Below the pieces are notes generated by a model that was not told the origin of the DNA, did no database searches, and saw nothing but the letters and a program-made list of their open reading frames with translations. The position numbers were made by a program, and so were the translations under genes. Of a stretch of DNA of 64,000 bases, positions 1 through 64,000 are shown piece by piece. Positions within the stretch are counted from its first letter, which is position 1. The number at the start of each line of letters is the position of its first letter. Source of the DNA: Takashimella koratensis (taxonomy: Eukaryota; Basidiomycota; Tremellomycetes; Trichosporonales; Tetragoniomycetaceae). The DNA is taken from assembly GCA_003116875.1 (NCBI GenBank), contig BCKT01000011.1, positions 1,061,771-1,125,770 of the forward strand, in the 5' to 3' direction.

Positions 1-446
1 GGGAGATGGAAAGAGAAAAGATGAAAGAGAAAGGAAAAGGAAAGAGAGAGACAGTGGGCGTGAACGAGAGACGGGGGAAAAGAAGGTGGGCGTGTATGAG
101 CTGTGAGATAGGTGTAGCTCGCTGGACACTGAGCGTGGAGGGGGGGGGAAGGGTGGAAGGGGTTGGTTGAGATGTTGAGATGGGGAGGATGGAGATGAGT
201 GCACTGTAGCTGCCGAAAAATCTTTTCTCGTTTGTCGCTTGGGGTTTCTGGTTCAAAAAATGGTCAGGGAAGACGCGTGCGGGGGCAGTGATAAGACAAC
301 CAACACGGGCACGTGTGAGCGTGGCCACAGCAGATAAAGACACGTCATTGAAGGTTGCTGTAACAGATGACGATCCGGTCTATCCCGTGTCTGCAACTCT
401 CTCTCTGTACATTGCCTGCTCCCATTCCCTACCTAGCTCACTCGCC
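1..446. other. 5' flank, no gene seen; AP-3 sigma promoter
   Basis: The first 250 bases are purine-rich (GA and GGGG runs) with no supported coding exon. The last 200 bases before the ATG at 447 are the probable promoter and 5' UTR of the AP-3 sigma gene; a pyrimidine-rich stretch lies directly before the start. Confidence 0.5.
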
Positions 447-1451
447 ATGATCCACGCAGTCCTCATCTTCAACACCCACGGTAAGCTCCCTTCTCCTCCC
501 CATCCTCTCTCTTCCTCTCCCTTCTGCCCACCGCTAACCCCTTCAGGCAAACCCCGGTTGTCCAAATTCTACACTCCCATCCCAGCCCTTACACAACAAG
601 CGCTCATCGCTCAGATATTCTCCCTCATCTCTGACCGCCCAGCTGGGGTTTGCAACTTTCTCGATGCACCCGATCTCGTCTTCCCGACTCCTGACCAGAT
701 CCGCGCAGAGGCAAAGGGTGGGAAAGGCGCGGTTTCGGCAGTAGCTAGAACAGAGGAGGACGATACGAGAGTCATCTATCGACACTATGCTACCTTGTAT
801 TTCGTGTAAGTTGGCGTCAGGATGGGATGGAGCGAGAGATTAAGAAGGCGGAGGACGCAGATTGGGGTGATGTAAGCTGAAGTGAAACAGATTTGTTGTC
901 GATGGCGCCGAGAGCGAGTTGGGCATTCTAGATCTGATCCAGGTGAGTCAGAACTGTGATTGCTCGCACTATCTTCTCGACTTGAGCTATCCTGATCGAC
1001 TCGCTGACGCTTTCTTGGTCACAGGTCTTTGTCGAGTCGCTTGACCGGGCATTCGAGAACGTATGCGAGCTCGACCTTATCTTCTACTTTGACGCGGTAC
1101 GTCCCTATTCTCTCCTACCCAAACCTCATCCAACCCTAGTCTATCGTCAAGGATACATTACTGATTCGAACCTCAGGTGCACCACGTCTTGGCCGAGATA
1201 ATCCAGGGTGGTCTCGTCTTGGAGACAAATATCAACGAGATCGCAGCGTGTGGTGAGTCAAGCACTCTCCGTGTCCAATCATCCCGCGGTATGTGCTAAT
1301 CCCAACCCCTCCAGTTCAAGCAAGCACGAAGAACCGTAAAGCCTCGGCGGCATCCAACAACCCTCTGACATCGGCGCTTGTCAACCCTGGTGCTAGGGCC
1401 TCGGCGACAGAAGGTGCTGCTCGTCGATGGTTGGGTGTCATGGGCGTGTGA
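447..1451 (+). CDS. APS3: AP-3 adaptor complex sigma (small) subunit
   Basis: Small subunit of the AP-3 clathrin-type adaptor, which sorts cargo from the late Golgi or endosome to the vacuole. Six exons join in frame to 209 aa: 447-480, 547-805, 891-942, 1025-1096, 1177-1252 and 1315-1451. The N-terminus MIHAVLIFNTHGKPRL is the longin-like start of adaptin sigma chains. Further family blocks follow: YATLYFVFVVDGAESELGIL, DLIQVFVESLDRAFENVCEL and DLIFYFDAVHHVLAEIIQGG, the last typical of sigma 3. A roughly 40-aa low-complexity tail follows the sigma fold, a common extension in sigma 3. All introns are GT-AG. The start is the first ATG of the conserved N-terminus; an ATG further upstream at 288 lies in frame but codes for nothing sigma-like. 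Confidence 0.95.
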
Positions 1452-1889
1452 CAGGGCACACCATGCCGACCGACAAGATCTTCACCCATCTGGGTTTTAT
1501 CTCTTCTCACCTCATGGCCCCGTTTCCCTTCTACCATAGTTTTGGTCCAATTGTATCCCAGCATCGACATAGCCATGCATTGTTGTACTATCTACCAGCT
1601 TGAATTGGGTGTTTCCACCTCACACGGTGCACACAACATTCCCCAAAATTGACAAATTGATGGCAGACATTAAACATCTACGAAATCGTGACAGGGTGCC
1701 CGTTGCTCGTCCCATTACTGCTCCCATTCACGTTCCTTGTCTGAAGGCGAAACAGCCTACGCAGGACTGGGGCGTCGGCGGTATCGGGTACGAAATGCTG
1801 TAACAAGCCGGTATCGATCAGATCGGATTGACAATACTCGACATATTTGTTGATACAACCTGACTTGGTCAGCACGTCTTTAAGCCAAA
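1452..1889. other. convergent intergenic region
   Basis: This is the 3' flank shared by the AP-3 sigma gene and the cyclin gene, which converge here. I see no coding exon or repeat. Terminators are expected but not recognisable by motif. Confidence 0.5.
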
Positions 1890-3300
1890 TTACCTTCGCC
1901 CCCTTGCCATCCTCTTCGTTTTGTACCCCCCGAAACCGGCCACTTTAGACTCACCTCTGACTGCACTCATATCTACACCTTCCTCACCCTCCCCAACACC
2001 CTCTTTCCCATTTTTTACCCCAGTATCTAGATCAAACCGCCATGCCACTTCGCGTGCCGCCATCACCGCTTCCGAGACCGGTATTCGCAGTGTGAGCGCC
2101 AAGGTCAGTGCGAAGACAGAGAATGCAAAGATGGGCGGCGGAAAGAGGATCGGTAATGGGGATAGGCACCTGTTCAAGTTAGCAATGTGTTTTGCAGAAA
2201 GTGTCGACATGTAACTAAATCCGAGTATCTGAATGTGTGAAGCTTTACTCACCCTTCGTTGAGCAGTGTCCACCCAATCTCAGTGATCACCTTCTCCGAC
2301 ACTTTCGCTTTCGCTTTCTTTCCACCTTTCTCACTCCCTATCCGCCCCTGCGCCTGTATCGACGACTCTGCCTCTGCCTCTCCTCCCGTACCCTCCTCGA
2401 CCCACTCCTCGTCGAGTCCGCGCAGGCTCCGCCGCAATACCGTCCAAGGCTGTTCAACGCTCATATCGAAACACAGCGCCTCAAGGGCGACTTCTTCAGC
2501 CGCGAGGATGTCACGTTCCCATCGTTTGTATTCGGGCGACGGGGGAACCTAAGGGGACAGAACATTAGCTAGTGCATTTGTAGGAAAGCAGGAAGATGTC
2601 GGGGGAGTCATGAGTCGGATAGGGGAGGAAGAGATGGAAGGTGGTGGATGAGGTGAAGGAGAAGGAGACTTACATCGACGTCAGGTTGGGGTTCCCATTT
2701 AACAGCCCCAGGCTCAAACTTGTCCAACGTGACGTTCACAATATGTCGAAGCCTCAGCGATTCTTCCTCAATCTTGGACGCAAGGAACAAGATGGTGGGC
2801 GCAATGAGCTATACCGATAGTGAGCCACAGCTCTCCTCTGATCTTAGATACCAAATCTATCCGGAACAGAGACCGCTAATGTGATGGCTTAGTCTTCGGC
2901 GGACTCACTTGTTCTGAAAAGTCGGCAAAAGATCGGCGCATGTAGAATCGGTGAATGAGAGTAGCGCCAACGGTTAGGACACCTTTCGCAGCGACTACTT
3001 CCATTCCGTCGTCTGAGGAGATACTACCAGACCAACGATCAGCACGGATGCCTGTTTCCAGCTATCCCCAAGATATCCTGCCGTCCCAACGATTATCCTT
3101 GTCCGTCTTTCTCTGCTCTCCGCTCCCACTCCGCTTGCTCACCCTTTGGCTCGCGTCCAAAGTGATCGGATATGTTCAATAGCTCGTTTCCGATTCCCTA
3201 GCTCGGTCTCGAGATCTATCCCATCGTCACGGGACGGGGTATGCTCCAGCGCCTCGGGTGAGAAGTACCACTGCGCCTCGGCTGGACGCATTTGGCGCAT
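1890..3300 (-). CDS. transcriptional cyclin (cyclin K/T type)
   Basis: Regulatory subunit of a transcription CDK (CTDK-I or P-TEFb type) that phosphorylates the RNA polymerase II tail. Five exons give 327 aa: 3143-3300, 2909-3023, 2674-2808, 2253-2548 and 1890-2169. The N-terminus has WYFSPEALEHTPSRDDGID, matching the W-Y/F-x-x-x-x-L-x-x-(T/S)PS-x-x-(D/F)G(I/V)D entry of cyclins K and T. The first cyclin box continues with GVLTVGATLIHRFYMRRSF and LFLASKIEEESLRLRHI, the MHRFY and FLA-x-K-x-EE signatures. The second box is in exons 4-5 (ILAAEEVALEALCFDM, then the helix LRIPVSEAVMAAREVAW). A lysine-rich linker (about 235-250) sits in the second box. Whether it is the Ctk2 or Bur2 counterpart cannot be decided from sequence alone. 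Confidence 0.88.
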
Positions 3301-3592
3301 AGCTAGTAGTCGGAGGCGTAGAGTTAGGCGAGAACGAAGAGTTCAGACTTGTAACTTGTAACTTGAACCGGGCATTTAAGCGTACAAAGTAGGGTGTATG
3401 ACGTGTCATTCTCTTGCGTTTCGCGGGTGGTTTGGGTGGTTATCAATAACCGTCCTTTGGATCATTGTCTATCCTTTGGATTTTTCGAGTCAAGCCACGA
3501 GACGGAAAAACGACCATCCAATTTCAAGTCTGAGCTGACCTCTTCACTACCTCTCCTCTTCACACCTCTCTCTGCTTCATCAGGACCACTGA
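3301..3592. promoter_or_regulatory. divergent promoter, cyclin / GRS1
   Basis: These 292 bases separate the divergent starts of the cyclin gene (minus) and the glycyl-tRNA synthetase gene (plus). A CT-rich initiator stretch lies at 3535-3590 just before the GRS1 ATG. I see no clear TATA box. Confidence 0.5.
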
Positions 3593-6500
3593 ATGATTCA
3601 GAGCTTTGCTCGTCTCGTCTCTACCCACTTCCCTCAGACCCACGCTACACTCGCTCGACCCTTTAGGTCCTTCCCACACCTCACCTTTACTCGTTTCAGT
3701 TCAACCTCCACTTCCACCCTCACTTCAACCAAGACCACCACAACGATGTCGACCACAGCTTCCGCCGCGTCCATGTCGAATCCGTCCACGTTCACCGAGG
3801 CCGTGAACAAGACCGCACACGAGTTTGATAAGGGCGTCTTGGACTCGATCCTCGCTCGCAGGTTCTTCTTCGCCCCAGCGTTCGAGATCTACGGCGGTGA
3901 GTTGATAGGCGCTAAGAGATGCGATGGTTGAGGATGGACAGTTCAAGTAGAGGAGATGTCGAGATGTGAGGTGTCAGGTGTGAGGTGTGGCTTCAGCTGT
4001 GGTGGGGAATGTGTGAGAAAGGGAGAAGGGACAAGAGCCAAGCTGATGGGAATAGGTGTCGCCGGTCTTTACGACTATGGACCGACCGGATCCGCGCTCC
4101 AGGCCAACATCCTCGACGCGTGGAGGAAACACTACATTATCGAGGAGGACATGCTCGAGCTCGACACGACGATCATGACTTTGTCGGATGTTCTCAAGAC
4201 CTCGGGCCACGTTGACAAGTGAGTGTTCTAGTGGATAGATGAGCCTGGAAGGTCGAGGCATTTGGTCCGGCTTGAACATCACCCGCTTTCTCGTGGCTCA
4301 TAGCATGCTGTCGGTTATTTGGCAAGAGCTAACTTGCCCAGGTTCGCCGACTGGATGTGCAAAGACGTCCAGACTGGTGAGATCTTCCGTGCCGACCACC
4401 TTGTCGAAGGCGTCATCGAGGCTCGTCTCAAGGGTGACAAAGAAGCCCGTGGTCTCAAAGACGAGCCTGTTGTCGAGGACGACTCTGACAAGAAGAAGAA
4501 GAAAAAGAAGAACGTCAAGTCGGTCGCTATCAAACTCGAGGACTCTGTCGTTGCCGAATACGAATCCCTCCTTGCACAGATTGACAACTACACTGGGCCT
4601 CAGCTCGGCGAGTTGATCAGGAAACACGCGATTACCAACCCGGATACGGGGAATGAAGTTTCAGAGCCTGTCGAATTCAACTTGATGTTTGAGAGTAACA
4701 TTGGTCCTACGGGTCAGATTAAAGGGTACCTCAGGCCAGAGACGGCTCAGGGTCACTTTGTCAACTTTGCGAGGTTGTTGGAATTCAACAATGGCCGAGT
4801 CCCATTCGCTTCCGCTCAGATCGGCAGGTCGTTCCGTAATGAGATCGCCCCTAGGCAGGGTCTCCTCCGTGTCCGGTGAGTCAAGAAGTCAAAGAGGCAA
4901 CGTGTGGAGCTGGATCATTTCCTTTCCCCGCGAGACTGGTAGAGTAGCCAAGCTGACTCCCACAGCGAGTTCACGATGGCGGAGATTGAACACTACGTCG
5001 ACCCCCTCGACAAGAAGCACGCTCGGTTCGACGAGGTCAAGGACGTCGTCCTTACCCTCTTGCCTAAGGACGTCCAGTCCGCTGGCCGAACAGACCTCAC
5101 CAAGTCGACCGTTGGCGAGGCCGTTGCCAAGGTGAGTGGGGTTCCTTTTCTCTTCCAATCTGCTCAGACTCTCCTTGATCTGAGCTTGGTATACATACAC
5201 CTGCTTAAACTGCTCCCATAAAACCATACTGACCACCACAGGGCGTGATCGACAATGAGACCCTTGGGTACTTCCTCGCCCGAACTCAACTCTTCCTCAC
5301 CAAGATTGGTATCGACCCGACCCGTCTTCGATGCAGGCAGCACATGGCCAACGAGATGGCACACTATGCCGCGGTATGTGTACTTCTAGCTTCTAAATCA
5401 CCCCTTTCCCCCTTTCTTCTTGCTTCTTCTTGTTCTTTCCGCCTTGTTCCGTCATCCGTTATAGCTTCCGCGTAATACATCGCTGACACTACACAGGACT
5501 GCTGGGACTTTGAGATCCAATCCTCTTTCGGCTGGATCGAATGCGTCGGATGCGCCGACCGTTCCGCATACGACCTTACCGTCCACTCTGTCCGTACCAA
5601 GCAGCCTTTGCGAGTTCAACAGCGCCTCGAGCAGTCGATCACTGTCGAGAAGCTTGATGTCCAGTTTGATGCCAAGGCTTTCGGACTCACGTTCAAGAAG
5701 GACGCAGGGATGATTAAGGAGACGTTGTTGGGGTTGGAGAAGGACAAGCTTCAGTGTATCAAGGACGAGTTGGAGAAGGGGTGAGTAGACTGCGCGAGGG
5801 CGAGGGCGATAGTTGGAAGAGTCGGATGATTGGAAAGACTGGGAATACAGGTGCAAGGGGATAGATACTGATGAGTGTGTTTAAATATAGCCCGTCCTCG
5901 GTCAAATGCGCCGACGGCAAGTCGTACGAGATCACCGCCGACCTTGTCAAGATCTCGCCCATCACCGTGACCGAGCACAGTGAGTCAATGGTCATTGGTT
6001 TCTCTTAATCTTTGCCTGGATCGGCGCAACTTTGAGATCTTTCACTGACACCACTTTTCTTTCTTCTCTTCTCCCTCCACTACGCAGTCCGCGAGTTCAC
6101 CCCGAACGTCATCGAGCCCTCATTCGGTATCGGCCGTATCCTCTACTCTTTGCTCGAGCACAGCTTCTGGGCTCGTGAACAGGACAAGGCTCGTGGTGTT
6201 CTTTCTTTCCCGGCTTTGGTGGCGCCCATCAAGTGTCTCATTGTCGCGATCAGTAACGACCCGGCACTCCGGACTGTCATCCACGACATCAGTGAGTGGC
6301 CACCAGACACCGGAGACTGGATACTGGACCCCGGATACAGCTGGGGTTTTTCAAAACGCGTGGAATCAGGGCCTGGATCGAGCTGATATCACTTGTGTAG
6401 CCCGGAAACTCCGAAAGCTCGGTATCGCCTCCCGAGTTGACGACTCGTCTGCATCGATCGGCAAGAAGTACGCCCGCAACGACGAGCTCGGTACTCCCTT

Positions 6501-6810
6501 CGGCTGCACTGTCGACTTTGCCAGTGAGTATTTCCCACTTTCTAGAGATTCAAACAAGACCAGCTCAAGCGGCTGTCTGATTCGGGCCGGCTGGGTTTGA
6601 CCAAGGGTTACATGGGGACAACCACTGACCGCCCTCGTAGCGATCAAGAACGGGACCATCACCCTTCGCGAGCGTGACACGACCACCCAGCTCATCGGTT
6701 CGATCGACGACGTCATCGCTGTCGTCGACGAGCTCGTCAAGGGGAACATTGACTGGGCTGGCGCGTCGACCAAGCTCGAGGCGTACAGCGGTGTCCAGGA
6801 CGTCGAGTAG
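3593..6810 (+). CDS. GRS1: glycyl-tRNA synthetase, mitochondrial and cytosolic forms
   Basis: Charges tRNA-Gly with glycine. Ten exons join to 722 aa: 3593-3896, 4056-4218, 4342-4875, 4966-5131, 5242-5373, 5497-5780, 5891-5979, 6088-6291, 6401-6523 and 6641-6810. Class II signatures are clear: [20 protein letters not shown] near the start, motif 2 [20 protein letters not shown], and motif 3 [19 protein letters not shown], followed by the anticodon-binding domain ([15 protein letters not shown]). The first ATG adds 51 residues rich in R, S, T and F and poor in acids, as in a mitochondrial presequence. A second in-frame ATG at 3746 (M52) would make the cytosolic enzyme. A lysine run (about 196-203) sits in the eukaryotic insertion. 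Single-gene dual targeting of this enzyme is established in yeasts; the two-ATG mechanism here is inference. Confidence 0.96.
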
Positions 6811-7072
6811 GTGCTGGGTACGATCAGGTTGTGTTGAACCAGATGAGAAGAGCTATATAGGTGTTAGGTGATAAGGGAGAAGGTAGACGAGCGAAGAAGA
6901 TGAGACGCAGCATGTCGTATTGCGATTATCAATTGTTCACATTGAGACATGAGAGAGAAAGAGACTCTTCACGGACTCCAGGAATAGCAAATCACCGAAG
7001 AACCAAACCCACTCCTTGCTCATTTCTATTGCTCGGCTCTCAGTATTCAGAGTTCGGTGCTCATCGGTGGAT

Positions 7073-8248
7073 CTACGGCCTAAGTCCATACTTCTTCCTC
7101 GCGTTGCGCTCAACCACCACCCTTGTCGGCGGGAAAAAATTCAACATCGCAGCAGTCTTGTAGAAAGCCGGAATGAAGACTGTTGGAGCAGGGGTGACTT
7201 GGAGCTTCTTGATCCATGAGAAAGGTGGGTAAGGAATGAATGGTTGAGGTTTGGGTGAAATTGCGAGGTTGGTCAAGATCGAGTCGACGACTGGAAAGAA
7301 TAGGTGTGCGGTAGGACAACGTTAGCGAAGATCGGACGGCAGCAGCGGTTTGAGACGGAGAGACGTGAGAATAGTGTAGGGTTGAGACGTACCGGCAGAC
7401 GGGTCGAGGAGGAGTTTGTCCCATTCGGTCTTGACACCATTCTCAACTTCACAGTTCCCACCGGTAGCCGTGCGGAACGTTTTCTTCCTGAAATCGTTAT
7501 TGATTGTACCCGGCTGAATAGCTAGGTAATGTCAGCCATGGTCTCATGATCTTGAGGCTTCGTGAGGGTCGGTTGAAGGCATGAGTCCATAAGCTGCAAA
7601 CCGGATACTCACAGAGGAAACGTACACCACTTCCTTCACATTCCACGCGGCAGCTCTCAACAGCCATCAAGGCGGCACCCTTGGTCGCTGCGTAGATGGC
7701 GCGCATGGGGGCCGCGATGGTCGCGGCTACCGAGGAGAGATGGTGGAGCGCTGGCGAGGGGGAGGTGGTTGAGAGTGTTGGAATCTGAGTTTGTCAGTTT
7801 GAGCACGTCCGCTCGGGCAGAACCTGAGTAGAGAAAGACCAAGCAAGGGAATGAGGGGAGAAGGAGAAGGTAGCTAGAAGCAGGAGAGCAGGAGAGCATG
7901 ACCGATCTCACACCCGAGGATAGACTCACGAAACACGCAAGTGCAAGCACTGTCCCCACGTAGTTGATCTCACTACACGCTCTCGCCTCAGCCGCCAACT
8001 CGTCCAACCCTTGTTTACTCGGCAACGACGTAGCTCCCAGCCCAGTCCCTTGTTTGTCAGTGAAGACGAGAGCGTTGGCGCTAGACCCTTGGGCGTCGGG
8101 GTAAGTTTGATCAACCCCGGCTGTCTGCATCAAAGTCTGGGTAGAAGGGACGCCAGCGAGGATATGCAAGGTGTCGAATCCATCCCATGCTGTTGGAGTT
8201 CAGTAATGAATCCCATTTATTAAGGAGAGCAGAGAAGATAGATATGAA

Positions 8249-8301
<53 letters not shown>

Positions 8302-8775
8302 GGAAAGGGCCCACCTTTCAATACAGACTCGCGGACACGGATGAGGTCGTCGACGTTGGTGATGTCCGCAGGGACCACAAGGACTCTCGCTTCATCAAGG
8401 CCAGTCTGGACGAGCAAATTCTTGACCTCTTCCAACGATTCGGCACGACGTGCGACGATACATCTGAACCCAAATGTGTCAGCTCATCCTTGGGCAACAT
8501 CCCTAGTCTGCGGTTGAACCACTACCTCGACACCACGCCATGTCCACCCTGTAGGACCACTTTCGTGGACCCCTCTCACGCTTGGACTCAACTAACATCT
8601 TCGCACCACGTCGGGCGTACGCAATCGCCAGATCTTTCCCGATTCCGGAACTCGCACCAAGAAGTACGACTCGCTCTTCAGTCGGCAACACGATGGTTTC
8701 GCGTGAAGGTAGACTGCGAACGCGAAGGAGTGGGATGAGGAGTGGGATCGCGAGAAGCGTGTAGATTGGGTTCAT
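7073..8775 (-). CDS. membrane-anchored short-chain dehydrogenase/reductase
   Basis: NAD(P)-dependent oxidoreductase of the classical SDR fold. Six exons give 368 aa: 8597-8775, 8315-8463, 7930-8189, 7613-7784, 7393-7521 and 7073-7290. Residues 4-18 are a hydrophobic signal anchor. The cofactor loop is G40-ASSGIG, followed by GAKICIVARRAESLEEV (helix plus a basic NADP-type patch). The Asp loop is VLVVPADITN. The active site has Ser in HLSSVAA and Y226-AATK-230, then the PGTINNDF loop. Exon 1 must end at the GTTAGT donor (8596) for the frame to hold. Intron 2 carries a 51-base G tract (see the repeat entry). The substrate is unknown. The layout resembles DHRS7 or 11-beta-HSD-like enzymes more than Tsc10, which lacks this long insert after the NAG-equivalent position. 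Confidence 0.87.
8250..8300. repeat. G51 homopolymer (C51 in the SDR transcript)
   Basis: An uninterrupted run of 51 G on the plus strand. It lies wholly inside intron 2 (8190-8314) of the SDR gene, beginning 14 bases after the donor and ending 60 bases before the acceptor, so the transcript has C51 there. Length may be inexact because such tracts assemble poorly. Confidence 0.95.
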
Positions 8776-9065
8776 GGTCGTTACGAAGAAAGTAGCGAGG
8801 AATGGGGAGGTAGAGGGTGTGGGTGAGGAAGAAGATGATGGTGTGGGTGAGTGAGTGTGACAGTGGGGAAAGCCAAAGTGGAGGTCAAGCGTAAAATCCG
8901 GCAACCGAGAACAGTCTGGCTCAATCTTCCCCAACCAAAGCGACTGAACAACTACCCCTTTGCAAGAGTACGGTCATGGTCACGGTCACAACGGATGCAT
9001 TCATGGTTCCACAACAACGCTGCATACTGCATCTGTACGCAGACTGGTGTGCAACGGGAGTCGGG

Positions 9066-9927
9066 TTAGCCTGGCCCGATCTGGGTGGTAACGGTGTCAG
9101 CGGCAGTTCCTTCAGGCGAAAGGTGGGACAGAAATAGACAGAGGGGTTGAGGAAGGACTGCTTGAAGCTTTGTCGTGAAATGTGGGAGGACAGGAGAAGA
9201 TTGGGGTAAGAGGTGAGAGGAGGTTTGACTCACCTTAGGCAAGTCGTGGTGCTCGCTGAGCGCCTCGAGCTTGGCGTTAAACTCGGAAACACGGTCTTTG
9301 TGCGTCAACGAGGCGTTCTTTCGAACCCGTTCCTCTCGCTGTGCGTGGGTACGTCAGCACAGGTTCTTGTCACTCGATATGTCCCTCCTAATGATAGCCA
9401 ACAGGTAAATGGAGGTGATCTAATTCAAGAGACTTGAACGTAATCAGATTTGAACCAGACTCACGCGTTTTCGTTGAACTTCTTCAAACCGCCTCTCAGC
9501 ATCGGTCATCTTCCTACCCCCATGCGACCCCTCACTCTTCTTCCTCTCATCCTCCTTCTCCTCTTTCTCGAACTCATCATCATACGCATCCCGTTCCCTC
9601 TCGCGTCCTTTCTCCTTCTCTCGCTCTCGCTCGGTATCGCGAGTAGAGCGTTCGACGCGGTCACGTTCGTCCAAACCGGCGTCGACGCGTGCGCGGTCGC
9701 TTGATGAGTGAGACTTCTTCTTCTTTTTCCTGCAAATGAGAAAAACAAGGTCAGTCGATGTCAGACTGCAAACGAGTGCTAGTGATGAAGAGGGTAGAGG
9801 CGACGAATTGATGAGAGATTAGACGTGATTCCATGGGAGAGAAAGGAAGGTTCAGACCAAAGACCCACTTTCCATCGTCACCCTTGAGCTTGAGCTTGCC
9901 GCCGGGGCGGTGAGCATAGTCGCTCAT
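9066..9927 (-). CDS. FAM32A-like nuclear protein
   Basis: Small basic nuclear protein of the FAM32A family; human FAM32A is a splicing factor of the catalytic spliceosome. Four exons give 147 aa: 9869-9927, 9465-9729, 9234-9338 and 9066-9080. The N-terminus has the family start G-x-L-K-L-K-G (PGGKLKLKGDDGKKKKK), then a long R/E/K-rich spacer (about 35-90). The conserved C-terminal block follows: MTDAERRFEEVQRKRREERV, NASLTHKDRVSEFNAKLEAL and SEHHDLPKIGPG. The last exon is only 15 bases (IGPG plus stop) and is supported by the family ending. The spacer is longer than in the human protein (112 aa). The head-to-head neighbour is TIM8, 263 bases away. Confidence 0.9.
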
Positions 9928-10190
9928 GATGGCGGTGTCGAATCCTCGCTGGATGTCTTGTAGACGAGGGAGATGGAGCAATGGTAACACAACCCAACCG
10001 CAAGAAAGCACCAGTACGACCCTTTATCAAATCCCGCCACCCATCCACCGTTAAAGAACACGTCATTTTTCAAGTCATTGTCGGCATCGGCAGTGACGAA
10101 AAGTTGAATATTCCCTGTTCATTTCGATTGCCGTCGTCGTCTTCATCTTCGTTCATCACCACCACCACCTCACGCATCACTTAAACCACA
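9928..10190. promoter_or_regulatory. divergent promoter, FAM32A-like / TIM8
   Basis: 263 bases between two divergent starts. The TIM8 side ends in a CA/CT-rich leader just before the ATG at 10191. I see no distinct TATA box. Confidence 0.45.
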
Positions 10191-10807
10191 ATGGCCAGCG
10201 CACAGCCCCAGATGCCCCAGTTTGACGCCGCGACTCAGGTAAGCTAAAGTCCGCTTTCCCTTCCGCAGCTTCTTATGCTAACCTCTCCACAGGCCGAGTT
10301 GCGCGAATTCATCGAGCAGGAGTAAGTGATTCGGTGTTCCCCACACGGCATGTCTTCATCTGTCGCAAGCATCTGCTAGCGGCTTTCAGGTGACAGGCAG
10401 TGCTGACGGCTGGAACAGACAAGCCAAGGCCAAGATTCAGGCGAGCGTTCACGAGCTCACTGACCGGTGTAAGTCTGCTAGTCTGCTGCTCGTCTTCTAA
10501 GGCGTACTCCAGCTGACGGCAATTACAGGTTGGAAGACGTACGTCTCATCATCTGCATCTGAGTACGTCTTGACTTGGCTAACGGAGTAAATACAGCTGT
10601 ATCACCGGCGGCATCAGCGCCAAGTTTTCCAAGTGAGTCCCGCTCTCCTCTATCTACTCATTAGCTTCCCTTCAACCTCTGCCTGGACGCTGACGAGCGA
10701 CCCCGTTCAGATCCGAAGCCGCATGCCTCGAGAACTGTGTCGACCGATTCCTCGACACGAGCTTGTACATTGTCCGCCAGATCGAGCAGCAGAAGGCAAT
10801 GCTTTAA
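10191..10807 (+). CDS. TIM8: mitochondrial intermembrane-space chaperone Tim8
   Basis: Small Tim chaperone of the intermembrane space; with Tim13 it escorts hydrophobic precursors to TIM22/TIM23 and SAM. Six small exons give 89 aa: 10191-10238, 10293-10321, 10419-10468, 10529-10538, 10597-10632 and 10711-10807. The twin CX3C motif is present as CWKTC and CLENC, separated by ITGGISAKFSKSEAA. The N-terminal helix is AELREFIEQEQAKAKIQASV and the C-terminal helix is VDRFLDTSLYIVRQIEQQ. Exon 4 is only 10 bases (it codes for WKT and part of the first Cys codon); frame and motif both demand it. The length fits the family (87-97 aa). Confidence 0.95.
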
Positions 10808-11138
10808 GTTTGCCGTCAGGATAGGACTGACGCGTCAACCGGGAGAAGGGACTCGTCGATGGAAGGAGGTCGTTGGGAAGAGAGGAGACAGGAGCGCAGA
10901 CAGCCGACTGAAAGGCTACCATCATCAATCACAAGAATATGTATCCACTGCATCACTCATCGACCATCCAGAACACCCCGATTCAATTCCAACGGCATCA
11001 TTTCATCACCGCTAGATCTCTGTCCCTCATCTCAACGAGTATCACCTTCTTCGGGAATGTGTTCGCTCTCGCCATCAAAAGTCCTTCTTTCGTCGGACTA
11101 TGGATTGGCAATGAGACTATTCTGGTTGACGGTCGAGT
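10808..11138. other. intergenic, TIM8 / WMX1 tail to tail
   Basis: 331 bases between the TIM8 stop and the stop of the first WMX gene, which converge. I see no exon, repeat or RNA gene. Confidence 0.45.
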
Positions 11139-11910
11139 TCAGGCCGTTCGGTCGGACTGGCCAGCTGCCGTGTCCTCTACTGCGGCATGGCTACCGTCCG
11201 GATGGTCGGAAGCAGATCGTTGGCTCTAAGACAGTGTTAGCCTCATACGCTATCATGTGCTCAAGAAGGGAAGGTCTTGCTCAACCTACTTGAGGAAGAA
11301 ACACCGCAAAGGGATGGTCAACCTCAGCAAAATGTGCATTGACCGCCAACTGTTCTGTTGTAAGTCCCAAGCTGGGATCTTGGGTAGCAAAGATCATCGA
11401 AGTTATGCGAGCCTGGACTTGAGGTGTTCTGTTTATTTCAACGCAGACTGCTAGCCTCGATTGCCTTGACGTCAAGGAATGAGCCTCATCGATGGATTTG
11501 TCCGAATTGTAGACGGATCCTACGTGAAACCAAAACTTGGCCGTGTCTTCCGAGCTTTGCTCCGCCCATTTGGCTCCCGCTCTGGAGTATAACAGACGCA
11601 GGCATGTGTCAATTGGCGGTAGAGCTAAGTAGGATTCGAGATCGACTTACGCTGCCATGTCATTGGAGTCTTCACCCACGCGCTCATGAGATAACTCAGT
11701 GTATACTCTGAAAACTAAACTTACCGACTTGACAATTTCCCAAGACGGATGGCTCGAGTAAGCTAATGTGTCAGGGATACTTTCCTCCTTCCAAGGCAAG
11801 GAGAGGCAGCGATAAACCTTATTTATCACTGCAAATTTGAGACTGTTGGGGTCGTCGGCGACGCTCGGGTAGATAAAATCATTCTCGTGAAGTATCTGGC
11901 TGGAGGACAT
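11139..11910 (-). CDS. WMX family protein 1 (unknown function, intact)
   Basis: I do not recognise the protein. It belongs to the window's lineage-specific WMX family. Four exons give 189 aa: 11725-11910, 11651-11682, 11290-11554 and 11139-11225. Exon 1 (62 codons) carries SLPWKEESIPDTL and ends in phase 0 after HPSWEIVKS. The 32-base micro-exon codes for RVGEDSNDMAA and leaves phase 2. Exon 3 starts SEDTAKFWFHVGSVYN and ends HFAEVDHPFAVFLPQ. Exon 4 is a hydrophilic tail (SDHPDGSHAAVEDTA). WMX2 has the matching blocks EDLSNYWFHLGS and HFELADHHFSMPLP, which confirms exon 3. There is no signal peptide and no membrane segment. If exon 4 is not used, translation stops at 11281 two residues later (163 aa). 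Confidence 0.66.
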
Positions 11911-12457
11911 GCTGCGAAAAAACGGTTTATCTGTAGATTTATGGTAAGTTGGGGGAGTTTGTACCGCCAGGAGAGGAGATATTGCTGATGGGTGTAAATA
12001 TGTCGCTCCACAACTTAGCCTCCGAGGGTTTGAAACTCTGAAGGCCTCGGACCCTTTCGGGAGCGCCAAGAAGAAAGGGGACCGAGTACGAGTCAGCTCG
12101 CCTCTGATGCACTACCATACGAGGAGTCAAGAGGACAAGTCGGAGAGGATAAGTCAAAGGGAGACGAGTTTGCCCACCTCTTGCTCCCTACTATGCCCAA
12201 CGCCTTTGTACTCTGTACACGAAAGGAATAACCTACGCTTTGCATTTTCAAAGGCAAAGTCTCGCCTCAATGGCGTGCTCGTCCGGCCCCAGAAGTCCTC
12301 GAATGGCCACTGTGATCAACCTCCAAAGTCAATGACACTCAGGACTCAATCAAACAGCTCACGGTACGGATGAGTCACAAAAGGCAGAAATCCATGACGA
12401 GTGCCGTAGTCTTGAAGCCGTCGTTGTATCTCGAGACGATGATCTGTGAAAAGCGTC
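11911..12457. other. intergenic between WMX1 and WMX2
   Basis: 547 bases holding the WMX1 promoter and WMX2 3' flank. I see no TATA box of the strength seen at WMX8 and WMX9, and no other gene. Confidence 0.4.
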
Positions 12458-13243
12458 TTAGTCGGGAAAGATGGAGAGACTACTCGGACCGTCGTTGGTC
12501 ACATGCCTCTCCGTGTCGGCATCGCTGGTAGCAGCGCTTACAGTATCTGTCGCCCATTTCAACTAGTACTTTTATAGCCTACACATGCTCATGCTAGAGA
12601 GCGTACTTCCTGTTCCCAGACTCAGACCTACCCCTGGAAGAGGCATAGAGAAGTGATGGTCAGCGAGTTCAAAGTGACTCTCGATCGCCGACTTCGGATC
12701 GTGAATGGTCTCGCGGATCTCGCTGAAGTAGATCTGCGAGTACATCGTCTTGAGGTCTGAAGCGGGGACCTGCGCCCAAGCCCTTGCCTTGCCAAATCTG
12801 ACGAGCAGAGTCGTTCGTTTGAGCATGAGAGGATTGGCCCGCTCCTGAGATGGAGGAGGTTCTTTGCACTCTTTGAGTTCGATGAATTCAAAGAGCGATT
12901 CGATCATCTGCGTGCCCTCACTGGCCTGGTCCGTAGGTTCGAAGGCTGAACCGAGATGAAACCAGTAATTGGACAAGTCTTCCAAGCTTTCCCTGGCTTA
13001 CGACTTCCGCAAGCTGCATTGAAGATAGACCATTGTCAAGTGATCTTGGTGGTAGACGGAGTGGTGGATAGACTTACGCACCAACATACCCCGACCGCTC
13101 ACCCAAGCGCTGATCAAGGCTAGTCCGCCAAGCGAATACTTCAAGAACACCAGTGTGTCAGGAACGCCTATGTAATCAGGCGAGCGCCTGTAAAAACAAT
13201 AGCAGATCCCAATGTTGCCGAGATTTGAGACTAATGGGTTCAT
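12458..13243 (-). CDS. WMX family protein 2 (exon 2 unresolved)
   Basis: Unknown function, WMX family. Supported parts are exon 1 (13103-13243, 47 codons), exon 3 (12632-12986) and exon 4 (12458-12562). Exon 1 ends GVPDTLVFLKYSLGG then LALISAW at a GTGAGC donor in phase 0; its PDTL block matches WMX1, but the LPW block is missing, so the N-terminus may be shortened or wrong. Exon 3 begins LEDLSNYWFHLGSAFEP and ends HFELADHHFSMPLPG at a GTAGGT donor. Exon 4 is a hydrophilic 34-aa tail (TSDADTERHVTNDGPSS). Exon 3 needs a phase-2 entry, but I find no micro-exon between 12987 and 13102 that supplies it without a stop. The copy may be decaying. Confidence 0.5.
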
Positions 13244-13767
13244 CGTCCTCGCTCAGGACGAGAAAACTCGCATAATTGACTTTCCCGATGATCGGAATTA
13301 TGACTACGAACACGAAGTGTCATTCCCCTTCTTGAGATCTGTGAGTAACCTGAGAGAGAACGCACAAAATCTAGGGGAGATAACCCGTCTCTGATTTGAC
13401 CAAGCAGCTGTCAGATATGAATTGAGAAGGCATGATATCCATTCTGGGTCGTCAAGAAGGGAGAGAGAGAATCCGCGCCCACCTCAGGAGAAGTATCAGC
13501 GGTATTTGTAAAATGTATCAAAAGATTGGTCCACGATTTGCATTTCTCCAGTCAACTCCCCTCCCCAATGATGTGCTCGCCTCTTCATTCTCTGACTCGC
13601 AGAAAGAAGGCCTCCCCTCCTCCCCCCCAAACCCCTTTCCTTCCCCTTCCTTCAGATTCAGTACTTGTGCAAACGAAACGCGGTACAAAGAGCGGCAAGA
13701 GACGGTATGATGAAAAGGCCGGTCGTGGTAGGACTTGGTACTCGTCTTCTCTAATACAGAGCCGGCT
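13244..13767. other. intergenic between WMX2 and WMX3
   Basis: 524 bases with the WMX2 upstream region and the WMX3 3' flank. It includes a C-rich stretch near 13615-13650. Long open frames here have no family match and look like chance. Confidence 0.4.
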
Positions 13768-14782
13768 CTACTCGGGAGCCAGCGAGGCGTCGTCGGCTCC
13801 GGGAGTCGATTCCTTCTCGGTGGGGGCTGAGTCTGCCCCATCAAGAGTCAGTGTCGTGATTTCGGAAATCGGTTCATCGTCGCTGGGAGTCGGAGCCGCC
13901 GCTCTGGGAATTCGACCTTGTCCGACGAAAATTGTCGCATCCGCGCTGACAATCGAGCCAGCCTCCCTGGAGGGCGACTCGACCTTGCTGAGAGTCGGAG
14001 CTGCGTCGATGTCGCAAAGAGAGAGGCAGGACTGCCACTGTCAGTGCCTTGACACACAATAAAGAGGAAACCCCCCTTGGAACATTCACTCTAACCTACC
14101 TCTTTCACAGCCTTCGTGAAGGAATGCTCGCCCTTTTGCTGCCACTCAGCAATCTCAGCAATCGCTTCGTGTTCCTCGAAAATGGCTTCGGCTTCAACCG
14201 TGTTTTTGTCAGCCTCGAATATGTAACAAGGATGAATTGACATCGTCACTGGAGCGGTGTCAGGCTCGCTCTGATCTTTGGTGAACTGCACCGTGGCGGC
14301 GAGCCACACGGTGGATGCGGTGTCCCTCCCTGTGGGATCGGAGATTGTGCCGAAGGCACTATGTGAGTGTCGAAACCTTCAGGGCACATCTGTCCAAGCT
14401 TTTTCTCGGTCCTAGAGTACAGCCAGAAGGTGTGAGTGGCATGGAAAAGATCTGGTATGAATTTCAATTTGGGACTTACGCTGGGAGGTCGGTGATTCTC
14501 CTCTCCTGTCGAAGATGAAATCATGTGATCAATATTTTCTACCCCAGATTTTTTACTGAATTATATTGTACGTACCGAAGGAATTTCGTCCCACCCGCTG
14601 TAGCTCGAGCATCTCCACGCTCCGACATCTTCGGTCTTCCAAGGCACCTCAAACTTTGTCCCAATCAGACCAGTCAGCAGGTCATCGAAGCCCCCAGCCT
14701 CGTGTTCGGCGCTGGGGTAGATGCTGCGATGTTTCCAGAGTGTGGGTAAGGTCTGGTTGGATGCTTCGGTGGGAGCGGACAT
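13768..14782 (-). CDS. WMX family protein 3 (intact, acidic tail)
   Basis: Unknown function, WMX family. Four exons give 242 aa: 14576-14782, 14480-14505, 14100-14325 and 13768-14037. Exon 1 (69 codons) has GTKFEVPWKTEDVGAW and ends SGWDEIPS in phase 0. The micro-exon is 26 bases (ERRITDLPA), phase 0 to 2. Exon 3 begins DTASTVWLAATVQFTKD, matching the FWFHVGS strand of WMX1, and ends KAVKE at a GTAGGT donor. Exon 4 is a 90-codon acidic, S/P/T-rich tail (for example SDDEPISEITTLTLDGADS). Every splice site is GT-AG and the phases agree with WMX1 and WMX4. Without exon 4 the frame stops at 14091. Confidence 0.64.
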
Positions 14783-15280
14783 GTTGCAGAAAATTGAAGG
14801 TCAATCATTGCGAGACGACTTGAGAGTGATTGCATAACAACAAAAAGGGGGGGTCGCCTCCTGGGACATTGTAAAGCCTCGCTCTACAGCTATCCCTAGC
14901 AGTTCTCTCTGACTAGTAGAGACGGCGCTAAATCCTTTCTGTGGTGCCGAGAAGGGAAGGGGTGGTCTGGGCCCACCTCTGGTGGAGCGCAATGTTGACA
15001 ATGTTTTTCCACGGCTTGAAAGGATCGGTGTCATGATTTGCATTCTCCCATATCGACTTTCAAGTGGAATGGCGTGCTTGCCTCCCCCCCCCCCCCCCCC
15101 CCCCCCCCCCTTTCCCCCTCCCTCTCTTCCCCAACCTCCCAAATCGTCCTCCCCCCAACACTCAGAGCCCAAGCGTCCCAAGAAAGCGGGAAGGACGCGA
15201 GCCAAACTTTGGATGAGTACAGTAGCCAAAATGTACTATACTGTAGAGTATGTGCATTGAGTCTAATGCGAAAAAAACCT
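14783..15280. other. WMX3 upstream region with a poly-C tract
   Basis: 498 bases between WMX3 and WMX4. It carries a C27 run at 15084-15110 followed by more C-rich sequence, about 300 bases upstream of the WMX3 start. I see no gene. Proline- or glycine-rich frames across the tract are artefacts. Confidence 0.5.
15084..15110. repeat. C27 homopolymer
   Basis: An uninterrupted C run on the plus strand between WMX3 and WMX4. Its length may be inexact, as with any long homopolymer. Confidence 0.9.
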
Positions 15281-16138
15281 CTACTCGGTGAAGAGACTCG
15301 GGTCTCGCTCCACGAGGCCTGTTTCTGCCTCCAGAACATCCATGTCATCCAAGTCTGCCTCAGTGATGATAATGGCTTCTGCCTCGGTGGGGACTGACTT
15401 CTCCTCTTCGGGAGCATTGAGGTTGGTGGTCTGCTGAGTCCGCCTGAACTGGCACACAGTCAGCTTGTAGCTCGACAATGTGTTAAAGAAGTGGCCACAA
15501 ATATGACATCAAACGCACTTGTATGTGTGCTTCCACGAAGGGATGCTGCTGTCCCTCGCTTGTCCGCATCCAATCGCGAATTTGGATCCTTGAAGAGTCC
15601 GAGAGCAATTCGTTTGGAGCGTAAACAGGACGGATAGTCACAGTCACTTTTGGAAACTCAGGAATGCTCAGGTCTCTCGTCAAGGTGACATAAGCGAGAA
15701 GCAGTGCTCTAAGCCTCCGGCGAACTCGTTTGACGTTGTTGGTAACCGACCCAACTTGAAGGCGGTACGTTTCCGAGTCCAGTTGGGATTCCTCTGTCCA
15801 CGTCTTCTTCAGCCTGAGAACACAGTGATGAGCTGAATTCAAGACACCTAGGGGATCACCGGATGTTCCTGTTCTACTTACGCCTCAAAATCAGTCTCTC
15901 GGTCACTGAGACGCTGAGACAAGTTAACATGGCAATCGCCCCATAATTGACCTACTGAAGGGACGAGCTTCCAAGACGAATGACTTCAACATAACAACGA
16001 CTCCCCAATTTCTCTCCTTTTCCATGGCAAGCGTAACTCATGGCTCACCACACATGTGAGACTCCATTCGAGACTGTAGATTTCGTCCTCCGTACCGGGG
16101 ACGATGAGCTCAGTATTGGGTGGGATGACCTCGGACAT
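15281..16138 (-). pseudogene. WMX family copy 4, intact apart from one in-frame TGA
   Basis: Unknown function, WMX family. Four exons keep frame and splice sites: 15956-16138, 15882-15913 (32 bases, RLSDRETDFEA), 15519-15813 and 15281-15448. Exon 1 has VVSHELRLPWKRREIGES, then TGA at 15986-15988 (codon 51), then SHSSWKLVPS and a GTAGGT donor in phase 0. Exon 3 has the family block ETYRLQVGSVTNN and ends HPFVEAHIQ. Exon 4 is a strongly acidic tail (EEEKSVPTEAEA, then ITEADLDDMDVLEAE). Apart from the TGA the gene is complete at 226 codons. It is either a young pseudogene or a gene read through at the stop. The three downstream exons remain open, so the stop must be recent or tolerated. Confidence 0.6.
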
Positions 16139-16791
16139 GTCGAGAACGAAAGCTTTCAAACTTTTGGCCGACGTGAGTGAGAAGTTTTGCAAGGGCAAAG
16201 AGAGGAATGAAAACTGCCCCGAGTCGTTGACTGATCGCTGCGCAGACCCTCTCAATAACTACGCCTTCCAGTCGGAAATTGATTTTTACCTCCTCGCGGG
16301 GAGGGAATGCAGTGAGGTGGGTCGCTCAATTTGCTGAGGCGAACGAGCAGAATTGTTCCACGAGATGAAAGGATTAGAGAATGCCGCATATTTAGTGGTA
16401 CAGTCCGTCTAACACAACAGAGCCCTTTCGAATGCACCCACTACCGGTTGAGATCTTCTCGCCCAGCCAATTCTGATGAGCAGAATCCACTTGAGGTCAG
16501 AATAACATCACCTCACGACGATTGATAGCCGGTCTCTTGGCAACCGGTCATTTGAATGTCTTTATGAGTGGTTTCTCGAACGCTCCAATAAGTGAAATTG
16601 GAACAGCAGAAGAGACTCCTTCATGTTGATACCAAGGAACAGATATGACTACACGATACCCAGTGAGCCCTCTTTACACGCAAGCCTCCCTTTCGACTTT
16701 CGCGAACCTATCACTCTCTTTCGACTTTCGCGAACCTAACAACGGTAAATTTTCACACCCTTCTCGACCAGGATACCAGAAATGCCATTGC
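16139..16791. other. intergenic between WMX4 and WMX5
   Basis: 653 bases without a supported gene. It contains a short direct repeat at 16690-16738 and the WMX4 upstream region. Confidence 0.4.
16690..16738. repeat. 21-bp direct repeat, period 28
   Basis: The 21-base unit starting CTTTCGACTTTCGCGAACC occurs at 16690-16710 and again at 16718-16738 without mismatch. It looks like a local tandem duplication downstream of WMX5. Confidence 0.8.
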
Positions 16792-17844
16792 TCAGTCAAT
16801 GCGAGAGATCGCTTCCTGGGACGGAACGCCAAGTTGAGCCAACCAAACGAAGAAGCCAGTCACTTGCTCCAGGATGGTGACCTTGCTCTGAATGAGAACG
16901 TTGCTTTGGAAGAATTCCGCAATCATCCTCCCGTCGTTTTCCGTGTCATTTTCCAGGGATCCTGTCAGCTATGGCGTCTGAGGACGCCTGAAGCGGTCCG
17001 AGCGGTCCCGAAGTACCTGGGATGCCGAGAGGGGACCGAGCGGGGTGGCGTAGGCCGAGGCCACGGAGAACAATAAGACCACTTGTAGGGGCGATGCAGC
17101 GCTGCGGCGCACGGGCCCGCGAGCGGCTGCGGCCGCGGAGAACAACGGGGATGCATGAACAACGCGCAAGCGGTCGAGGCCGACCTGGTGGAGTTAAATA
17201 GCAGCCTGTAGCGTCGAGAGATGAATCCCCCACCCGTTGAAACCTAACAGATCCAAACCCAAAATTGATTTCCATTCGAGGCCCGAAACGGCTTTCTTCG
17301 AGCACACTGGCTGGGCCTCTTGTAGTAACGACGTCCACCTCGACAAAGGATGATTTCGCGAGGATCCCGTAAAGACTTGGTCGGGAAGGGTCGGTGATTC
17401 TCGTGACGAAAATTGTGCCAAGGAGCCAGGTTCTTTCACCTTGTTCAGAATCCTCCTCTTGGGCTAAGCCAAGGCCGGTGATCCTTGCACGATGATGATT
17501 AGCAAACATTTTTCTCTAACTCTGTCACTTCTTACCTTTTCCAGGCATCTGCTTTGGAGCCGCAACGCTGGGGATGATTATCAGGTTGATACCCTCAAAG
17601 AGTTTTCTAAGCGACTTACTGAGGCAACGGCTTCCCAGCAGGTATCTGGCTTGAATGTGACTGTGATTCCGTCCTTAGTAACAGTCTTTTCGATCCAAGG
17701 AAGACGGAGAGAGAGACTCATCAAGTCGGCCACAGCGGCGATTCTGTGGTCTCGGGTTTTTAATGGGTGCGTCAATACGCCACCCATCACTCTCACACCT
17801 CGAACGTTGTGAGTGCTTGAGGATGTGGAGGCATCCTCGGACAT
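16792..17844 (-). pseudogene. WMX family copy 5, split by mobile element copy A
   Basis: Unknown function, WMX family. Exon 1 is 17620-17844 (75 codons; LSLRLPWIEKTVTKDGITV, ending CWEAVAS, phase 0). The micro-exon is 17536-17567 (32 bases, RCGSKADAWK). Exon 3 starts at 17432 after an AAAG acceptor with TWLLGTIFVTRITD. It is interrupted at 17248 by a 284-bp element. With the element and one 8-base flank removed, exon 3 continues in frame for 52 codons (LENDTENDGRMIAEFF onward) to TGA at 16792-16794, about 201 aa in all. As it stands the frame runs through the whole element and then shifts, giving a stop at 16946. The locus is therefore probably dead, or makes a chimeric protein. Confidence 0.55.
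16965..17248. mobile_element. non-autonomous DNA element, copy A (284 bp)
   Basis: This copy matches a second one at 43004-43227 in the same orientation. Shared blocks include the left end TCAG-x-TAT...CG...GAGGAC, an inner block reading CCGAGCGGGGTGGCG, and a right end reading TAGCAG...GCGTCGAG-x-GATG, then GAAACCTAAC. The flanks GGATCCTG and AGATCCAA share GATCC in register, as in a worn 8-bp target duplication. The ends form only a weak inverted repeat (about 7 of 10: TCAGGTATCA-like against TTAGGTTTCT-like). It encodes no transposase and is clearly GC-richer than its surroundings. An 8-bp duplication points to a hAT-type source; this is inference. Confidence 0.68.
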
Positions 17845-18514
17845 GTTGTGCTTTGACGAGGAAATGAAGGTAAAAATGTATGTGAAAGTTGTATCCAAGG
17901 GAAGGTGCTGAAGAGGTGGTGGTACGAAAATGTTGGGATTGGGGGGTTTGCGTTTCCCACCGACCTGCTTAAATAATCCAGCCCTAAGCTATACATTGCT
18001 GTACCGCGACGAGACGCTGACCACCCCCTCGAGTGGACACAAAGGTTGAATGGTGCTCGTGCTCCACTTTTTCTTACTGGGTAGGAGGAGAGCAGTAGGG
18101 TGAATTTAAAAAACAAGTCACTTGACAAGGGATGGCGGGAGATCTGAACAACAAGTCAAGCAAAACATGGACCCAGCTCCATTCCTCTGGAAATTTGAAA
18201 ATCCCGAGGCTGATCCTTCGAGATGACGCTGCCCAGCGCAAGTGGAGTGTGCACCCGCTCTCATGCGCATTACAGACTCGAAGACTGGGGAAGGCGAAGC
18301 TCAGACAAGGGTTGTTTGGTTGTTTGCAAGCAGAGCAGCCTTTCAACTACATCAGCGGTTGTACTGGACAGCCACCAGAGTATGAATGTACGAGTCGACT
18401 GCTCCCTCCCTTGACCTTCACCCACCCACTACCAACCAGTAACCCTTCCACCTCCCACCAAGACTTCGCCGCGACGAGGGAACGCCTCGACATGAAACTC
18501 GAATCGTGAGACGA
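17845..18514. other. intergenic between WMX5 and WMX6
   Basis: 670 bases. A TATTTAAG box (minus strand, 17968-17975) lies about 125 bases upstream of the WMX5 start. I see no supported gene. Confidence 0.4.
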
Positions 18515-19266
18515 TCAGTTCGGCTGAGACATTGACTCGCGATCAGGCAGTGTGCAATTCAAAGATGAGGTTCCGGTGGTTCGGCCCTGTATGAAGCTCT
18601 GCATCGAAGTGAAGAGAGGATTCCCCGAATCCATCGGCGGGGTGATCGTGAGGGTGAGGGACAGGTCGCGGCTTGAGATTACCACTTCCTGGGCGCTTGC
18701 AGAGCGAATGTCCGGGGAGAGAACCCTTCCCGGAGCGCTCGATTCGGTGTAAACCAGCCTCGCTATCACTGTGAACAACGGCCGATGCGACTCTTCGGCT
18801 TCGGCCCCAGAAGTCGGGAAGAAAGCTTCAATCAACCAGAAGGATTCGTCAGGGGGGCGAGTGGAAATGCCCGATTCGAACAAATCAAACACTCTGATGA
18901 ACTCAGCAAGATTCTGCACGGTGGCCAGCAGCAACAATCAAAATGGACAACTTACCCTTGGCCGCGCTCGTCTCGTTGTCAACATCCTAGATCAGGAAGT
19001 CAGTTAGACGTTTGACCGGTGGACCTTACGACAGTGAGACTCTGCCATTCCGGATGGAGATTGAAGACAAGGCTTGGCACCGCGTCTTCCTTCCAGGGAG
19101 TTTTGAGTTTGAGCTTGAACGCGAGGCTCATGTAGCTCGCCACCGTTTGTTGCCACGCAAGAGGAAACTGGGGTGGGACGTGTACCTCAGATATTTTTGA
19201 GGTGACGAGCTCTGGATACTTCCGAATCAGGCTGGAGATGTTCCCAACGACTTTCTTCAGACTCAT
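18515..19266 (-). CDS. WMX family protein 6
   Basis: Unknown function, WMX family. Proposed exons are 19030-19266, 18956-18986 and 18515-18891, giving 214 aa. Exon 1 (79 codons) has SLAFKLKLKTPWKEDAVPS and ends FNLHPEWQSLTVV in phase 0. The micro-exon is 31 bases (DVDNETSAAK), so exon 3 must begin in phase 1; the CAGAG acceptor at 18892 gives that. Exon 3 contains PDESFWLIEAFFPT, the counterpart of the FWFHVGS strand, then SHRPLFTVIARLVYTE. The micro-exon length differs from the usual 32, so either the acceptor of exon 3 moved or a one-base indel occurred. The start is the second ATG of the frame (19266); the upstream frame crosses a G tract and is poly-proline. Confidence 0.52.
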
Positions 19267-20035
19267 TGTTGAACGGTGAAAAATCGGCTCAAGTAGTGGG
19301 GGATTTGGAAGAGTAGGAAAGCTGATCGGGAGAGGGGAGGGGGGGGGGGGGGGCAAATTTCGTGAGTGTTCTTAAAAGAGAAAGTTATTTCAGCATAGAA
19401 GGCATGAGGGAATANACCTCAAAGGTGATGGGTAAGCCAGTGTCAGCTCTTCACGTTCAGGTAACAGGAGAGAGGAGGATGTGCGCGTTGCTCAGAGCCT
19501 GTCAACAATGGATTGTTCTTCACTGTCCAGAACTAGTGTCTCGACCCGAGTTTACCTGTCTTTCGAACACCCAAGCTCTACTCTTTGACCGGCTGTAACG
19601 CTAGCCGCTCCCGGTCGTGGACAACACGGTTCAGCTGTTAACCTTTCGTAGAGCCTCACAAAGGTTGCAACGCGATTCTCATAAATCATGATGGAGACGT
19701 AGAACGACGTCATTGCCAAACTTGCTTGCCGTTTGTACTTTCCTTTCAGACAGAGGTGGTGAAGGTGAACTGTGCATGCCGTCAGCTTTGAGGAAGAGGA
19801 GAAACGCGGCTGCGGATCGATGTCATGTCCCCCCCCCCCCCCCCAAACACACACTACCACTTCGTGGAGATATTATGAAGGAACCGTAGCCTGGTGGCTG
19901 CGAGGGAACAGCGATGGAGGATAGCAGGGATGGATGTCATGGGACAACTTTTCTTTCAGCCGTCACCACCGTATGCCATCCCCACAATGTTCCTTCTCCG
20001 AGGCATGCAGACCGCGCTATGAAATAACGATCAAT
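19267..20035. other. intergenic with G and C tracts
   Basis: 769 bases without a supported gene. It holds a G15 run at 19339-19353, one ambiguous base at 19415 and a C16 run at 19829-19844. Confidence 0.5.
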
Positions 20036-20703
20036 TCAAGCAAAGATCCTTAAAAAACACATCTGAAACCTCATCTGATGGAAATGTAGAGCTTTCGGGA
20101 AAGGCCCAACATTTCCGGGATATCGGGACATGTATCGCTTCCTCGCCTGGAGCGTCACCTGTCGCAGGATAGTGAGGCGCTCTTCCATCTTTCGTAGAGA
20201 TTCGTTCCACTTGCAGCCTCGCACCCACGAGGCAAGACGCAGCTGCTGATTTTGAGACATCCCTGGAAACTTCCGTCAGCTTATTCCGATGTACATCGTT
20301 CGGACCCAGGTCTTCTCTTTAGAATTGTCCATGTGATTTGAAAAGGTCCACTAGCCTTGAACATGGCGTCAGATACGCTGCAAAGCGTGTCAGACATCTC
20401 ACTCGCCAACGAGCGTCATCGACGAGGTTCCGTTGTCGCTGCACTTTGTTAGTCGCCATGCAATACTCCACATGCGAGTATTACCCTTTGCTTCTGATAC
20501 TCACGTCGTAAACCAGCTCCCAGTCTGCGTGTGGAGTGAATACAAGCCCGCACACATCGACTTGTTTTCATGGAAGGTGCAGAACGTGACTGACTTCGAG
20601 GGTGATGGCGTCCATCCAGTCGTTGTTGTCCTTGGAGGGAACGACGACAGGATCTGAGGTCTTTGGAGCTCGAGGTAATGATGGAAAGTGCTGGACGGGG
20701 ACC
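20036..20703 (-). pseudogene. WMX family copy 7, decayed
   Basis: Clear relics of a WMX gene. Exon 1 reads VVVPSKDNNDWMDAI, EVSHVLHLP, stop (TGA), KQVDVCGLVFTPHADWELVYD and then a GTGAGT donor. The TGA sits exactly where other copies have the Trp of LPW, so a TGG to TGA change is the simplest explanation. The ATG at 20710 is in a different frame, so the start is lost too. A micro-exon relic (RQRNLVDDARWR) follows a GCAG acceptor near 20443. An exon 3 relic has KTWVRTMYIGIS followed by another TGA. With two stops and a lost start this copy is not functional. Confidence 0.6.
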
Positions 20704-22323
20704 GCTAGCCATTTCTTATAGTGGCTGAGGCGGTTGGAATTACAATAGATAGCAGTGGTGGGTGCCGAGGTGCAAGAGGTAAAGTGGAGAACTCACAATG
20801 AGACACGCCCTTGAAAGCATAATGAGGAAAGCTTGGGGTGGGGGAGAGAACCTGCTCAAAGGGTTCAGTCGGTCAAAGAAGAGAGGACGATTATCTGATA
20901 CCATGCCTAGACTTTGGTGAAAACGAGTGGTGACACTCGTTCATGGCTCAGGAGGTAAGCTGTCATCGCCGTACAAATGTCAAGTCATGACAATGCATTT
21001 CAACCAAAGAACGCTTGTAGACCCTGCCTGGAAGCGGCACGGAGATTTCACATTCTCTCTCCTTTTGAGAAAACAGAAGACATCACACCGCGATTGACGA
21101 CCGTTGATATCGTCAAACGGAAACTATTACCAATCCCCTGGTCTCTGCAAAGGCTCTTAAGGTCTAGGCACGTCGGTGAACTCACTGCGCTGTATCCAAT
21201 GACCGTGAACGGGGGATCATGCATCCTTAAGTACTGGTTCACTGCTTCCATGTCAGGTTTGGAAATGTTTCCTGCGTAGATAAAACCCTATGAAATGTCT
21301 ACTGTGGCTACGTCCTCATTCGATCCCTCCGCCGGTTCTCTGAAACTTAACACCGGGAATTATCTGAGCTGATTGAAGCTTGTTGGCTGCATCTGCCGAG
21401 CTTAGGAGGACGAACATGTTCACCGAGTCGTCATCGAATCCCGAGTTCCCATGCAAGAGATGGTATTTCAGTCTGAAAGCATCGGTGACGGGGCAGAAAC
21501 AAAGCCCATCCTCTCAACCCACTCGTCGGGATCCTTCTCCTTCTCTGTCTTGTGCCGTGTGAGCTTGTAGTCCCTCGTCGCAGTTCAGTTGAACCTACAG
21601 GAGTACTGAGTTCTCATCGCTGATTGTTGGAGATTGTCATGTCATTTGGCAATGTTGTCGGTGTCCATGGCTAGCTGGACTCATGGCTGACGATTCGTGT
21701 CAAGAGATCTGTGAAGCTATCAGGCTCGTCAAACTCGCTAGAAAGAATCAAGTTGAAGTCGTATAGCTCCCACTGCAGTTGACAGCCCTTGCACATGTCG
21801 TCGAGATGTTGGAGGAGCTCACGTAAGTAAAGTCAGGACAAATTCGATAGCTATCGAGATATCTGTAGCGGTTTATACCGCTGGCGCCATACCGGGCGTC
21901 CTTCAGGTATTTGAGTAAGGATGCCAGTGGGGATAAATAAGCTGTCTCTCCATTCTCGCCGCACATCGAGTCACAGTATTGGTCATGAAAGCAACTATCG
22001 GTGAAAATGGTGTCAATGGAGGAGATGAAAGGACGCCAACGATTTGGGTATCGCTAGATGCCGCTGGATCTGCAGTGAATGCATGAACTGGTAGATACTT
22101 ACCGTCCCTTTCAACATGGTACATCTTTTCTGCTTTGCCTCTTTTCTTTCTTACCCTGACATAGACAGTACGAAACGTGGGCATCAGATGCTCCACCGAA
22201 TGTGACTAACGGATCCAAGGAGAGGGATGGAGCGCCGGCATCGACCGAGAGGGAACCCAAAAAAAAAAAACGGCTGGAAATAGCTGCGCACATATGTCTT
22301 GTCACCGTTGATCTATTTCTCAG
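20704..22323. other. degenerate region between WMX7 and WMX8
   Basis: 1.6 kb with no complete gene. A minus-strand frame at 21903-22184 (TFRTVYVRVRKKRGKAEKMY) faintly resembles the exon 3 strand RTTLLVRFGKAR of WMX2 and may be a relic. A12 lies at about 22258-22269. I see no LPW exon here. Confidence 0.35.
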
Positions 22324-23102
22324 CTACTGAAAAGGGGTTTCAATGGCGTCGGAATAAGCAGTCGTTGAGGCCCCTCCTCTGTTGTCAATCATGGAACGCA
22401 AGTATTGACCTGGAGAAAAGTGACCGCCGGAGGAAATCCAAGTCCAATGCTTCTTCTTCGTTGCCTCAGTGTTTTTCGCTAGCTGTTCTTGGATGTAGGT
22501 TTCAACCGCATTGGAGGCAGGCGTTATCGTGTTTTCTCCTACAATGTGCGTGGATACTTTGACATGTAGTTTCGAAATTTCCCGCAAGTTGGTCTTTGTT
22601 GCGTGGCTGAAATTTTTATCAAACTCAACTTTGCACACAATTGAGTATCTCAAAGGTTCGGAACCGTGGAGCGAGGTCTGTGTGAGCGTCCCAACGCGGT
22701 AATAGTAGGTAAGAAAAGTGCTTGACTCTCCCTTGCAGCGCTTCAAGAAAATGCTCATGAGTCTGCACAGGAAGTCAGCTTCACCGAAAATGCATAACAT
22801 CTAGAAATGTTTAGCAACGTACTTGTCATGGTCACTGTTTGGGCTGTTGCGACGCTACTTGTCCCTTTGGGTGAGCGAGAAACATCTTTATGCACGAAAC
22901 GGTTTTCACTCACTTCGACAACACCTTTCCAACCATCTTCAACATCAAAAGTGAAGTTGGACGAAGCGACCGGGCTCCATGGGAGATGCAAATCATGGCT
23001 AATGAAGGAGGTGATAGCCGTAGAGAATGGCTCGTCGTTCTTCGTTGGAATGAGAAGACTGTTGAGACTTGAAATTGCGGATCTTTGCGACCTGTGAAAC
23101 AT
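22324..23102 (-). CDS. WMX family protein 8 (intact reference copy)
   Basis: Unknown function; one of the cleanest WMX genes. Three exons give 218 aa: 22914-23102 (63 codons), 22836-22864 (29 bases) and 22324-22762. Exon 1 has TSFISHDLHLPWSPVASSN, then FTFDVEDGWKGVVE and a GTGAGT donor in phase 0. The micro-exon codes GQVASQQPK and leaves phase 2; exon 3 resumes with LMSIFLKRCKGESS. Exon 3 carries TFLTYYYRVGTLTQTSLHG, matching the VGS strand of WMX1 and WMX4, and then VCKVEFDKNF. The tail is basic, KKKHWTWISS, and there is no acidic exon 4. A TATA box lies 82-87 bases upstream of the start. Confidence 0.7.
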
Positions 23103-23183
23103 TCTGAGGTGGGGGATGGAGGGGACGATGATTGGATATACAGCAATAATGAGCACGAAAAGAAAGTGAGTAGACTCTGAGCT

Positions 23184-23189
23184 CTTATA
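23184..23189 (-). promoter_or_regulatory. TATA box of WMX8
   Basis: The minus strand reads ATATAAGAG, 82-87 bases before the WMX8 ATG. WMX9 has a TATAAA at nearly the same distance, which supports a shared promoter layout. Confidence 0.5.
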
Positions 23190-23765
23190 TGGTAGGCGTA
23201 GGCGTTTTTGCTCCCGAACGACTTTGACAGCTTTTTGGAATGGATGAAAGGAAACACAGTAGCATGAAGGGATCCCAGCTAGTGCGAGGTGGTAAGCTGA
23301 TGATGGGATCTCTGGGGGGCATTGTGTGAAGCACCTCTTCCCTTGAGCCATCTACATCCGAGCAAGTGTACCCAAAAGAGCGTTTGGAGGCAACGGGTGG
23401 CCAAAGAGAGGCATTGGGTGTGACTTTTACCGGTAAGGCAAAGTGGAGCCCATTTGGAAAGGACTTGACCATGAAGGATGAATCTGATCATGCCATTCTA
23501 TACTCCCTCAGCGTACTGATGGTAAATACGTTCTGTGGTACGATAAGATTTCATCGGTCTCGCTTCAGGAAAAGCCCCGGTCAGTCACGCAGACACCAAC
23601 CAACCAATAAGACACATGTCGCACAAGTCATCGCCAGACGGTATCAAGGGCTTTGACCAAACTAGTGGCTACTTCAGATGTACTACATCTCCCGTATTCT
23701 CCCCTTGAGAAAGGAAAAATCTTCTAACTTCGTCCATTGTCGACTCGCGTGAGCTGTCTGTCTCA
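23190..23765. other. intergenic between WMX8 and WMX9
   Basis: No complete gene seen. A short tandem repeat (TGAACAT three times) lies at about 23787-23805, inside the 3' part of WMX9. Bases 23669-23765 may hold an alternative last exon of WMX9. Confidence 0.4.
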
Positions 23766-24294
23766 TCAAGTAATGCAGAGACTGAACATTGAACATTGAA
23801 CATTGTAGCTTTCATCACTCTCACTCGAAAGCACCCTACCTGCTTCCTTGGGGACCTTGATAAATTGAATGCTGGCGAACAACGGCAACCAGAAATCCTC
23901 AGAGGAAGGCTTGGTCAGATCCCCCAGGCTGAACGCTATTGTGGGAGGTTCACCGGTTAGGAATACGCGATCCTTGAATACTGTCCTGAATCTGATGGAC
24001 AGGTCAGAGATAAGAGGAGGTTAAACAAGGAAAAATACCGTACTGGTTCAGGTCATTGGCTGCTGTATCACGTCTCTGCGTACGTGGTCAATGTCCTTCT
24101 ACAAGTGCCGAACCTACCGAATAAACAGCGTCCCATTGTTTATCCGGAGTGAAAGTCAAGCCTTGTGACACTTTTTCCCACGGCAAATTGAGCTTATGGC
24201 TGATAACCCGGGTTGCAAAGTCGATCCAAAATGAGACATCCTTGCTGGGAATCAGAGTTATAGAAAACTGATCAGACTTTGGTGCTTCAGACAT
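23766..24294 (-). CDS. WMX family protein 9 (intact)
   Basis: Unknown function, WMX family. Three exons give 144 aa: 24118-24294 (59 codons), 24044-24075 (32 bases) and 23766-23991. Exon 1 has IPSKDVSFWIDFATRVISHK then LNLPWEKVSQGLTFTPDKQ and ends WDAVYS in phase 0. The micro-exon codes RRDTAANDLN. Exon 3 has QFRTVFKDRVFLTGEP and SSEDFWLPLFASIQF, the VGS-strand region. A GTAGGG donor near the end could instead lead to a fourth exon stopping at 23669 (DSSRESTMDEVRRFF), which would resemble the tails of WMX1 and WMX3. I cannot decide between the two ends. TATAAA lies 86-91 bases upstream. Confidence 0.68.
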
Positions 24295-24909
24295 TGTTGC
24301 TACTGATTGGTATTGTTCAGAAATTTGAAGAAGGGTTGTTGATGAGGAGAATGATGAGCAGCGAGTTTCTCAGCTCCTCTTTATACCCTGGAAAATCTGT
24401 TCAGCTTACGGTCAACTGGGATTAAGTCGAGACCAGCAACTCCTTTCCGCGTTTCCCTGATGAAAGGAGTAAATGACGTGAAACCCTAATGAAACTCATC
24501 ACTTTTTTAATACGGTCATTGACCAGTTGTTACTCCTTTTTGGCGAAAGAAGTCCCCACAAGTCCAGGCCTTGAAAGTCGAGTCATTCACGGCTAAGAGC
24601 CAAGGGTAACGAGAGCAGAGCTTAAAAGGAAAGGCTTTCTTAACCAGCCCGTCATAGCATGCGGGCAATGAGGTATCTGGAACGATATCAGCGACATCAA
24701 CCCGGGGCTGGAGAAAGGAATGCAAAGCGTTAGAGTTCTCAACAAGACAAGCCAACGGCACAAGAGACCTACAGTCTTACCGCACCTGTCGAACATCATG
24801 GCGCTATATTCAGAACCGGTATCTCCAGGTCGATATCTCCAGCCTTGTGCTCTTATATAACACTACATGCACCTTCCAACTCTATCGTGTATAGTTGTAT
24901 GTCTCTACT
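24295..24909. other. WMX9 promoter and possible exon-1 relic
   Basis: 615 bases up to the stop of the NAPE-PLD-like gene. A minus-strand frame at 24516-24761 contains GLVKKAFPFKL, then RYPW and FKAW, which could be a worn WMX first exon, but no micro-exon or third exon follows. I do not call it a gene. Confidence 0.35.
24380..24385 (-). promoter_or_regulatory. TATA box of WMX9
   Basis: The minus strand reads GGGTATAAAGAGG with the TATAAA 86-91 bases before the WMX9 ATG. Confidence 0.6.
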
Positions 24910-27017
24910 CTACTCGACGACAATCGTACGTCCTACAGGCTCGGTCGTGAACGAGCTGGGTTCCACTTCCAATTTCCTCCTTGCAATGTCCAAATCGGTG
25001 GGTGGTTTGTTGTCTATTTGTCACCTCGATGTCAGCTATGCTTCACTCTCAGGCCTGGAAAGAGGAAGAGCGGGAGAGGAGGAGAGACGGGGAGTCAAAC
25101 TCACATGGTTCGTCAGACATGAGCCAAGTTCCCCAGTGAACACCGACGGATCGCTTCGCACCTAGCTGCATAGCCATACGTACCGCCCCCTCGGGGTCGG
25201 TATGCTGCAGGTGGAGGTGCCATCGAGGTTCGTAAGACCCGATAGGGATCGCCGCGAGGTCAACGGGGCCAAGAATCCTCCCCATGGCACCATACAGTGT
25301 CGGCGAGTATCTAAAGGACGGAGGGTTAAAGTCAGATATCTGTCAGCCAGAGAAGTGGGAATGGGCTTGAAGATGTGGATGTGGATGTGTGATGAGGGGA
25401 CGGACGTACCCAGTATCACCGAGGTGGATGAAAGAGTGCGAGTTGGGGCCGTCGGAGCGGACATGGAAGCCCGACCAAAGTGTGGCGTTGGTATCAGCAG
25501 GTGTGCGCGCAGACCAGTGCTAAGTCAATGTCAGCATGTAAGAGCCCTGCAATTTACTCGATCATGAGGTCCGGGAGAGAGGGGTACAATGACTTACCAT
25601 GACGGGGACGGCAGTGATAGTGTATGTTCGATCTTTGTCTCCACTCCGGCTCAGGGTATGCTTGGTCTCCTGCCACCAGCTGCATTTACGTCAGTTATAC
25701 TGAAACGCTCAATGGACAACTAGCGTCAACTCACTCCAGCTCAGTTACCCGTGTCACGCCTAATTGTCGGAAAAAGTGTCCCACGCCAGCGGGGACGACC
25801 CATTCGCAGCTATCCCCAAGCTCCTTCACGGCCTCAGGATCGAGGTGGTCAAAGTGGCTGATGGGGTAAGAGTTAGCTGGGTCTCACGAGCTGAGACCTC
25901 GATGACAGCTAGACGTACTTGTGAGAAACGAGGACAACGTCGACTCGGCGCAGTTCGTCAAGACGGCAAGGAGAGGGGCGGAGACGACGAGGCGCGAGAG
26001 CGGATTCGAGTGTCCGTTCGGAAAGAGCAGGGTCGGTGAGGATAGCTAGTTTGTCCAAGGTGACATATGACGTTGATTGTCCCATCTGATCTCGTCAGCT
26101 CAAGCCCAAGACATCTTTGAGGCGAGCAGATACAGAGGTCGAACAAACACCTACCCAAGTCATCGTGAGTTTATCGGTAACCTCGACATCCTCTCCACCT
26201 CGTTGTGTCCGCCTCCGAACAGCCAAAACCTCCTCCGCAGCGTCGGGCGACAGGTCCTTCGGCGGTGGAGAGTTGGGGAAAAGGAGTTGGAAGTTTGGTC
26301 GTTCGATAGGTAAGTCGGGGATAGGTCGCTCTTTGGGGACACCGCCGTCGTGAAAGATCTTCAATGTGAGAGTGGAGATGACCATCTTCCATAGTGCCCA
26401 TTCCTGTACAGGGAGTCAGTAAAGGCTTTCGACACTGTAAATTTGACAGCCTATTAACACCCAGGGGAAGGAAGACTGACCCATGCGCCTTGTTCTCGCC
26501 ACTCGACGTAGGGGTTCCAGTACCGTCCAGCAAACTGCAAGCTCGAGAACCTGAGTCACATCGTTAGCTTACAGACCGTTGGAGTCTGACTCTACTACTA
26601 TCTGTAACTGACCTTTTCTTCAACGCCGCCTTCTCCTCCTCGGTAGCCGGTTTCAAGAGATCTGCGCTACCCTCGGGTAGTTGGGAGAGGGTATCGAGGA
26701 GTTCGCGGTTCCGAGCTCGGATATGTGATCGGCGCAGGGTATCGGTATAAGCTGTAGAGGTGGGAGAGGTAAAAGTGAGACACACGGGGGTCAAACTGTC
26801 AGCTGCCGTAGTTGCCAAGTCGCGTCGATCGAGAGATGGATATTGACAGACGAGCAACGATCGAGGTCGCCACCCGCACCAACCCAACGTCCAGGGGCAA
26901 GACGAGCAAGATAACAGCCCCAGAGCAATCGGACTTACCATAGTACCCCAGCCACGCTCCTGTCCATGCGAGAGGGAGGTATATAGCCGCTCGCTTGAGC
27001 GATACAGCAACGACCAT
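24910..27017 (-). CDS. FMP30: NAPE-PLD-like metallo-beta-lactamase-fold phospholipase
   Basis: Zinc hydrolase of the N-acyl-phosphatidylethanolamine phospholipase D family; the yeast homolog Fmp30 is a mitochondrial inner-membrane protein linked to cardiolipin balance. Ten exons give 442 aa: 26939-27017, 26613-26751, 26481-26550, 26155-26403, 25919-26085, 25735-25857, 25598-25679, 25410-25519, 25105-25310 and 24910-25013. Residues about 8-26 form one membrane segment. FAGRYWNPYVEW and TWMGQSTSYV lead into the metal site VLVSHNHFDHLD (about 230-241), rebuilt across a splice. Further ligands are in AVPVMHWSART, FIHLGDTGYSP and SVGVHWGTWLMSDEP. All junction phases agree. The order of motifs is exactly that of NAPE-PLD. 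Confidence 0.93.
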
Positions 27018-27273
27018 GGTGATTAGATGAATGTAACAAAGTCAAAACACGACCTGAACCCAAGCGCATGCAAGGGCTGAATGACGAACGTTCCAAAAAT
27101 CTAGGCACGTGGAGACCACGTGACCCCAAAGGAGGTTGTTCGTGTACCCGCACGGACAGACCCGAGACACCGCAGCCAGCTCGTGTTTCGTATTGTACTT
27201 TGAACTTGAGCAACATATCTCATCATCTATCTACAACTTCATCTTCAGGTCGAAGCCTGTGACCGTCTTTGTC
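27018..27273. promoter_or_regulatory. divergent promoter, FMP30 / PPN2
   Basis: 256 bases between two divergent starts. No TATA box is evident. Confidence 0.4.
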
Positions 27274-29302
27274 ATGTTGCCGATCACTGCCTTGTCGCGC
27301 CTCGGTACCATGTCTTCTCACCCTCGCCTATCTGTGGAATCTCAACCCGACTCTGATCCCGATCTCGAGCTGTACGATGCCCCTGCTCCGTCCTCTTCTT
27401 CCCCACCTCCCTTGGCGTCCCCCTCTCCCTACCCTCAACCCTCTGGCCTCTCACACCGCCCTCGACCTCGGGCTCGTACGCGGCCCTCTATCCTAGACGA
27501 GCTCCTCCCCCTCCCTACTCCGAGCCATACCAACTCCACCCAGGACTCCCTTTCCCGCGTTGCGCGGCGGTCCGGCGCCGTCGCAGTCGTCATGATCTTC
27601 CTCCTCTCGACCATGTTCCTCGCCATAACCAGCAGCGTAGACGACGGAGTCGACGGTCTCAACGTCGCAGGGTCAGGGTGGGGAGCGTGGAGGATGAAAG
27701 GGTGGCAGGTGGATCTCGAGGATGATAGGATAGAGGTGGAGACGCAGTTGAGCCGACCAGGAATGTCCAGGCAAGGTGGGTGCCTCGGGAAGGTAGAAAA
27801 TGCTGGGAGCTGATCAGAGATGACAGAGTTTGAACAGTACAGGATGCTGCATGTTCTAAATGAGACAACACTGGATATCAAAACACCAGGTCGGCGCGTC
27901 ATCTTTATCGGAGACGTCCACGGGTTGTACCAGCCCTTGATGTGAGCTCCGCTGAGGAGTCTTTCAGGCTTGATAGCTAAGCTGATTCCATAATAGGAAT
28001 CTGTTGAACAAGATCGGGTACAACCAATCAGAACACACTCTCATCCACGTTGGAGACCTTGTCGCTAAAGGCAACGCGAGTAAAGAGGTTGTGACGTGGA
28101 TGAGAGAACACGGAATCCCTGGCGTCAGGGGAAACCACGATCAGCCGGTGAGTATTGAACTGTCTCAAACGCACAAACACGACAGCTCATAGCGGTGCAG
28201 GTCATTCAGTGGCGAGCGTGGATGGAATGGGCAGGCGGAGATAACTGGGAGCAGTGGGTCGGTGCCCTGCCTTTGGACAAGGAGGAAGCGATCAGCTACT
28301 TGGAGAGCGAGAACAAAATGTACCCCGAGGACTGGAAATGGGGCCAGGAGCATTTTGACATTGCATGGTGAGTGCATTCCTGAAGTGATTTCTGTACCAG
28401 GTTACATGGAGCAATAACTGACCACAACAGGCAAATAAGCGATGATGACTACAATTACCTCGCCTCTCTCCCGCTCACGCTGCATATGCCATCGCTCCAC
28501 GCCTTTGTCGTTCATGCCGGACTACTACCCGCAAACCCACTAATATCCTCTTCCGACCCATCCCAACCTCTTGAACAGGCATCCGTCCGCGCCACAGGCG
28601 ACCGCTACAACCCAGCCACTGGCCGAGAAACCGAAGAGCTCTCAATCCTCTCCGCTATCCCACCCAACCGCGATCCGTGGACGCTGATCAATATGCGCGG
28701 GCTGTACGAATCCGGTAGCAAAGATGGGGAGGTGACGAGTAGTTCGAAGAAGGGGACACCGTGGAGTCAGGTCTGGAATAGAGAGATGATGAGGTGTAAA
28801 GGACAAGGCGCGTGGTGGGCTGCAGGGATGGGAGAGTATCAGACTGAAAAGGTGGATGAGGAGCAAGAGAGTATAGAAGAGGACGAGGATGAGGAGGTGG
28901 ATGAGACGATCGAGAAGAGGCGGGAAGGTCAGGAGATGGAGAAAAGACGGGCAGACGACCCAGGCGATCTTGAGTGTTCACCTGTGACAGTGATCTATGG
29001 CCATGCTGGTGAGTGATTGCCACGGTTAATTTGGCAGCTGCTGATACCCGCCTACAGCTGGCCGGAATCTTGACATCAAAGAGTTTAGCAAGGGCATTGA
29101 TACTGGCTGCGTCGTGAGTCTGGGGCCGAGAGAGAAATGGCAGAGGGGCTTTCACTGATGCGCGTTTGTTGCTTGGTGAACACAGTACGGTCGACAGTTG
29201 ACTGCGCTGGTTATTGGCGATATCCAGGGTTTGCATCACGGCCGACCTGTTCGGCTTGGCGATACCCCAGGAGTGTTGATTGATGTCGAGTGCGGAGAGT
29301 AA
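27274..29302 (+). CDS. PPN2: Ppn2-like vacuolar endopolyphosphatase (PPP-type metallophosphatase)
   Basis: Metal-dependent phosphatase of the calcineurin fold; yeast Ppn2 is a vacuolar endopolyphosphatase with one N-terminal membrane span. Seven exons give 561 aa: 27274-27775, 27827-27941, 27997-28147, 28201-28367, 28431-29008, 29058-29113 and 29186-29302. A Pro/Ser-rich cytosolic leader precedes the membrane segment AVAVVMIFLLSTMFLAITS (about 100-118). PPP motifs in order are GDVHG, VGDLVAKG, GNHDQP, AFVVHAGLLP and VIYGHAAGRNLD. A charged acidic insert (EEQESIEEDEDEEVDE) lies before the last motif. The start may instead be the ATG at 27310, which has a better context (A at -3). Confidence 0.92.
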
Positions 29303-31075
29303 GCGCGTGCTTGTCTAGAAGTGTAGAGAGATGCTTTGACCTTGGCGCTGTTTCACTTAGTTTGTTGTCACTACTTGCATACCTGCACATCCAGCCACTG
29401 CTTGGCACCCATCATGTACTGCTTATCCCTTGCTTATTCCCCGTTTGCTGTTTGTACGCATCGGGCATAGTAGGCCATGGATGGGTATGCTTGGATGCTT
29501 GGCGAAACGCACTGCATGTCTTGGTACTGGGTGCCCAGCAAAAGCAGTCGCGCACGACGCAGACCGCAGGCGCAGTCGTGACGTCACGACAATGGTTACG
29601 TAAATCTTCGCTGCATACCCGAGGCCCCGTGCACCCTGTCACTCTGGGCTGAGACCCGAGACCTGGAACCTTGGAACGAAGCGAACCAACCCTGTTACCT
29701 AGGCTCACACCATGGACAAGTTGGAGGTAAAACCTTGGCGAGGATGGACCCAAAACTTCGGCGCAGCAAACCTACGTACGCTTTAAAGTTGATTTTTTTC
29801 CTGGCCGAATCATGAAGCGTGGAGGGTGCGGCGGTGCTGGTGCGAGTGCTGCTGGTGCTCCGCTTTAGCCAACTGCGTGGCACGGAGAGGGCGAGGCAAG
29901 CAGGTCAAGAAGAGTGATTTTTGCCACCCGCAGTCGCTTGAACAAGGTTGCTCCATGGTCCCTGTTGCAGACCTGGGAGACCCCGTCGTCCGATCTACAT
30001 CCCCCCTGCGCGGTCGATTCCTTTGACTGCTGTTGCGCAGACTGTTGCGTGTTGCGCGTTGCGTGTCGCTCGTTGCCTCTCGGCTGTCGCTTGATACCTA
30101 GATGAGAGAGAGAGGGAGATGCGAGATGCGAGATGCATATGACACCTTTGAATCGTGCCACGGTCTCATCGTCCCACCCAAGCGCAGATGCGCAGGCGAG
30201 AGGACAAGCTGGGCAGTGAGGGGTATGCTTGGGTGTGGGTGGTGGAACGGGCAAGGAAGGAGAAATTAAGCACGAGGCGAATGCTCCTTGAAAGCTGTGC
30301 GCCACGCATGCACTGCAGGACAACGGGGAGGGAACAGGACCAAGTCAGGGGGTAAGCGAAGAGGAGCGGGTTATTTCCGGGTACACCGTCGTCATAGTAG
30401 TAGTCACAGCAGCACTTAGCAGAACAGCAGCCTGCTGTCATCGCCGTCGTCGGTCTGGGCACCATCGCACTCGCCATCGCCGTGGCCCTGGCTGCTCCAG
30501 TTCGGGAATACATAAGCACAAGCCAAGGCCCGCCCGCTTTGTATCTTTTCTCTTTCCCCCTTGTACTGAACTGTGCTTCAACCCTCCCCTTTCCTTTGCT
30601 CACCCCTACCCACCGACCCATACCCCTACCCCTCCCCGTCCATCCGACGACCAGCTGCCACCTTTTTGTCTCTGGCCTGCGCTCCATTACGTTCGAACAA
30701 AGGGAGCGACGAGTTGAATCCAATATCGAGCTTTAGTTGCGTTCATCGTCCAGCCTCAGACATTACTCGAGCTAAACGCCCCATCTGATCTACCCCATCC
30801 GATCGACACATCGACTGTCGACTTATTTTTTTATATTCCTTTCACTACGACTGCGGCGCGGGAGCTCAGGGTAACCATCAGACGGGAACAACCCTCAACC
30901 CAGAGCCTCATTAACCCTCGTCTACCACCACCACCACTGCCCGCCCAACCCCTCGTGTTCGACCTCGACCCCTCTCTCCTTTGCTCTCCACCCCTCCTCT
31001 CCAACTCCGACTCTTCACTTGTTCCATCCTCCTCTTCTCCATTCCAACTCCCACTCCCCCTCACCACCTCTCAAC
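29303..31075. other. 1.8-kb intergenic region upstream of the aspartic protease
   Basis: I see no gene. Bases 29950-30200 hold short GA and GCGTTG repeats. From about 30540 the strand becomes strongly CT-rich up to the protease ATG, as in fungal promoters and 5' UTRs. Long open frames on both strands are low complexity. An unannotated RNA gene cannot be excluded by eye. Confidence 0.45.
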
Positions 31076-32905
31076 ATGTTGGTCTCAGCAGCCATCGCGG
31101 CTCTGCCCCTCCTCTCTTCCGTTCTCGCCGTCCCCTCGCCCCAACCTGTTGCCGCCCCCGCAGCCGACCCCTTCCGGATACCCTTGCGCGCCAACGTTGA
31201 GCGGCAATATCACCCCGACCTCGAGGTCCGCCAAGCATGGCTCCGCGACCAAGCCAAGCACATGCGCCGCAAGTACTCGTCCCACCTCGGCGAGCGGGGC
31301 CAGGAGTTGCTCAAGCGGGATCGTATCGAGCTCGAGGAGCAACGAGAGCGGCTAGCTAAGCGAGCGTCCGGTACCGTCTCGTGAGTGTTGAGTTTAAACT
31401 TTTGAGCGGGTATAGCCTTCACAGCAACCGCCGAAGACGCCAACGAGTGATCTGCATACCGCAGAGGTGGCTTGCACATATACTGACTTGTCTCCAGGCT
31501 ATTGGATATCGGCGTCGATGCGTCCTACTCGGGCCAGGTGTCCATTGGGTACGTCTCATTTTCCCATCACTCCGCAGTCAATCAACGCACGATGCTGACT
31601 CAACCTTTCTTCCCCTCCGCAGCACCCCGGCCCAAACCTTCTATGTCATTGTCGACACTGGCTCGTCCGATCTCTGGGTGGTTTCCAACTCTTGCACCCA
31701 ATGTAATGGCTTGACAACGTTCAAGTCGTCATCCTCTTCCACGTTCAAGAGCAGCAATACCGTTTTCGATATCACGTATGGATCAGGAGAGGCTGCGGGT
31801 GCAACGGTTAGCGATAATGTCGCCATGGGTGGATTCACCGTCACTGGCCAGACCTTTGGTACGTCGTTTGTCAGCCACCGATGCCGGAAATGATAGCTGA
31901 CCCGTTACAGGCCTTGTGAACCAGACAACCTCAAACTTGATCTCCTCCCCTCTCTCTGGCTTGATGGGCTTTGCATGGCAAGCCATCTCTTCCACCGGTG
32001 CTACTCCCTTCTGGCAAGCGCTTGCCTCCTCTTCCTCCTCTGGGTGGAGCGACGACGAATTCGGTGTCTTCCTCGAGCGATACCGCGGTGACGCCTCGAC
32101 GACTGAAGTCGAGACCAACGGCGGTTCTTTGACCCTTGGTGGACTCAACTCGACCCTCTACACCGGCTCGGTCAACTACAACAGTATCTCGTCTTCCAAC
32201 GAGGACTACTGGCGCCTTCCCCTCGCTGGCCTGTCAATCCAGAACAGCTCAGTCACTATCACCTCGTCGTCTGGGAGCGCACCGCAGGCCGCTATCGATA
32301 CCGGAACCACACTCATTGGTGTCCCCAGCAGCACGCTCACCGCCATCTACAGCCAGATCTCGGGAGCAACCCCCATGTCCGCTTCTTCAGGATACGAGGG
32401 CTACTACCAGTACCCGTGCTCGACAACGGTCAACGTCCAGTTCACCTTTGGAGGCGTTAGCTACACCATGAGCAACCAGGACATGAACCTCGGTAGCTTT
32501 ACCCGCGACACCTCGCAGTGCACCGGCGCCTTCTTCGAGATGGACATGTGAGTCGATAGTCCCTTCAATAACCTCTGGTGTACCTCTGAACAAGCACTGA
32601 CACCCTTACCCAGGTCATCCGGCTCTCCAATCTCATGGATCGTTGGCGCTTCGTTCCTGAAGAACGTCTACACCGCGTTCCGCTACAACCCCGCTGCGAT
32701 TGGCTTCGCCCAACTCTCCGGCGCCTCTTCAAGTACTGTCAGCAACTCTTCATCCACCTCGTCCACCACTGGCGGGGGTACCGCTGGGACTGGCGGAACT
32801 GGTTCTGGCAAGACCTCAGGCGCCTTCCCGACCGTAGACCTCAGCTACGGTACCAGCACCGCCGCCGTTCTCCTCGTCGGTAGCTTACTTGCCGCGCTCA
32901 TCTAA
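31076..32905 (+). CDS. secreted aspartic protease with GPI-type C-terminus (yapsin-like)
   Basis: Pepsin-family (A1) endopeptidase of the cell surface. Five exons give 506 aa: 31076-31380, 31498-31548, 31623-31858, 31911-32547 and 32614-32905. The signal peptide is MLVSAAIAALPLLSSVLAVP. A basic propeptide follows, with KRD and AKRAS near residues 82-98 as possible maturation sites. The catalytic motifs are VIVDTGSSDLW (Asp about 130) and AAIDTGTTLIG (about 328), with the flap in VFDITYGSGEA. The body ends SWIVGASFLKNVYTAFRY, then a Ser/Thr/Gly linker and a hydrophobic end (AAVLLVGSLLAALI), which fits a GPI signal. All introns are GT-AG. Confidence 0.93.
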
Positions 32906-33619
32906 ATCATGTCTCGACAAAACGTACTAGACTTGTTACGAGGTACTTGTCAGTCCTGTGAATAATACGAAATATGATAGCGTTGGATCTTCAATCCGCA
33001 GAAGAAAGCTTGTTGTACCAGGTTAAACCTACCCCTATCCTAGCCCACGCTCCTTACCCAACCCATTTCTCTTTTCATTTCGGTTCTCATCTATAGCTCT
33101 CCCCTTCGTCCCTCCCTCTTCTTCTTCTTTTGTCCCCCGACCCCCGTACTCAAAAGACGACCAGGGTAGCACCTTGGTGTCTCGTTTACGCCTTCCCAAA
33201 TTGGAATAGATATCTCTACGTATCAACGACCTGCATTACATGTATCACTTTGGCATTGCTCTTCCTGTCTTGCTGTGCTTGTGCTTGTACTCCAGCAAAG
33301 AGGACGACCGAGGTGTTGAGAACCTGGGGGTCTGTGAGTGGTGATTTTGGTTCCGCCAGCCCAGTTTATCTATTCTTTCGCGTCTACGTTGTACTCGATT
33401 TTTTCGAATTTCATCACATACCGTCTCTTTAACCCACTCTATCACTCTATCATTGCTTCCTCACTAATACTCGACCTTGTCCATCCCAGTTCTAACCCCC
33501 CTCATCGCCCCCATCTCATCTCCAATCCTTTCGACTGCGTCGTGTGGACCACCACTTACCTTTCAAGCTCTTCGCTTGTTCCGCGCGTGACATCTGATCC
33601 TTGGTCCAACGAAGCAGAG
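32906..33619. other. intergenic, protease 3' end and UBE2O promoter
   Basis: 714 bases between two genes on the same strand. The stretch from 33040 to 33600 is CT-rich. No gene is supported. Confidence 0.45.
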
Positions 33620-36600
33620 ATGCCGCCACCGAAATCTCTACCTGGTCTGCCCGACAACTACACCTCGCAGGTCTGTCTTTCTCGCTCGTCCGACTTGGTC
33701 TACACCTCCATTACACAATCGTGCACCCATCCTTTCACCTTCGTTGTACCTATCCCACCCGTACTCTCACCCTTATAATGATCTGCCTACTTGGTGTAGG
33801 TTTACATTCAGCGCTGACGCTTCTTGATCGGGTCCATTACAGTTCTTCCAGGCCGACGTGGTCACTAAACGCTCTGATCCAAGTTACCGCGCCAAAGTCT
33901 TGGTAAGTCGTGATGAATCCTCATATTGCACTTCCACTGACAACGACGTAGCGATGCTGGGCAGATGAGGAAGGGGTTTTGCCCCCTCTGCCTCCAGGCG
34001 AGGAAATGCACCCTCTCGACCGACCTCTACTCCGCGGTGAAGTTGGCATCAGGCAAGTCTCTCCTCCCTTCCCTACACCATCCGCTACTATTCCTGCCTC
34101 TCTGACTACCTCCCACTCTACCTGCTCCATATCGCTGACTTGCTCTCCTCAGTGAAATCCGGACCAACGAACTCAGTATCGTCCCCGAATCCACACTTGA
34201 CCTCGTCAATCGCGACTTTATCAAAGGTGATATCGTCAAACACTCCCTGGTCGACGTCGAGTCTGCGATTGTTCTCGATACCCAAGTCGACTGTATCCTC
34301 ACCCATGCCATGTCGGGGAAACGATTGCGCGAGTGGGTCCCCTTTCAAAAACTCAAGAATTCGTTCTTGATCGAAAGCAGGGATAGGGTCGTGTATGATG
34401 AGTGGCTCGGGATCGTCGAGGAGGTAAGTGACAGGTCGTGGCTGTCAAAGTCGGGATGAGAATGTGTCGGTGTTGATGTCGGTGGTGAGGTTGTCGCTGA
34501 TGATGGTGCAGGTGTTTGAAGATGGACTAGTAGAGACGTACAATGGAGAGACGTATCGGATAGCGAACATGACCGCCTTGTTGGAACCAGGACGCATTGC
34601 AGCGGTGAGTGTCAAAGCTTGTCTGCTCATCCTGCCTGTCATATACCGATGAAAAGCTAACTCCTTAGGACGCGCTGCACGAAAGTCCACCCGGTGTCAA
34701 TCTCCCTTCCCACTTCCCTGCATCTGCCAACCCCGAGATGGACCGGATCATTCAAGTCCGGCCCATTGTCGTGTGCGTCATGTGGAACGCCATCAACCAG
34801 CAGGTGAGTACTCTCTGCTCCGGCGTCTCAAGTGTCGCAGGAAGCTTCAACTAATCTGATTTCTTGTGATGTAGATTCCCGTGTCGGAACACGACAAGCA
34901 CCCAGAACCGAAAAGGTTTTGGTCAGGCGAAGAGATTGAGAAACTTACTTTGTTCGACGGCATGCACCGACAGGCACCACCGCTGGGTACGACGTTGATG
35001 TTCCGGGATTCTGCGGACGAGAAGGGTAGGTTTGATTCACGATCTGCATGGGCTCTGCTATCGAGATGGGTGTCGGACGATAGCTGAACCTTTTTTAAGC
35101 GTATGGCGCCGAGCCGACGATGCACGCAAGAGGAACCGTCTCTGTGAATGTGTACAAAGTGACCGAGTCGAGACTCAAATTGAAGCTCAGGTGGCAGGAC
35201 GGGACGGAGACGGAGGAGTGGGCGGCTGGTTTTGTTCCGTACCAGAACATTGACGAGTGAGTCTCAAAGCCTGACAGAGTTGCTTCAGTGACTGACGATT
35301 TCTGCAGTTACGAAACTTGGTAAGCTATTTGAGCTCTCTCCTTGTCGAAGTTAGCTAACATTCACTCAGGCCTGGAGAGCACCTGGTATACGCCGCTGAG
35401 GGTGGAGAACGCCGTGCAGCAGTGATCCAAACGTTCGACCCACATCAACGAATCGCCGAGGTCTTGTTCCCCGCTACGAAAGAGAAAGAGACCGTATCTG
35501 TTCTCGACTTGGATACAGGCGCATTTGGTCGTGTCGCTTACGGGGTTGCGATCGGGCAAATTGTCCTTTTCTGTAACGACAATAACACAGCGTTGCCAGA
35601 GGTACCTTCCCTGGGCCAGGTCGACACCCAGTTTGACCGACAATCTCTCGACCTGGTTCGAGCCTACGCCGGTTATGCGGCCGCACCTGAGCGATACGGC
35701 TCGTTCTTACCCCGTGGCGATCCCTCAGCCGTCCAATGGTGGGGCGAAGTCACCGACCTCCACCTGGACGGAACCGTCACCGTCAGCTTGAACGACGATA
35801 CCGCCAAGCGCGTGAACATCCAGAACCTGATCATCCTGAACGAACCGACCGCGGAAGCGTTCATGGATGAGCCAATGGACGGGGACGACGAGTACATGGA
35901 TGGGGAAGACGACTATGCCCATTCCGACGACGGGTGGGAGACGCTCTCCGACGGCGAGGGGAACGAGATTGAGATCGATGAGGGAGATGAATCGGATGAG
36001 ATGGAAGAGGAGATGGTTGATTCCGAGTATTGGGGTGCTGAGGAACGGAATCAACAGGTGGTTGACATTATAGTGGACGAAGAGGAGAACGAGACCGCAG
36101 ACCCGATAGCAATGATCGAGCCGAATGGAGGCGACCAGTCGATGGAGGACGAAGACGATGAGCGGGACGCTGAAGCTGTCGATATCGCTACGGATAACGA
36201 CGTCGTCCAGGTTTCTCAACCGCGACAGGTATCAGTACCATCTACTGAAGCTTCATCTACATCTGTGCAGGTGAATCCTGTTCAAGCTGAGGCGGGTCCG
36301 TCGACGGTGTCGACAAAGGCCGGGTCGTCAAAAACAATGGAGGAAGACGACGAACAGTGGCAGAGGTTCATGGTACTTGAAGAGGCGCCGATGGAACATC
36401 ATTTTTACGCGGAACCAGCAGTTAGCGGGGCAGGGAAGGCGTATATGTCTCGAGTAGCAAAGGAGCAACGAGCACTCGCGGGATCCCTACCTGGTACGTG
36501 GATGGTTTTGATCTGTATTTGGAATTCGTAGACTGATGGTGTGGTCAGAGAACATCCTTGTCAGGACCTATGAGGACCGATTAGACTTGATGAGAGTTCT

Positions 36601-37624
36601 CATCATTGGCCCGGAAGGTACCCCGTAAGTATTAAGAAATACAGCTTTTTGATCTCCACGGCCCAGGAAAGTTTTTGATACTGATACTTTATGCGACAGG
36701 TACAACGACGCACCATTCGTATTTGACATTTACCTAAACCCGACCAAGTTCCCATTCGAGCCGCCTCAAGTCTTCTTCCACTCGCACACGAATGGACTGG
36801 GCCGATGTAACCGTGAGTCTTTCGATGAGCATGTTCTGCCAAATGAAGGTACAGCGATGTTGATCTTACAATTCCAGCAAACCTGTATGAAGATGGCAAG
36901 GTTTGTTTGTCGATCTTGGGTACTTGGTCTGGAGACAAGAGCGAGTCGTGGAAGTGAGTTTTTTTAAAAACGCTTGAAATGAGACCTGCTCTAAGGGCAT
37001 TATTTCAGCCCGACAAAATCGTCCCTCCTCCAAGTGTTTGTCTCTATCTCCGGCCTCGTACTCGTCCGATCGCCTTATCACTGCGAGCCTGCTTTCGCGA
37101 AGCTCGAGGGGACCCGAGAAGGTCGCGTCAACTCGTAAGTTCTCTTGCTCTGCTCTCCTTGAGCACACTCTGGACTGACACATTCCCCTCTCTGCGTCCC
37201 ATCGTTCACAGCCGACTATACTCTGAGAAAGCCTACGTCCTCTCCCGCTCGTTCATTCGCACCGCCCTCGAACGCCCTCCCGCTGGTTTCGCCGACGAGA
37301 TCAAATACTTTTACTTTACCCGGTCTCGTCTCAATTCCGTGATCGCGCACGCTCGGGCGTTGATGGACAAGGGCGAGAGTGCGGCAGGGGGTTCGAATGG
37401 AGCAGCCGCAACGGGGTCGAGTCAGGATGATGAGGAGAATGCAGAGATGTGGAACGCGGATGCGATGGGGAGTTTGACGATGGGTGCGATCTTGACCCTC
37501 AAGGTGAGTAGAGCTTTGTCGTGGCTGCAACACTTGCTGGGAAGAGGCTAGCGATCAAACTGACCGTGGGTATCAGAGGACAATTGGCGCACTAGACAAG
37601 ATTGCAGAGAAGGCTCAGCAATGA
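33620..37624 (+). CDS. UBE2O: UBE2O-like E2/E3 hybrid ubiquitin-conjugating enzyme
   Basis: Large E2 that in animals ubiquitinates unassembled ribosomal and globin proteins without a separate E3. Sixteen exons give 961 aa: 33620-33670, 33843-33902, 33952-34052, 34153-34423, 34512-34604, 34669-34803, 34875-35025, 35100-35256, 35308-35319, 35370-36493, 36549-36624, 36700-36812, 36878-36953, 37009-37134, 37212-37503 and 37577-37624. The N-terminal half has the SH3-like conserved regions ([36 protein letters not shown]). A long acidic, low-complexity stretch follows (about 495-690). The UBC domain starts near 718, with [20 protein letters not shown] and the catalytic Cys (about 791) in [14 protein letters not shown]. 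Exon 3 ends at a GC donor (GCAAGT); exon 9 is 12 bases. Confidence 0.94.
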
Positions 37625-37790
37625 CACTTGTCGTTGGTCATTTCCCGGGGTGATTTTTAACTAGTAGCATGTATGTATGCATACTCAAACCAGGCCATCT
37701 TGATAGCAACCATCTCTTCCTCCTCATCCATTTCTACCTAATGTACCAAGATCACATCTACCTGCTCATCACGGCACCAACCTCAATCAC

Positions 37791-39092
37791 CTACTCGCTA
37801 AGGGCCCATCGCCAGATCCACTCGGCGGTGCGTTTCGTCATTTCAGGTGTACACACATGACCCTTATTCTCCTGAACCCAAACTTCCACCTCCCCCTCTT
37901 TATCGTCCTTGGCTGCATCGACGATCGCGTCGAGGTCTGCTTTCCCTTGAGCATAAGGGACGAGCGCGTCCTCGGCCCCGTGGAGAGAGAGGATCTTCTT
38001 CCCTTTGTATACAGCGGGCGAAGGGGCAGGCGTTGGTTGGAGTAGATGAACGAGGGAGGGAGGGTAGATAGGTGGAGAGAAAGAGAAGCCTTGAGAGACG
38101 GCTCGGGCACCTAGGTATTTAGAGAAAGAGGTGAAGGGGAGACCGATGATGGGGATACCAATGGTGGCGCGTGGGTCTGGAAGATAGGGAAGGGTGTTAG
38201 GAAGTAGACATGGGAGATGGAAAGAGAAGTTCAGGCGTACCGGTCAACAAGATGCGCCAAGTCGCGTTTCCTGCGGTATAGCGTCAGCGGGAAGCGTACT
38301 TCAACTGGGATAGTGGAGGGAACTGACTCACCGCCGAGAGAGATACCGGTCGGGATGAACTCCTCAATAGTTCGCTCGCCAGAAGGGAAGAGGTACGACC
38401 CAAGGAAATTTGCAATCATGGAGAAATCTTGCTCCGCCCCATCTAGTCACGAGTTCAGCTTGGGGCCATGGCGTGATACTTGACCAGCTGGCTAACTCAC
38501 ATACGGTCGCGGCCATGTCGTACCTGCGTCCCAGGTGTTAGCGTCTATAACGAACAGTCCTTGTTAGCAGCAACGAGGACGTACAAGTGTTGAGGGTTTT
38601 CGTCGTACGCCAAATTGGCTTTACGGTCTTTCGTCCTCTCTCCGTGATTTCGTTGATCCTTCCATCTACGATCAGTCTCGCTATACTGCTGTAGAAAAGA
38701 TAGCGAGACTCACAAGTGTCACGACAAGGACGTCTCGCTTCTTTTCTTTGCTTGAAGCCTGTGCTAGCCGGGCTGTCTCACCGACCAACCCATGCGCGAA
38801 CCAGACCATGTTCTTCAGCGAATTGGTGCGCCCGTGCATCGCGACCTGCCCCCATTGAGTTCCAATCAGCTCTGAACACATGTTCATGGCGATAGCTAAG
38901 ATCACTTTCACTCCGATTCGTGAGTGTACTTACAACCACAGCGATAGGTAACGAACTCGACGCAATCTCGTCTAACCCATACACTTTCAACTCGAGTCCA
39001 ACAATGGAGACATCTCGTACACTGGCCGCTGGGTAGCCCAGATCGAGCGAGGGGTAGTCTATCTTATGCACAGCGGGGTCGGGGTTGGACAT
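37791..39092 (-). CDS. alpha/beta-hydrolase fold protein
   Basis: Serine hydrolase of unknown substrate. Seven exons give 314 aa: 38934-39092, 38714-38845, 38585-38688, 38501-38523, 38332-38442, 38241-38270 and 37791-38176. The oxyanion strand is IAVVVAMHGRTNSLKNM. DQRNHGERTKDRKANLAY and NPQHLYDMAATVYGAEQDF follow; the D-x-R-N-H-G-x-R pattern is typical of a fungal hydrolase group. The nucleophile elbow is PTGISLGGNATW (Ser about 174). GKKILSLHGAEDALVPY supplies the Asp region and NKGHVCTPEM the His. Exon 3 has two adjacent possible acceptors (CAGCAG), giving or omitting one Gln. It is head to head with RidA. Confidence 0.87.
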
Positions 39093-39379
39093 GATGAGTC
39101 GCTATGGACAGTTGTGGGGCAATGAGGGCGCGAGGATGGTAAGATGGGAAGATGGGAGGATGTGGGAAAGAAGAAGTGCGAAAAATGATGCCATGGACCG
39201 ACAGCGTTATCGTTATCGGGCATCTGCGAATCAACACCCGCCGGGAATGACTGGCTCCGGCTCAACCTCCACCCTCCACTCTCCACTCCCCATCTCCGTC
39301 GCGCTAGGCATCCATTTCCTCCTTCTGTTCCTTCACCCCCTCCTCCAACCTATTACTTCTCGGCAACAAGGATCCCATC
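39093..39379. promoter_or_regulatory. divergent promoter, hydrolase / RidA
   Basis: 287 bases between two divergent starts. The RidA side is CT-rich. No TATA box is apparent. Confidence 0.4.
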
Positions 39380-40099
39380 ATGCCCCCTATCCCTCCCGTA
39401 TCTCGCATTTTCACTGCTCGGGCCCCCAACCCTATCCCTGGAATCGTAAGCCTCCCCTCCCTCCTCCACGCTCATCCCTGTGAAGCGCGAGATTCGAATG
39501 CGGGCTGGAGGGAGCGTCTGAAGCGTCTGAAGTGTTGACTGAGTCGAACAGTATAGTCAAGCGGTCCGGGCGGGGAACAATGTCTATTGTTCTGGATTCG
39601 TGGGTATGACGCAAGACAACAAGCTAGTTGAGGGGAGCGTAAGTCTACCCGCCGCCCTCTGTGGTACACCAGGCTGACCATTGCACAGGTGCAGGACCGC
39701 ACGCGACAGGTCATCAAGGCAAGCTTCCTTCCCTTGGCCCCTGATACCCCTACCTTGTATCCCATCCCCATGTCCAAGTATCACTGACGCTGGACAGAAC
39801 CTCGATGTCGTGCTGCAGGAAGCAGGGTTGTCCCTTGGTCACGTCGTCAAGGCCAATATTTACCTCACAAATGTCAAACAAGACTTTGGGCCTTTCAACG
39901 AGGTGGGTTGGACTCTCCTACCACCACAACCACTGCTCTATGGGGGCTAAAGAGAGAGGAGGAAGAGAAAGCTGATATGCGTTAGGTGTGGAAAGAGATG
40001 ATGCCTGATCCGAAACCAGCGAGGACATGTGTTGGGGTCGCGTATCTGCCTGGAGGTGGGACCGACGTTGAGATCGAGTTTGTCGCCTGCGATGGCTAG
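39380..40099 (+). CDS. RidA/YjgF/Mmf1 family 2-iminobutanoate deaminase
   Basis: Removes reactive enamine/imine intermediates formed by PLP enzymes such as threonine dehydratase. Five exons give 133 aa: 39380-39445, 39552-39638, 39689-39718, 39798-39902 and 39986-40099. Family blocks are APNPIPGIYSQAVRAGNNVY, CSGFVGMTQDNKLVEGS, TRQVIKNLDVVLQEAGLSL, VVKANIYLTNVKQDFGPFNE, and PARTCVGVAYLPGGGTDVEI, which holds the catalytic Arg. The end EIEFVACDG is typical. Exon 3 ends at a GC donor (GCAAGC). The short N-terminus (PPIPPVSRIFTAR) could be a weak mitochondrial signal, so whether it is the Mmf1 or Hmf1 type stays open. Confidence 0.94.
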
Positions 40100-40383
40100 A
40101 CGTATCACTCGAGCTATCTGATTGATTCTGAACACTCTTGCATTGCTTCATCAATCACTTCTCTAATCTGAAACCATTATGAGAATGTCCATCACTCCTC
40201 CAGATCACATCCCCGGCCGCATCCAAACGAGCCTAAGGTCTGTCCCCCGCCCCCCTTGTTCCCACTCGTCCAACTCGACGTCCTGTGTCTGCAATGAGCC
40301 TGAACAACACGTTTGAACCCAACAGAAGGAAAGGCAGTTGTATCCATGTGTGTCACCAACGTTGCCCGAGAGAGAAAGCTTCG

Positions 40384-41363
40384 TCAGGTTGGATGACTAA
40401 ACTCGAATGTCGATGAGCCGGAGGGGCCGCCCGCCTGACCGCTCTTGGGTAGGCCCAGTTGTCGCACAGCCGTGTCAAACCTGGCAAGATAATGCCTCGG
40501 GATGGATTCCCTCGCCCGTTCGAGAAGGAAGGAACAGTCGGTTTCGTCACGATGGTCGTCATCAGAAGTTATCTCAAAATGTTTGATTGAGTACAATTCG
40601 AAACTTCGCTGACTCGTCGCAGGAGTGGGACTTGGATTCGTGGGACTGGTCGGGCGTTCGCGACGAAGGAAAGAGTGTAACAACGGAATCTCACCGGCGT
40701 CGATCCATGCGAAGACCTCTGCATTGAGGGTGCATGGGGCGGAGAGCTCACAGTCGGTATTGTCCGCTAAGACCGATTCGACGTTCCCTTTGATGCGAAG
40801 GTTGTCCATGTAGATGGAAGCCACAGCGACTCCGGTGTCTCTCAAGATGGATCCTACGAAACTCCGCTTGAAAGAAGCAATTGGCTGTACTTCGCCCTGT
40901 CTCAACCACGATTGCCGGTTCTCCCAGCTCCACCGGTCTTCGCTTCCCACCCCCCTGGTTCGAATAGAACGTATGTGATCGGTGTTAGTACTGAACACGC
41001 TCCGCAGCCTTCATTCCCGTCAAAATGGCATTTCGACAAAACGGTGTCAGCACATCACCTGTACCTTGGATGGGGGAAGCTCACATGATGTAGGTATCGG
41101 AAGCATCACAACCGCAGCCCTTGATCACCCGAATCAGCTATTTCCTGCTCGAAGCAATGTTGATCGATACTCACAAAGTCCCATTTCGGAGCGGGTACGA
41201 ATGACAAGTGAGGACCCAACGCGGTGAAGTCGACTTCTTGTTGGAACAACTTGTAAGCGAATTTGGCAAAGAGTGGCTCAGCTTTCTCTACCCAAGTCTT
41301 CACTTCGGAATGCATCCCGCCGAACTGTTCTTGATCTTCGGGGTATTCAAGAGTGAGAGGCAT
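40384..41363 (-). CDS. WMX family protein 10 (second island, intact)
   Basis: Unknown function. Three exons give 264 aa: 41175-41363 (63 codons), 41085-41119 (35 bases) and 40384-40954. Exon 1 reads MPLTLEYPEDQEQFGG and ends LSFVPAPKWDF at a GTGAGT donor, phase 0. The micro-exon codes GCGCDASDTYI, phase 0 to 2. Exon 3 has EDRWSWENRQSWLRQGE, FVGSILRDTGVAVASIYMD and a C-terminal block TDCSFLLERARESIPRHYL. WMX11 matches at all these blocks, so this is the best model of the second-island subtype. It has no signal peptide or membrane segment. It shares with the first island the phase pattern, the Trp before the first intron and a VG(S/T) strand, but not much residue identity. Confidence 0.72.
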
Positions 41364-42140
41364 GGCGGGGGGCGAGTGGTGAGTAGTTGGAAGTAAGAAT
41401 TGAGTGGGAAACGAAAAATGAGAGAAGATGGGAGAAAAGAGAGGACAGCTCTGAACGAGTGCCAGTATTTGCGACCACTCGGCTTACTCAAACCAGCTTG
41501 CTCATGAGAGGATCCGCCTCCATGAACGAGCACGCCATCGGTGTGAAGCGGCTGCTTGCTGTGCACCAAGGCTACTCGAGTCTTCGAAGCCCTCCCAGGT
41601 GCAACACCACGACACGGACAACGGCCATTCGTCTTCAAGGCATGCGCAGTTCACTTTGAAAGTCAGCTATAGTAGTGTGCAAATCAGAGGGGGACGTCCT
41701 TTCATACGATCGCCAGTCAGAGGTGAGGTGGTGTGTATTCTTGCGACTTCCACCGTACAACGAATTTGTGGAGCGACAGAGGGGCTGCACACAAAGCGCA
41801 CGAGTAAACTGCAGTTCGTTCGGTTGAAGGCCTTGCTATGTCAGGGAGAGCGATACTGATAGCTCGCTCGTACTACGTGTTCAACCTGGGCCAACAAGCC
41901 GATAAGGATGAACTAACTGCCTTCAAATTTTAGAGGGCGTCTGGGTGTCCCCGACGCCGAAGTAAGTACAGGATCTGTTCGACTCGGGTCAGATTAGCAC
42001 AGGTTCACCTCTACAAACTGTAAAGAGCTTAATGGATTTTCATTTCATGCAACACATGTACTGAAAAAGAAGCAATCAGAGATCTTCCACCTTCCGACGG
42101 TCAGCCTTCCGCGAGGTCGAGGGTAAGGGGAGCATATCCC
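41364..42140. other. intergenic between WMX10 and WMX11
   Basis: 777 bases with the WMX10 upstream region and WMX11 3' flank. I see no further exon or repeat. Confidence 0.4.
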
Positions 42141-42995
42141 CTAGCTCGAAGACGGCAGGATGGCACGACGACGTGGTATGCTTCGGGCATTCGTTAGAGC
42201 GATAAAAGTCCCCAAGTACGACTCAGGTATAGAGTTCTTCGTCAATTCGAACACGGAGGTGCAATCGGTCAAATAAGGGTCCACCACCTCTTCCTCCTCA
42301 GTCTCTATCGTTGGCTCATTATCTGCGCCTTGTCGACTTGCGCCTCCAGTTCGAAGATTTTCCCTCAGTACCGTCGGCGCTTGAGGGATAGAGGCTAGGT
42401 GAGCCCCTATTGCCGCGCGCTCATCAGAGTTTATCAGCGCTGTTGGTTTCACTCTGGGTCTCGCTGTCACACCGAAGTGGGTGTCTCGCCTATCCACCAT
42501 TATCGAGTCCAGGTTCGCCCGGAAACGCATAAAGTCTACGTGGACTGAAGCCACAACCGTACCGTCCTCGCGGCACAGCGTACCGACTAGATTGGAGCCC
42601 AACGAGGCAAATCGCTCGGTTATGCCTTGCAGCTCCCACAACGCCTTGTTCGTCCAGCTCCACTCGCTACTTTTGATAGCTTTCATGGTCCTGGCAGCAC
42701 GCGTCTCATCGCAATTTGCCATGAATGAGAACTGCAGTCTTTCTCCCACCGAGAGGAAAATATGGGCACCGGAAATGGGGGACGTGAAGAGAACGAAGAG
42801 TTAGCTTATGGCCTTTGCAACACCGTACAATACGCACAGGTCAAGAGCATCGATCACAGTGCAATCGCAGGTCTTTAGGGAATCAGTTTCAGCTTGCATT
42901 GAACCCGGGCATGCAGGCACTCACGAAGTTCCAATTTGGCTCTGGAACAAACGACAGATTGGGACTGACAGCCTCAAAGTTGTATCGGCTTTGTA

Positions 42996-43003
42996 ACGTC
43001 TTG
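42996..43003. repeat. target-site duplication, left copy (ACGTCTTG)
   Basis: The 8-base sequence ACGTCTTG directly precedes element copy B and recurs without mismatch directly after it at 43228-43235. Confidence 0.85.
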
Positions 43004-43227
43004 TCAGGTATCACGGCCGAGGACTGCGGAGGCGATCTGTGCGGTACCGAAGTACCTCGAGTGACGAGAGCGATCCGAGCGGGGTGGCGCAGATCCAACG
43101 CCACCAGGGGTAGCATGGGACTGTGGCACGGCTAGGGGGAGCTGCGGAGAGAGTAACAGAGGGATATATATAGCAGTCCGTAGAGCGTCGAGCGATGGAT
43201 CCCCCAGATCGAGTGAAGAAACCTAAC
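43004..43227. mobile_element. non-autonomous DNA element, copy B (224 bp)
   Basis: Flanked by a perfect 8-bp duplication (42996-43003 and 43228-43235). It starts TCAGGTATCACGG and ends GAAGAAACCTAAC. It shares both ends and an inner block with copy A (16965-17248), but is about 60 bases shorter in the middle. It has no open frame of note. The terminal inverted repeat is short and imperfect. The 8-bp duplication, small size and lack of a poly-A tail argue for a hAT-type MITE rather than a SINE; the autonomous partner is not in the window. Confidence 0.78.
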
Positions 43228-43235
43228 ACGTCTTG
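43228..43235. repeat. target-site duplication, right copy (ACGTCTTG)
   Basis: Second copy of the 8-bp duplication flanking element copy B. It lies inside WMX11 exon 1 (codons for FKT). Confidence 0.85.
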
Positions 43236-43333
43236 AACGCGACTTTGAAGAAGAGTCTCTCTCCTTCTTTGACCCACTTTTCCACTTCGGGATACAGCTC
43301 ACCTTCTTCGGGATAGTCGATGGTAGGAGACAT

Positions 43334-44359
43334 TCGGTACGTTGACTATCTTACGGAGTATGGTGCGAGTTCAGAAGTGCAGTGGATGGCAATGATCGGG
43401 GATGGCTTATAGGCATCAACAACTGCCAGCATGGTCGGAAAGAACCGCGGCGGCGGCGAAACGTGCAATAAAAGGAAGGCGGGCGGTCAGAGCCAGCCAT
43501 CCGCACGAAGTGAGAATTGTCATCTTTAAAGGATCACCACTTGTCCCACAGCCCAGTTTCACGCTTGCCGCCTTCCTATCGAGCTGCGGGGTTCATTTGT
43601 CAGACAGCCTAGCCCGCCACAATAACCGGTATCGCGTCGCTCAGTGTTTTGAGTCTTTTCATAGGCTGGAATCTTTAGTCGGGCTTAGTCGGGCGATGGA
43701 CTTTCGATCGTAGTCGTATGACGACGGTCATGGAACATTTCATGACCTTAATTGACAGAAAGACGTGAGCTCTACACCCCCCTTGGGGCATCCCATAGCT
43801 CCGGAAACCACCTTTCGAAGCCCTAGCCAGGCTGTATTGCACAGCTTATCGGAAGGCTTTCACCTTCAAAGTGGCAGCAAAAGCAACAGATATTACTTGC
43901 TAGGAGTTGTCATCCCACGGCTACACATATCTGAGACTTTGACGTATACAACAGAGCTGGGGAACACACAAGACGGATTCCCAATGTTATATATCGTACA
44001 TCGTTATCATCAGCTATAGTAGCTACCAGCTCGTTATCGACATCTGCATACATTGTTGTTGGGCATTGCATCACTCCCCTTTGAGCGGAAAAGTCAAGTA
44101 ACCAGCAATGAGCGGTACGGCTTTTAGGTCTCCCCGGGGCCCTGCCAACCTTCAAAGCCATAAAATGTTGAACGAATTACAAGTCATGAAATAATGGGTG
44201 ATTGAGAGACGTGCACATCTAAAACCATGCAGTCACTGCTTGGGAATCGTCGGTCTGCGCACTCGTCTCCCACCCGAAACGACACTTCGTGCATTCAATG
44301 CATAAGCGTAGGTCCGCAAGTCTCGAGTCAGTACTTTCTGTAGGACCGAATCAATTAAA
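43334..44359. other. intergenic between WMX11 and WMX12
   Basis: 1.0 kb without a supported gene, family exon or clear repeat. Confidence 0.4.
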
Positions 44360-45263
44360 CTACCTATGCAAACTGCCCAAGAGGAAAAAAGGCGAAGTCA
44401 AAGCGGAGATCCTAGATTGAATCTGGCTGCAATCGTTTTCCCGAGGAGCTGGGCCTTGAGGGTCTTCTAAGGAGGGGAGCCTCATAACCAAGTCGTGAGC
44501 GGTGTCAACAGACGTTCCGCCTGGGGTTTCAGTCAGTTCAAGCTTGGATTCGCCCATCAAACCTACCCAGTGAAGCAACGAAAGCCGAAATAGCGTCGTG
44601 GTCCTCCGGCAAAATATTTTCGGAATACTCGATCAATGACATGGCGTTGTATAGGACGCGACCAACACCCATCTCTGACAGGTCATCATTGCTTATCTTG
44701 AGCTTGAGGGGACCTCGAAAGTACAGAGCCCCCAGGACATGTGTAGCCGTGCCCACCGATTTGGTGAATCCCCCGTAAAGCTCGATCGTTGGCGATTCTC
44801 GAGATGCGGCTGGATCAAGGGAAGTAGACTGTCCTGACGTAGTGGTGTTATCCTGCTCGTCCAGCAAACTTTCCATGAAACCACCGGCGATCGAGTTGCA
44901 GATCAGCGTACCGAGCCTGCGAACAGAATGTGTCAGAGGGATAAGGCATGATCAAATAGGTCAATCTCACTGGGTAGCAACTTCATCCGTGGTACAAGCG
45001 CAGTTCTTTTCTCATCCACACTTCAGTGTCAACGTAATGTCTCTGCCTCCACAAAGCACAAAAACGTTGCGTTTTATCTAACTCACAAAGCGCCATGTGG
45101 GAGCCACCAAAAATCGAATGTCATCAGGCAAAGTGGTTCCCTCGGAAGCCGAGCTCAAATTTTTGGAAAACAATTTCCTTATGAATGGTGAGTCCGCGCC
45201 AATCGAACTTTCGATACGCTCAATGGTCAACGGGTTGGGTTCGTATTTGACGACAACGGACAT
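44360..45263 (-). CDS. WMX family protein 12
   Basis: Unknown function, second-island WMX type. Proposed exons are 45087-45263 (59 codons), 44996-45042 (47 bases), 44567-44916 and 44360-44520, giving 244 aa. Exon 1 ends IRFLVAPTWRF at a GTGAGT donor, phase 0, the same as WMX10. The second exon (RHYVDTEVWMRKELR) is longer than the usual micro-exon but has the usual phase 0 to 2. Exon 3 has TKSVGTATHVLGALYFRG and DAISAFVASLG, matching the VGS strand and AIGAHLASI of WMX11. Exon 4 (GTSVDTAHDLVMRLPS) is hydrophilic. If exon 4 is not used the frame stops at 44538. The micro-exon choice is the weakest point. Confidence 0.54.
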
Positions 45264-45518
45264 CCCTGGGTGTCTCAGCCCTGTCAAGCGAGTCGATTCC
45301 GAGATACAAAACAGCCCCACTTACTTGTTGTTAGAGGTGAGTGTGAAGATGTGGCTGGGTGAAGTAGACGCGTGAAGTAGCTCTGACGAAGAGGGGTCTC
45401 TTATCCCTCTTTCTGTGGGTCAACTGGGGCTTCGGACACAAGCATGACTCGGGAGAGCAGAAAGCACCGAACAGCGGTTAGACTGACTGAAAGGAATTGA
45501 AACCCGAGTAGAGCGTTG

Positions 45519-45800
45519 TAGCGTGCGCTGGGTCTGCTTTGCCTTCGACTTTAGACCACGTATACGGATGGCAGCAAAAACGGCCAGAAAGGATGAACGT
45601 GCGCAAACTCGAAAGAAAGGATACACCTCCTTGCGGTGGCGGAAAGAGACAGAGGACTTTAGCGTGCGCTGGGTCTGCTTTGCCTTCGACTTTACACCAC
45701 GTATACGGATGGCAGCAGCAATGGCAAGAAAGGAAGAAAGTACGCAAACTCGAGAGAAAGGATACACTCCTTGGGGCGGGGGAGAGAGACAAAGCGGCAT
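45519..45800. repeat. 141-bp tandem duplication (two units)
   Basis: Units 45519-45659 and 45660-45800 start with the same TAGCGTGCGCTGGGTCTGC and stay alike throughout, with scattered substitutions. Open frames on both strands across the repeat are repeated too but match nothing. Confidence 0.88.
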
Positions 45801-46057
45801 ACCCGGCCCCTTTTCCGCAAAGCGGGCCAGCTCTACAGTATTTCACCCACACTGAGCTGATCCGGTTGCTGGAAACCCTACTCTTTGACTTTGGGCGTCG
45901 ACTGCTTCGGTGACCTTATTATCACCAAGTCAGACGCTTACCTTCGATGATTCACTTCCTGGCCGAGTCAAGTGGTCATGGATTCGCTCTCCTGCTCGAG
46001 GGACAGATCGTCTTCTTCATAGAAAGGTGGCCGCTGCACGTGCCGTTGTTCACTCAC

Positions 46058-46219
46058 CGAAGTGTTCGGAACGGCTTGCAAATCGTGAGCCGCATGCGTC
46101 AATTGACATGGATGCTTTCGATAAATCACGTGCTCAAAACGTGAAGAGGTCACTGACGCTTCAGCGGTGGGACAACGTACGCCGTCGAGATGGCACTCGC
46201 AGAGGAACGAAGAGGGCAT
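46058..46219 (-). pseudogene. possible WMX first exon relic (copy 13)
   Basis: A 54-codon open exon starts MPSSFLCECHLDGVRC and runs in phase 0 to a GTGAGT donor. It faintly resembles the first exon of WMX14 (MRPSVKFRLIIDGDRSP). The Trp before the donor is missing. I find no convincing micro-exon or third exon downstream, and the 141-bp tandem repeat follows. It is probably a fragment, and the call is doubtful. Confidence 0.28.
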
Positions 46220-46966
46220 GTTCGGCGATATTGGGGTAGAGATGTAGTGAAACGTGAGAAAGGCAGGAAAAGCGGGGCTTGTTTTCGTGTCATGGAGATT
46301 GTTCTCCAAATACAAAGAGAGAGAGGTCGCCCGGTAAAGACAGTCGAAACAAGAGGATGGCAGGAACAAGAGGCGTTACTACAAACGGATGGCAAGCCAG
46401 AAACAGAAGGGATCGATCCCAACAGCCCCGCTTGAGCCGTCAACCGAAAACACCGGCAGCAGTGACAAAATTCTCACTTTGCCCATTTGGCGGTGTGTGC
46501 GTGTTCCCTCTATCCTCATGGTACGGACTATCTTTCCCGGATCCCCCAAGGTGCTTCTCGCTGACTGATTGGATGCACCTCTACACCATGTTCAGCTGTT
46601 CAACGGGCTCGATCATAGTGATCGAGGATGTCAGCAAGCCAACCGCGTTGCTCAAGAGAGCCATCCGAAAAAATCTATATCGCCGAAAGAGATCTGTATC
46701 TAGTAACATTGGCGCGGACGTGGAAGTAGTTGGCTCAAGGTTCTACTGTATTTTTCTCAAACGATTACAACCTGCTAAACATTGATGAGGGTAATGTGCA
46801 AGATCAAATCATTTGCATAAAAGACTGACCAAGGTATGAACCACAAGGCAGTTGTAAACTGAAAAGTAAGATCCCCGCGTAATGGATTGCAAGCAAATTG
46901 GTGATCGGCCTCCTCCCCTCAATCATTCCGGGCCTTCGTCAATGGCTAAACTTAGGAATTGGTAAG
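46220..46966. other. intergenic upstream of the WMX13 relic
   Basis: 747 bases in which I see no supported gene or repeat. The frame on the plus strand here has no family features. Confidence 0.4.
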
Positions 46967-47842
46967 CTAACAGAACAGCAGCGAACAGGCAAATTGGGAC
47001 GTACGCGGGTTGAGACTGACAGCGGAAAGCTGCGTTTCCTCCGACTGCTGTGTGGTTTGGCAGAATACATGGTTGATATGGTGGCCCCATGTCATACGAC
47101 AATGATCAGCGTAGACGCGAAGAAGCGAAGCATTCTCTGAAAGCGCCGCCCTGCCAGCCGGAGCCGTGGAAGCTGTCGCCTCAGGATCTGGAGTGGTGGG
47201 AGCGAATGCCCTCACGACAAAGGATAGACCGCGGGTCCAGGCGGCCCAAGAGTGTTCTTCAGTTGCCGTCGTCGGCAAAGCCATGGTCGGGAAAGGCATT
47301 GGCTGCGTTGAGACTGTGGGGGTCGTGCGCCGCGCGGCACTCGACATGTGCAGGGAGACGTTGGAAGCGTGCATCTCAATTGTAGGATCGACAACAAAAA
47401 AGGTGGAGAGCTTCTTGCCATTTTTCTCGACGGTCCCGATCTCCACCCCGCCGGACAGCAAATCGGGTTGTGATTCGGCCTCCTCGAGACCCCTTCAGTC
47501 AAGAATGGCTTTGAGGTTCGCTTTGACTGCTCGGAGAGCAATCCTGAGTTGATGTCAGCGCTCTTTTATGTAGATATACTAACTTGGTCATGAGAGTGCC
47601 GCAATCGTCGGACGACGCCTGAAAAGGGTCAGAGGGGGTGACAGGCTGTTTCCGCTCTCGGCTTCACTTACGGTCCAGTCTGATGCGGGCTCAAACTCGA
47701 ATCCGGCGTTCTTGAAACAATGAGTAGCCCTGGCAAGGAAGCACTGGCTGAGGAGCTCTTGCTCGTTCGCGGTCATGTCGGAATCTGCAGCAGGGCTGCG
47801 GTCGCCGTCGATTATGAGTCTGAATTTCACCGAAGGGCGCAT
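46967..47842 (-). pseudogene. WMX family copy 14, one in-frame TGA in exon 3
   Basis: Unknown function, second-island WMX type. Exons are 47672-47842 (57 codons, ending GFEFEPASDWT, phase 0), 47584-47618 (35 bases, ASSDDCGTLMT) and 46967-47543. Exon 3 begins IALRAVKANLKAILD, then TGA at 47495-47497, and stays open in the same frame for about 175 codons: LLSGGVEIGTVEKNGKKLST, then DPTIEMHASNVSL and an Ala/Thr/Pro-rich tail. WMX15 has the matching blocks LSVIGYIHTGGKTVSELL and DPSIEMTATR, so the part after the TGA is real family sequence. The copy is either a fresh pseudogene or is translated through the stop. The second donor is GTTAGT. Confidence 0.6.
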
Positions 47843-49051
47843 GTTGTCCGGGCCTGGGGGGGCTGTGGTGGAGTCGTCGAGAGTTATAAGAAGGATGAAG
47901 TACAGGAGAAAGTGGGGCGCTACCGGTGTGGAGCGCCTTTTCTTATGTTTTGCAGACTCTCGCCTTCTAAGTCAACCGGCCAACCTCGCGACGTTCAAAG
48001 AGAAAGTGGTTGAAACGCTACCTAGCTCTCTCACAAAAGATCCAACTTCCACCAGGAGTTGACCTCGCTAGTGGGCTGCTCAACACAAATGGTCTTCCAG
48101 TGAAAGTTGATTAGATCTACTGACAAGGAAAGTGTCGCAGTGGAGAGTAAAGGAAAGAGTGTTGGCTGAGGGTTGGAGGCTGGAGGCTCATGACAAGTGT
48201 GGTCGATTTTACCTCCCTATCCTTTGACACTTTTTCCAAAAAGGAGAGCAAATTGATCGAGAATTTGGGCGGAAAGCATTACGTGCTACGACCCGCTTCC
48301 TCGATAGTTGTTTTTCAACTGCGGAGGTATTGCAAAGCGAGAGAGTGCTCGGGGCCCACGCCAACACGAGCGCCTTTGCCTCTCATAAGATCAAGGGTGG
48401 GGATCCACAGTGGAGCCCTGATCACCCTTATTGGAGATGCGAAAGAATTGCTGTGGTTACAACGGGGGCAGAGGTCAACAATCATCTGCACTGCGCTTTA
48501 GGGAAGGCCTGGGGATCAAAGTCTAGTGGGGAGCGAAGCAACGGCTTTGGTGAATGCCTAAGACAGATTGGAAGTTCACTACAACTTGAAGCAGTAAGAG
48601 ATACGCAAGACCCAAAGCTCCTTCCCCGATCAGAACTCCTACTTCCCCAAACATCAGGCTCACTGAGCGGAGCGAGTAAAAGATGAACTTCAGGATATGT
48701 ACTGCCAGATATGAGAATATCTCGAAGCCACATGTCATGATGTTGCAGACCCCTCCAAATCGGAGATCCTTCTGAGCTCCTAATTGTCAAAAAAGAAAAG
48801 CAGCACAATAACACTCTCAATGGTGTATGGGCAACGCTCTGAAAGCACATTCGGTGTAGGTTGCCACTCAAAACCTCGCCAATAAAACATGCCACACCCA
48901 AGATACCCCCCCCCCCCCTCTTTTTTCCCTCTTTTTTCTTCTTCTGTCTTTCGCCTTGTTGATTCTGCCTAATCGGAATACCAAACCTGATTAAGAAAAA
49001 GTGAGTGATCACCGTGCTAGTAGTGAAGACTGACCGTACTTACGTGAGCAT
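47843..49051. other. intergenic between WMX14 and WMX15
   Basis: 1.2 kb without a supported gene. A C13 run lies at 48906-48918 with T-rich sequence after it. A 176-codon minus-strand frame (48482-49012) crosses the tract and looks like chance. Confidence 0.4.
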
Positions 49052-49752
49052 TCAGAATAAAGCATCAAGACTTTGCACGTCTTCAGGAAGCGCTTCTGAG
49101 TTGTGGCGGTAACCAAAGTCGAAATTCCAGTTGGTGTGGAGGTCAAACACATCGCCAGAAAACACCCCCAAGTCTCCCTCCATGTAACCTTCTTCTTCTG
49201 CCTCCGTCATCCCGCCGCGAGCATCCTGGCGCGTGGCCGTCATTTCAATGGAGGGATCTCGGATGAGAAGCTCAGAAACTGTCTTCCCCCCCGTGTGGAT
49301 GTACCCAATCACCGATAACCTGTGCTCATTGAAAAAGCTCTGCAAGTCTGGTCCAACAGTTGCTTCCCCATCCCCTTGCCCCGAGCCAGATGTCTCAATA
49401 AGGCCAGTCACTATCTTCTCAATCCTACAGAGAGTTAATTCATGCCTTTCCTCAAGAATCTCACTCCTTGAACAGGCAACCGATGTCCGCAGTGTCGGGA
49501 GGTGCTGATTCTGACTAAACAACGTTAGCGCAAGGCTGTTAGATACATCTTTGTCGATTTGCTTACTATCCAATCATCGGAAGCAAGGAATTCGTACCCA
49601 ATGGCAGAAAACATGTGGGACAGTCTCTTGAGAACGATTCTTTTGAGAAGACTTTGATGCTTTTGGGTGACTGCATTCTCCACAAAGGGGAGCTCTGTTT
49701 CGCCGGAAGAAGTTAATGCAAACCGGATAGGAGGATGTCTTTTCGAGGACAT
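49052..49752 (-). CDS. WMX family protein 15 (intact)
   Basis: Unknown function, sister of WMX14. Three exons give 202 aa: 49567-49752 (62 codons, ending GYEFLASDDWI at a GTAAGC donor, phase 0), 49465-49514 (50 bases, ending TADIGCLFK, phase 0 to 2) and 49052-49424. Exon 3 begins with IEKIVTGLIETSGSGQGD and carries RLSVIGYIHTGGKTVSELL and RDPSIEMTATRQDARGG, aligned with WMX14. The end is acidic and aromatic (NWNFDFGYRHNSE). The second exon aligns with the WMX14 micro-exon at D-x-G-x-L-x-K but is 15 bases longer. No signal peptide or membrane segment is seen. Confidence 0.66.
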
Positions 49753-50080
49753 GGTGCGCTGGAGAGAGTAAGAGTAGTCAAGAGTAAGAGGAGCCAATCG
49801 GCACTCAAGTAGGGAGTTGAGGAAGAGCAGTTTGGGAGGGACGGCGTAGGGTCTGCTTATGTGGTGGATGCGGCCTTCCACGACCGCCAGGCAATGTTGG
49901 ATAGCCCAAGCAACGACGGAAAAAATCCTTTGCCACAAAGGGTCCGAACCTTTGAAATCAAAAATCAGTTTTACACCTCCACATATCCAAAAAAACGAGA
50001 AAATCCACTTCCGCCTTCATCTTCACCTGCAGATCCACCTCGAAAGGAGCCTTCACCGCCTCTCTCTCTCCCCTCTCGCC
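49753..50080. promoter_or_regulatory. divergent promoter, WMX15 / RNA-binding protein gene
   Basis: 328 bases between two divergent starts. The plus-strand side is CT-rich just before the ATG at 50081. No other gene is seen. Confidence 0.4.
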
Positions 50081-51257
50081 ATGTCCTCTCACCCCGCAGC
50101 ACGCGCAAGGCTCGTCGCGCGGCATACGGCTGCTGCTCGCAACCGCTCACTCGCCAGGGGCTTCGACCAGAGCCCGAACAACAACCGTGAGTAGGGTGGT
50201 CTAGGCCTTGGCATCCCGACCTTTCACCACCTACCCCTGGATCAGCACGTCGTGGAGCTTGCCTTCGTGCTTGGCCGTAGCCTTCGTGCTTGGCCGTATG
50301 GCCGCTAGTTGTTGTTCATTCTCTGACAAAGACTTGATCCTTCAGGCGAGCGCAAAGAGAGACAGCACCTCCTCTTAACCGACGTCCCGGCCTCCGCGCT
50401 TCCGACTGATATCCTGCGCGCACTCAAAGAGGTCGGCGCCGTCAAGTCTGACTTCCCCCTCGGCTCAAGTGAGTACGCAACCGTCCTCGCCGCTTTGCCC
50501 GGATCCACCTGCCCCCACAACTCTACCCTACCTCTCTTCGTGCCCTTACCTTTCATCTAGTGACTCTCGACTTGTCTCGACTAACACTTCCCCATCAGTC
50601 ACCTCTTCCCCGCCCTCTCTGCCTCGTCAACCCTCTATGACCAAATCCGTCCACCTCACCGCATCATCCCCCGCACACGCCGACGACATCATGCGCAACC
50701 TTTCTCTCCGACCTTTGTTCCCCACCTCCTCCCGTTCCCTCACCTACACCTACCCGCGCTCGTCCTCCTCTTCGGCCGGACCATCCGACGGCGTGCGTGT
50801 TACGTACTCTGGGTACACGGCGGAGCAATGGGTAAACAAGATCATCGAGAGTGCCAAGGAGGCGAGCGGGGACAGGGGCGTGTCGTTGGAGGTGCAGTAC
50901 AATGAGGTTAGGGGAGAGTGGGCAATGCGGCCAGAGGTTCGTGGGAGGCGAGTGGTTCTCACGGGTCTGCCGGGGCGCATACAACATCACGAAGTGAGAC
51001 ACCTCGCGAAAGACCATGGCCTCCAGTCGGAACCAGATGCGTGCAAGAGGTTGCCCCCGTGAGTCATTGCGCCGTGTCGTCTCATTGCTTGTGCTGACGG
51101 TCTTCGAAGAACACCATGGAGTAATGTGTCGACCTGGGTGTTGACGACCGAATCCGTGGCAACGGCCTACGCCCTCGCTCGCAAACTCAACATGAACCAA
51201 TTCTACTCCTCGGCCAACGGCGAGCCATACCTCATGCGCGCCAAGGTCGCATGGTAG
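50081..51257 (+). CDS. probable mitochondrial RNA-binding protein with RRM-like folds
   Basis: I do not recognise the exact gene. Four exons give 278 aa: 50081-50186, 50346-50468, 50599-51058 and 51110-51257. The first 35 residues are rich in Arg, Ala and His without acids (RARLVARHTAAARNRSLARG), as in a mitochondrial presequence. HLLLTDVPASALPTDILRAL and RRVVLTGLPGRIQHHEVRHL each have the beta-loop-helix start of an RRM. The second closes with STWVLTTESVATAYALARKL. Classic RNP1 aromatic residues are not obvious, so RNA binding is inference. The third intron ends in a GAAG acceptor that keeps frame. Confidence 0.6.
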
Positions 51258-51385
51258 ATTTACGTATAGACTGGTTACATGCATATTTATCTACATCATT
51301 CCATCCCGGCCCAACGTTCGCTATCTCTCGCTTGTCAGACCACCCCACAGTTCAAATCTTGTGACCTGCTTACAACACTTCTCCA

Positions 51386-52501
51386 CTAGTCTCGCTTGAG
51401 GGCGCGGCTGATGAGGAAAGTCCTCTCGCCACCACCTTCACCGAGCGGGCCAAGCTCCTCCACCTTCATCCCCTCCGGCAGCTTCTGGTCGCCAAGCAAA
51501 TCATCCGTCGTTCGTCCCGCCTTCATGACGACGTACATCTCGAGCGCGTCACCGACCTCGATGTGACGCTCCGTTGCCGAGGTGAACGAGTCGACCACGA
51601 GGCCGAGCACGGTACCGAGGGGAAGGTTACCAGGGATGCGAGGTGCCGCTCCTGGCTCGGGAGTTTGGTTTTTGAAGTAGATCTTTGGGGCTCGTTAGCG
51701 GATGCTTATCTTTAGATGAAGACGCTGATGCCTACCTGGTTATCGAGGAAGGGCTGAATGAGGGACTGGGCGGCACCGGCTGCGCGGCACGCCTCACGCT
51801 CGTAGCTACCAACGGGGTCGAAAGAGTATACTGCGCCTGTGCCTGCAACCGTTAGATATACCCAAACCATGGAGCCTAGCACTCACCATCCTCCTCGATA
51901 CCACCGAGAATGACGTAGACGTAGTAAGGGAAGAAGCGCTTGCCGTAGAGCATGGTTTGCACTAAGCGAGCGATAGCCTTGATGGCCATTGGCTTCCGGT
52001 GCGCATGCTGGTACCACTGTTGTCGGTCAGTAAGGCGGCTAATGCTGGGGTGGAGGGTAACAACTCACCTCTAGTCTTTGCTTCAGACGCTTGACAAAGT
52101 TGTTGCCATCCGCAGCAAAGCCGTTGGCGGCGAGCACGACCGTGTCGGTCCTGTCATACATCAGGGATCAGCGATTGCCCCGGATCGTATACAGTTGATA
52201 AAGCACACTCACAGTTGATAAACCTTCCTGGCGTATCGGGTCTGGATGCTGTACCCCTGCGACTGTCGGGTGTCACCAGCGATAACACTAAAGTCGCTGC
52301 CTGCAATGGCGAGGATACTGCCACCGTTGTCCTCGTATGGGTTGAATGCGCTGGAAAAGGGAAAGAAGGGGTGGAGAGGTAAGCAAAAGGCTAGGCTAAG
52401 CGGACGAAGGGAGCAAGCAAAAAAAACGAAGCTCACTGCTGGACAGCACCCCCGTGCGATGCGTCGTGAGAGGCCGCTGGACCGTGGGCGAAAAGAGCCA
52501 T
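51386..52501 (-). CDS. PRE7: 20S proteasome subunit beta 6
   Basis: Non-catalytic beta-type subunit of the 20S core particle. Six exons give 272 aa: 52437-52501, 52213-52350, 52069-52150, 51887-52016, 51736-51842 and 51386-51682. The body starts [19 protein letters not shown], then [18 protein letters not shown], the beta 6 (C5) signature in which the catalytic Thr is absent. Next are [39 protein letters not shown] and [20 protein letters not shown]. The final exon has [20 protein letters not shown]. Length and order fit the family. Confidence 0.95.
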
Positions 52502-53396
52502 GGTGGAGATGGCAAGGGTGGATGGTGGGTGATAGATAGATAGGATAGAGGATTGATGAAGACGAGGACAAGGACGGTGACGGTGACGAACGATGAACGC
52601 GCGTTCAGTCCAGGGGTTGTGTCACGTGCGGTCCACGTGGCATGCTACCCAGAAATAATTCCGTGTTCCGTTGTGGCTCTTTGCTTCCGTCGATGCTTTG
52701 TTTACCGTTTCAGGTGGCACCGAGGGCACTTTTGTTTATTTCTCTCGTTTGCGTTTGTCCTATTGTCCACCGGTACTCAACTCGACCCCTTCCCAACCCA
52801 CATCTCATTGTCTTCCCAAACACTTGCTCCAAACGCTACCTCCTCACCCCCTCCGTCGCATCCACTAGCCCATGCGTCCTTGGCATCGTCGCAACCCGCC
52901 GTACCGCCATCCTTCACTAGTCATGACAATAAGCACCATCTTCAACTCGACATCACCACCACCCCTTTCGACCCCTGGTACAGCATGGGTCGGACAGTAC
53001 TGACTCTGTGGGGAGGTTGGAGATGATGAAGGACTGACATACAATACAGGCCAGCGCTGATGGGCTCAAACCTCCAGGGGTCGATGACGACCTAGGCCAA
53101 GGGCGGTGTCCACGACACCTGGGGAAGAGAGGAACCAGTGACTGCTCACGATCGACCTTGCCACCCATCTCCCGTTCACTTTCCTCTTCAACACATCCCC
53201 ATCCACTCTTCCTCGTAGCTCACTTACCACTACAGCAGCTGAATCCGCAGACACTCATCCTCATCACAATCATCTTCATCCAAGGCGCAGTCACAACTTC
53301 AACCCGGCTTGGACAAGACCGCCCTCATCGCACTAGTCTCAGTAGTCTCACCAATCTTCCCCCTCCCTTGGCTACCAGCCCTTCACCTATCTCACC
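52502..53396. promoter_or_regulatory. divergent region, PRE7 / PRM1
   Basis: 895 bases between two divergent starts. From 52760 on the plus strand is CT- and CA-rich and probably carries the long PRM1 5' UTR. Other open frames are low complexity. I see no clear pheromone-response or proteasome (PACE) box. Confidence 0.4.
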
Positions 53397-56300
53397 ATGT
53401 CTGGAAACCACCTCGTCCCACCTCGCCCGATTTATGTCAACCCCGACCATATCATCCCTCTTTCACCTCCTCCACGACCACCATTCCGCACCTGTGCCAG
53501 CGCCTCCACGTTGCCTCCGACTCCTCACACACCCTACTCCACCGCTCCATCACCAACGGTCGACCGACGCCCAATGTCCGCTTCCGGCGCTTCCACACCG
53601 CTTCGGCCCTTCCTATCTCTGGGCCCTCGCATCCTCCTCACAGCCCTCTCCCCAGCGCTCCTCCCGCTTATCCTTACCATTGCGCACCTGATCCAAACCC
53701 AACAGTCGACATCGCAGCTTGCGACGCAGCTGAAGTCATCCTTGCTCTCAGCATGCTCCGGTCTAGCAAAGGGAGCCGCGTCCATCCAAACGCTACCCAG
53801 GTACCTGGCGATGCAGACGAACGACGAGGTCGTTAGGGCGACACAAGCGAGTGTGTTGGCAATCGGCGAGGCGTTGATGGACTTGGTCACTATCATCGAG
53901 GTCGTCGTTACATTCATTGTCAACTGCTACCGAAGTGTTCTCCTATGTACCCTGCAGCTGGCTGTTCAGGGAACTCTGGATATCCTGATAGATGCCGTGG
54001 AACTGGTACGTACAGGCGGCTGGTTCAGTCGGAAGAAGAAATCGATTGGCTAACTCAACGGCAGATCACCAACTCAGTGACAGGGACCCTCAACACCATC
54101 CGCACAGAAATTCAAGACGCTATCTCTTCTGGCAACGCAGTGATACAGGAGGCTGTCAGCGCAATTAACGTGAGTCATCTATAAATTTCTCTCGGCAGCG
54201 TTGGCTGACCCCACCCACAGAAAGTAACTAGTCTTGTCGACGTCAACCTTTCAGTCCCCAACATTACCGTCCCACAGCTTGCCTTTCTGGAGAACGTCAC
54301 CATCCCCACAACCTTCGAAGACACCTTGTTAAAGCTCAATGCCTCCATGCCGACCCTCTCCGAGCTCAAGAGCAAGATGGACGAGATCATCGACACCCCG
54401 TTTGAGCTCTTGATCGCCGAGATCAACTCCACCCGCCTTGAGATGGCTGCCAACTTTAACTCGTCCATCCTGCCCGTCCCGTCGCTGTCAAGCCTAGCAA
54501 CCACCGACACCTCTACGCTCGAGAACGAGCTGTGTGGCAACCTCGACACAGGTCTTATCGACGACACGGCATCTGCCCTGCACACCCTCGGCAGCGTGGC
54601 GATTGGGTTGATGTTCCTGGTGTTGTTCCTCGTTTGGGCGGCACTGGCGGTTTGGGAGTGGAGGAAGTGGAGGGCGCTGCATGGGACGGTGGAGATCGTG
54701 CAGCGAGAGTGGAAGGATGAAGGTGAACATGACCCATGGAGGGTGGTCGCGATCGTCGAACACCCCATGTTGGAGAAGTACGGAGCCCCCGTCATCAATC
54801 GTTTCTCACGGACTCCTAGGGCGCGCACAAACCTCCGATGGTATCGTGAGTACTCGACTGCCCTCAGCTACAATGTGACCGCTCGCTAAAATCCATCTAC
54901 AGTATCCTATTTGTCCCACCCCACTTGTCTCACCCTCTTGTTCATCTCGGCGATCGGCTTCATCGCCCTCGAGTTTCAGCTCGCCGCTCTGGACGCGATC
55001 AAACACCACATCGACTCCACAGCCAACTCAACCGTCACTGCATCGACCGACTCCTTGGTTGCGCGCCTCAACAGCCTGTCCGCAAACAGCAGCGCCCAAT
55101 ATGCTTCCGAGTTTAACACGGCCGTCGGCAACATTCAAGATCGCATCAATGACGAGCTGTTCGGTAGCTGGGTAAACACGACCGCGGTCACGCTCAACTC
55201 GACCTTGGTCGAGTTCTACGCCGAGGTCGAAAGCCGTGAGTCCCGGAGAGCTGTAACACCCCTGGGTGATCCATAGCATCGAATGCTTATCAACCGTGAA
55301 CCCACAGTGCTCAATGCGACATTCGGAGGGACGATCTTGTATGACCCTGTTAACACCTTTATCTACTGCCTCATCGGAGCCAAGATCACCAACCTCGAAA
55401 ATGGCTTGACCTGGTTGTCGAATCACTCTCAGATCGCTCTTCCCACCCTCCCTTCCGACATCCTCCAGCTCTCTAATTCATCCATGAACGAGCTCGTCGC
55501 ACCTATCACGGCTGCAGCGGTCGGCTCGTCCACAGGCGGGAACGGCAGCAGCAATGGGGTGGTTAACGACCTGATCACTCACTTTGAGAGTGCACTGAAA
55601 GTGGAGCGCACGGTTTACGCTGTGCTCTTGGCGCTCTGGCTGGGGTTGGCGTTGATCGGTCTCGCCATTGTCTTTTGGCACAGTGGAGGGAGAGAGCGAT
55701 TTGTCACTTGGCGGGAAGGCAGGAGGGGCCTAAGGAATGGAAAAGACCAGGCGATTGACTTTGCGCCTCCTCGACGACAATGGCCATGGACACGAACATC
55801 AGCCGCCGGACCCACTCCGATTTACGACGCTCACGCGGAAAAGTACCCCAACGGCGTGCCTACCATCATCGAGCCTACCGAGAACCTGACGTCCTCGTTC
55901 TTCGACTACCGCCGCGCTTCAGCTGCTCCCAGTCGAGGTGGGCAGACGTTCTCGTTCCTCGCGGCTCCTGGACAAGCGTTCCTCCGGATGACAGGGTACA
56001 ACTCGTCCCCGCCTAGTTTGCACGACCGGTCGACCACGGCGACACCTTTAGTTCGACCCGGAACCAGCTCGGAGAAGTACAACCGAGCGGCGGATGAGTC
56101 GGCCATTAACGGTGATGCTGAGCGGCATGGAGACAGGGACCTCGCTCCGACTCCACCTCCGTTCTGGGTGAACAAGTTCTCCGGTGCGGTCGATGGTTTC
56201 CGTGGCCTGGTGTCGCGTAACCTCAGTCGACAGAACAGCGATGACACAGTGCCTGGACCTAGCCGCATGCGGGGTGGGGCACTCGGAGGCGGCATGGGGC

Positions 56301-57073
56301 TTGGCGTAGGTGGGCTGAGGAGGAATGCGAGTGTCAAGACTGAGCAATCGTTTGGCGCATCAAGAGGACCGACAGCGAGGACGCCTGGACAAGATTGGCT
56401 GGACCACAGCCAGGCCGAACTCCTCGACACGTACGACACCAGCCAAGAGTACGAACCCACGGCGCCGGTCTCGTTTGGGTTTGGTAATGCCCAGGAGGGG
56501 AGGTATCCCCAGTTTCATCGGCCAGGGTTCGGAGAGAGAATAGGCGGTGGGAATGACCAAACGACACGAGTCGAGACTTCTCGAGCGGGGGAAGTCTACC
56601 CTCGTCGAATGAGTAGGGCACCGACTATCGGTGACGGAGCATACGAGATTCCTCCTCAGCTCCCTGCGAAAGACTACCTCAGCGACGAGAACATCTTCGA
56701 CGACGACAACCACCACACCGACGAGACTTTCCCGGAACCGCGAAGTTTCTCGTCGCATGTCGACTCGTCGAGACCCAGCTGGGAAGAAGCACGGGATACC
56801 GACATCTTCCGAGACTACCAGCACGACCACGATCATGCTGCCGGTGATGGGATTGAGATGGTCGCTTCTCCGTCAAGCTCGTCGGCGGGGTCAGTGGTCT
56901 GGTCAGAGCCAAGGGTCGAGAGCGCCCACAGAGGAACCGCAGCGCTGGCTTCAATTCTGGCAACGTTACAGGCTCAGCGAGGAGCAGGCGGAGGTAGGGA
57001 GGAGAGGAGGGAAGATCCATTTTCTACACCATTTGATGATGACTCGGAGAATACACGGGTGAGGAGACTTTGA
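53397..57073 (+). CDS. PRM1: plasma membrane fusion protein Prm1
   Basis: Multi-pass membrane protein that promotes plasma membrane merger during mating. Five exons give 1145 aa: 53397-54005, 54065-54169, 54221-54845, 54903-55235 and 55308-57073. A Pro-rich leader is followed by LGPRILLTALSPALLPLILT (first span, about 79-99). Later spans are VVVTFIVNCYRSVLLCTLQL (about 170-195), SVAIGLMFLVLFLVWAALAV (about 360-385), TCLTLLFISAIGFIALEFQL (about 453-475) and AVLLALWLGLALIGLAIVFW (about 660-681). The extracellular loops hold many N-x-S/T sites (for example LSVPNITVPQ) and conserved Cys (ELCGNLDTGLID, FIYCLIGAKI), as in the family. The cytoplasmic tail of about 460 residues is Gly/Ser/Arg/Asp-rich and unusually long. 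Confidence 0.92.
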
Positions 57074-57247
57074 ACAGAGTTCTATCAGCATCGGCCTAGG
57101 AAAGCTGGTGGTTGCAGATGTATGAAACTATAGGAACTGAAAGTATGTATATACTGCAAGGCAGATACAGCACTGTCTTACTGCGGCAAGCGAGAGACGC
57201 ACGGTAGCTCAACGACTGAATTTGTTCCTCAACATCGACAATACGTA

Positions 57248-58312
57248 TTATGGCAGCTTTAAAAGCTCTTCAAAACTTAGCTCCCCAATTTCTAACCTAT
57301 CTTTCCCTAGCTCCTCGAGTATGTCGATCTCAGTCGGGTCTATGTGCTGTGCTGTGCATTGTGAACGATCCGCAGCAGAACCGATTGCCGGAGCTTCCTT
57401 CATATGTTCGTCCTCTTCGACCGTTGCAGTCAGCTGTGAACATTTGTCCGTACAATCGATTCCCGGTTCCCACACGCGTTCGTCCAACAAGGCAGAGGGA
57501 GGTTGATCGACTTCGGATATGTACGATTCAGGTTCATCGAGCAGGAGATCGATCCAACGCACAGTTGTACCGTCGTTCACAATCCGCACGTACCCCTCGC
57601 TCTTGATCGTGGTCTTATCGTCACGGGATTCAAGGTAAATGCTTCCGTAAAAGTTTGGTTCGACCATGAGCTGACACTCGACCCTCCTCAAGCTCTGCTC
57701 CCCCTTGACAGTGACGAAGATCGCAGCGCGGGTGTAGTATGGAAGTAGAGAGTGAGATGTGGTGCTGTCTTCGCCGTCTATAAACCCTTCGCATTGCGTC
57801 GTGCAGTTGTAAATTTCATATTGGTGGGAAGAATTCGCCGCCGAAAATATTAGTTGCGCGCAGATCTTGCCGTCCGCGTTTTTCGGTTCGTACGATACCC
57901 ATGCAATTCCCGCTAAACGGTCCAAAGGTAGGTCGTATCCTTGAACCCGGTAGTCACCTATTGGAACGGTACGTTTTTGGCCGTCCAAAAATCCAACCCA
58001 CGCTCGGCTGAAATAGTCGACTTTGAAATCGTCGAGCTCCTCCCCCCACCAGTGTTTGCAACCACTTTCCAAAGTGGTTTTGTGATAGTGGTAACCAGTA
58101 CCCCCGTGGTACAATGACCGGCTCTCGATTCGGCTTTGGCTCTGTCGAAGCGAGAGGGATTGTGTAGGTTTCCACGAGTATTTACCCATGGCCCTTACTT
58201 CCGTCGAGTCGAAGTCGAGGGTGAACGAGAGGTATTTCTTGTGTGTGCTATAAAAGCTGTCACTTCCACTCGCCGCCGCTCGCTCTTGTAGAGCAATGGA
58301 TGGTTTCAACAT
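57248..58312 (-). CDS. intronless unknown protein Q1
   Basis: One open frame of 354 aa, without introns in an otherwise intron-rich region. I do not recognise it. It is a paralog of Q2: matching blocks are KYLSFTLDFDSTE and LQLVLNFNANAE, DLPLDRLAGIAWVSYEP and DMDRLVGVAWRPGP, and VEPNFYGSIYLES with IESSFYGNFDFTP. The body looks beta-rich with many aromatics; a C-terminal acidic tail (EILEELGKDRLEIGELSFEE) follows. There is no signal peptide or membrane span. PRM1 converges on it with only about 170 bases between the stops. The function is unknown; a MATH- or jelly-roll-like fold is possible but not shown. Confidence 0.72.
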   Translation of the reverse strand: MLKPSIALQERAAASGSDSFYSTHKKYLSFTLDFDSTEVRAMGKYSWKPTQSLSLRQSQSRIESRSLYHGGTGYHYHKTTLESGCKHWWGEELDDFKVDYFSRAWVGFLDGQKRTVPIGDYRVQGYDLPLDRLAGIAWVSYEPKNADGKICAQLIFSAANSSHQYEIYNCTTQCEGFIDGEDSTTSHSLLPYYTRAAIFVTVKGEQSLRRVECQLMVEPNFYGSIYLESRDDKTTIKSEGYVRIVNDGTTVRWIDLLLDEPESYISEVDQPPSALLDERVWEPGIDCTDKCSQLTATVEEDEHMKEAPAIGSAADRSQCTAQHIDPTEIDILEELGKDRLEIGELSFEELLKLP

Positions 58313-59307
58313 GATGTTGGTAACGTCTTCGATTCGAAAGGGGGCACGACCAGAGGGCAGTGATAGAGAGGACGAAAGTAGGAGGGATATTTTAATAATA
58401 TCAGAAGGTACGTGTTGGAAAGCTGCGTGGAGAGGGGGGAGTTGGTGAGTTGGTAGACGTGTGGGTGGTTGACAAAATATCGAAGACGAGGCGTGATTCT
58501 TGAAGCCATGGAAAGCATGCTGCTGGTTTAGCCTCTCTTAGAACGCTCCTTTAGTCAGGTAGAATCAGGTAGTGAAGAGCCCCAACATGGTCTGGTTGTG
58601 ACTTGACATGCGTTTTATGACTTGCTCCTTTGGTATCTCGCTTACTGCTCCTCACCTTCACCTCCCACTTCGGAGCTGACCGGTTGAGCCGACTCTCCCA
58701 GGGGCTTCTGAAAGGATTGTGTGGTGTAAGAGAGACCTAAAAGTTGTTGTCACCCAAGACAAGCTAACAAGACGGACCAAGTAGAAATGAAATGGCCCTT
58801 TGTGACGGGGATGAGATATGCCCAGTCTCGCCAGTGGGGATGATGTTTGCCTCGCTCTCCCTTCTGTCTCACGAGCGAATGTGGCAGGCTCTCTCAACCC
58901 GACGCGACAGACGCCGCGAGTACCAAAACTGATGTAGTGTGGGTGGATCAGCCTGCCTGCCGCGAGTTGACCAGGCGAGATGAAAGGATTCAGCCCAACC
59001 CAACGTTACCAGCCAAGGGGGGACAGACGCAAGGCAAGAAGTTGATGAAGGATGATCCGCTCTTGGCCATATTTGATGACGAGCCAATCATCGCCATGGG
59101 CGGAGAGCTTGACGACCAGTTCAGTTTACATCCACCCAGCGAAGAGGTAATCATGTATGAATTACAAGTCATGTGCAATTTTCTGTGTACAAATTGTTCA
59201 ATACACTATAAGGCAAGGTGACAAAAGGAAGAGGGAGGTAGGAGCAGCAGAAGACGACGGCTTGTGTTGTCCGCTACGATTGAGAGCCCACTGAGTTGAG
59301 GCGAACG
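58313..59307. other. intergenic between Q1 and Q2
   Basis: About 1 kb. A plus-strand frame at 58847-59221 (with DDPLLAIFDDEPIIAMG) is open for 124 codons, but its start, context and family are all unclear, so I do not call a gene. Confidence 0.35.
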
Positions 59308-59703
59308 TCAAAGATTCTTGAATTCTGACACCGTTTGATCCAACGATTGGTCACTCATTGGCTCCCATGTCATGTTCTGGAGGTCTCCAAAAGCCCCATC
59401 ATAAGTCATCTCCCAGTTCAGATCGTCACCCGGTGTGCTCGCTGGTGAGGTGACCCCCACCTTCTCGACTCCGACCGTGGTTCCTTCGTAGTCCATGTCT
59501 ACATCCGAGTTGAGGTCTGCAAATTCGGCCGTTGGCGAGGCCACCTGCGTTGCATCATCTTCTGTTCCCTCATGAAGATCATCCATCTCGGAAGGAAACA
59601 CGTCGCTCGGGGAAGCCGCCGAGGTATGAGGTCTGACACTGCCTTCAACCGCCGGTAAGGCTCCCACTGTTGTCACCGATTCCGACGTGTAGTCGCTTCC
59701 CAT
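59308..59703 (-). other. open frame in register after the Q2 stop
   Basis: This 131-codon open stretch follows the Q2 TAG (59707-59709) after a single codon and in the same frame. It is acidic and Ser/Thr-rich (EMDDLHEGTEDDATQVASP), like the acidic tail of Q1 after its shared body. It is best read as the former or conditional C-terminal part of Q2. It could also be reached by splicing, but no strong donor precedes the stop. Confidence 0.5.
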
Positions 59704-59706
59704 GAG

Positions 59707-60642
59707 CTATTTCGACATGATAGACGAGGTAGGGGGATCGTCTTCGGTCAGGTCGATGATCTCGGGGCTGTCGATGATCTCGGGGCTGTCGATGATCTCG
59801 GGGTCGTCGAAGGCAAGCGGCAGAGTAGACTTCGGGATAAATTTTTTCCCTACTTCGCGCATAAGAAATTCAAAGCGCGCTCCAGTATCCTCCGCTTTCG
59901 CGAGTCGCCCGAAACCTTCAGATGTGACGAGGAAATCGGGTGTGTCGGGAGTGAAATCGAAATTGCCGTAGAAGCTGGACTCGATGAGCAAGTCGGACTC
60001 GATCGTGAGACAATTCATGCCATTGACGCAGATCGTCAACGAAGCCCTCGAAGTGGAGAAAGGAAGCGAGTGAGGCGGGAGAGAAGTGGAATGCTTCAGG
60101 ACCCCGGTGGTGGACTCCACAGAGAAGGTTAAGATTTCGTGAGGCGGGTCCGTCTCCCTATGCAAGAAGATGAGATGTGAAATGATTTCGGTTTCGCCGT
60201 CTGTGGCGTCACCGCTCCTTGGCCCGGGCCTCCATGCAACTCCAACGAGTCGATCCATATCAAAAGTGAAATCTGGCGTAACTTTGGGATCGATAGTGAG
60301 CCCACGCGTGCCCGAAAAAAAGGCCACGCTTGATCTTCCAACACTGCCCTTCCAGGTGAAAGTTTCAGCTGCCGCTGTCGGGTGACCTATGGGAAAGCTG
60401 TAGATGCCCAGTCGCCCAAATTTTCCGCAGATAATCCTGCCCTCGTCGAGACGTTCTTGGTACAGGGCGGTATCGACAGTCGCATAGTCTATAGGGTCCC
60501 ACACCATACTTCCTCCGGCGGTTTCAGCGTTGGCGTTGAAGTTGAGAACGAGTTGCAGAGTACCAGGTCGCTTTTCGTATACTTGTTTTTCTTCGGTCCA
60601 TTTCGAAATTGCCTCAACAGAGTTCGGGACGTTTGACGACAT
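59707..60642 (-). CDS. intronless unknown protein Q2, with SIM-like repeat tail
   Basis: One open frame of 311 aa, a paralog of Q1. The body is beta-rich (WTEEKQVYEKRPGTLQLVLN; FTFDMDRLVGVAWRPGP; LIESSFYGNFDFTP; SEGFGRLAKAEDTG). The C-terminus has three tandem copies of PEIID, the last reading PEIIDLTEDD, which fits a hydrophobic SUMO-interacting motif with an acidic flank (residues about 293-302). The frame stops at TAG (59707-59709), yet the same frame stays open for 131 more codons, so the full-length protein may be about 444 aa. Nothing in the sequence names a reaction. A nuclear SUMO-linked role is inference from the motif alone. Confidence 0.7.
   Translation of the reverse strand: MSSNVPNSVEAISKWTEEKQVYEKRPGTLQLVLNFNANAETAGGSMVWDPIDYATVDTALYQERLDEGRIICGKFGRLGIYSFPIGHPTAAAETFTWKGSVGRSSVAFFSGTRGLTIDPKVTPDFTFDMDRLVGVAWRPGPRSGDATDGETEIISHLIFLHRETDPPHEILTFSVESTTGVLKHSTSLPPHSLPFSTSRASLTICVNGMNCLTIESDLLIESSFYGNFDFTPDTPDFLVTSEGFGRLAKAEDTGARFEFLMREVGKKFIPKSTLPLAFDDPEIIDSPEIIDSPEIIDLTEDDPPTSSIMSK
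59752..59805. repeat. 18-bp tandem repeat, three units, in Q2
   Basis: Units at 59752-59769, 59770-59787 and 59788-59805 read GTCGATGATCTCGGGGCT on the plus strand, the last with two changes. They code the repeated SPEIID block of Q2. Confidence 0.92.
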
Positions 60643-61259
60643 GATAGGTAACTCGACAATCTAATGAATGACGTCGTGATGTAAGAAAAGCAGTGGGATG
60701 GGGAACGCTGGTATTGGCAAGAGACACGCAGGTTGTGGAGCTTACATGACCAGCACGCTATTTCTACTCTCAGTTCGCTCCTTTGACACGTGTTTCAGAG
60801 TCCCGAGTGGGGCCGAACATTTGCTTTCTGTGAGAATTCTTGAACCTTTCGCGCTCGTCCCCCGCCTCTCCCAGCTGTGGCTTAAAACACGTCGCCTCTT
60901 GGCTGCCCGCAGCTCTCTTTAAGGAAGTTACCAAAGGATTCAGAGATCAAAGGATTCAGAGGAGCAAGAGAGACTTCGCCGTCGTCGTCAGTTGCGGAAA
61001 GCCAATATCAATGGATTTTGCTTTTTATGGAGGAACACATTTTGCATGGCCCACAGTCCGGCCAAAGCGGTCGACGATATGTCTTACCGTTGCCTCTGAG
61101 CCCACGACTGATGATTGTCGATGCTTTGCCTGTAGTACCGCGGACGAGTCCCCCCCCTTCTTTTCAACATCCGTCCATTGTACCCCTCTTGTATTCATTC
61201 ATCCTATAACCCAACCACACTTCCTCGACCAACCAAAGTGTCCTTCAAATCGTATCAAG
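60643..61259. promoter_or_regulatory. divergent region, Q2 / WMX16
   Basis: 617 bases between two divergent starts. CCTATAAC at 61202-61209 lies about 50 bases before the WMX16 ATG and could be a weak TATA element. The long plus-strand frame upstream of the ATG has no support. Confidence 0.4.
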
Positions 61260-61554
61260 ATGGTTATCGCTGAAGATACGGATTCAAAGTCAAGTGACCC
61301 AAGCCCCATCTCAACGACCTTGACTTCAATCTCCGTTGAACTCCTTTATACGGGAAAAAGGCTTCCAGACGTGGAAAAGAGGATGCGCCTGAGCTGTCAG
61401 CCGCTAATCGAGACGTACATAGCGCAGTCCACTAGAAGCCGCATCCAAAGTAAGGCTCTGGATGACGTGGAAGGAATAACTTTTACTTTGGAGCCCTCTT
61501 GGCAAGCTATCGTGAGTAAGATTAGCTGAAGTGCGCGGGGGGAAAGGGGGAGAG

Positions 61555-61614
<60 letters not shown>

Positions 61615-61714
61615 NNNNNNNNNNNNNNNNNNNNNNNNNNNNNNNNNNNNNNNNNNNNNNNNNNNNNNNNNNNNNNNNNNNNNNNNNNNNNNNNNNNNNN
61701 NNNNNNNNNNNNNN

Positions 61715-61768
<54 letters not shown>

Positions 61769-62427
61769 CGCCAAGATCTGACCAAACGGATGTAGTTTGA
61801 CTCCGACTCACGCAGCGAAGGACAAGTTGGACACTCGTCAGTACGCTTTGGAAACGGATTACTGACAAACTCAGTGTTTATAATATTGCAAGTGCCCTTA
61901 CGCAACAGGAGCTCAATTCAGAAGACTGGAAAAGCCCATGGTCAAGTCGCACACAGACTCAGAGCGTTTCATACCCAATCGATAACGACAGGACACCCGA
62001 CCTAATCAATGACCACACGAATCGGAGCCTGATAGGACGATTTCACCGAACTAACCAAACCGAACCCCAAGAGTTCTACCAACTCTATTGTACTCCACAC
62101 TATGTCAGAATATCCATTAATGAGCCACAGTCCTCGGTGGTTTCCGGATTTGAGCTCAATTATCGTTGGTCGTTCAAGATGTCACAATTGGAACGGGATT
62201 CGGTGAAGAAAGTCTATCCTCCTGCTAGTGAGTATATTGTGTCCTGGCTCAGAAGGGATTACTGAAAGATATCCTCAGTTTTGCCAGAAAACAGCGAGAG
62301 CGACGACCCAGAGTTTGTCCAAGAGGACAACGGGTCATCAAGAAACGAAAGGTCGCAAACAGATTCGTCTGTCCTTGGCTTTTTCCAAAGACTGATCAGT
62401 CTCTTCTCTGGAAACGAAATTGCATGA
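61260..62427 (+). CDS. WMX family protein 16 (plus strand, intact)
   Basis: Unknown function, WMX family, the only plus-strand copy. Four exons give 264 aa: 61260-61511 (84 codons), 61796-61836 (41 bases), 61875-62227 and 62279-62427. Exon 1 ends VEGITFTLEPSWQAI at a GTGAGT donor, phase 0; compare GLTFTPDKQWDAV in WMX9. The second exon (FDSDSRSEGQVGH) takes phase 0 to 2. Exon 3 (VYNIASALTQQELNSEDW) has PHYVRISINEPQSSVVSGF. Exon 4 is acidic, then amphipathic (ESDDPEFVQEDNGSS, LGFFQRLISLFSGNEIA). Intron 1 contains a GA repeat and an assembly gap, so its length is unknown. Finding the same architecture on the other strand 12 kb from the nearest copy supports the family call. Confidence 0.62.
61558..61766. 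repeat. GA microsatellite with a 100-N assembly gap
   Basis: GA dinucleotides run from about 61558 to 61614 and from 61715 to 61766, with 100 N (61615-61714) between them. The gap is probably more GA repeat that the assembler could not size. It lies in intron 1 of WMX16. Confidence 0.95.
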
Positions 62428-62538
62428 AAAGTGACATGTGCAAGTGATATGGGAAGAATGCGGTTGGATCATATTGTAGATGCAACAGTGGTGCAATGCT
62501 GAATGTGTGCCTATGTTATGGACAATGGGGGATGATGA

Positions 62539-63483
62539 TCACTTTAGACCTGAACTTCCCGTCACTACTCCTGCTGTCGCGGCCGACCTCTCCCTCGCCT
62601 TGCGCGCCCGTTCTTCCTCTTTCTTCTTCCTCGCTTCCTTCTTCTCGTCCTTTGCCCGCCTCTTCTCCACCTCTTCATCAAACACTTTCTGTTTCGCGCT
62701 CGCCCTAATGCTCTCCTTGGGCTGCCAATACATTATCCACATCCCTGTCTGTTCCCTCTTCTCGTCATCCTTCCATTTCTTTCCGACCTCCTCCAGCGCT
62801 GCGTCGAACATTGCGAACACCTCTTGCCGCTTCTTTTCGCCAACGTCGCCGGCTGCGGTCCCGCTACGAGAGGCGCAGATGACATGGACCCTGTCACCGC
62901 GTTCGACGATCGCTCGGGCCGATGCGATTTTGTGTGCCAGGTCGCCGGGTGCGGAGAGCCATGAGACTTGCACCTCTTTGTCCTCGACAGCCGTCTTGCG
63001 GTTCAGCCGGAGCCGTGCGTCGTGCTCTCGCGCCTTCTTCTGCTCGTCTGCGAGGTCGACAAGACGGACGATTGGAGGGGAAGAAGAGACGAGTCGTACT
63101 GCATGGGTGTCGAGGGAGATGGAGGAGAGGATTTGTTTCAAGGGTGTCAAGGGGGAGAGGGCGTTGGTGGTTGGATCCACGATGTGAACGGAGCGGAACG
63201 GGATATCGGCGTTGCGGACCTCTCCGCTGGGTGCGATTTGAGAGGGTTGCTGCGGGGTACCACGGCTACCCCCATTGGCCAAATGCATGGACCGGTTGGA
63301 AAACGGACGACGCCAGCTGGGTCCTGACGATGGTGACCGCGGTGCCAAGGGTGGTCGGGTCGGCAGGGCTGTAAGAAAAGGTCGGACGATGGCACGGGCA
63401 TGCGAGTGGACGTGTGCCCCAGCGGAAAGTGGTCGTGTGAGCAGTGCTCGAGGGTGGAGGGACATGGCGGGCCGGTGCATCAC
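62539..63483 (-). CDS. mitochondrial translation initiation factor 3
   Basis: Mitochondrial IF3, which keeps the small ribosomal subunit free and helps select the start codon. A single exon codes 314 aa. The first 70 residues are rich in Arg, His, Pro and Ser with almost no acids, as in a presequence. The IF3-N part is EVRNADIPFRSVHIVDPTTN and ALSPLTPLKQILSSISLDTH. The IF3-C part is KEVQVSWLSAPGDLAHKIAS and ARAIVERGDRVHVICASRSG, the order K-E-(V/I)-x-(V/L)...D...K...A...(L/V)-x-x-G-x-x-V. A long Lys/Glu/Arg coiled tail follows (EEVEKRRAKDEKKEARKKKE). The start may be the second in-frame ATG at 63465, which has a better context. Confidence 0.85.
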   Translation of the reverse strand: MMHRPAMSLHPRALLTRPLSAGAHVHSHARAIVRPFLTALPTRPPLAPRSPSSGPSWRRPFSNRSMHLANGGSRGTPQQPSQIAPSGEVRNADIPFRSVHIVDPTTNALSPLTPLKQILSSISLDTHAVRLVSSSPPIVRLVDLADEQKKAREHDARLRLNRKTAVEDKEVQVSWLSAPGDLAHKIASARAIVERGDRVHVICASRSGTAAGDVGEKKRQEVFAMFDAALEEVGKKWKDDEKREQTGMWIMYWQPKESIRASAKQKVFDEEVEKRRAKDEKKEARKKKEEERARKARERSAATAGVVTGSSGLK

Positions 63484-64000
63484 GCGAAGAGGCAGGAAGC
63501 AACTGGGTGACGATGAAACCGGAGAGAAGCAAGGTGGGGACAGAGGGCAGCTCGCACCGCCCGCTGTGTCTCTGCGCTAGACGATGCAGTTGACGGCCGA
63601 GGCTAGGTTGTGGTGACCACTGGTGGTGACGAGGATGAGGTAGTGTATGGGAGGTGACCGTTAGTTGGAAGTTGGAATGGACGCAAGGGGGACTTTGAAT
63701 AGGCAAAGGGAGGCAAGGGTAATAAAATAGATTAGAAAAGCAGGAATTGAATGGTAATTGATGCCCCGCCCTGTCCTAATCCTAATCTAGGGTGGAGGCA
63801 AGGGCATGTTTTCTCACACCCACACTATGCTCCCCGCCTTTCTCACCGGGAGATACACACAGACACACACAGACACACACACACACACACCAGTCTAGCC
63901 TCGCCCGGCGTTCCCGCATCGCCTCTGCAATCATTCACACAGCGAGCACAGTGCATACGATCACTTTGACATTGTCTACTCCCCCATCTCCTCGAAGACA
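63484..64000. other. right flank, no gene seen; CA repeat
   Basis: 517 bases with the IF3 upstream region. A CA-rich microsatellite (ACACACAGACAC type) lies at 63854-63891. No coding exon is supported before the window ends. Confidence 0.5.
63854..63891. repeat. CA microsatellite
   Basis: About 38 bases of CA repeat with two G interruptions. Confidence 0.9.

Follow-up and report, generated by a model that had tools for sequence, protein, structure and literature searches.

A probable family of highly diverged, undescribed-looking tandem genes in Takashimella koratensis

In the window analysed here, a stretch of 64,000 nt from Takashimella koratensis (GCA_003116875.1, contig BCKT01000011.1, positions 1,061,771-1,125,770, forward strand), 16 diverged copies of a gene family, designated family A, could be recognised in two tandem clusters plus one further copy. 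The first island comprises G1 to G10 (11.3-24.3 kb) and the second J1, J2, J3, J5 and J6 (40.4-49.8 kb), and J9 is located at 61.3-62.4 kb on the strand opposite to the other copies. The first-pass annotation had proposed about 15 copies in two islands, in good agreement with this count, and the peptides it had quoted were all found in place. With respect to structured RNAs, the window is without a match in Rfam at gathering thresholds.

Among the first-island copies, all of which are encoded on the minus strand, G9 (22324..23102; exons 23102-22914, 22854-22823 with 32 nt, and 22762-22324; 219 amino acids) and G10 (23766..24294; exons 24294-24118, 24075-24044 with 32 nt, and 23991-23766; 144 amino acids) are open over three exons. 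A 7-bp tandem repeat is found close to the stop of G10. G1 (11281..11910), with exon 1 at 11910-11725 (LPWKEESIP...SWEIVKS) and exon 3 at 11581-11281 (FWFHVGSVYN), is considered doubtful because intron 1 has no in-frame AG acceptor, and G6 (18515..19266; exons 19266-19030, 18986-18956 and 18893-18515), having a second exon of 31 nt that does not fit the frame, is likewise doubtful. The remaining copies carry clear lesions: G3 (14091..14782; exons 14782-14576, 14505-14480 with 26 nt, and 14411-14091) is frameshifted in exon 3, G4 (15483..16138) has one in-frame TGA in exon 1 (16138-15956), followed by exon 2 at 15913-15882 (32 nt) and exon 3 from 15813 (TYRLQVGSVTN), and in G5 (17250..17844; exons 17844-17620, 17567-17536 with 32 nt, and 17483-17250) exon 3 is cut by a long terminal repeat (LTR) at 17249-16963. 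For G2 (12572..12985), just a piece of exon 3 is present (YWFHLGSAFE), and an exon 1 was recognised upstream neither by eye nor with exon-1 profiles. Finally, G7 (20505..20640) is an exon-1 remnant with a TGA in place of the LPW tryptophan, and G8 (21674..21754), recognised by eye, is an exon-1 remnant with an in-frame TAG ahead of PW and no other recognisable exon.

In the second island, also on the minus strand, three copies are open over three exons, i.e., J1 (40384..41363; exons 41363-41175, 41119-41085 with 35 nt, and 40954-40384; 264 amino acids), J3 (44538..45263; exons 45263-45087, 45010-44982 with 29 nt, and 44916-44538; 194 amino acids) and J5 (46967..47842; exons 47842-47672, 47618-47584 with 35 nt, and 47492-46967; 243 amino acids). 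The open model of J5 requires the inner acceptor, the acceptor ahead of 47543 leading to a stop. J2 (42141..43333) contains an LTR inside exon 1 (43333-42925), followed by exon 2 at 42872-42838 (35 nt) and exon 3 down to 42141, and J6 (49052..49752; exon 1 49752-49567, exon 2 49514-49481, exon 3 from about 49424) is doubtful, with a second exon of 34 nt that does not fit the frame. J9 (61260..62427, plus strand) has its exon 1 at 61260-61511 (GITFTLEPSWQAI), an exon 3 spanning approximately 61843-62227 and a short last exon; since exon 2 was looked for and not found, this incomplete model was left out of the open and broken classes, although J9 may be open, too. Its intron 1 holds a GA repeat containing an assembly gap.

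Taken together, seven of the 16 copies are clearly lesioned, three are doubtful, five (G9, G10, J1, J3 and J5) are open from start to stop under GT-AG models, and J9 has an incomplete model. Two of the seven clear lesions are LTR insertions, one young and one old. The element inside exon 3 of G5 (16963..17249, minus strand) is a repeat of 287 bp read as a solo LTR, with TG...CA ends and a 5-bp target duplication (GGATC), and exon 1 of J2 harbours an older copy of the same type (43002..43228, minus strand; TG...CA, target duplication AGACG), which matches it at 77% identity across one piece of 91 aligned columns and at 82.5% across another of 40. The 287-bp repeat is dispersed in the genome, and the contig ends 66 kb past the window inside another copy of this LTR-like repeat; as regards a subtelomeric position, the last 5 kb of the contig contain no telomere repeats.

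A recurrent feature of the family is found at the end of exon 1. A tryptophan just before the first intron had been noted already in the first-pass annotation, and in all 12 readable exon-1 ends the last tryptophan indeed lies one to five residues ahead of a phase-0 GT donor, with a phenylalanine at position W-6 in ten of them (Tyr in G1, Cys in G3). The pattern F-x5-W-x(1-5)-GTRAGB, preceded by 20 open codons, has nine matches in the window, all of them in family members (G5, G6, G9, J1, J2, J3, J5, J6 and J9; G1, G3 and G10 are missed), against one in 75,000 bases from eight other loci, a comparison that is partly circular because the pattern was written after the sequences had been seen. 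The LPW motif formerly ascribed to many copies was seen in the first island only. Upstream of the predicted starts, a TATA-like box is present within 100 nt in five of 13 cases (G9, G10, J2, J5 and J9; G7 and J4 left out of the count) as compared to 4.4% of random 120-nt stretches.

Splice signals, with sites being the analyst's own choices from the sequence, would allow for a second exon of 26-35 nt restoring the frame to exon 3 in nine copies, which is only partly independent evidence since this exon was specifically looked for. We infer from these models a 3n+2 design of the second exon, with the third exon starting in phase 2. Further support, which makes no use of the exon-1 motif, comes from codon usage: amongst the six possible frames it is best in the modelled one for 20 of 26 exon pieces, in contrast to only 17 of the 171 further open stretches within the islands that have at least 57 codons. 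In the other six pieces the own frame is not the best, and the codon bias of the family-A pieces is weaker than in the training frames, which is consistent with decay, too.

At this level of analysis, the two islands may be joined as one family by the way in which exon 1 ends and by their gene architecture, and not via exon 3, and of two profile searches only one supports this link. In the profiles, the rows of J2 and G7 had been joined or marked across the lesion. In a search of 3428 stop-to-stop frames with a profile of seven first-island exon-1 sequences, the best untrained matches were G4 (E 2.6e-4), J9 (0.0052), J2 (0.27) and the tail of G4 (0.36), and with none of 60 column-permuted profiles, ranked like those of the converse search with the trained copies left in the list, did J9 or any second-island copy come among the first four. 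Direct comparison of the exon-1 ends of both islands, with J9 included in the second-island profile, gave P 1.5e-4 over 15 columns and a probability of 51%. In turn, the second-island profile without J9 failed to find the first island (best rank 5, with three of 60 permuted controls doing better), and no significant match was obtained between the islands when their exon-3 profiles were compared. The quoted examples of the strand that third exons had been said to share all come from first-island copies (G1, G2, G4 and G9). This mismatch, the failed recovery of the first island and the confinement of LPW to it would all be in line with each island holding a small family of its own, unrelated to the other and alike by chance at the end of exon 1. 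However, the F-x5-W spacing and the phase-0 donor are identical in both islands, J9 and J2 are recovered in the face of 0/60 controls, and the 3n+2 second exon is common to the nine modelled copies, so that two separate families are considered unlikely. A structure model of J2 and J1 exon 3 generated with AlphaFold2 (second-island sequence only) was uninformative (pLDDT 33.5).

Identity is very low outside these features, as previously claimed: seven other spliced models aligned to J1 share 12-22% of residues with it, and paralogue identities amount to 12-30%. In eight own-genome searches, with G5, G9, G10, J1, J3, J5, J6 and J9 as queries, all matches, self and non-self, were confined to the window, and no family-A copy was found outside of it. 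Relatives detectable in this way are neighbours in the array, namely J1-J2 (E 1.3e-15), J5-J6 (3.2e-5; 0.0013 in the reverse direction), G10-G7 (1.6e-6), G10-G9 (0.067) and G9-G7 (0.31), and no relative in the own genome was found for G5, J3 and J9. The presence of neighbouring copies as detectable relatives and of broken copies amongst open ones supports the birth-and-death turnover already suggested in the first-pass annotation, and family A can thus with considerable confidence be regarded as one family evolving in this manner.

The same data could also be read as a dying family, i.e., once-useful tandem genes under relaxed constraint whose divergence reflects lost selection and no arms race. 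The seven clearly lesioned copies and the three more with frame or splice trouble, LTR insertions of different age in two copies, the weak codon bias and the absence of further copies from the eight own-genome searches would fit such a decay, but five of 16 copies, and perhaps J9 as well, are still open, 20 of 26 pieces score highest in their own frame out of the six, and F-x5-W has been retained together with the donor position. This reading is accordingly a serious possibility, if somewhat short of an even one.

In line with the earlier failure to match a described domain, no convincing match was obtained in Pfam with six single-exon-piece ORFs and eight spliced models (best family-A E 0.12), in NCBIfam with the eight spliced models (best E 0.22), or in the PDB by sequence with J1 and an eight-sequence profile (best E 0.41). 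The lowest E-value in PHROGs with the eight spliced models (0.0028) involved one member and an unnamed phrog and was taken as chance, and viral relatives of J1 exon 3 and of J7 were not confirmed in IMG/VR. No title amongst the literature matches listed names such a family, by which publication is not excluded. Family A may represent an undescribed kind of small gene.

Located between J6 and J9, J7 and J8 belong together with an array on contig C9 of the same genome to a second family, B. Like family A it is divergent, tandem and undescribed-looking, with nothing found in Pfam or the PDB, but its genes consist of a single exon with the core LPL..L..I.W. Kinship of the two families was considered, as the exon-3 frames of J3 and G3 matched the family-B profile with E 2.3 and 2.5, respectively, and was not upheld by comparison of the family profiles (P 0.84). 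A structure model of J8 and J7 was uninformative (pLDDT 29.9).

Many fungal effectors are small, highly diverged, encoded in tandem and without known domains, and family A resembles them in all these respects. However, in six family-A models hydropathy reveals no hydrophobic N-terminus indicative of a signal peptide (no 12-mer within the first 40 residues scoring above 1.2), and cysteines are few (1-7 per protein), making effectors directed at a host or competitor and exported by an unconventional route very unlikely. That family A consists of selfish genes of the tandem type, acting as killers or drivers, appears highly improbable: the wtf arrays, too, consist of tandem, multi-exon genes with many pseudogenes, but wtf proteins have several membrane helices, of which none was found in the six models (best 19-mer ≤1.08), nor was anything else specific to such genes.

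Under birth-and-death turnover, new copies would arise through local duplication, diverge until scarcely more than the hydrophobic pattern remains, and be lost through nonsense changes, frameshifts and LTR insertion. Each working copy might be a cytosolic or nuclear binding protein that keeps its fold and changes its surface, and such proteins could serve the recognition of varying partners, either in self/non-self distinction or against mobile elements and viruses, where loss and replacement of copies would be expected. This role is held weakly against plain decay and is rather doubtful, and family, turnover and recognition taken together provide a tentative best explanation that falls somewhat below an even chance. 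Quite unlikely is the more specific proposal of an undescribed fungal recognition repertoire, made up of cytosolic proteins with a conserved F-x5-W core and hypervariable surfaces, whose turnover is sustained by conflict involving mobile elements, viruses or non-self partners, and to which the single-exon family B would add a second such repertoire in this genome. Should the open copies prove to be both expressed and polymorphic, they would provide a set of candidates, overlooked by domain searches, for the recognition of self/non-self or of mobile elements in fungi; if they are merely decaying, they illustrate that almost all sequence similarity can vanish from a tandem family that yet retains its exon design.

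With respect to known systems, smut and rust fungi likewise have clustered genes for small, diverged proteins, in their case secreted effectors, from which family A differs by the lack of a signal peptide predicted from hydropathy in the six models, and the multi-exon, tandem organisation with many broken copies is shared with the wtf drive genes of fission yeast, from which it is set apart by the lack of predicted membrane helices in these six models. Birth-and-death multigene families in fungal tandem arrays correspond to family A in tandem order, in detectable relatives being neighbours, in the coexistence of open and broken copies, and in LTR insertions, but the family-A protein itself has no convincing match in Pfam, NCBIfam or the PDB.

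The window (C11:1061771-1125770) belongs to a genome of 25.1 Mb on 24 contigs and contains genes for an aspartyl protease (E 1e-27) and a proteasome subunit (E 9e-6) as well as a class II tRNA-synthetase stretch scoring under the Pfam cut-off, which, together with the presence of short GT-AG introns, fits eukaryotic, probably fungal DNA. Three-frame inspection of the minus strand, followed by exon assembly, revealed 16 copies of the divergent tandem family (family A), namely G1 to G10 in a first island (11.3-24.3 kb, minus strand), J1, J2, J3, J5 and J6 in a second island (40.4-49.8 kb, minus strand), and J9 on the opposite strand (61.3-62.4 kb, plus), in line with the roughly 15 copies in two islands proposed by the first-pass annotation. 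G2, G7 and G8 are represented by single pieces only. J4, a small open frame within the second island (45970-46220, minus strand; 46.2-46.0 kb), was excluded because it lacks the family motif, and may be a remnant.

At the end of exon 1, the tryptophan previously noted just before the first intron was indeed found 1-5 residues from a phase-0 donor in all 12 ends tested, the last Trp lying exactly five residues from the donor in G1, G3, G5, G6, G9 and G10 and one to three residues from it in J1, J2, J3, J5, J6 and J9, and Phe occupies position W-6 in 10 of the 12. The pattern F-x5-W-x(1-5)-GTRAGB with 20 open codons upstream, composed once the copies had been seen, has nine matches in the window, all in family A, and one in 75 kb elsewhere, and fails to catch three of the 12 ends. 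The supposedly common LPW motif is present in the first island but not in the second.

When a profile built from seven exon-1 ends of the first island was searched against 3428 stop-to-stop frames from the window and seven other loci, the untrained sequences matching best were G4, J9, J2 and the G4 tail, and none of 60 column-permuted controls ranked a second-island copy or J9 in the top four. The second-island exon-1 profile without J9 missed the first island (best at rank 5, three of 60 controls being better), and direct comparison of the two exon-1 profiles yielded P 1.5e-4 at a probability of only 51%, with J9 counted in the second-island profile; in the profile rows for J2 and G7 a lesion was bridged or marked. 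On these comparisons both islands quite likely represent one family. Whole-genome searches with eight of the 16 copies as query (J1, G9, G10, J5, J9, G5, J3 and J6, with J5 as exons 1-2 plus a stretch after the upstream acceptor) revealed no match beyond the window, G5, J3 and J9 matching only themselves. Since this search detects fairly close relatives only, distant copies may exist elsewhere.

With respect to coding capacity, a codon-usage measure for which six conserved or long open frames served as the training set scored the modelled frame best in 20 of 26 exon pieces, as compared to 17 of 171 among the islands' other open stretches with a minimum of 57 codons. Of 13 copies (G7 and J4 omitted), 5 have a TATA-like box no more than 100 nt from the start, versus 4.4% of random 120-nt stretches. 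The models of G9, G10, J1, J3 and J5, whose GT-AG introns measure 42-130 nt, run uninterrupted from start to stop, that of J5 solely with an inner acceptor. A candidate second exon, 26-35 nt long and of 3n+2 length in every case, can be placed between GT-AG introns in G3, G4, G5, G9, G10, J1, J2, J3 and J5, where it would link the phase-0 exon 1 with a phase-2 exon 3; as it was searched for deliberately, we regard it as an inference. The candidates in G6 (31 nt) and J6 (34 nt) are out of frame, and neither an in-frame acceptor in G1 nor a second exon in J9 was found when sought. Intron 1 of J9 (about 61555-61766) carries a long GA repeat containing a run of N (assembly gap). As to the shared exon-3 strand of the first-pass annotation, many copies show by eye a hydrophobic strand ending in G-S/T, plus further strands, but the exon-3 profiles of the two islands, with three rows joined across a frame change, did not match. 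Exon 3 of G10 (about 23780-23810, minus strand) has three 7-bp units directly before the stop, whose copy number would affect the frame.

The suggested birth-death turnover is borne out by clear lesions in seven copies, i.e. G2 (no exon 1 recognised), G3 (frameshift), G4 (TGA), G5 and J2 (LTR), G7 (TGA at LPW) and G8 (TAG, no further exon recognised), alongside the five open copies G9, G10, J1, J3 and J5; G1, G6 and J6 are doubtful and J9 is placed apart from these classes. The insert in G5 (16963-17249) is a 287-bp TG...CA repeat and that in J2 (43002-43228) an older copy of it, both flanked by 5-bp duplications, which also occur at three of nine other copies whose flanks were read, the remaining six being unclear; because of these duplications and the TG...CA ends, the repeat is read as a putative solo LTR. 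It has at least 41 matches on at least 18 of the 24 contigs (own-genome search, 40 of 87 candidates scored), and contig C11 terminates in one of its copies. Between the G5 copy and its four best siblings among the matches listed, identity is 95-96%, whereas the J2 copy aligns to the G5 copy as two pieces with identities of 77% and 82.5%; the insertions therefore differ in age.

Two single-exon genes on the minus strand, J7 (58312-57248) and J8 (60642-59707), are related to each other (E 2.7e-8, 26%) and look like a second divergent, undescribed family (family B) with the core LPL..L..I.W. J7 matches contig C9 at two places (E about 1e-3), and one member there matches five more (E 8.5e-36 to 1.1e-5), which brings the array at about C9:898.2-909.9 kb to at least six copies. 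Two more open frames in this array resemble, by eye only, more diverged members, and a profile of the eight family B sequences, searched against frames from the window and from seven loci, found no additional significant member. Families A and B did not match each other. The C-terminus of J8 (about 59730-59800, minus strand) bears a threefold EIID repeat with IIDLTED at its end, a sequence we take to resemble a SUMO-interacting motif.

Since hydropathy revealed neither an N-terminal hydrophobic segment nor a membrane helix in six family A models, we would place the proteins in the cytosol or nucleus. Recognition of changing partners is a candidate role and, amongst those conceivable for a cytosolic family that is tandem, diverging and domain-less, fits the turnover best; plain decay explains family A about as well as recognition. 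Family A is a real, undescribed-looking tandem family in which birth and death are clear, and it belongs to an already known kind of genome feature.
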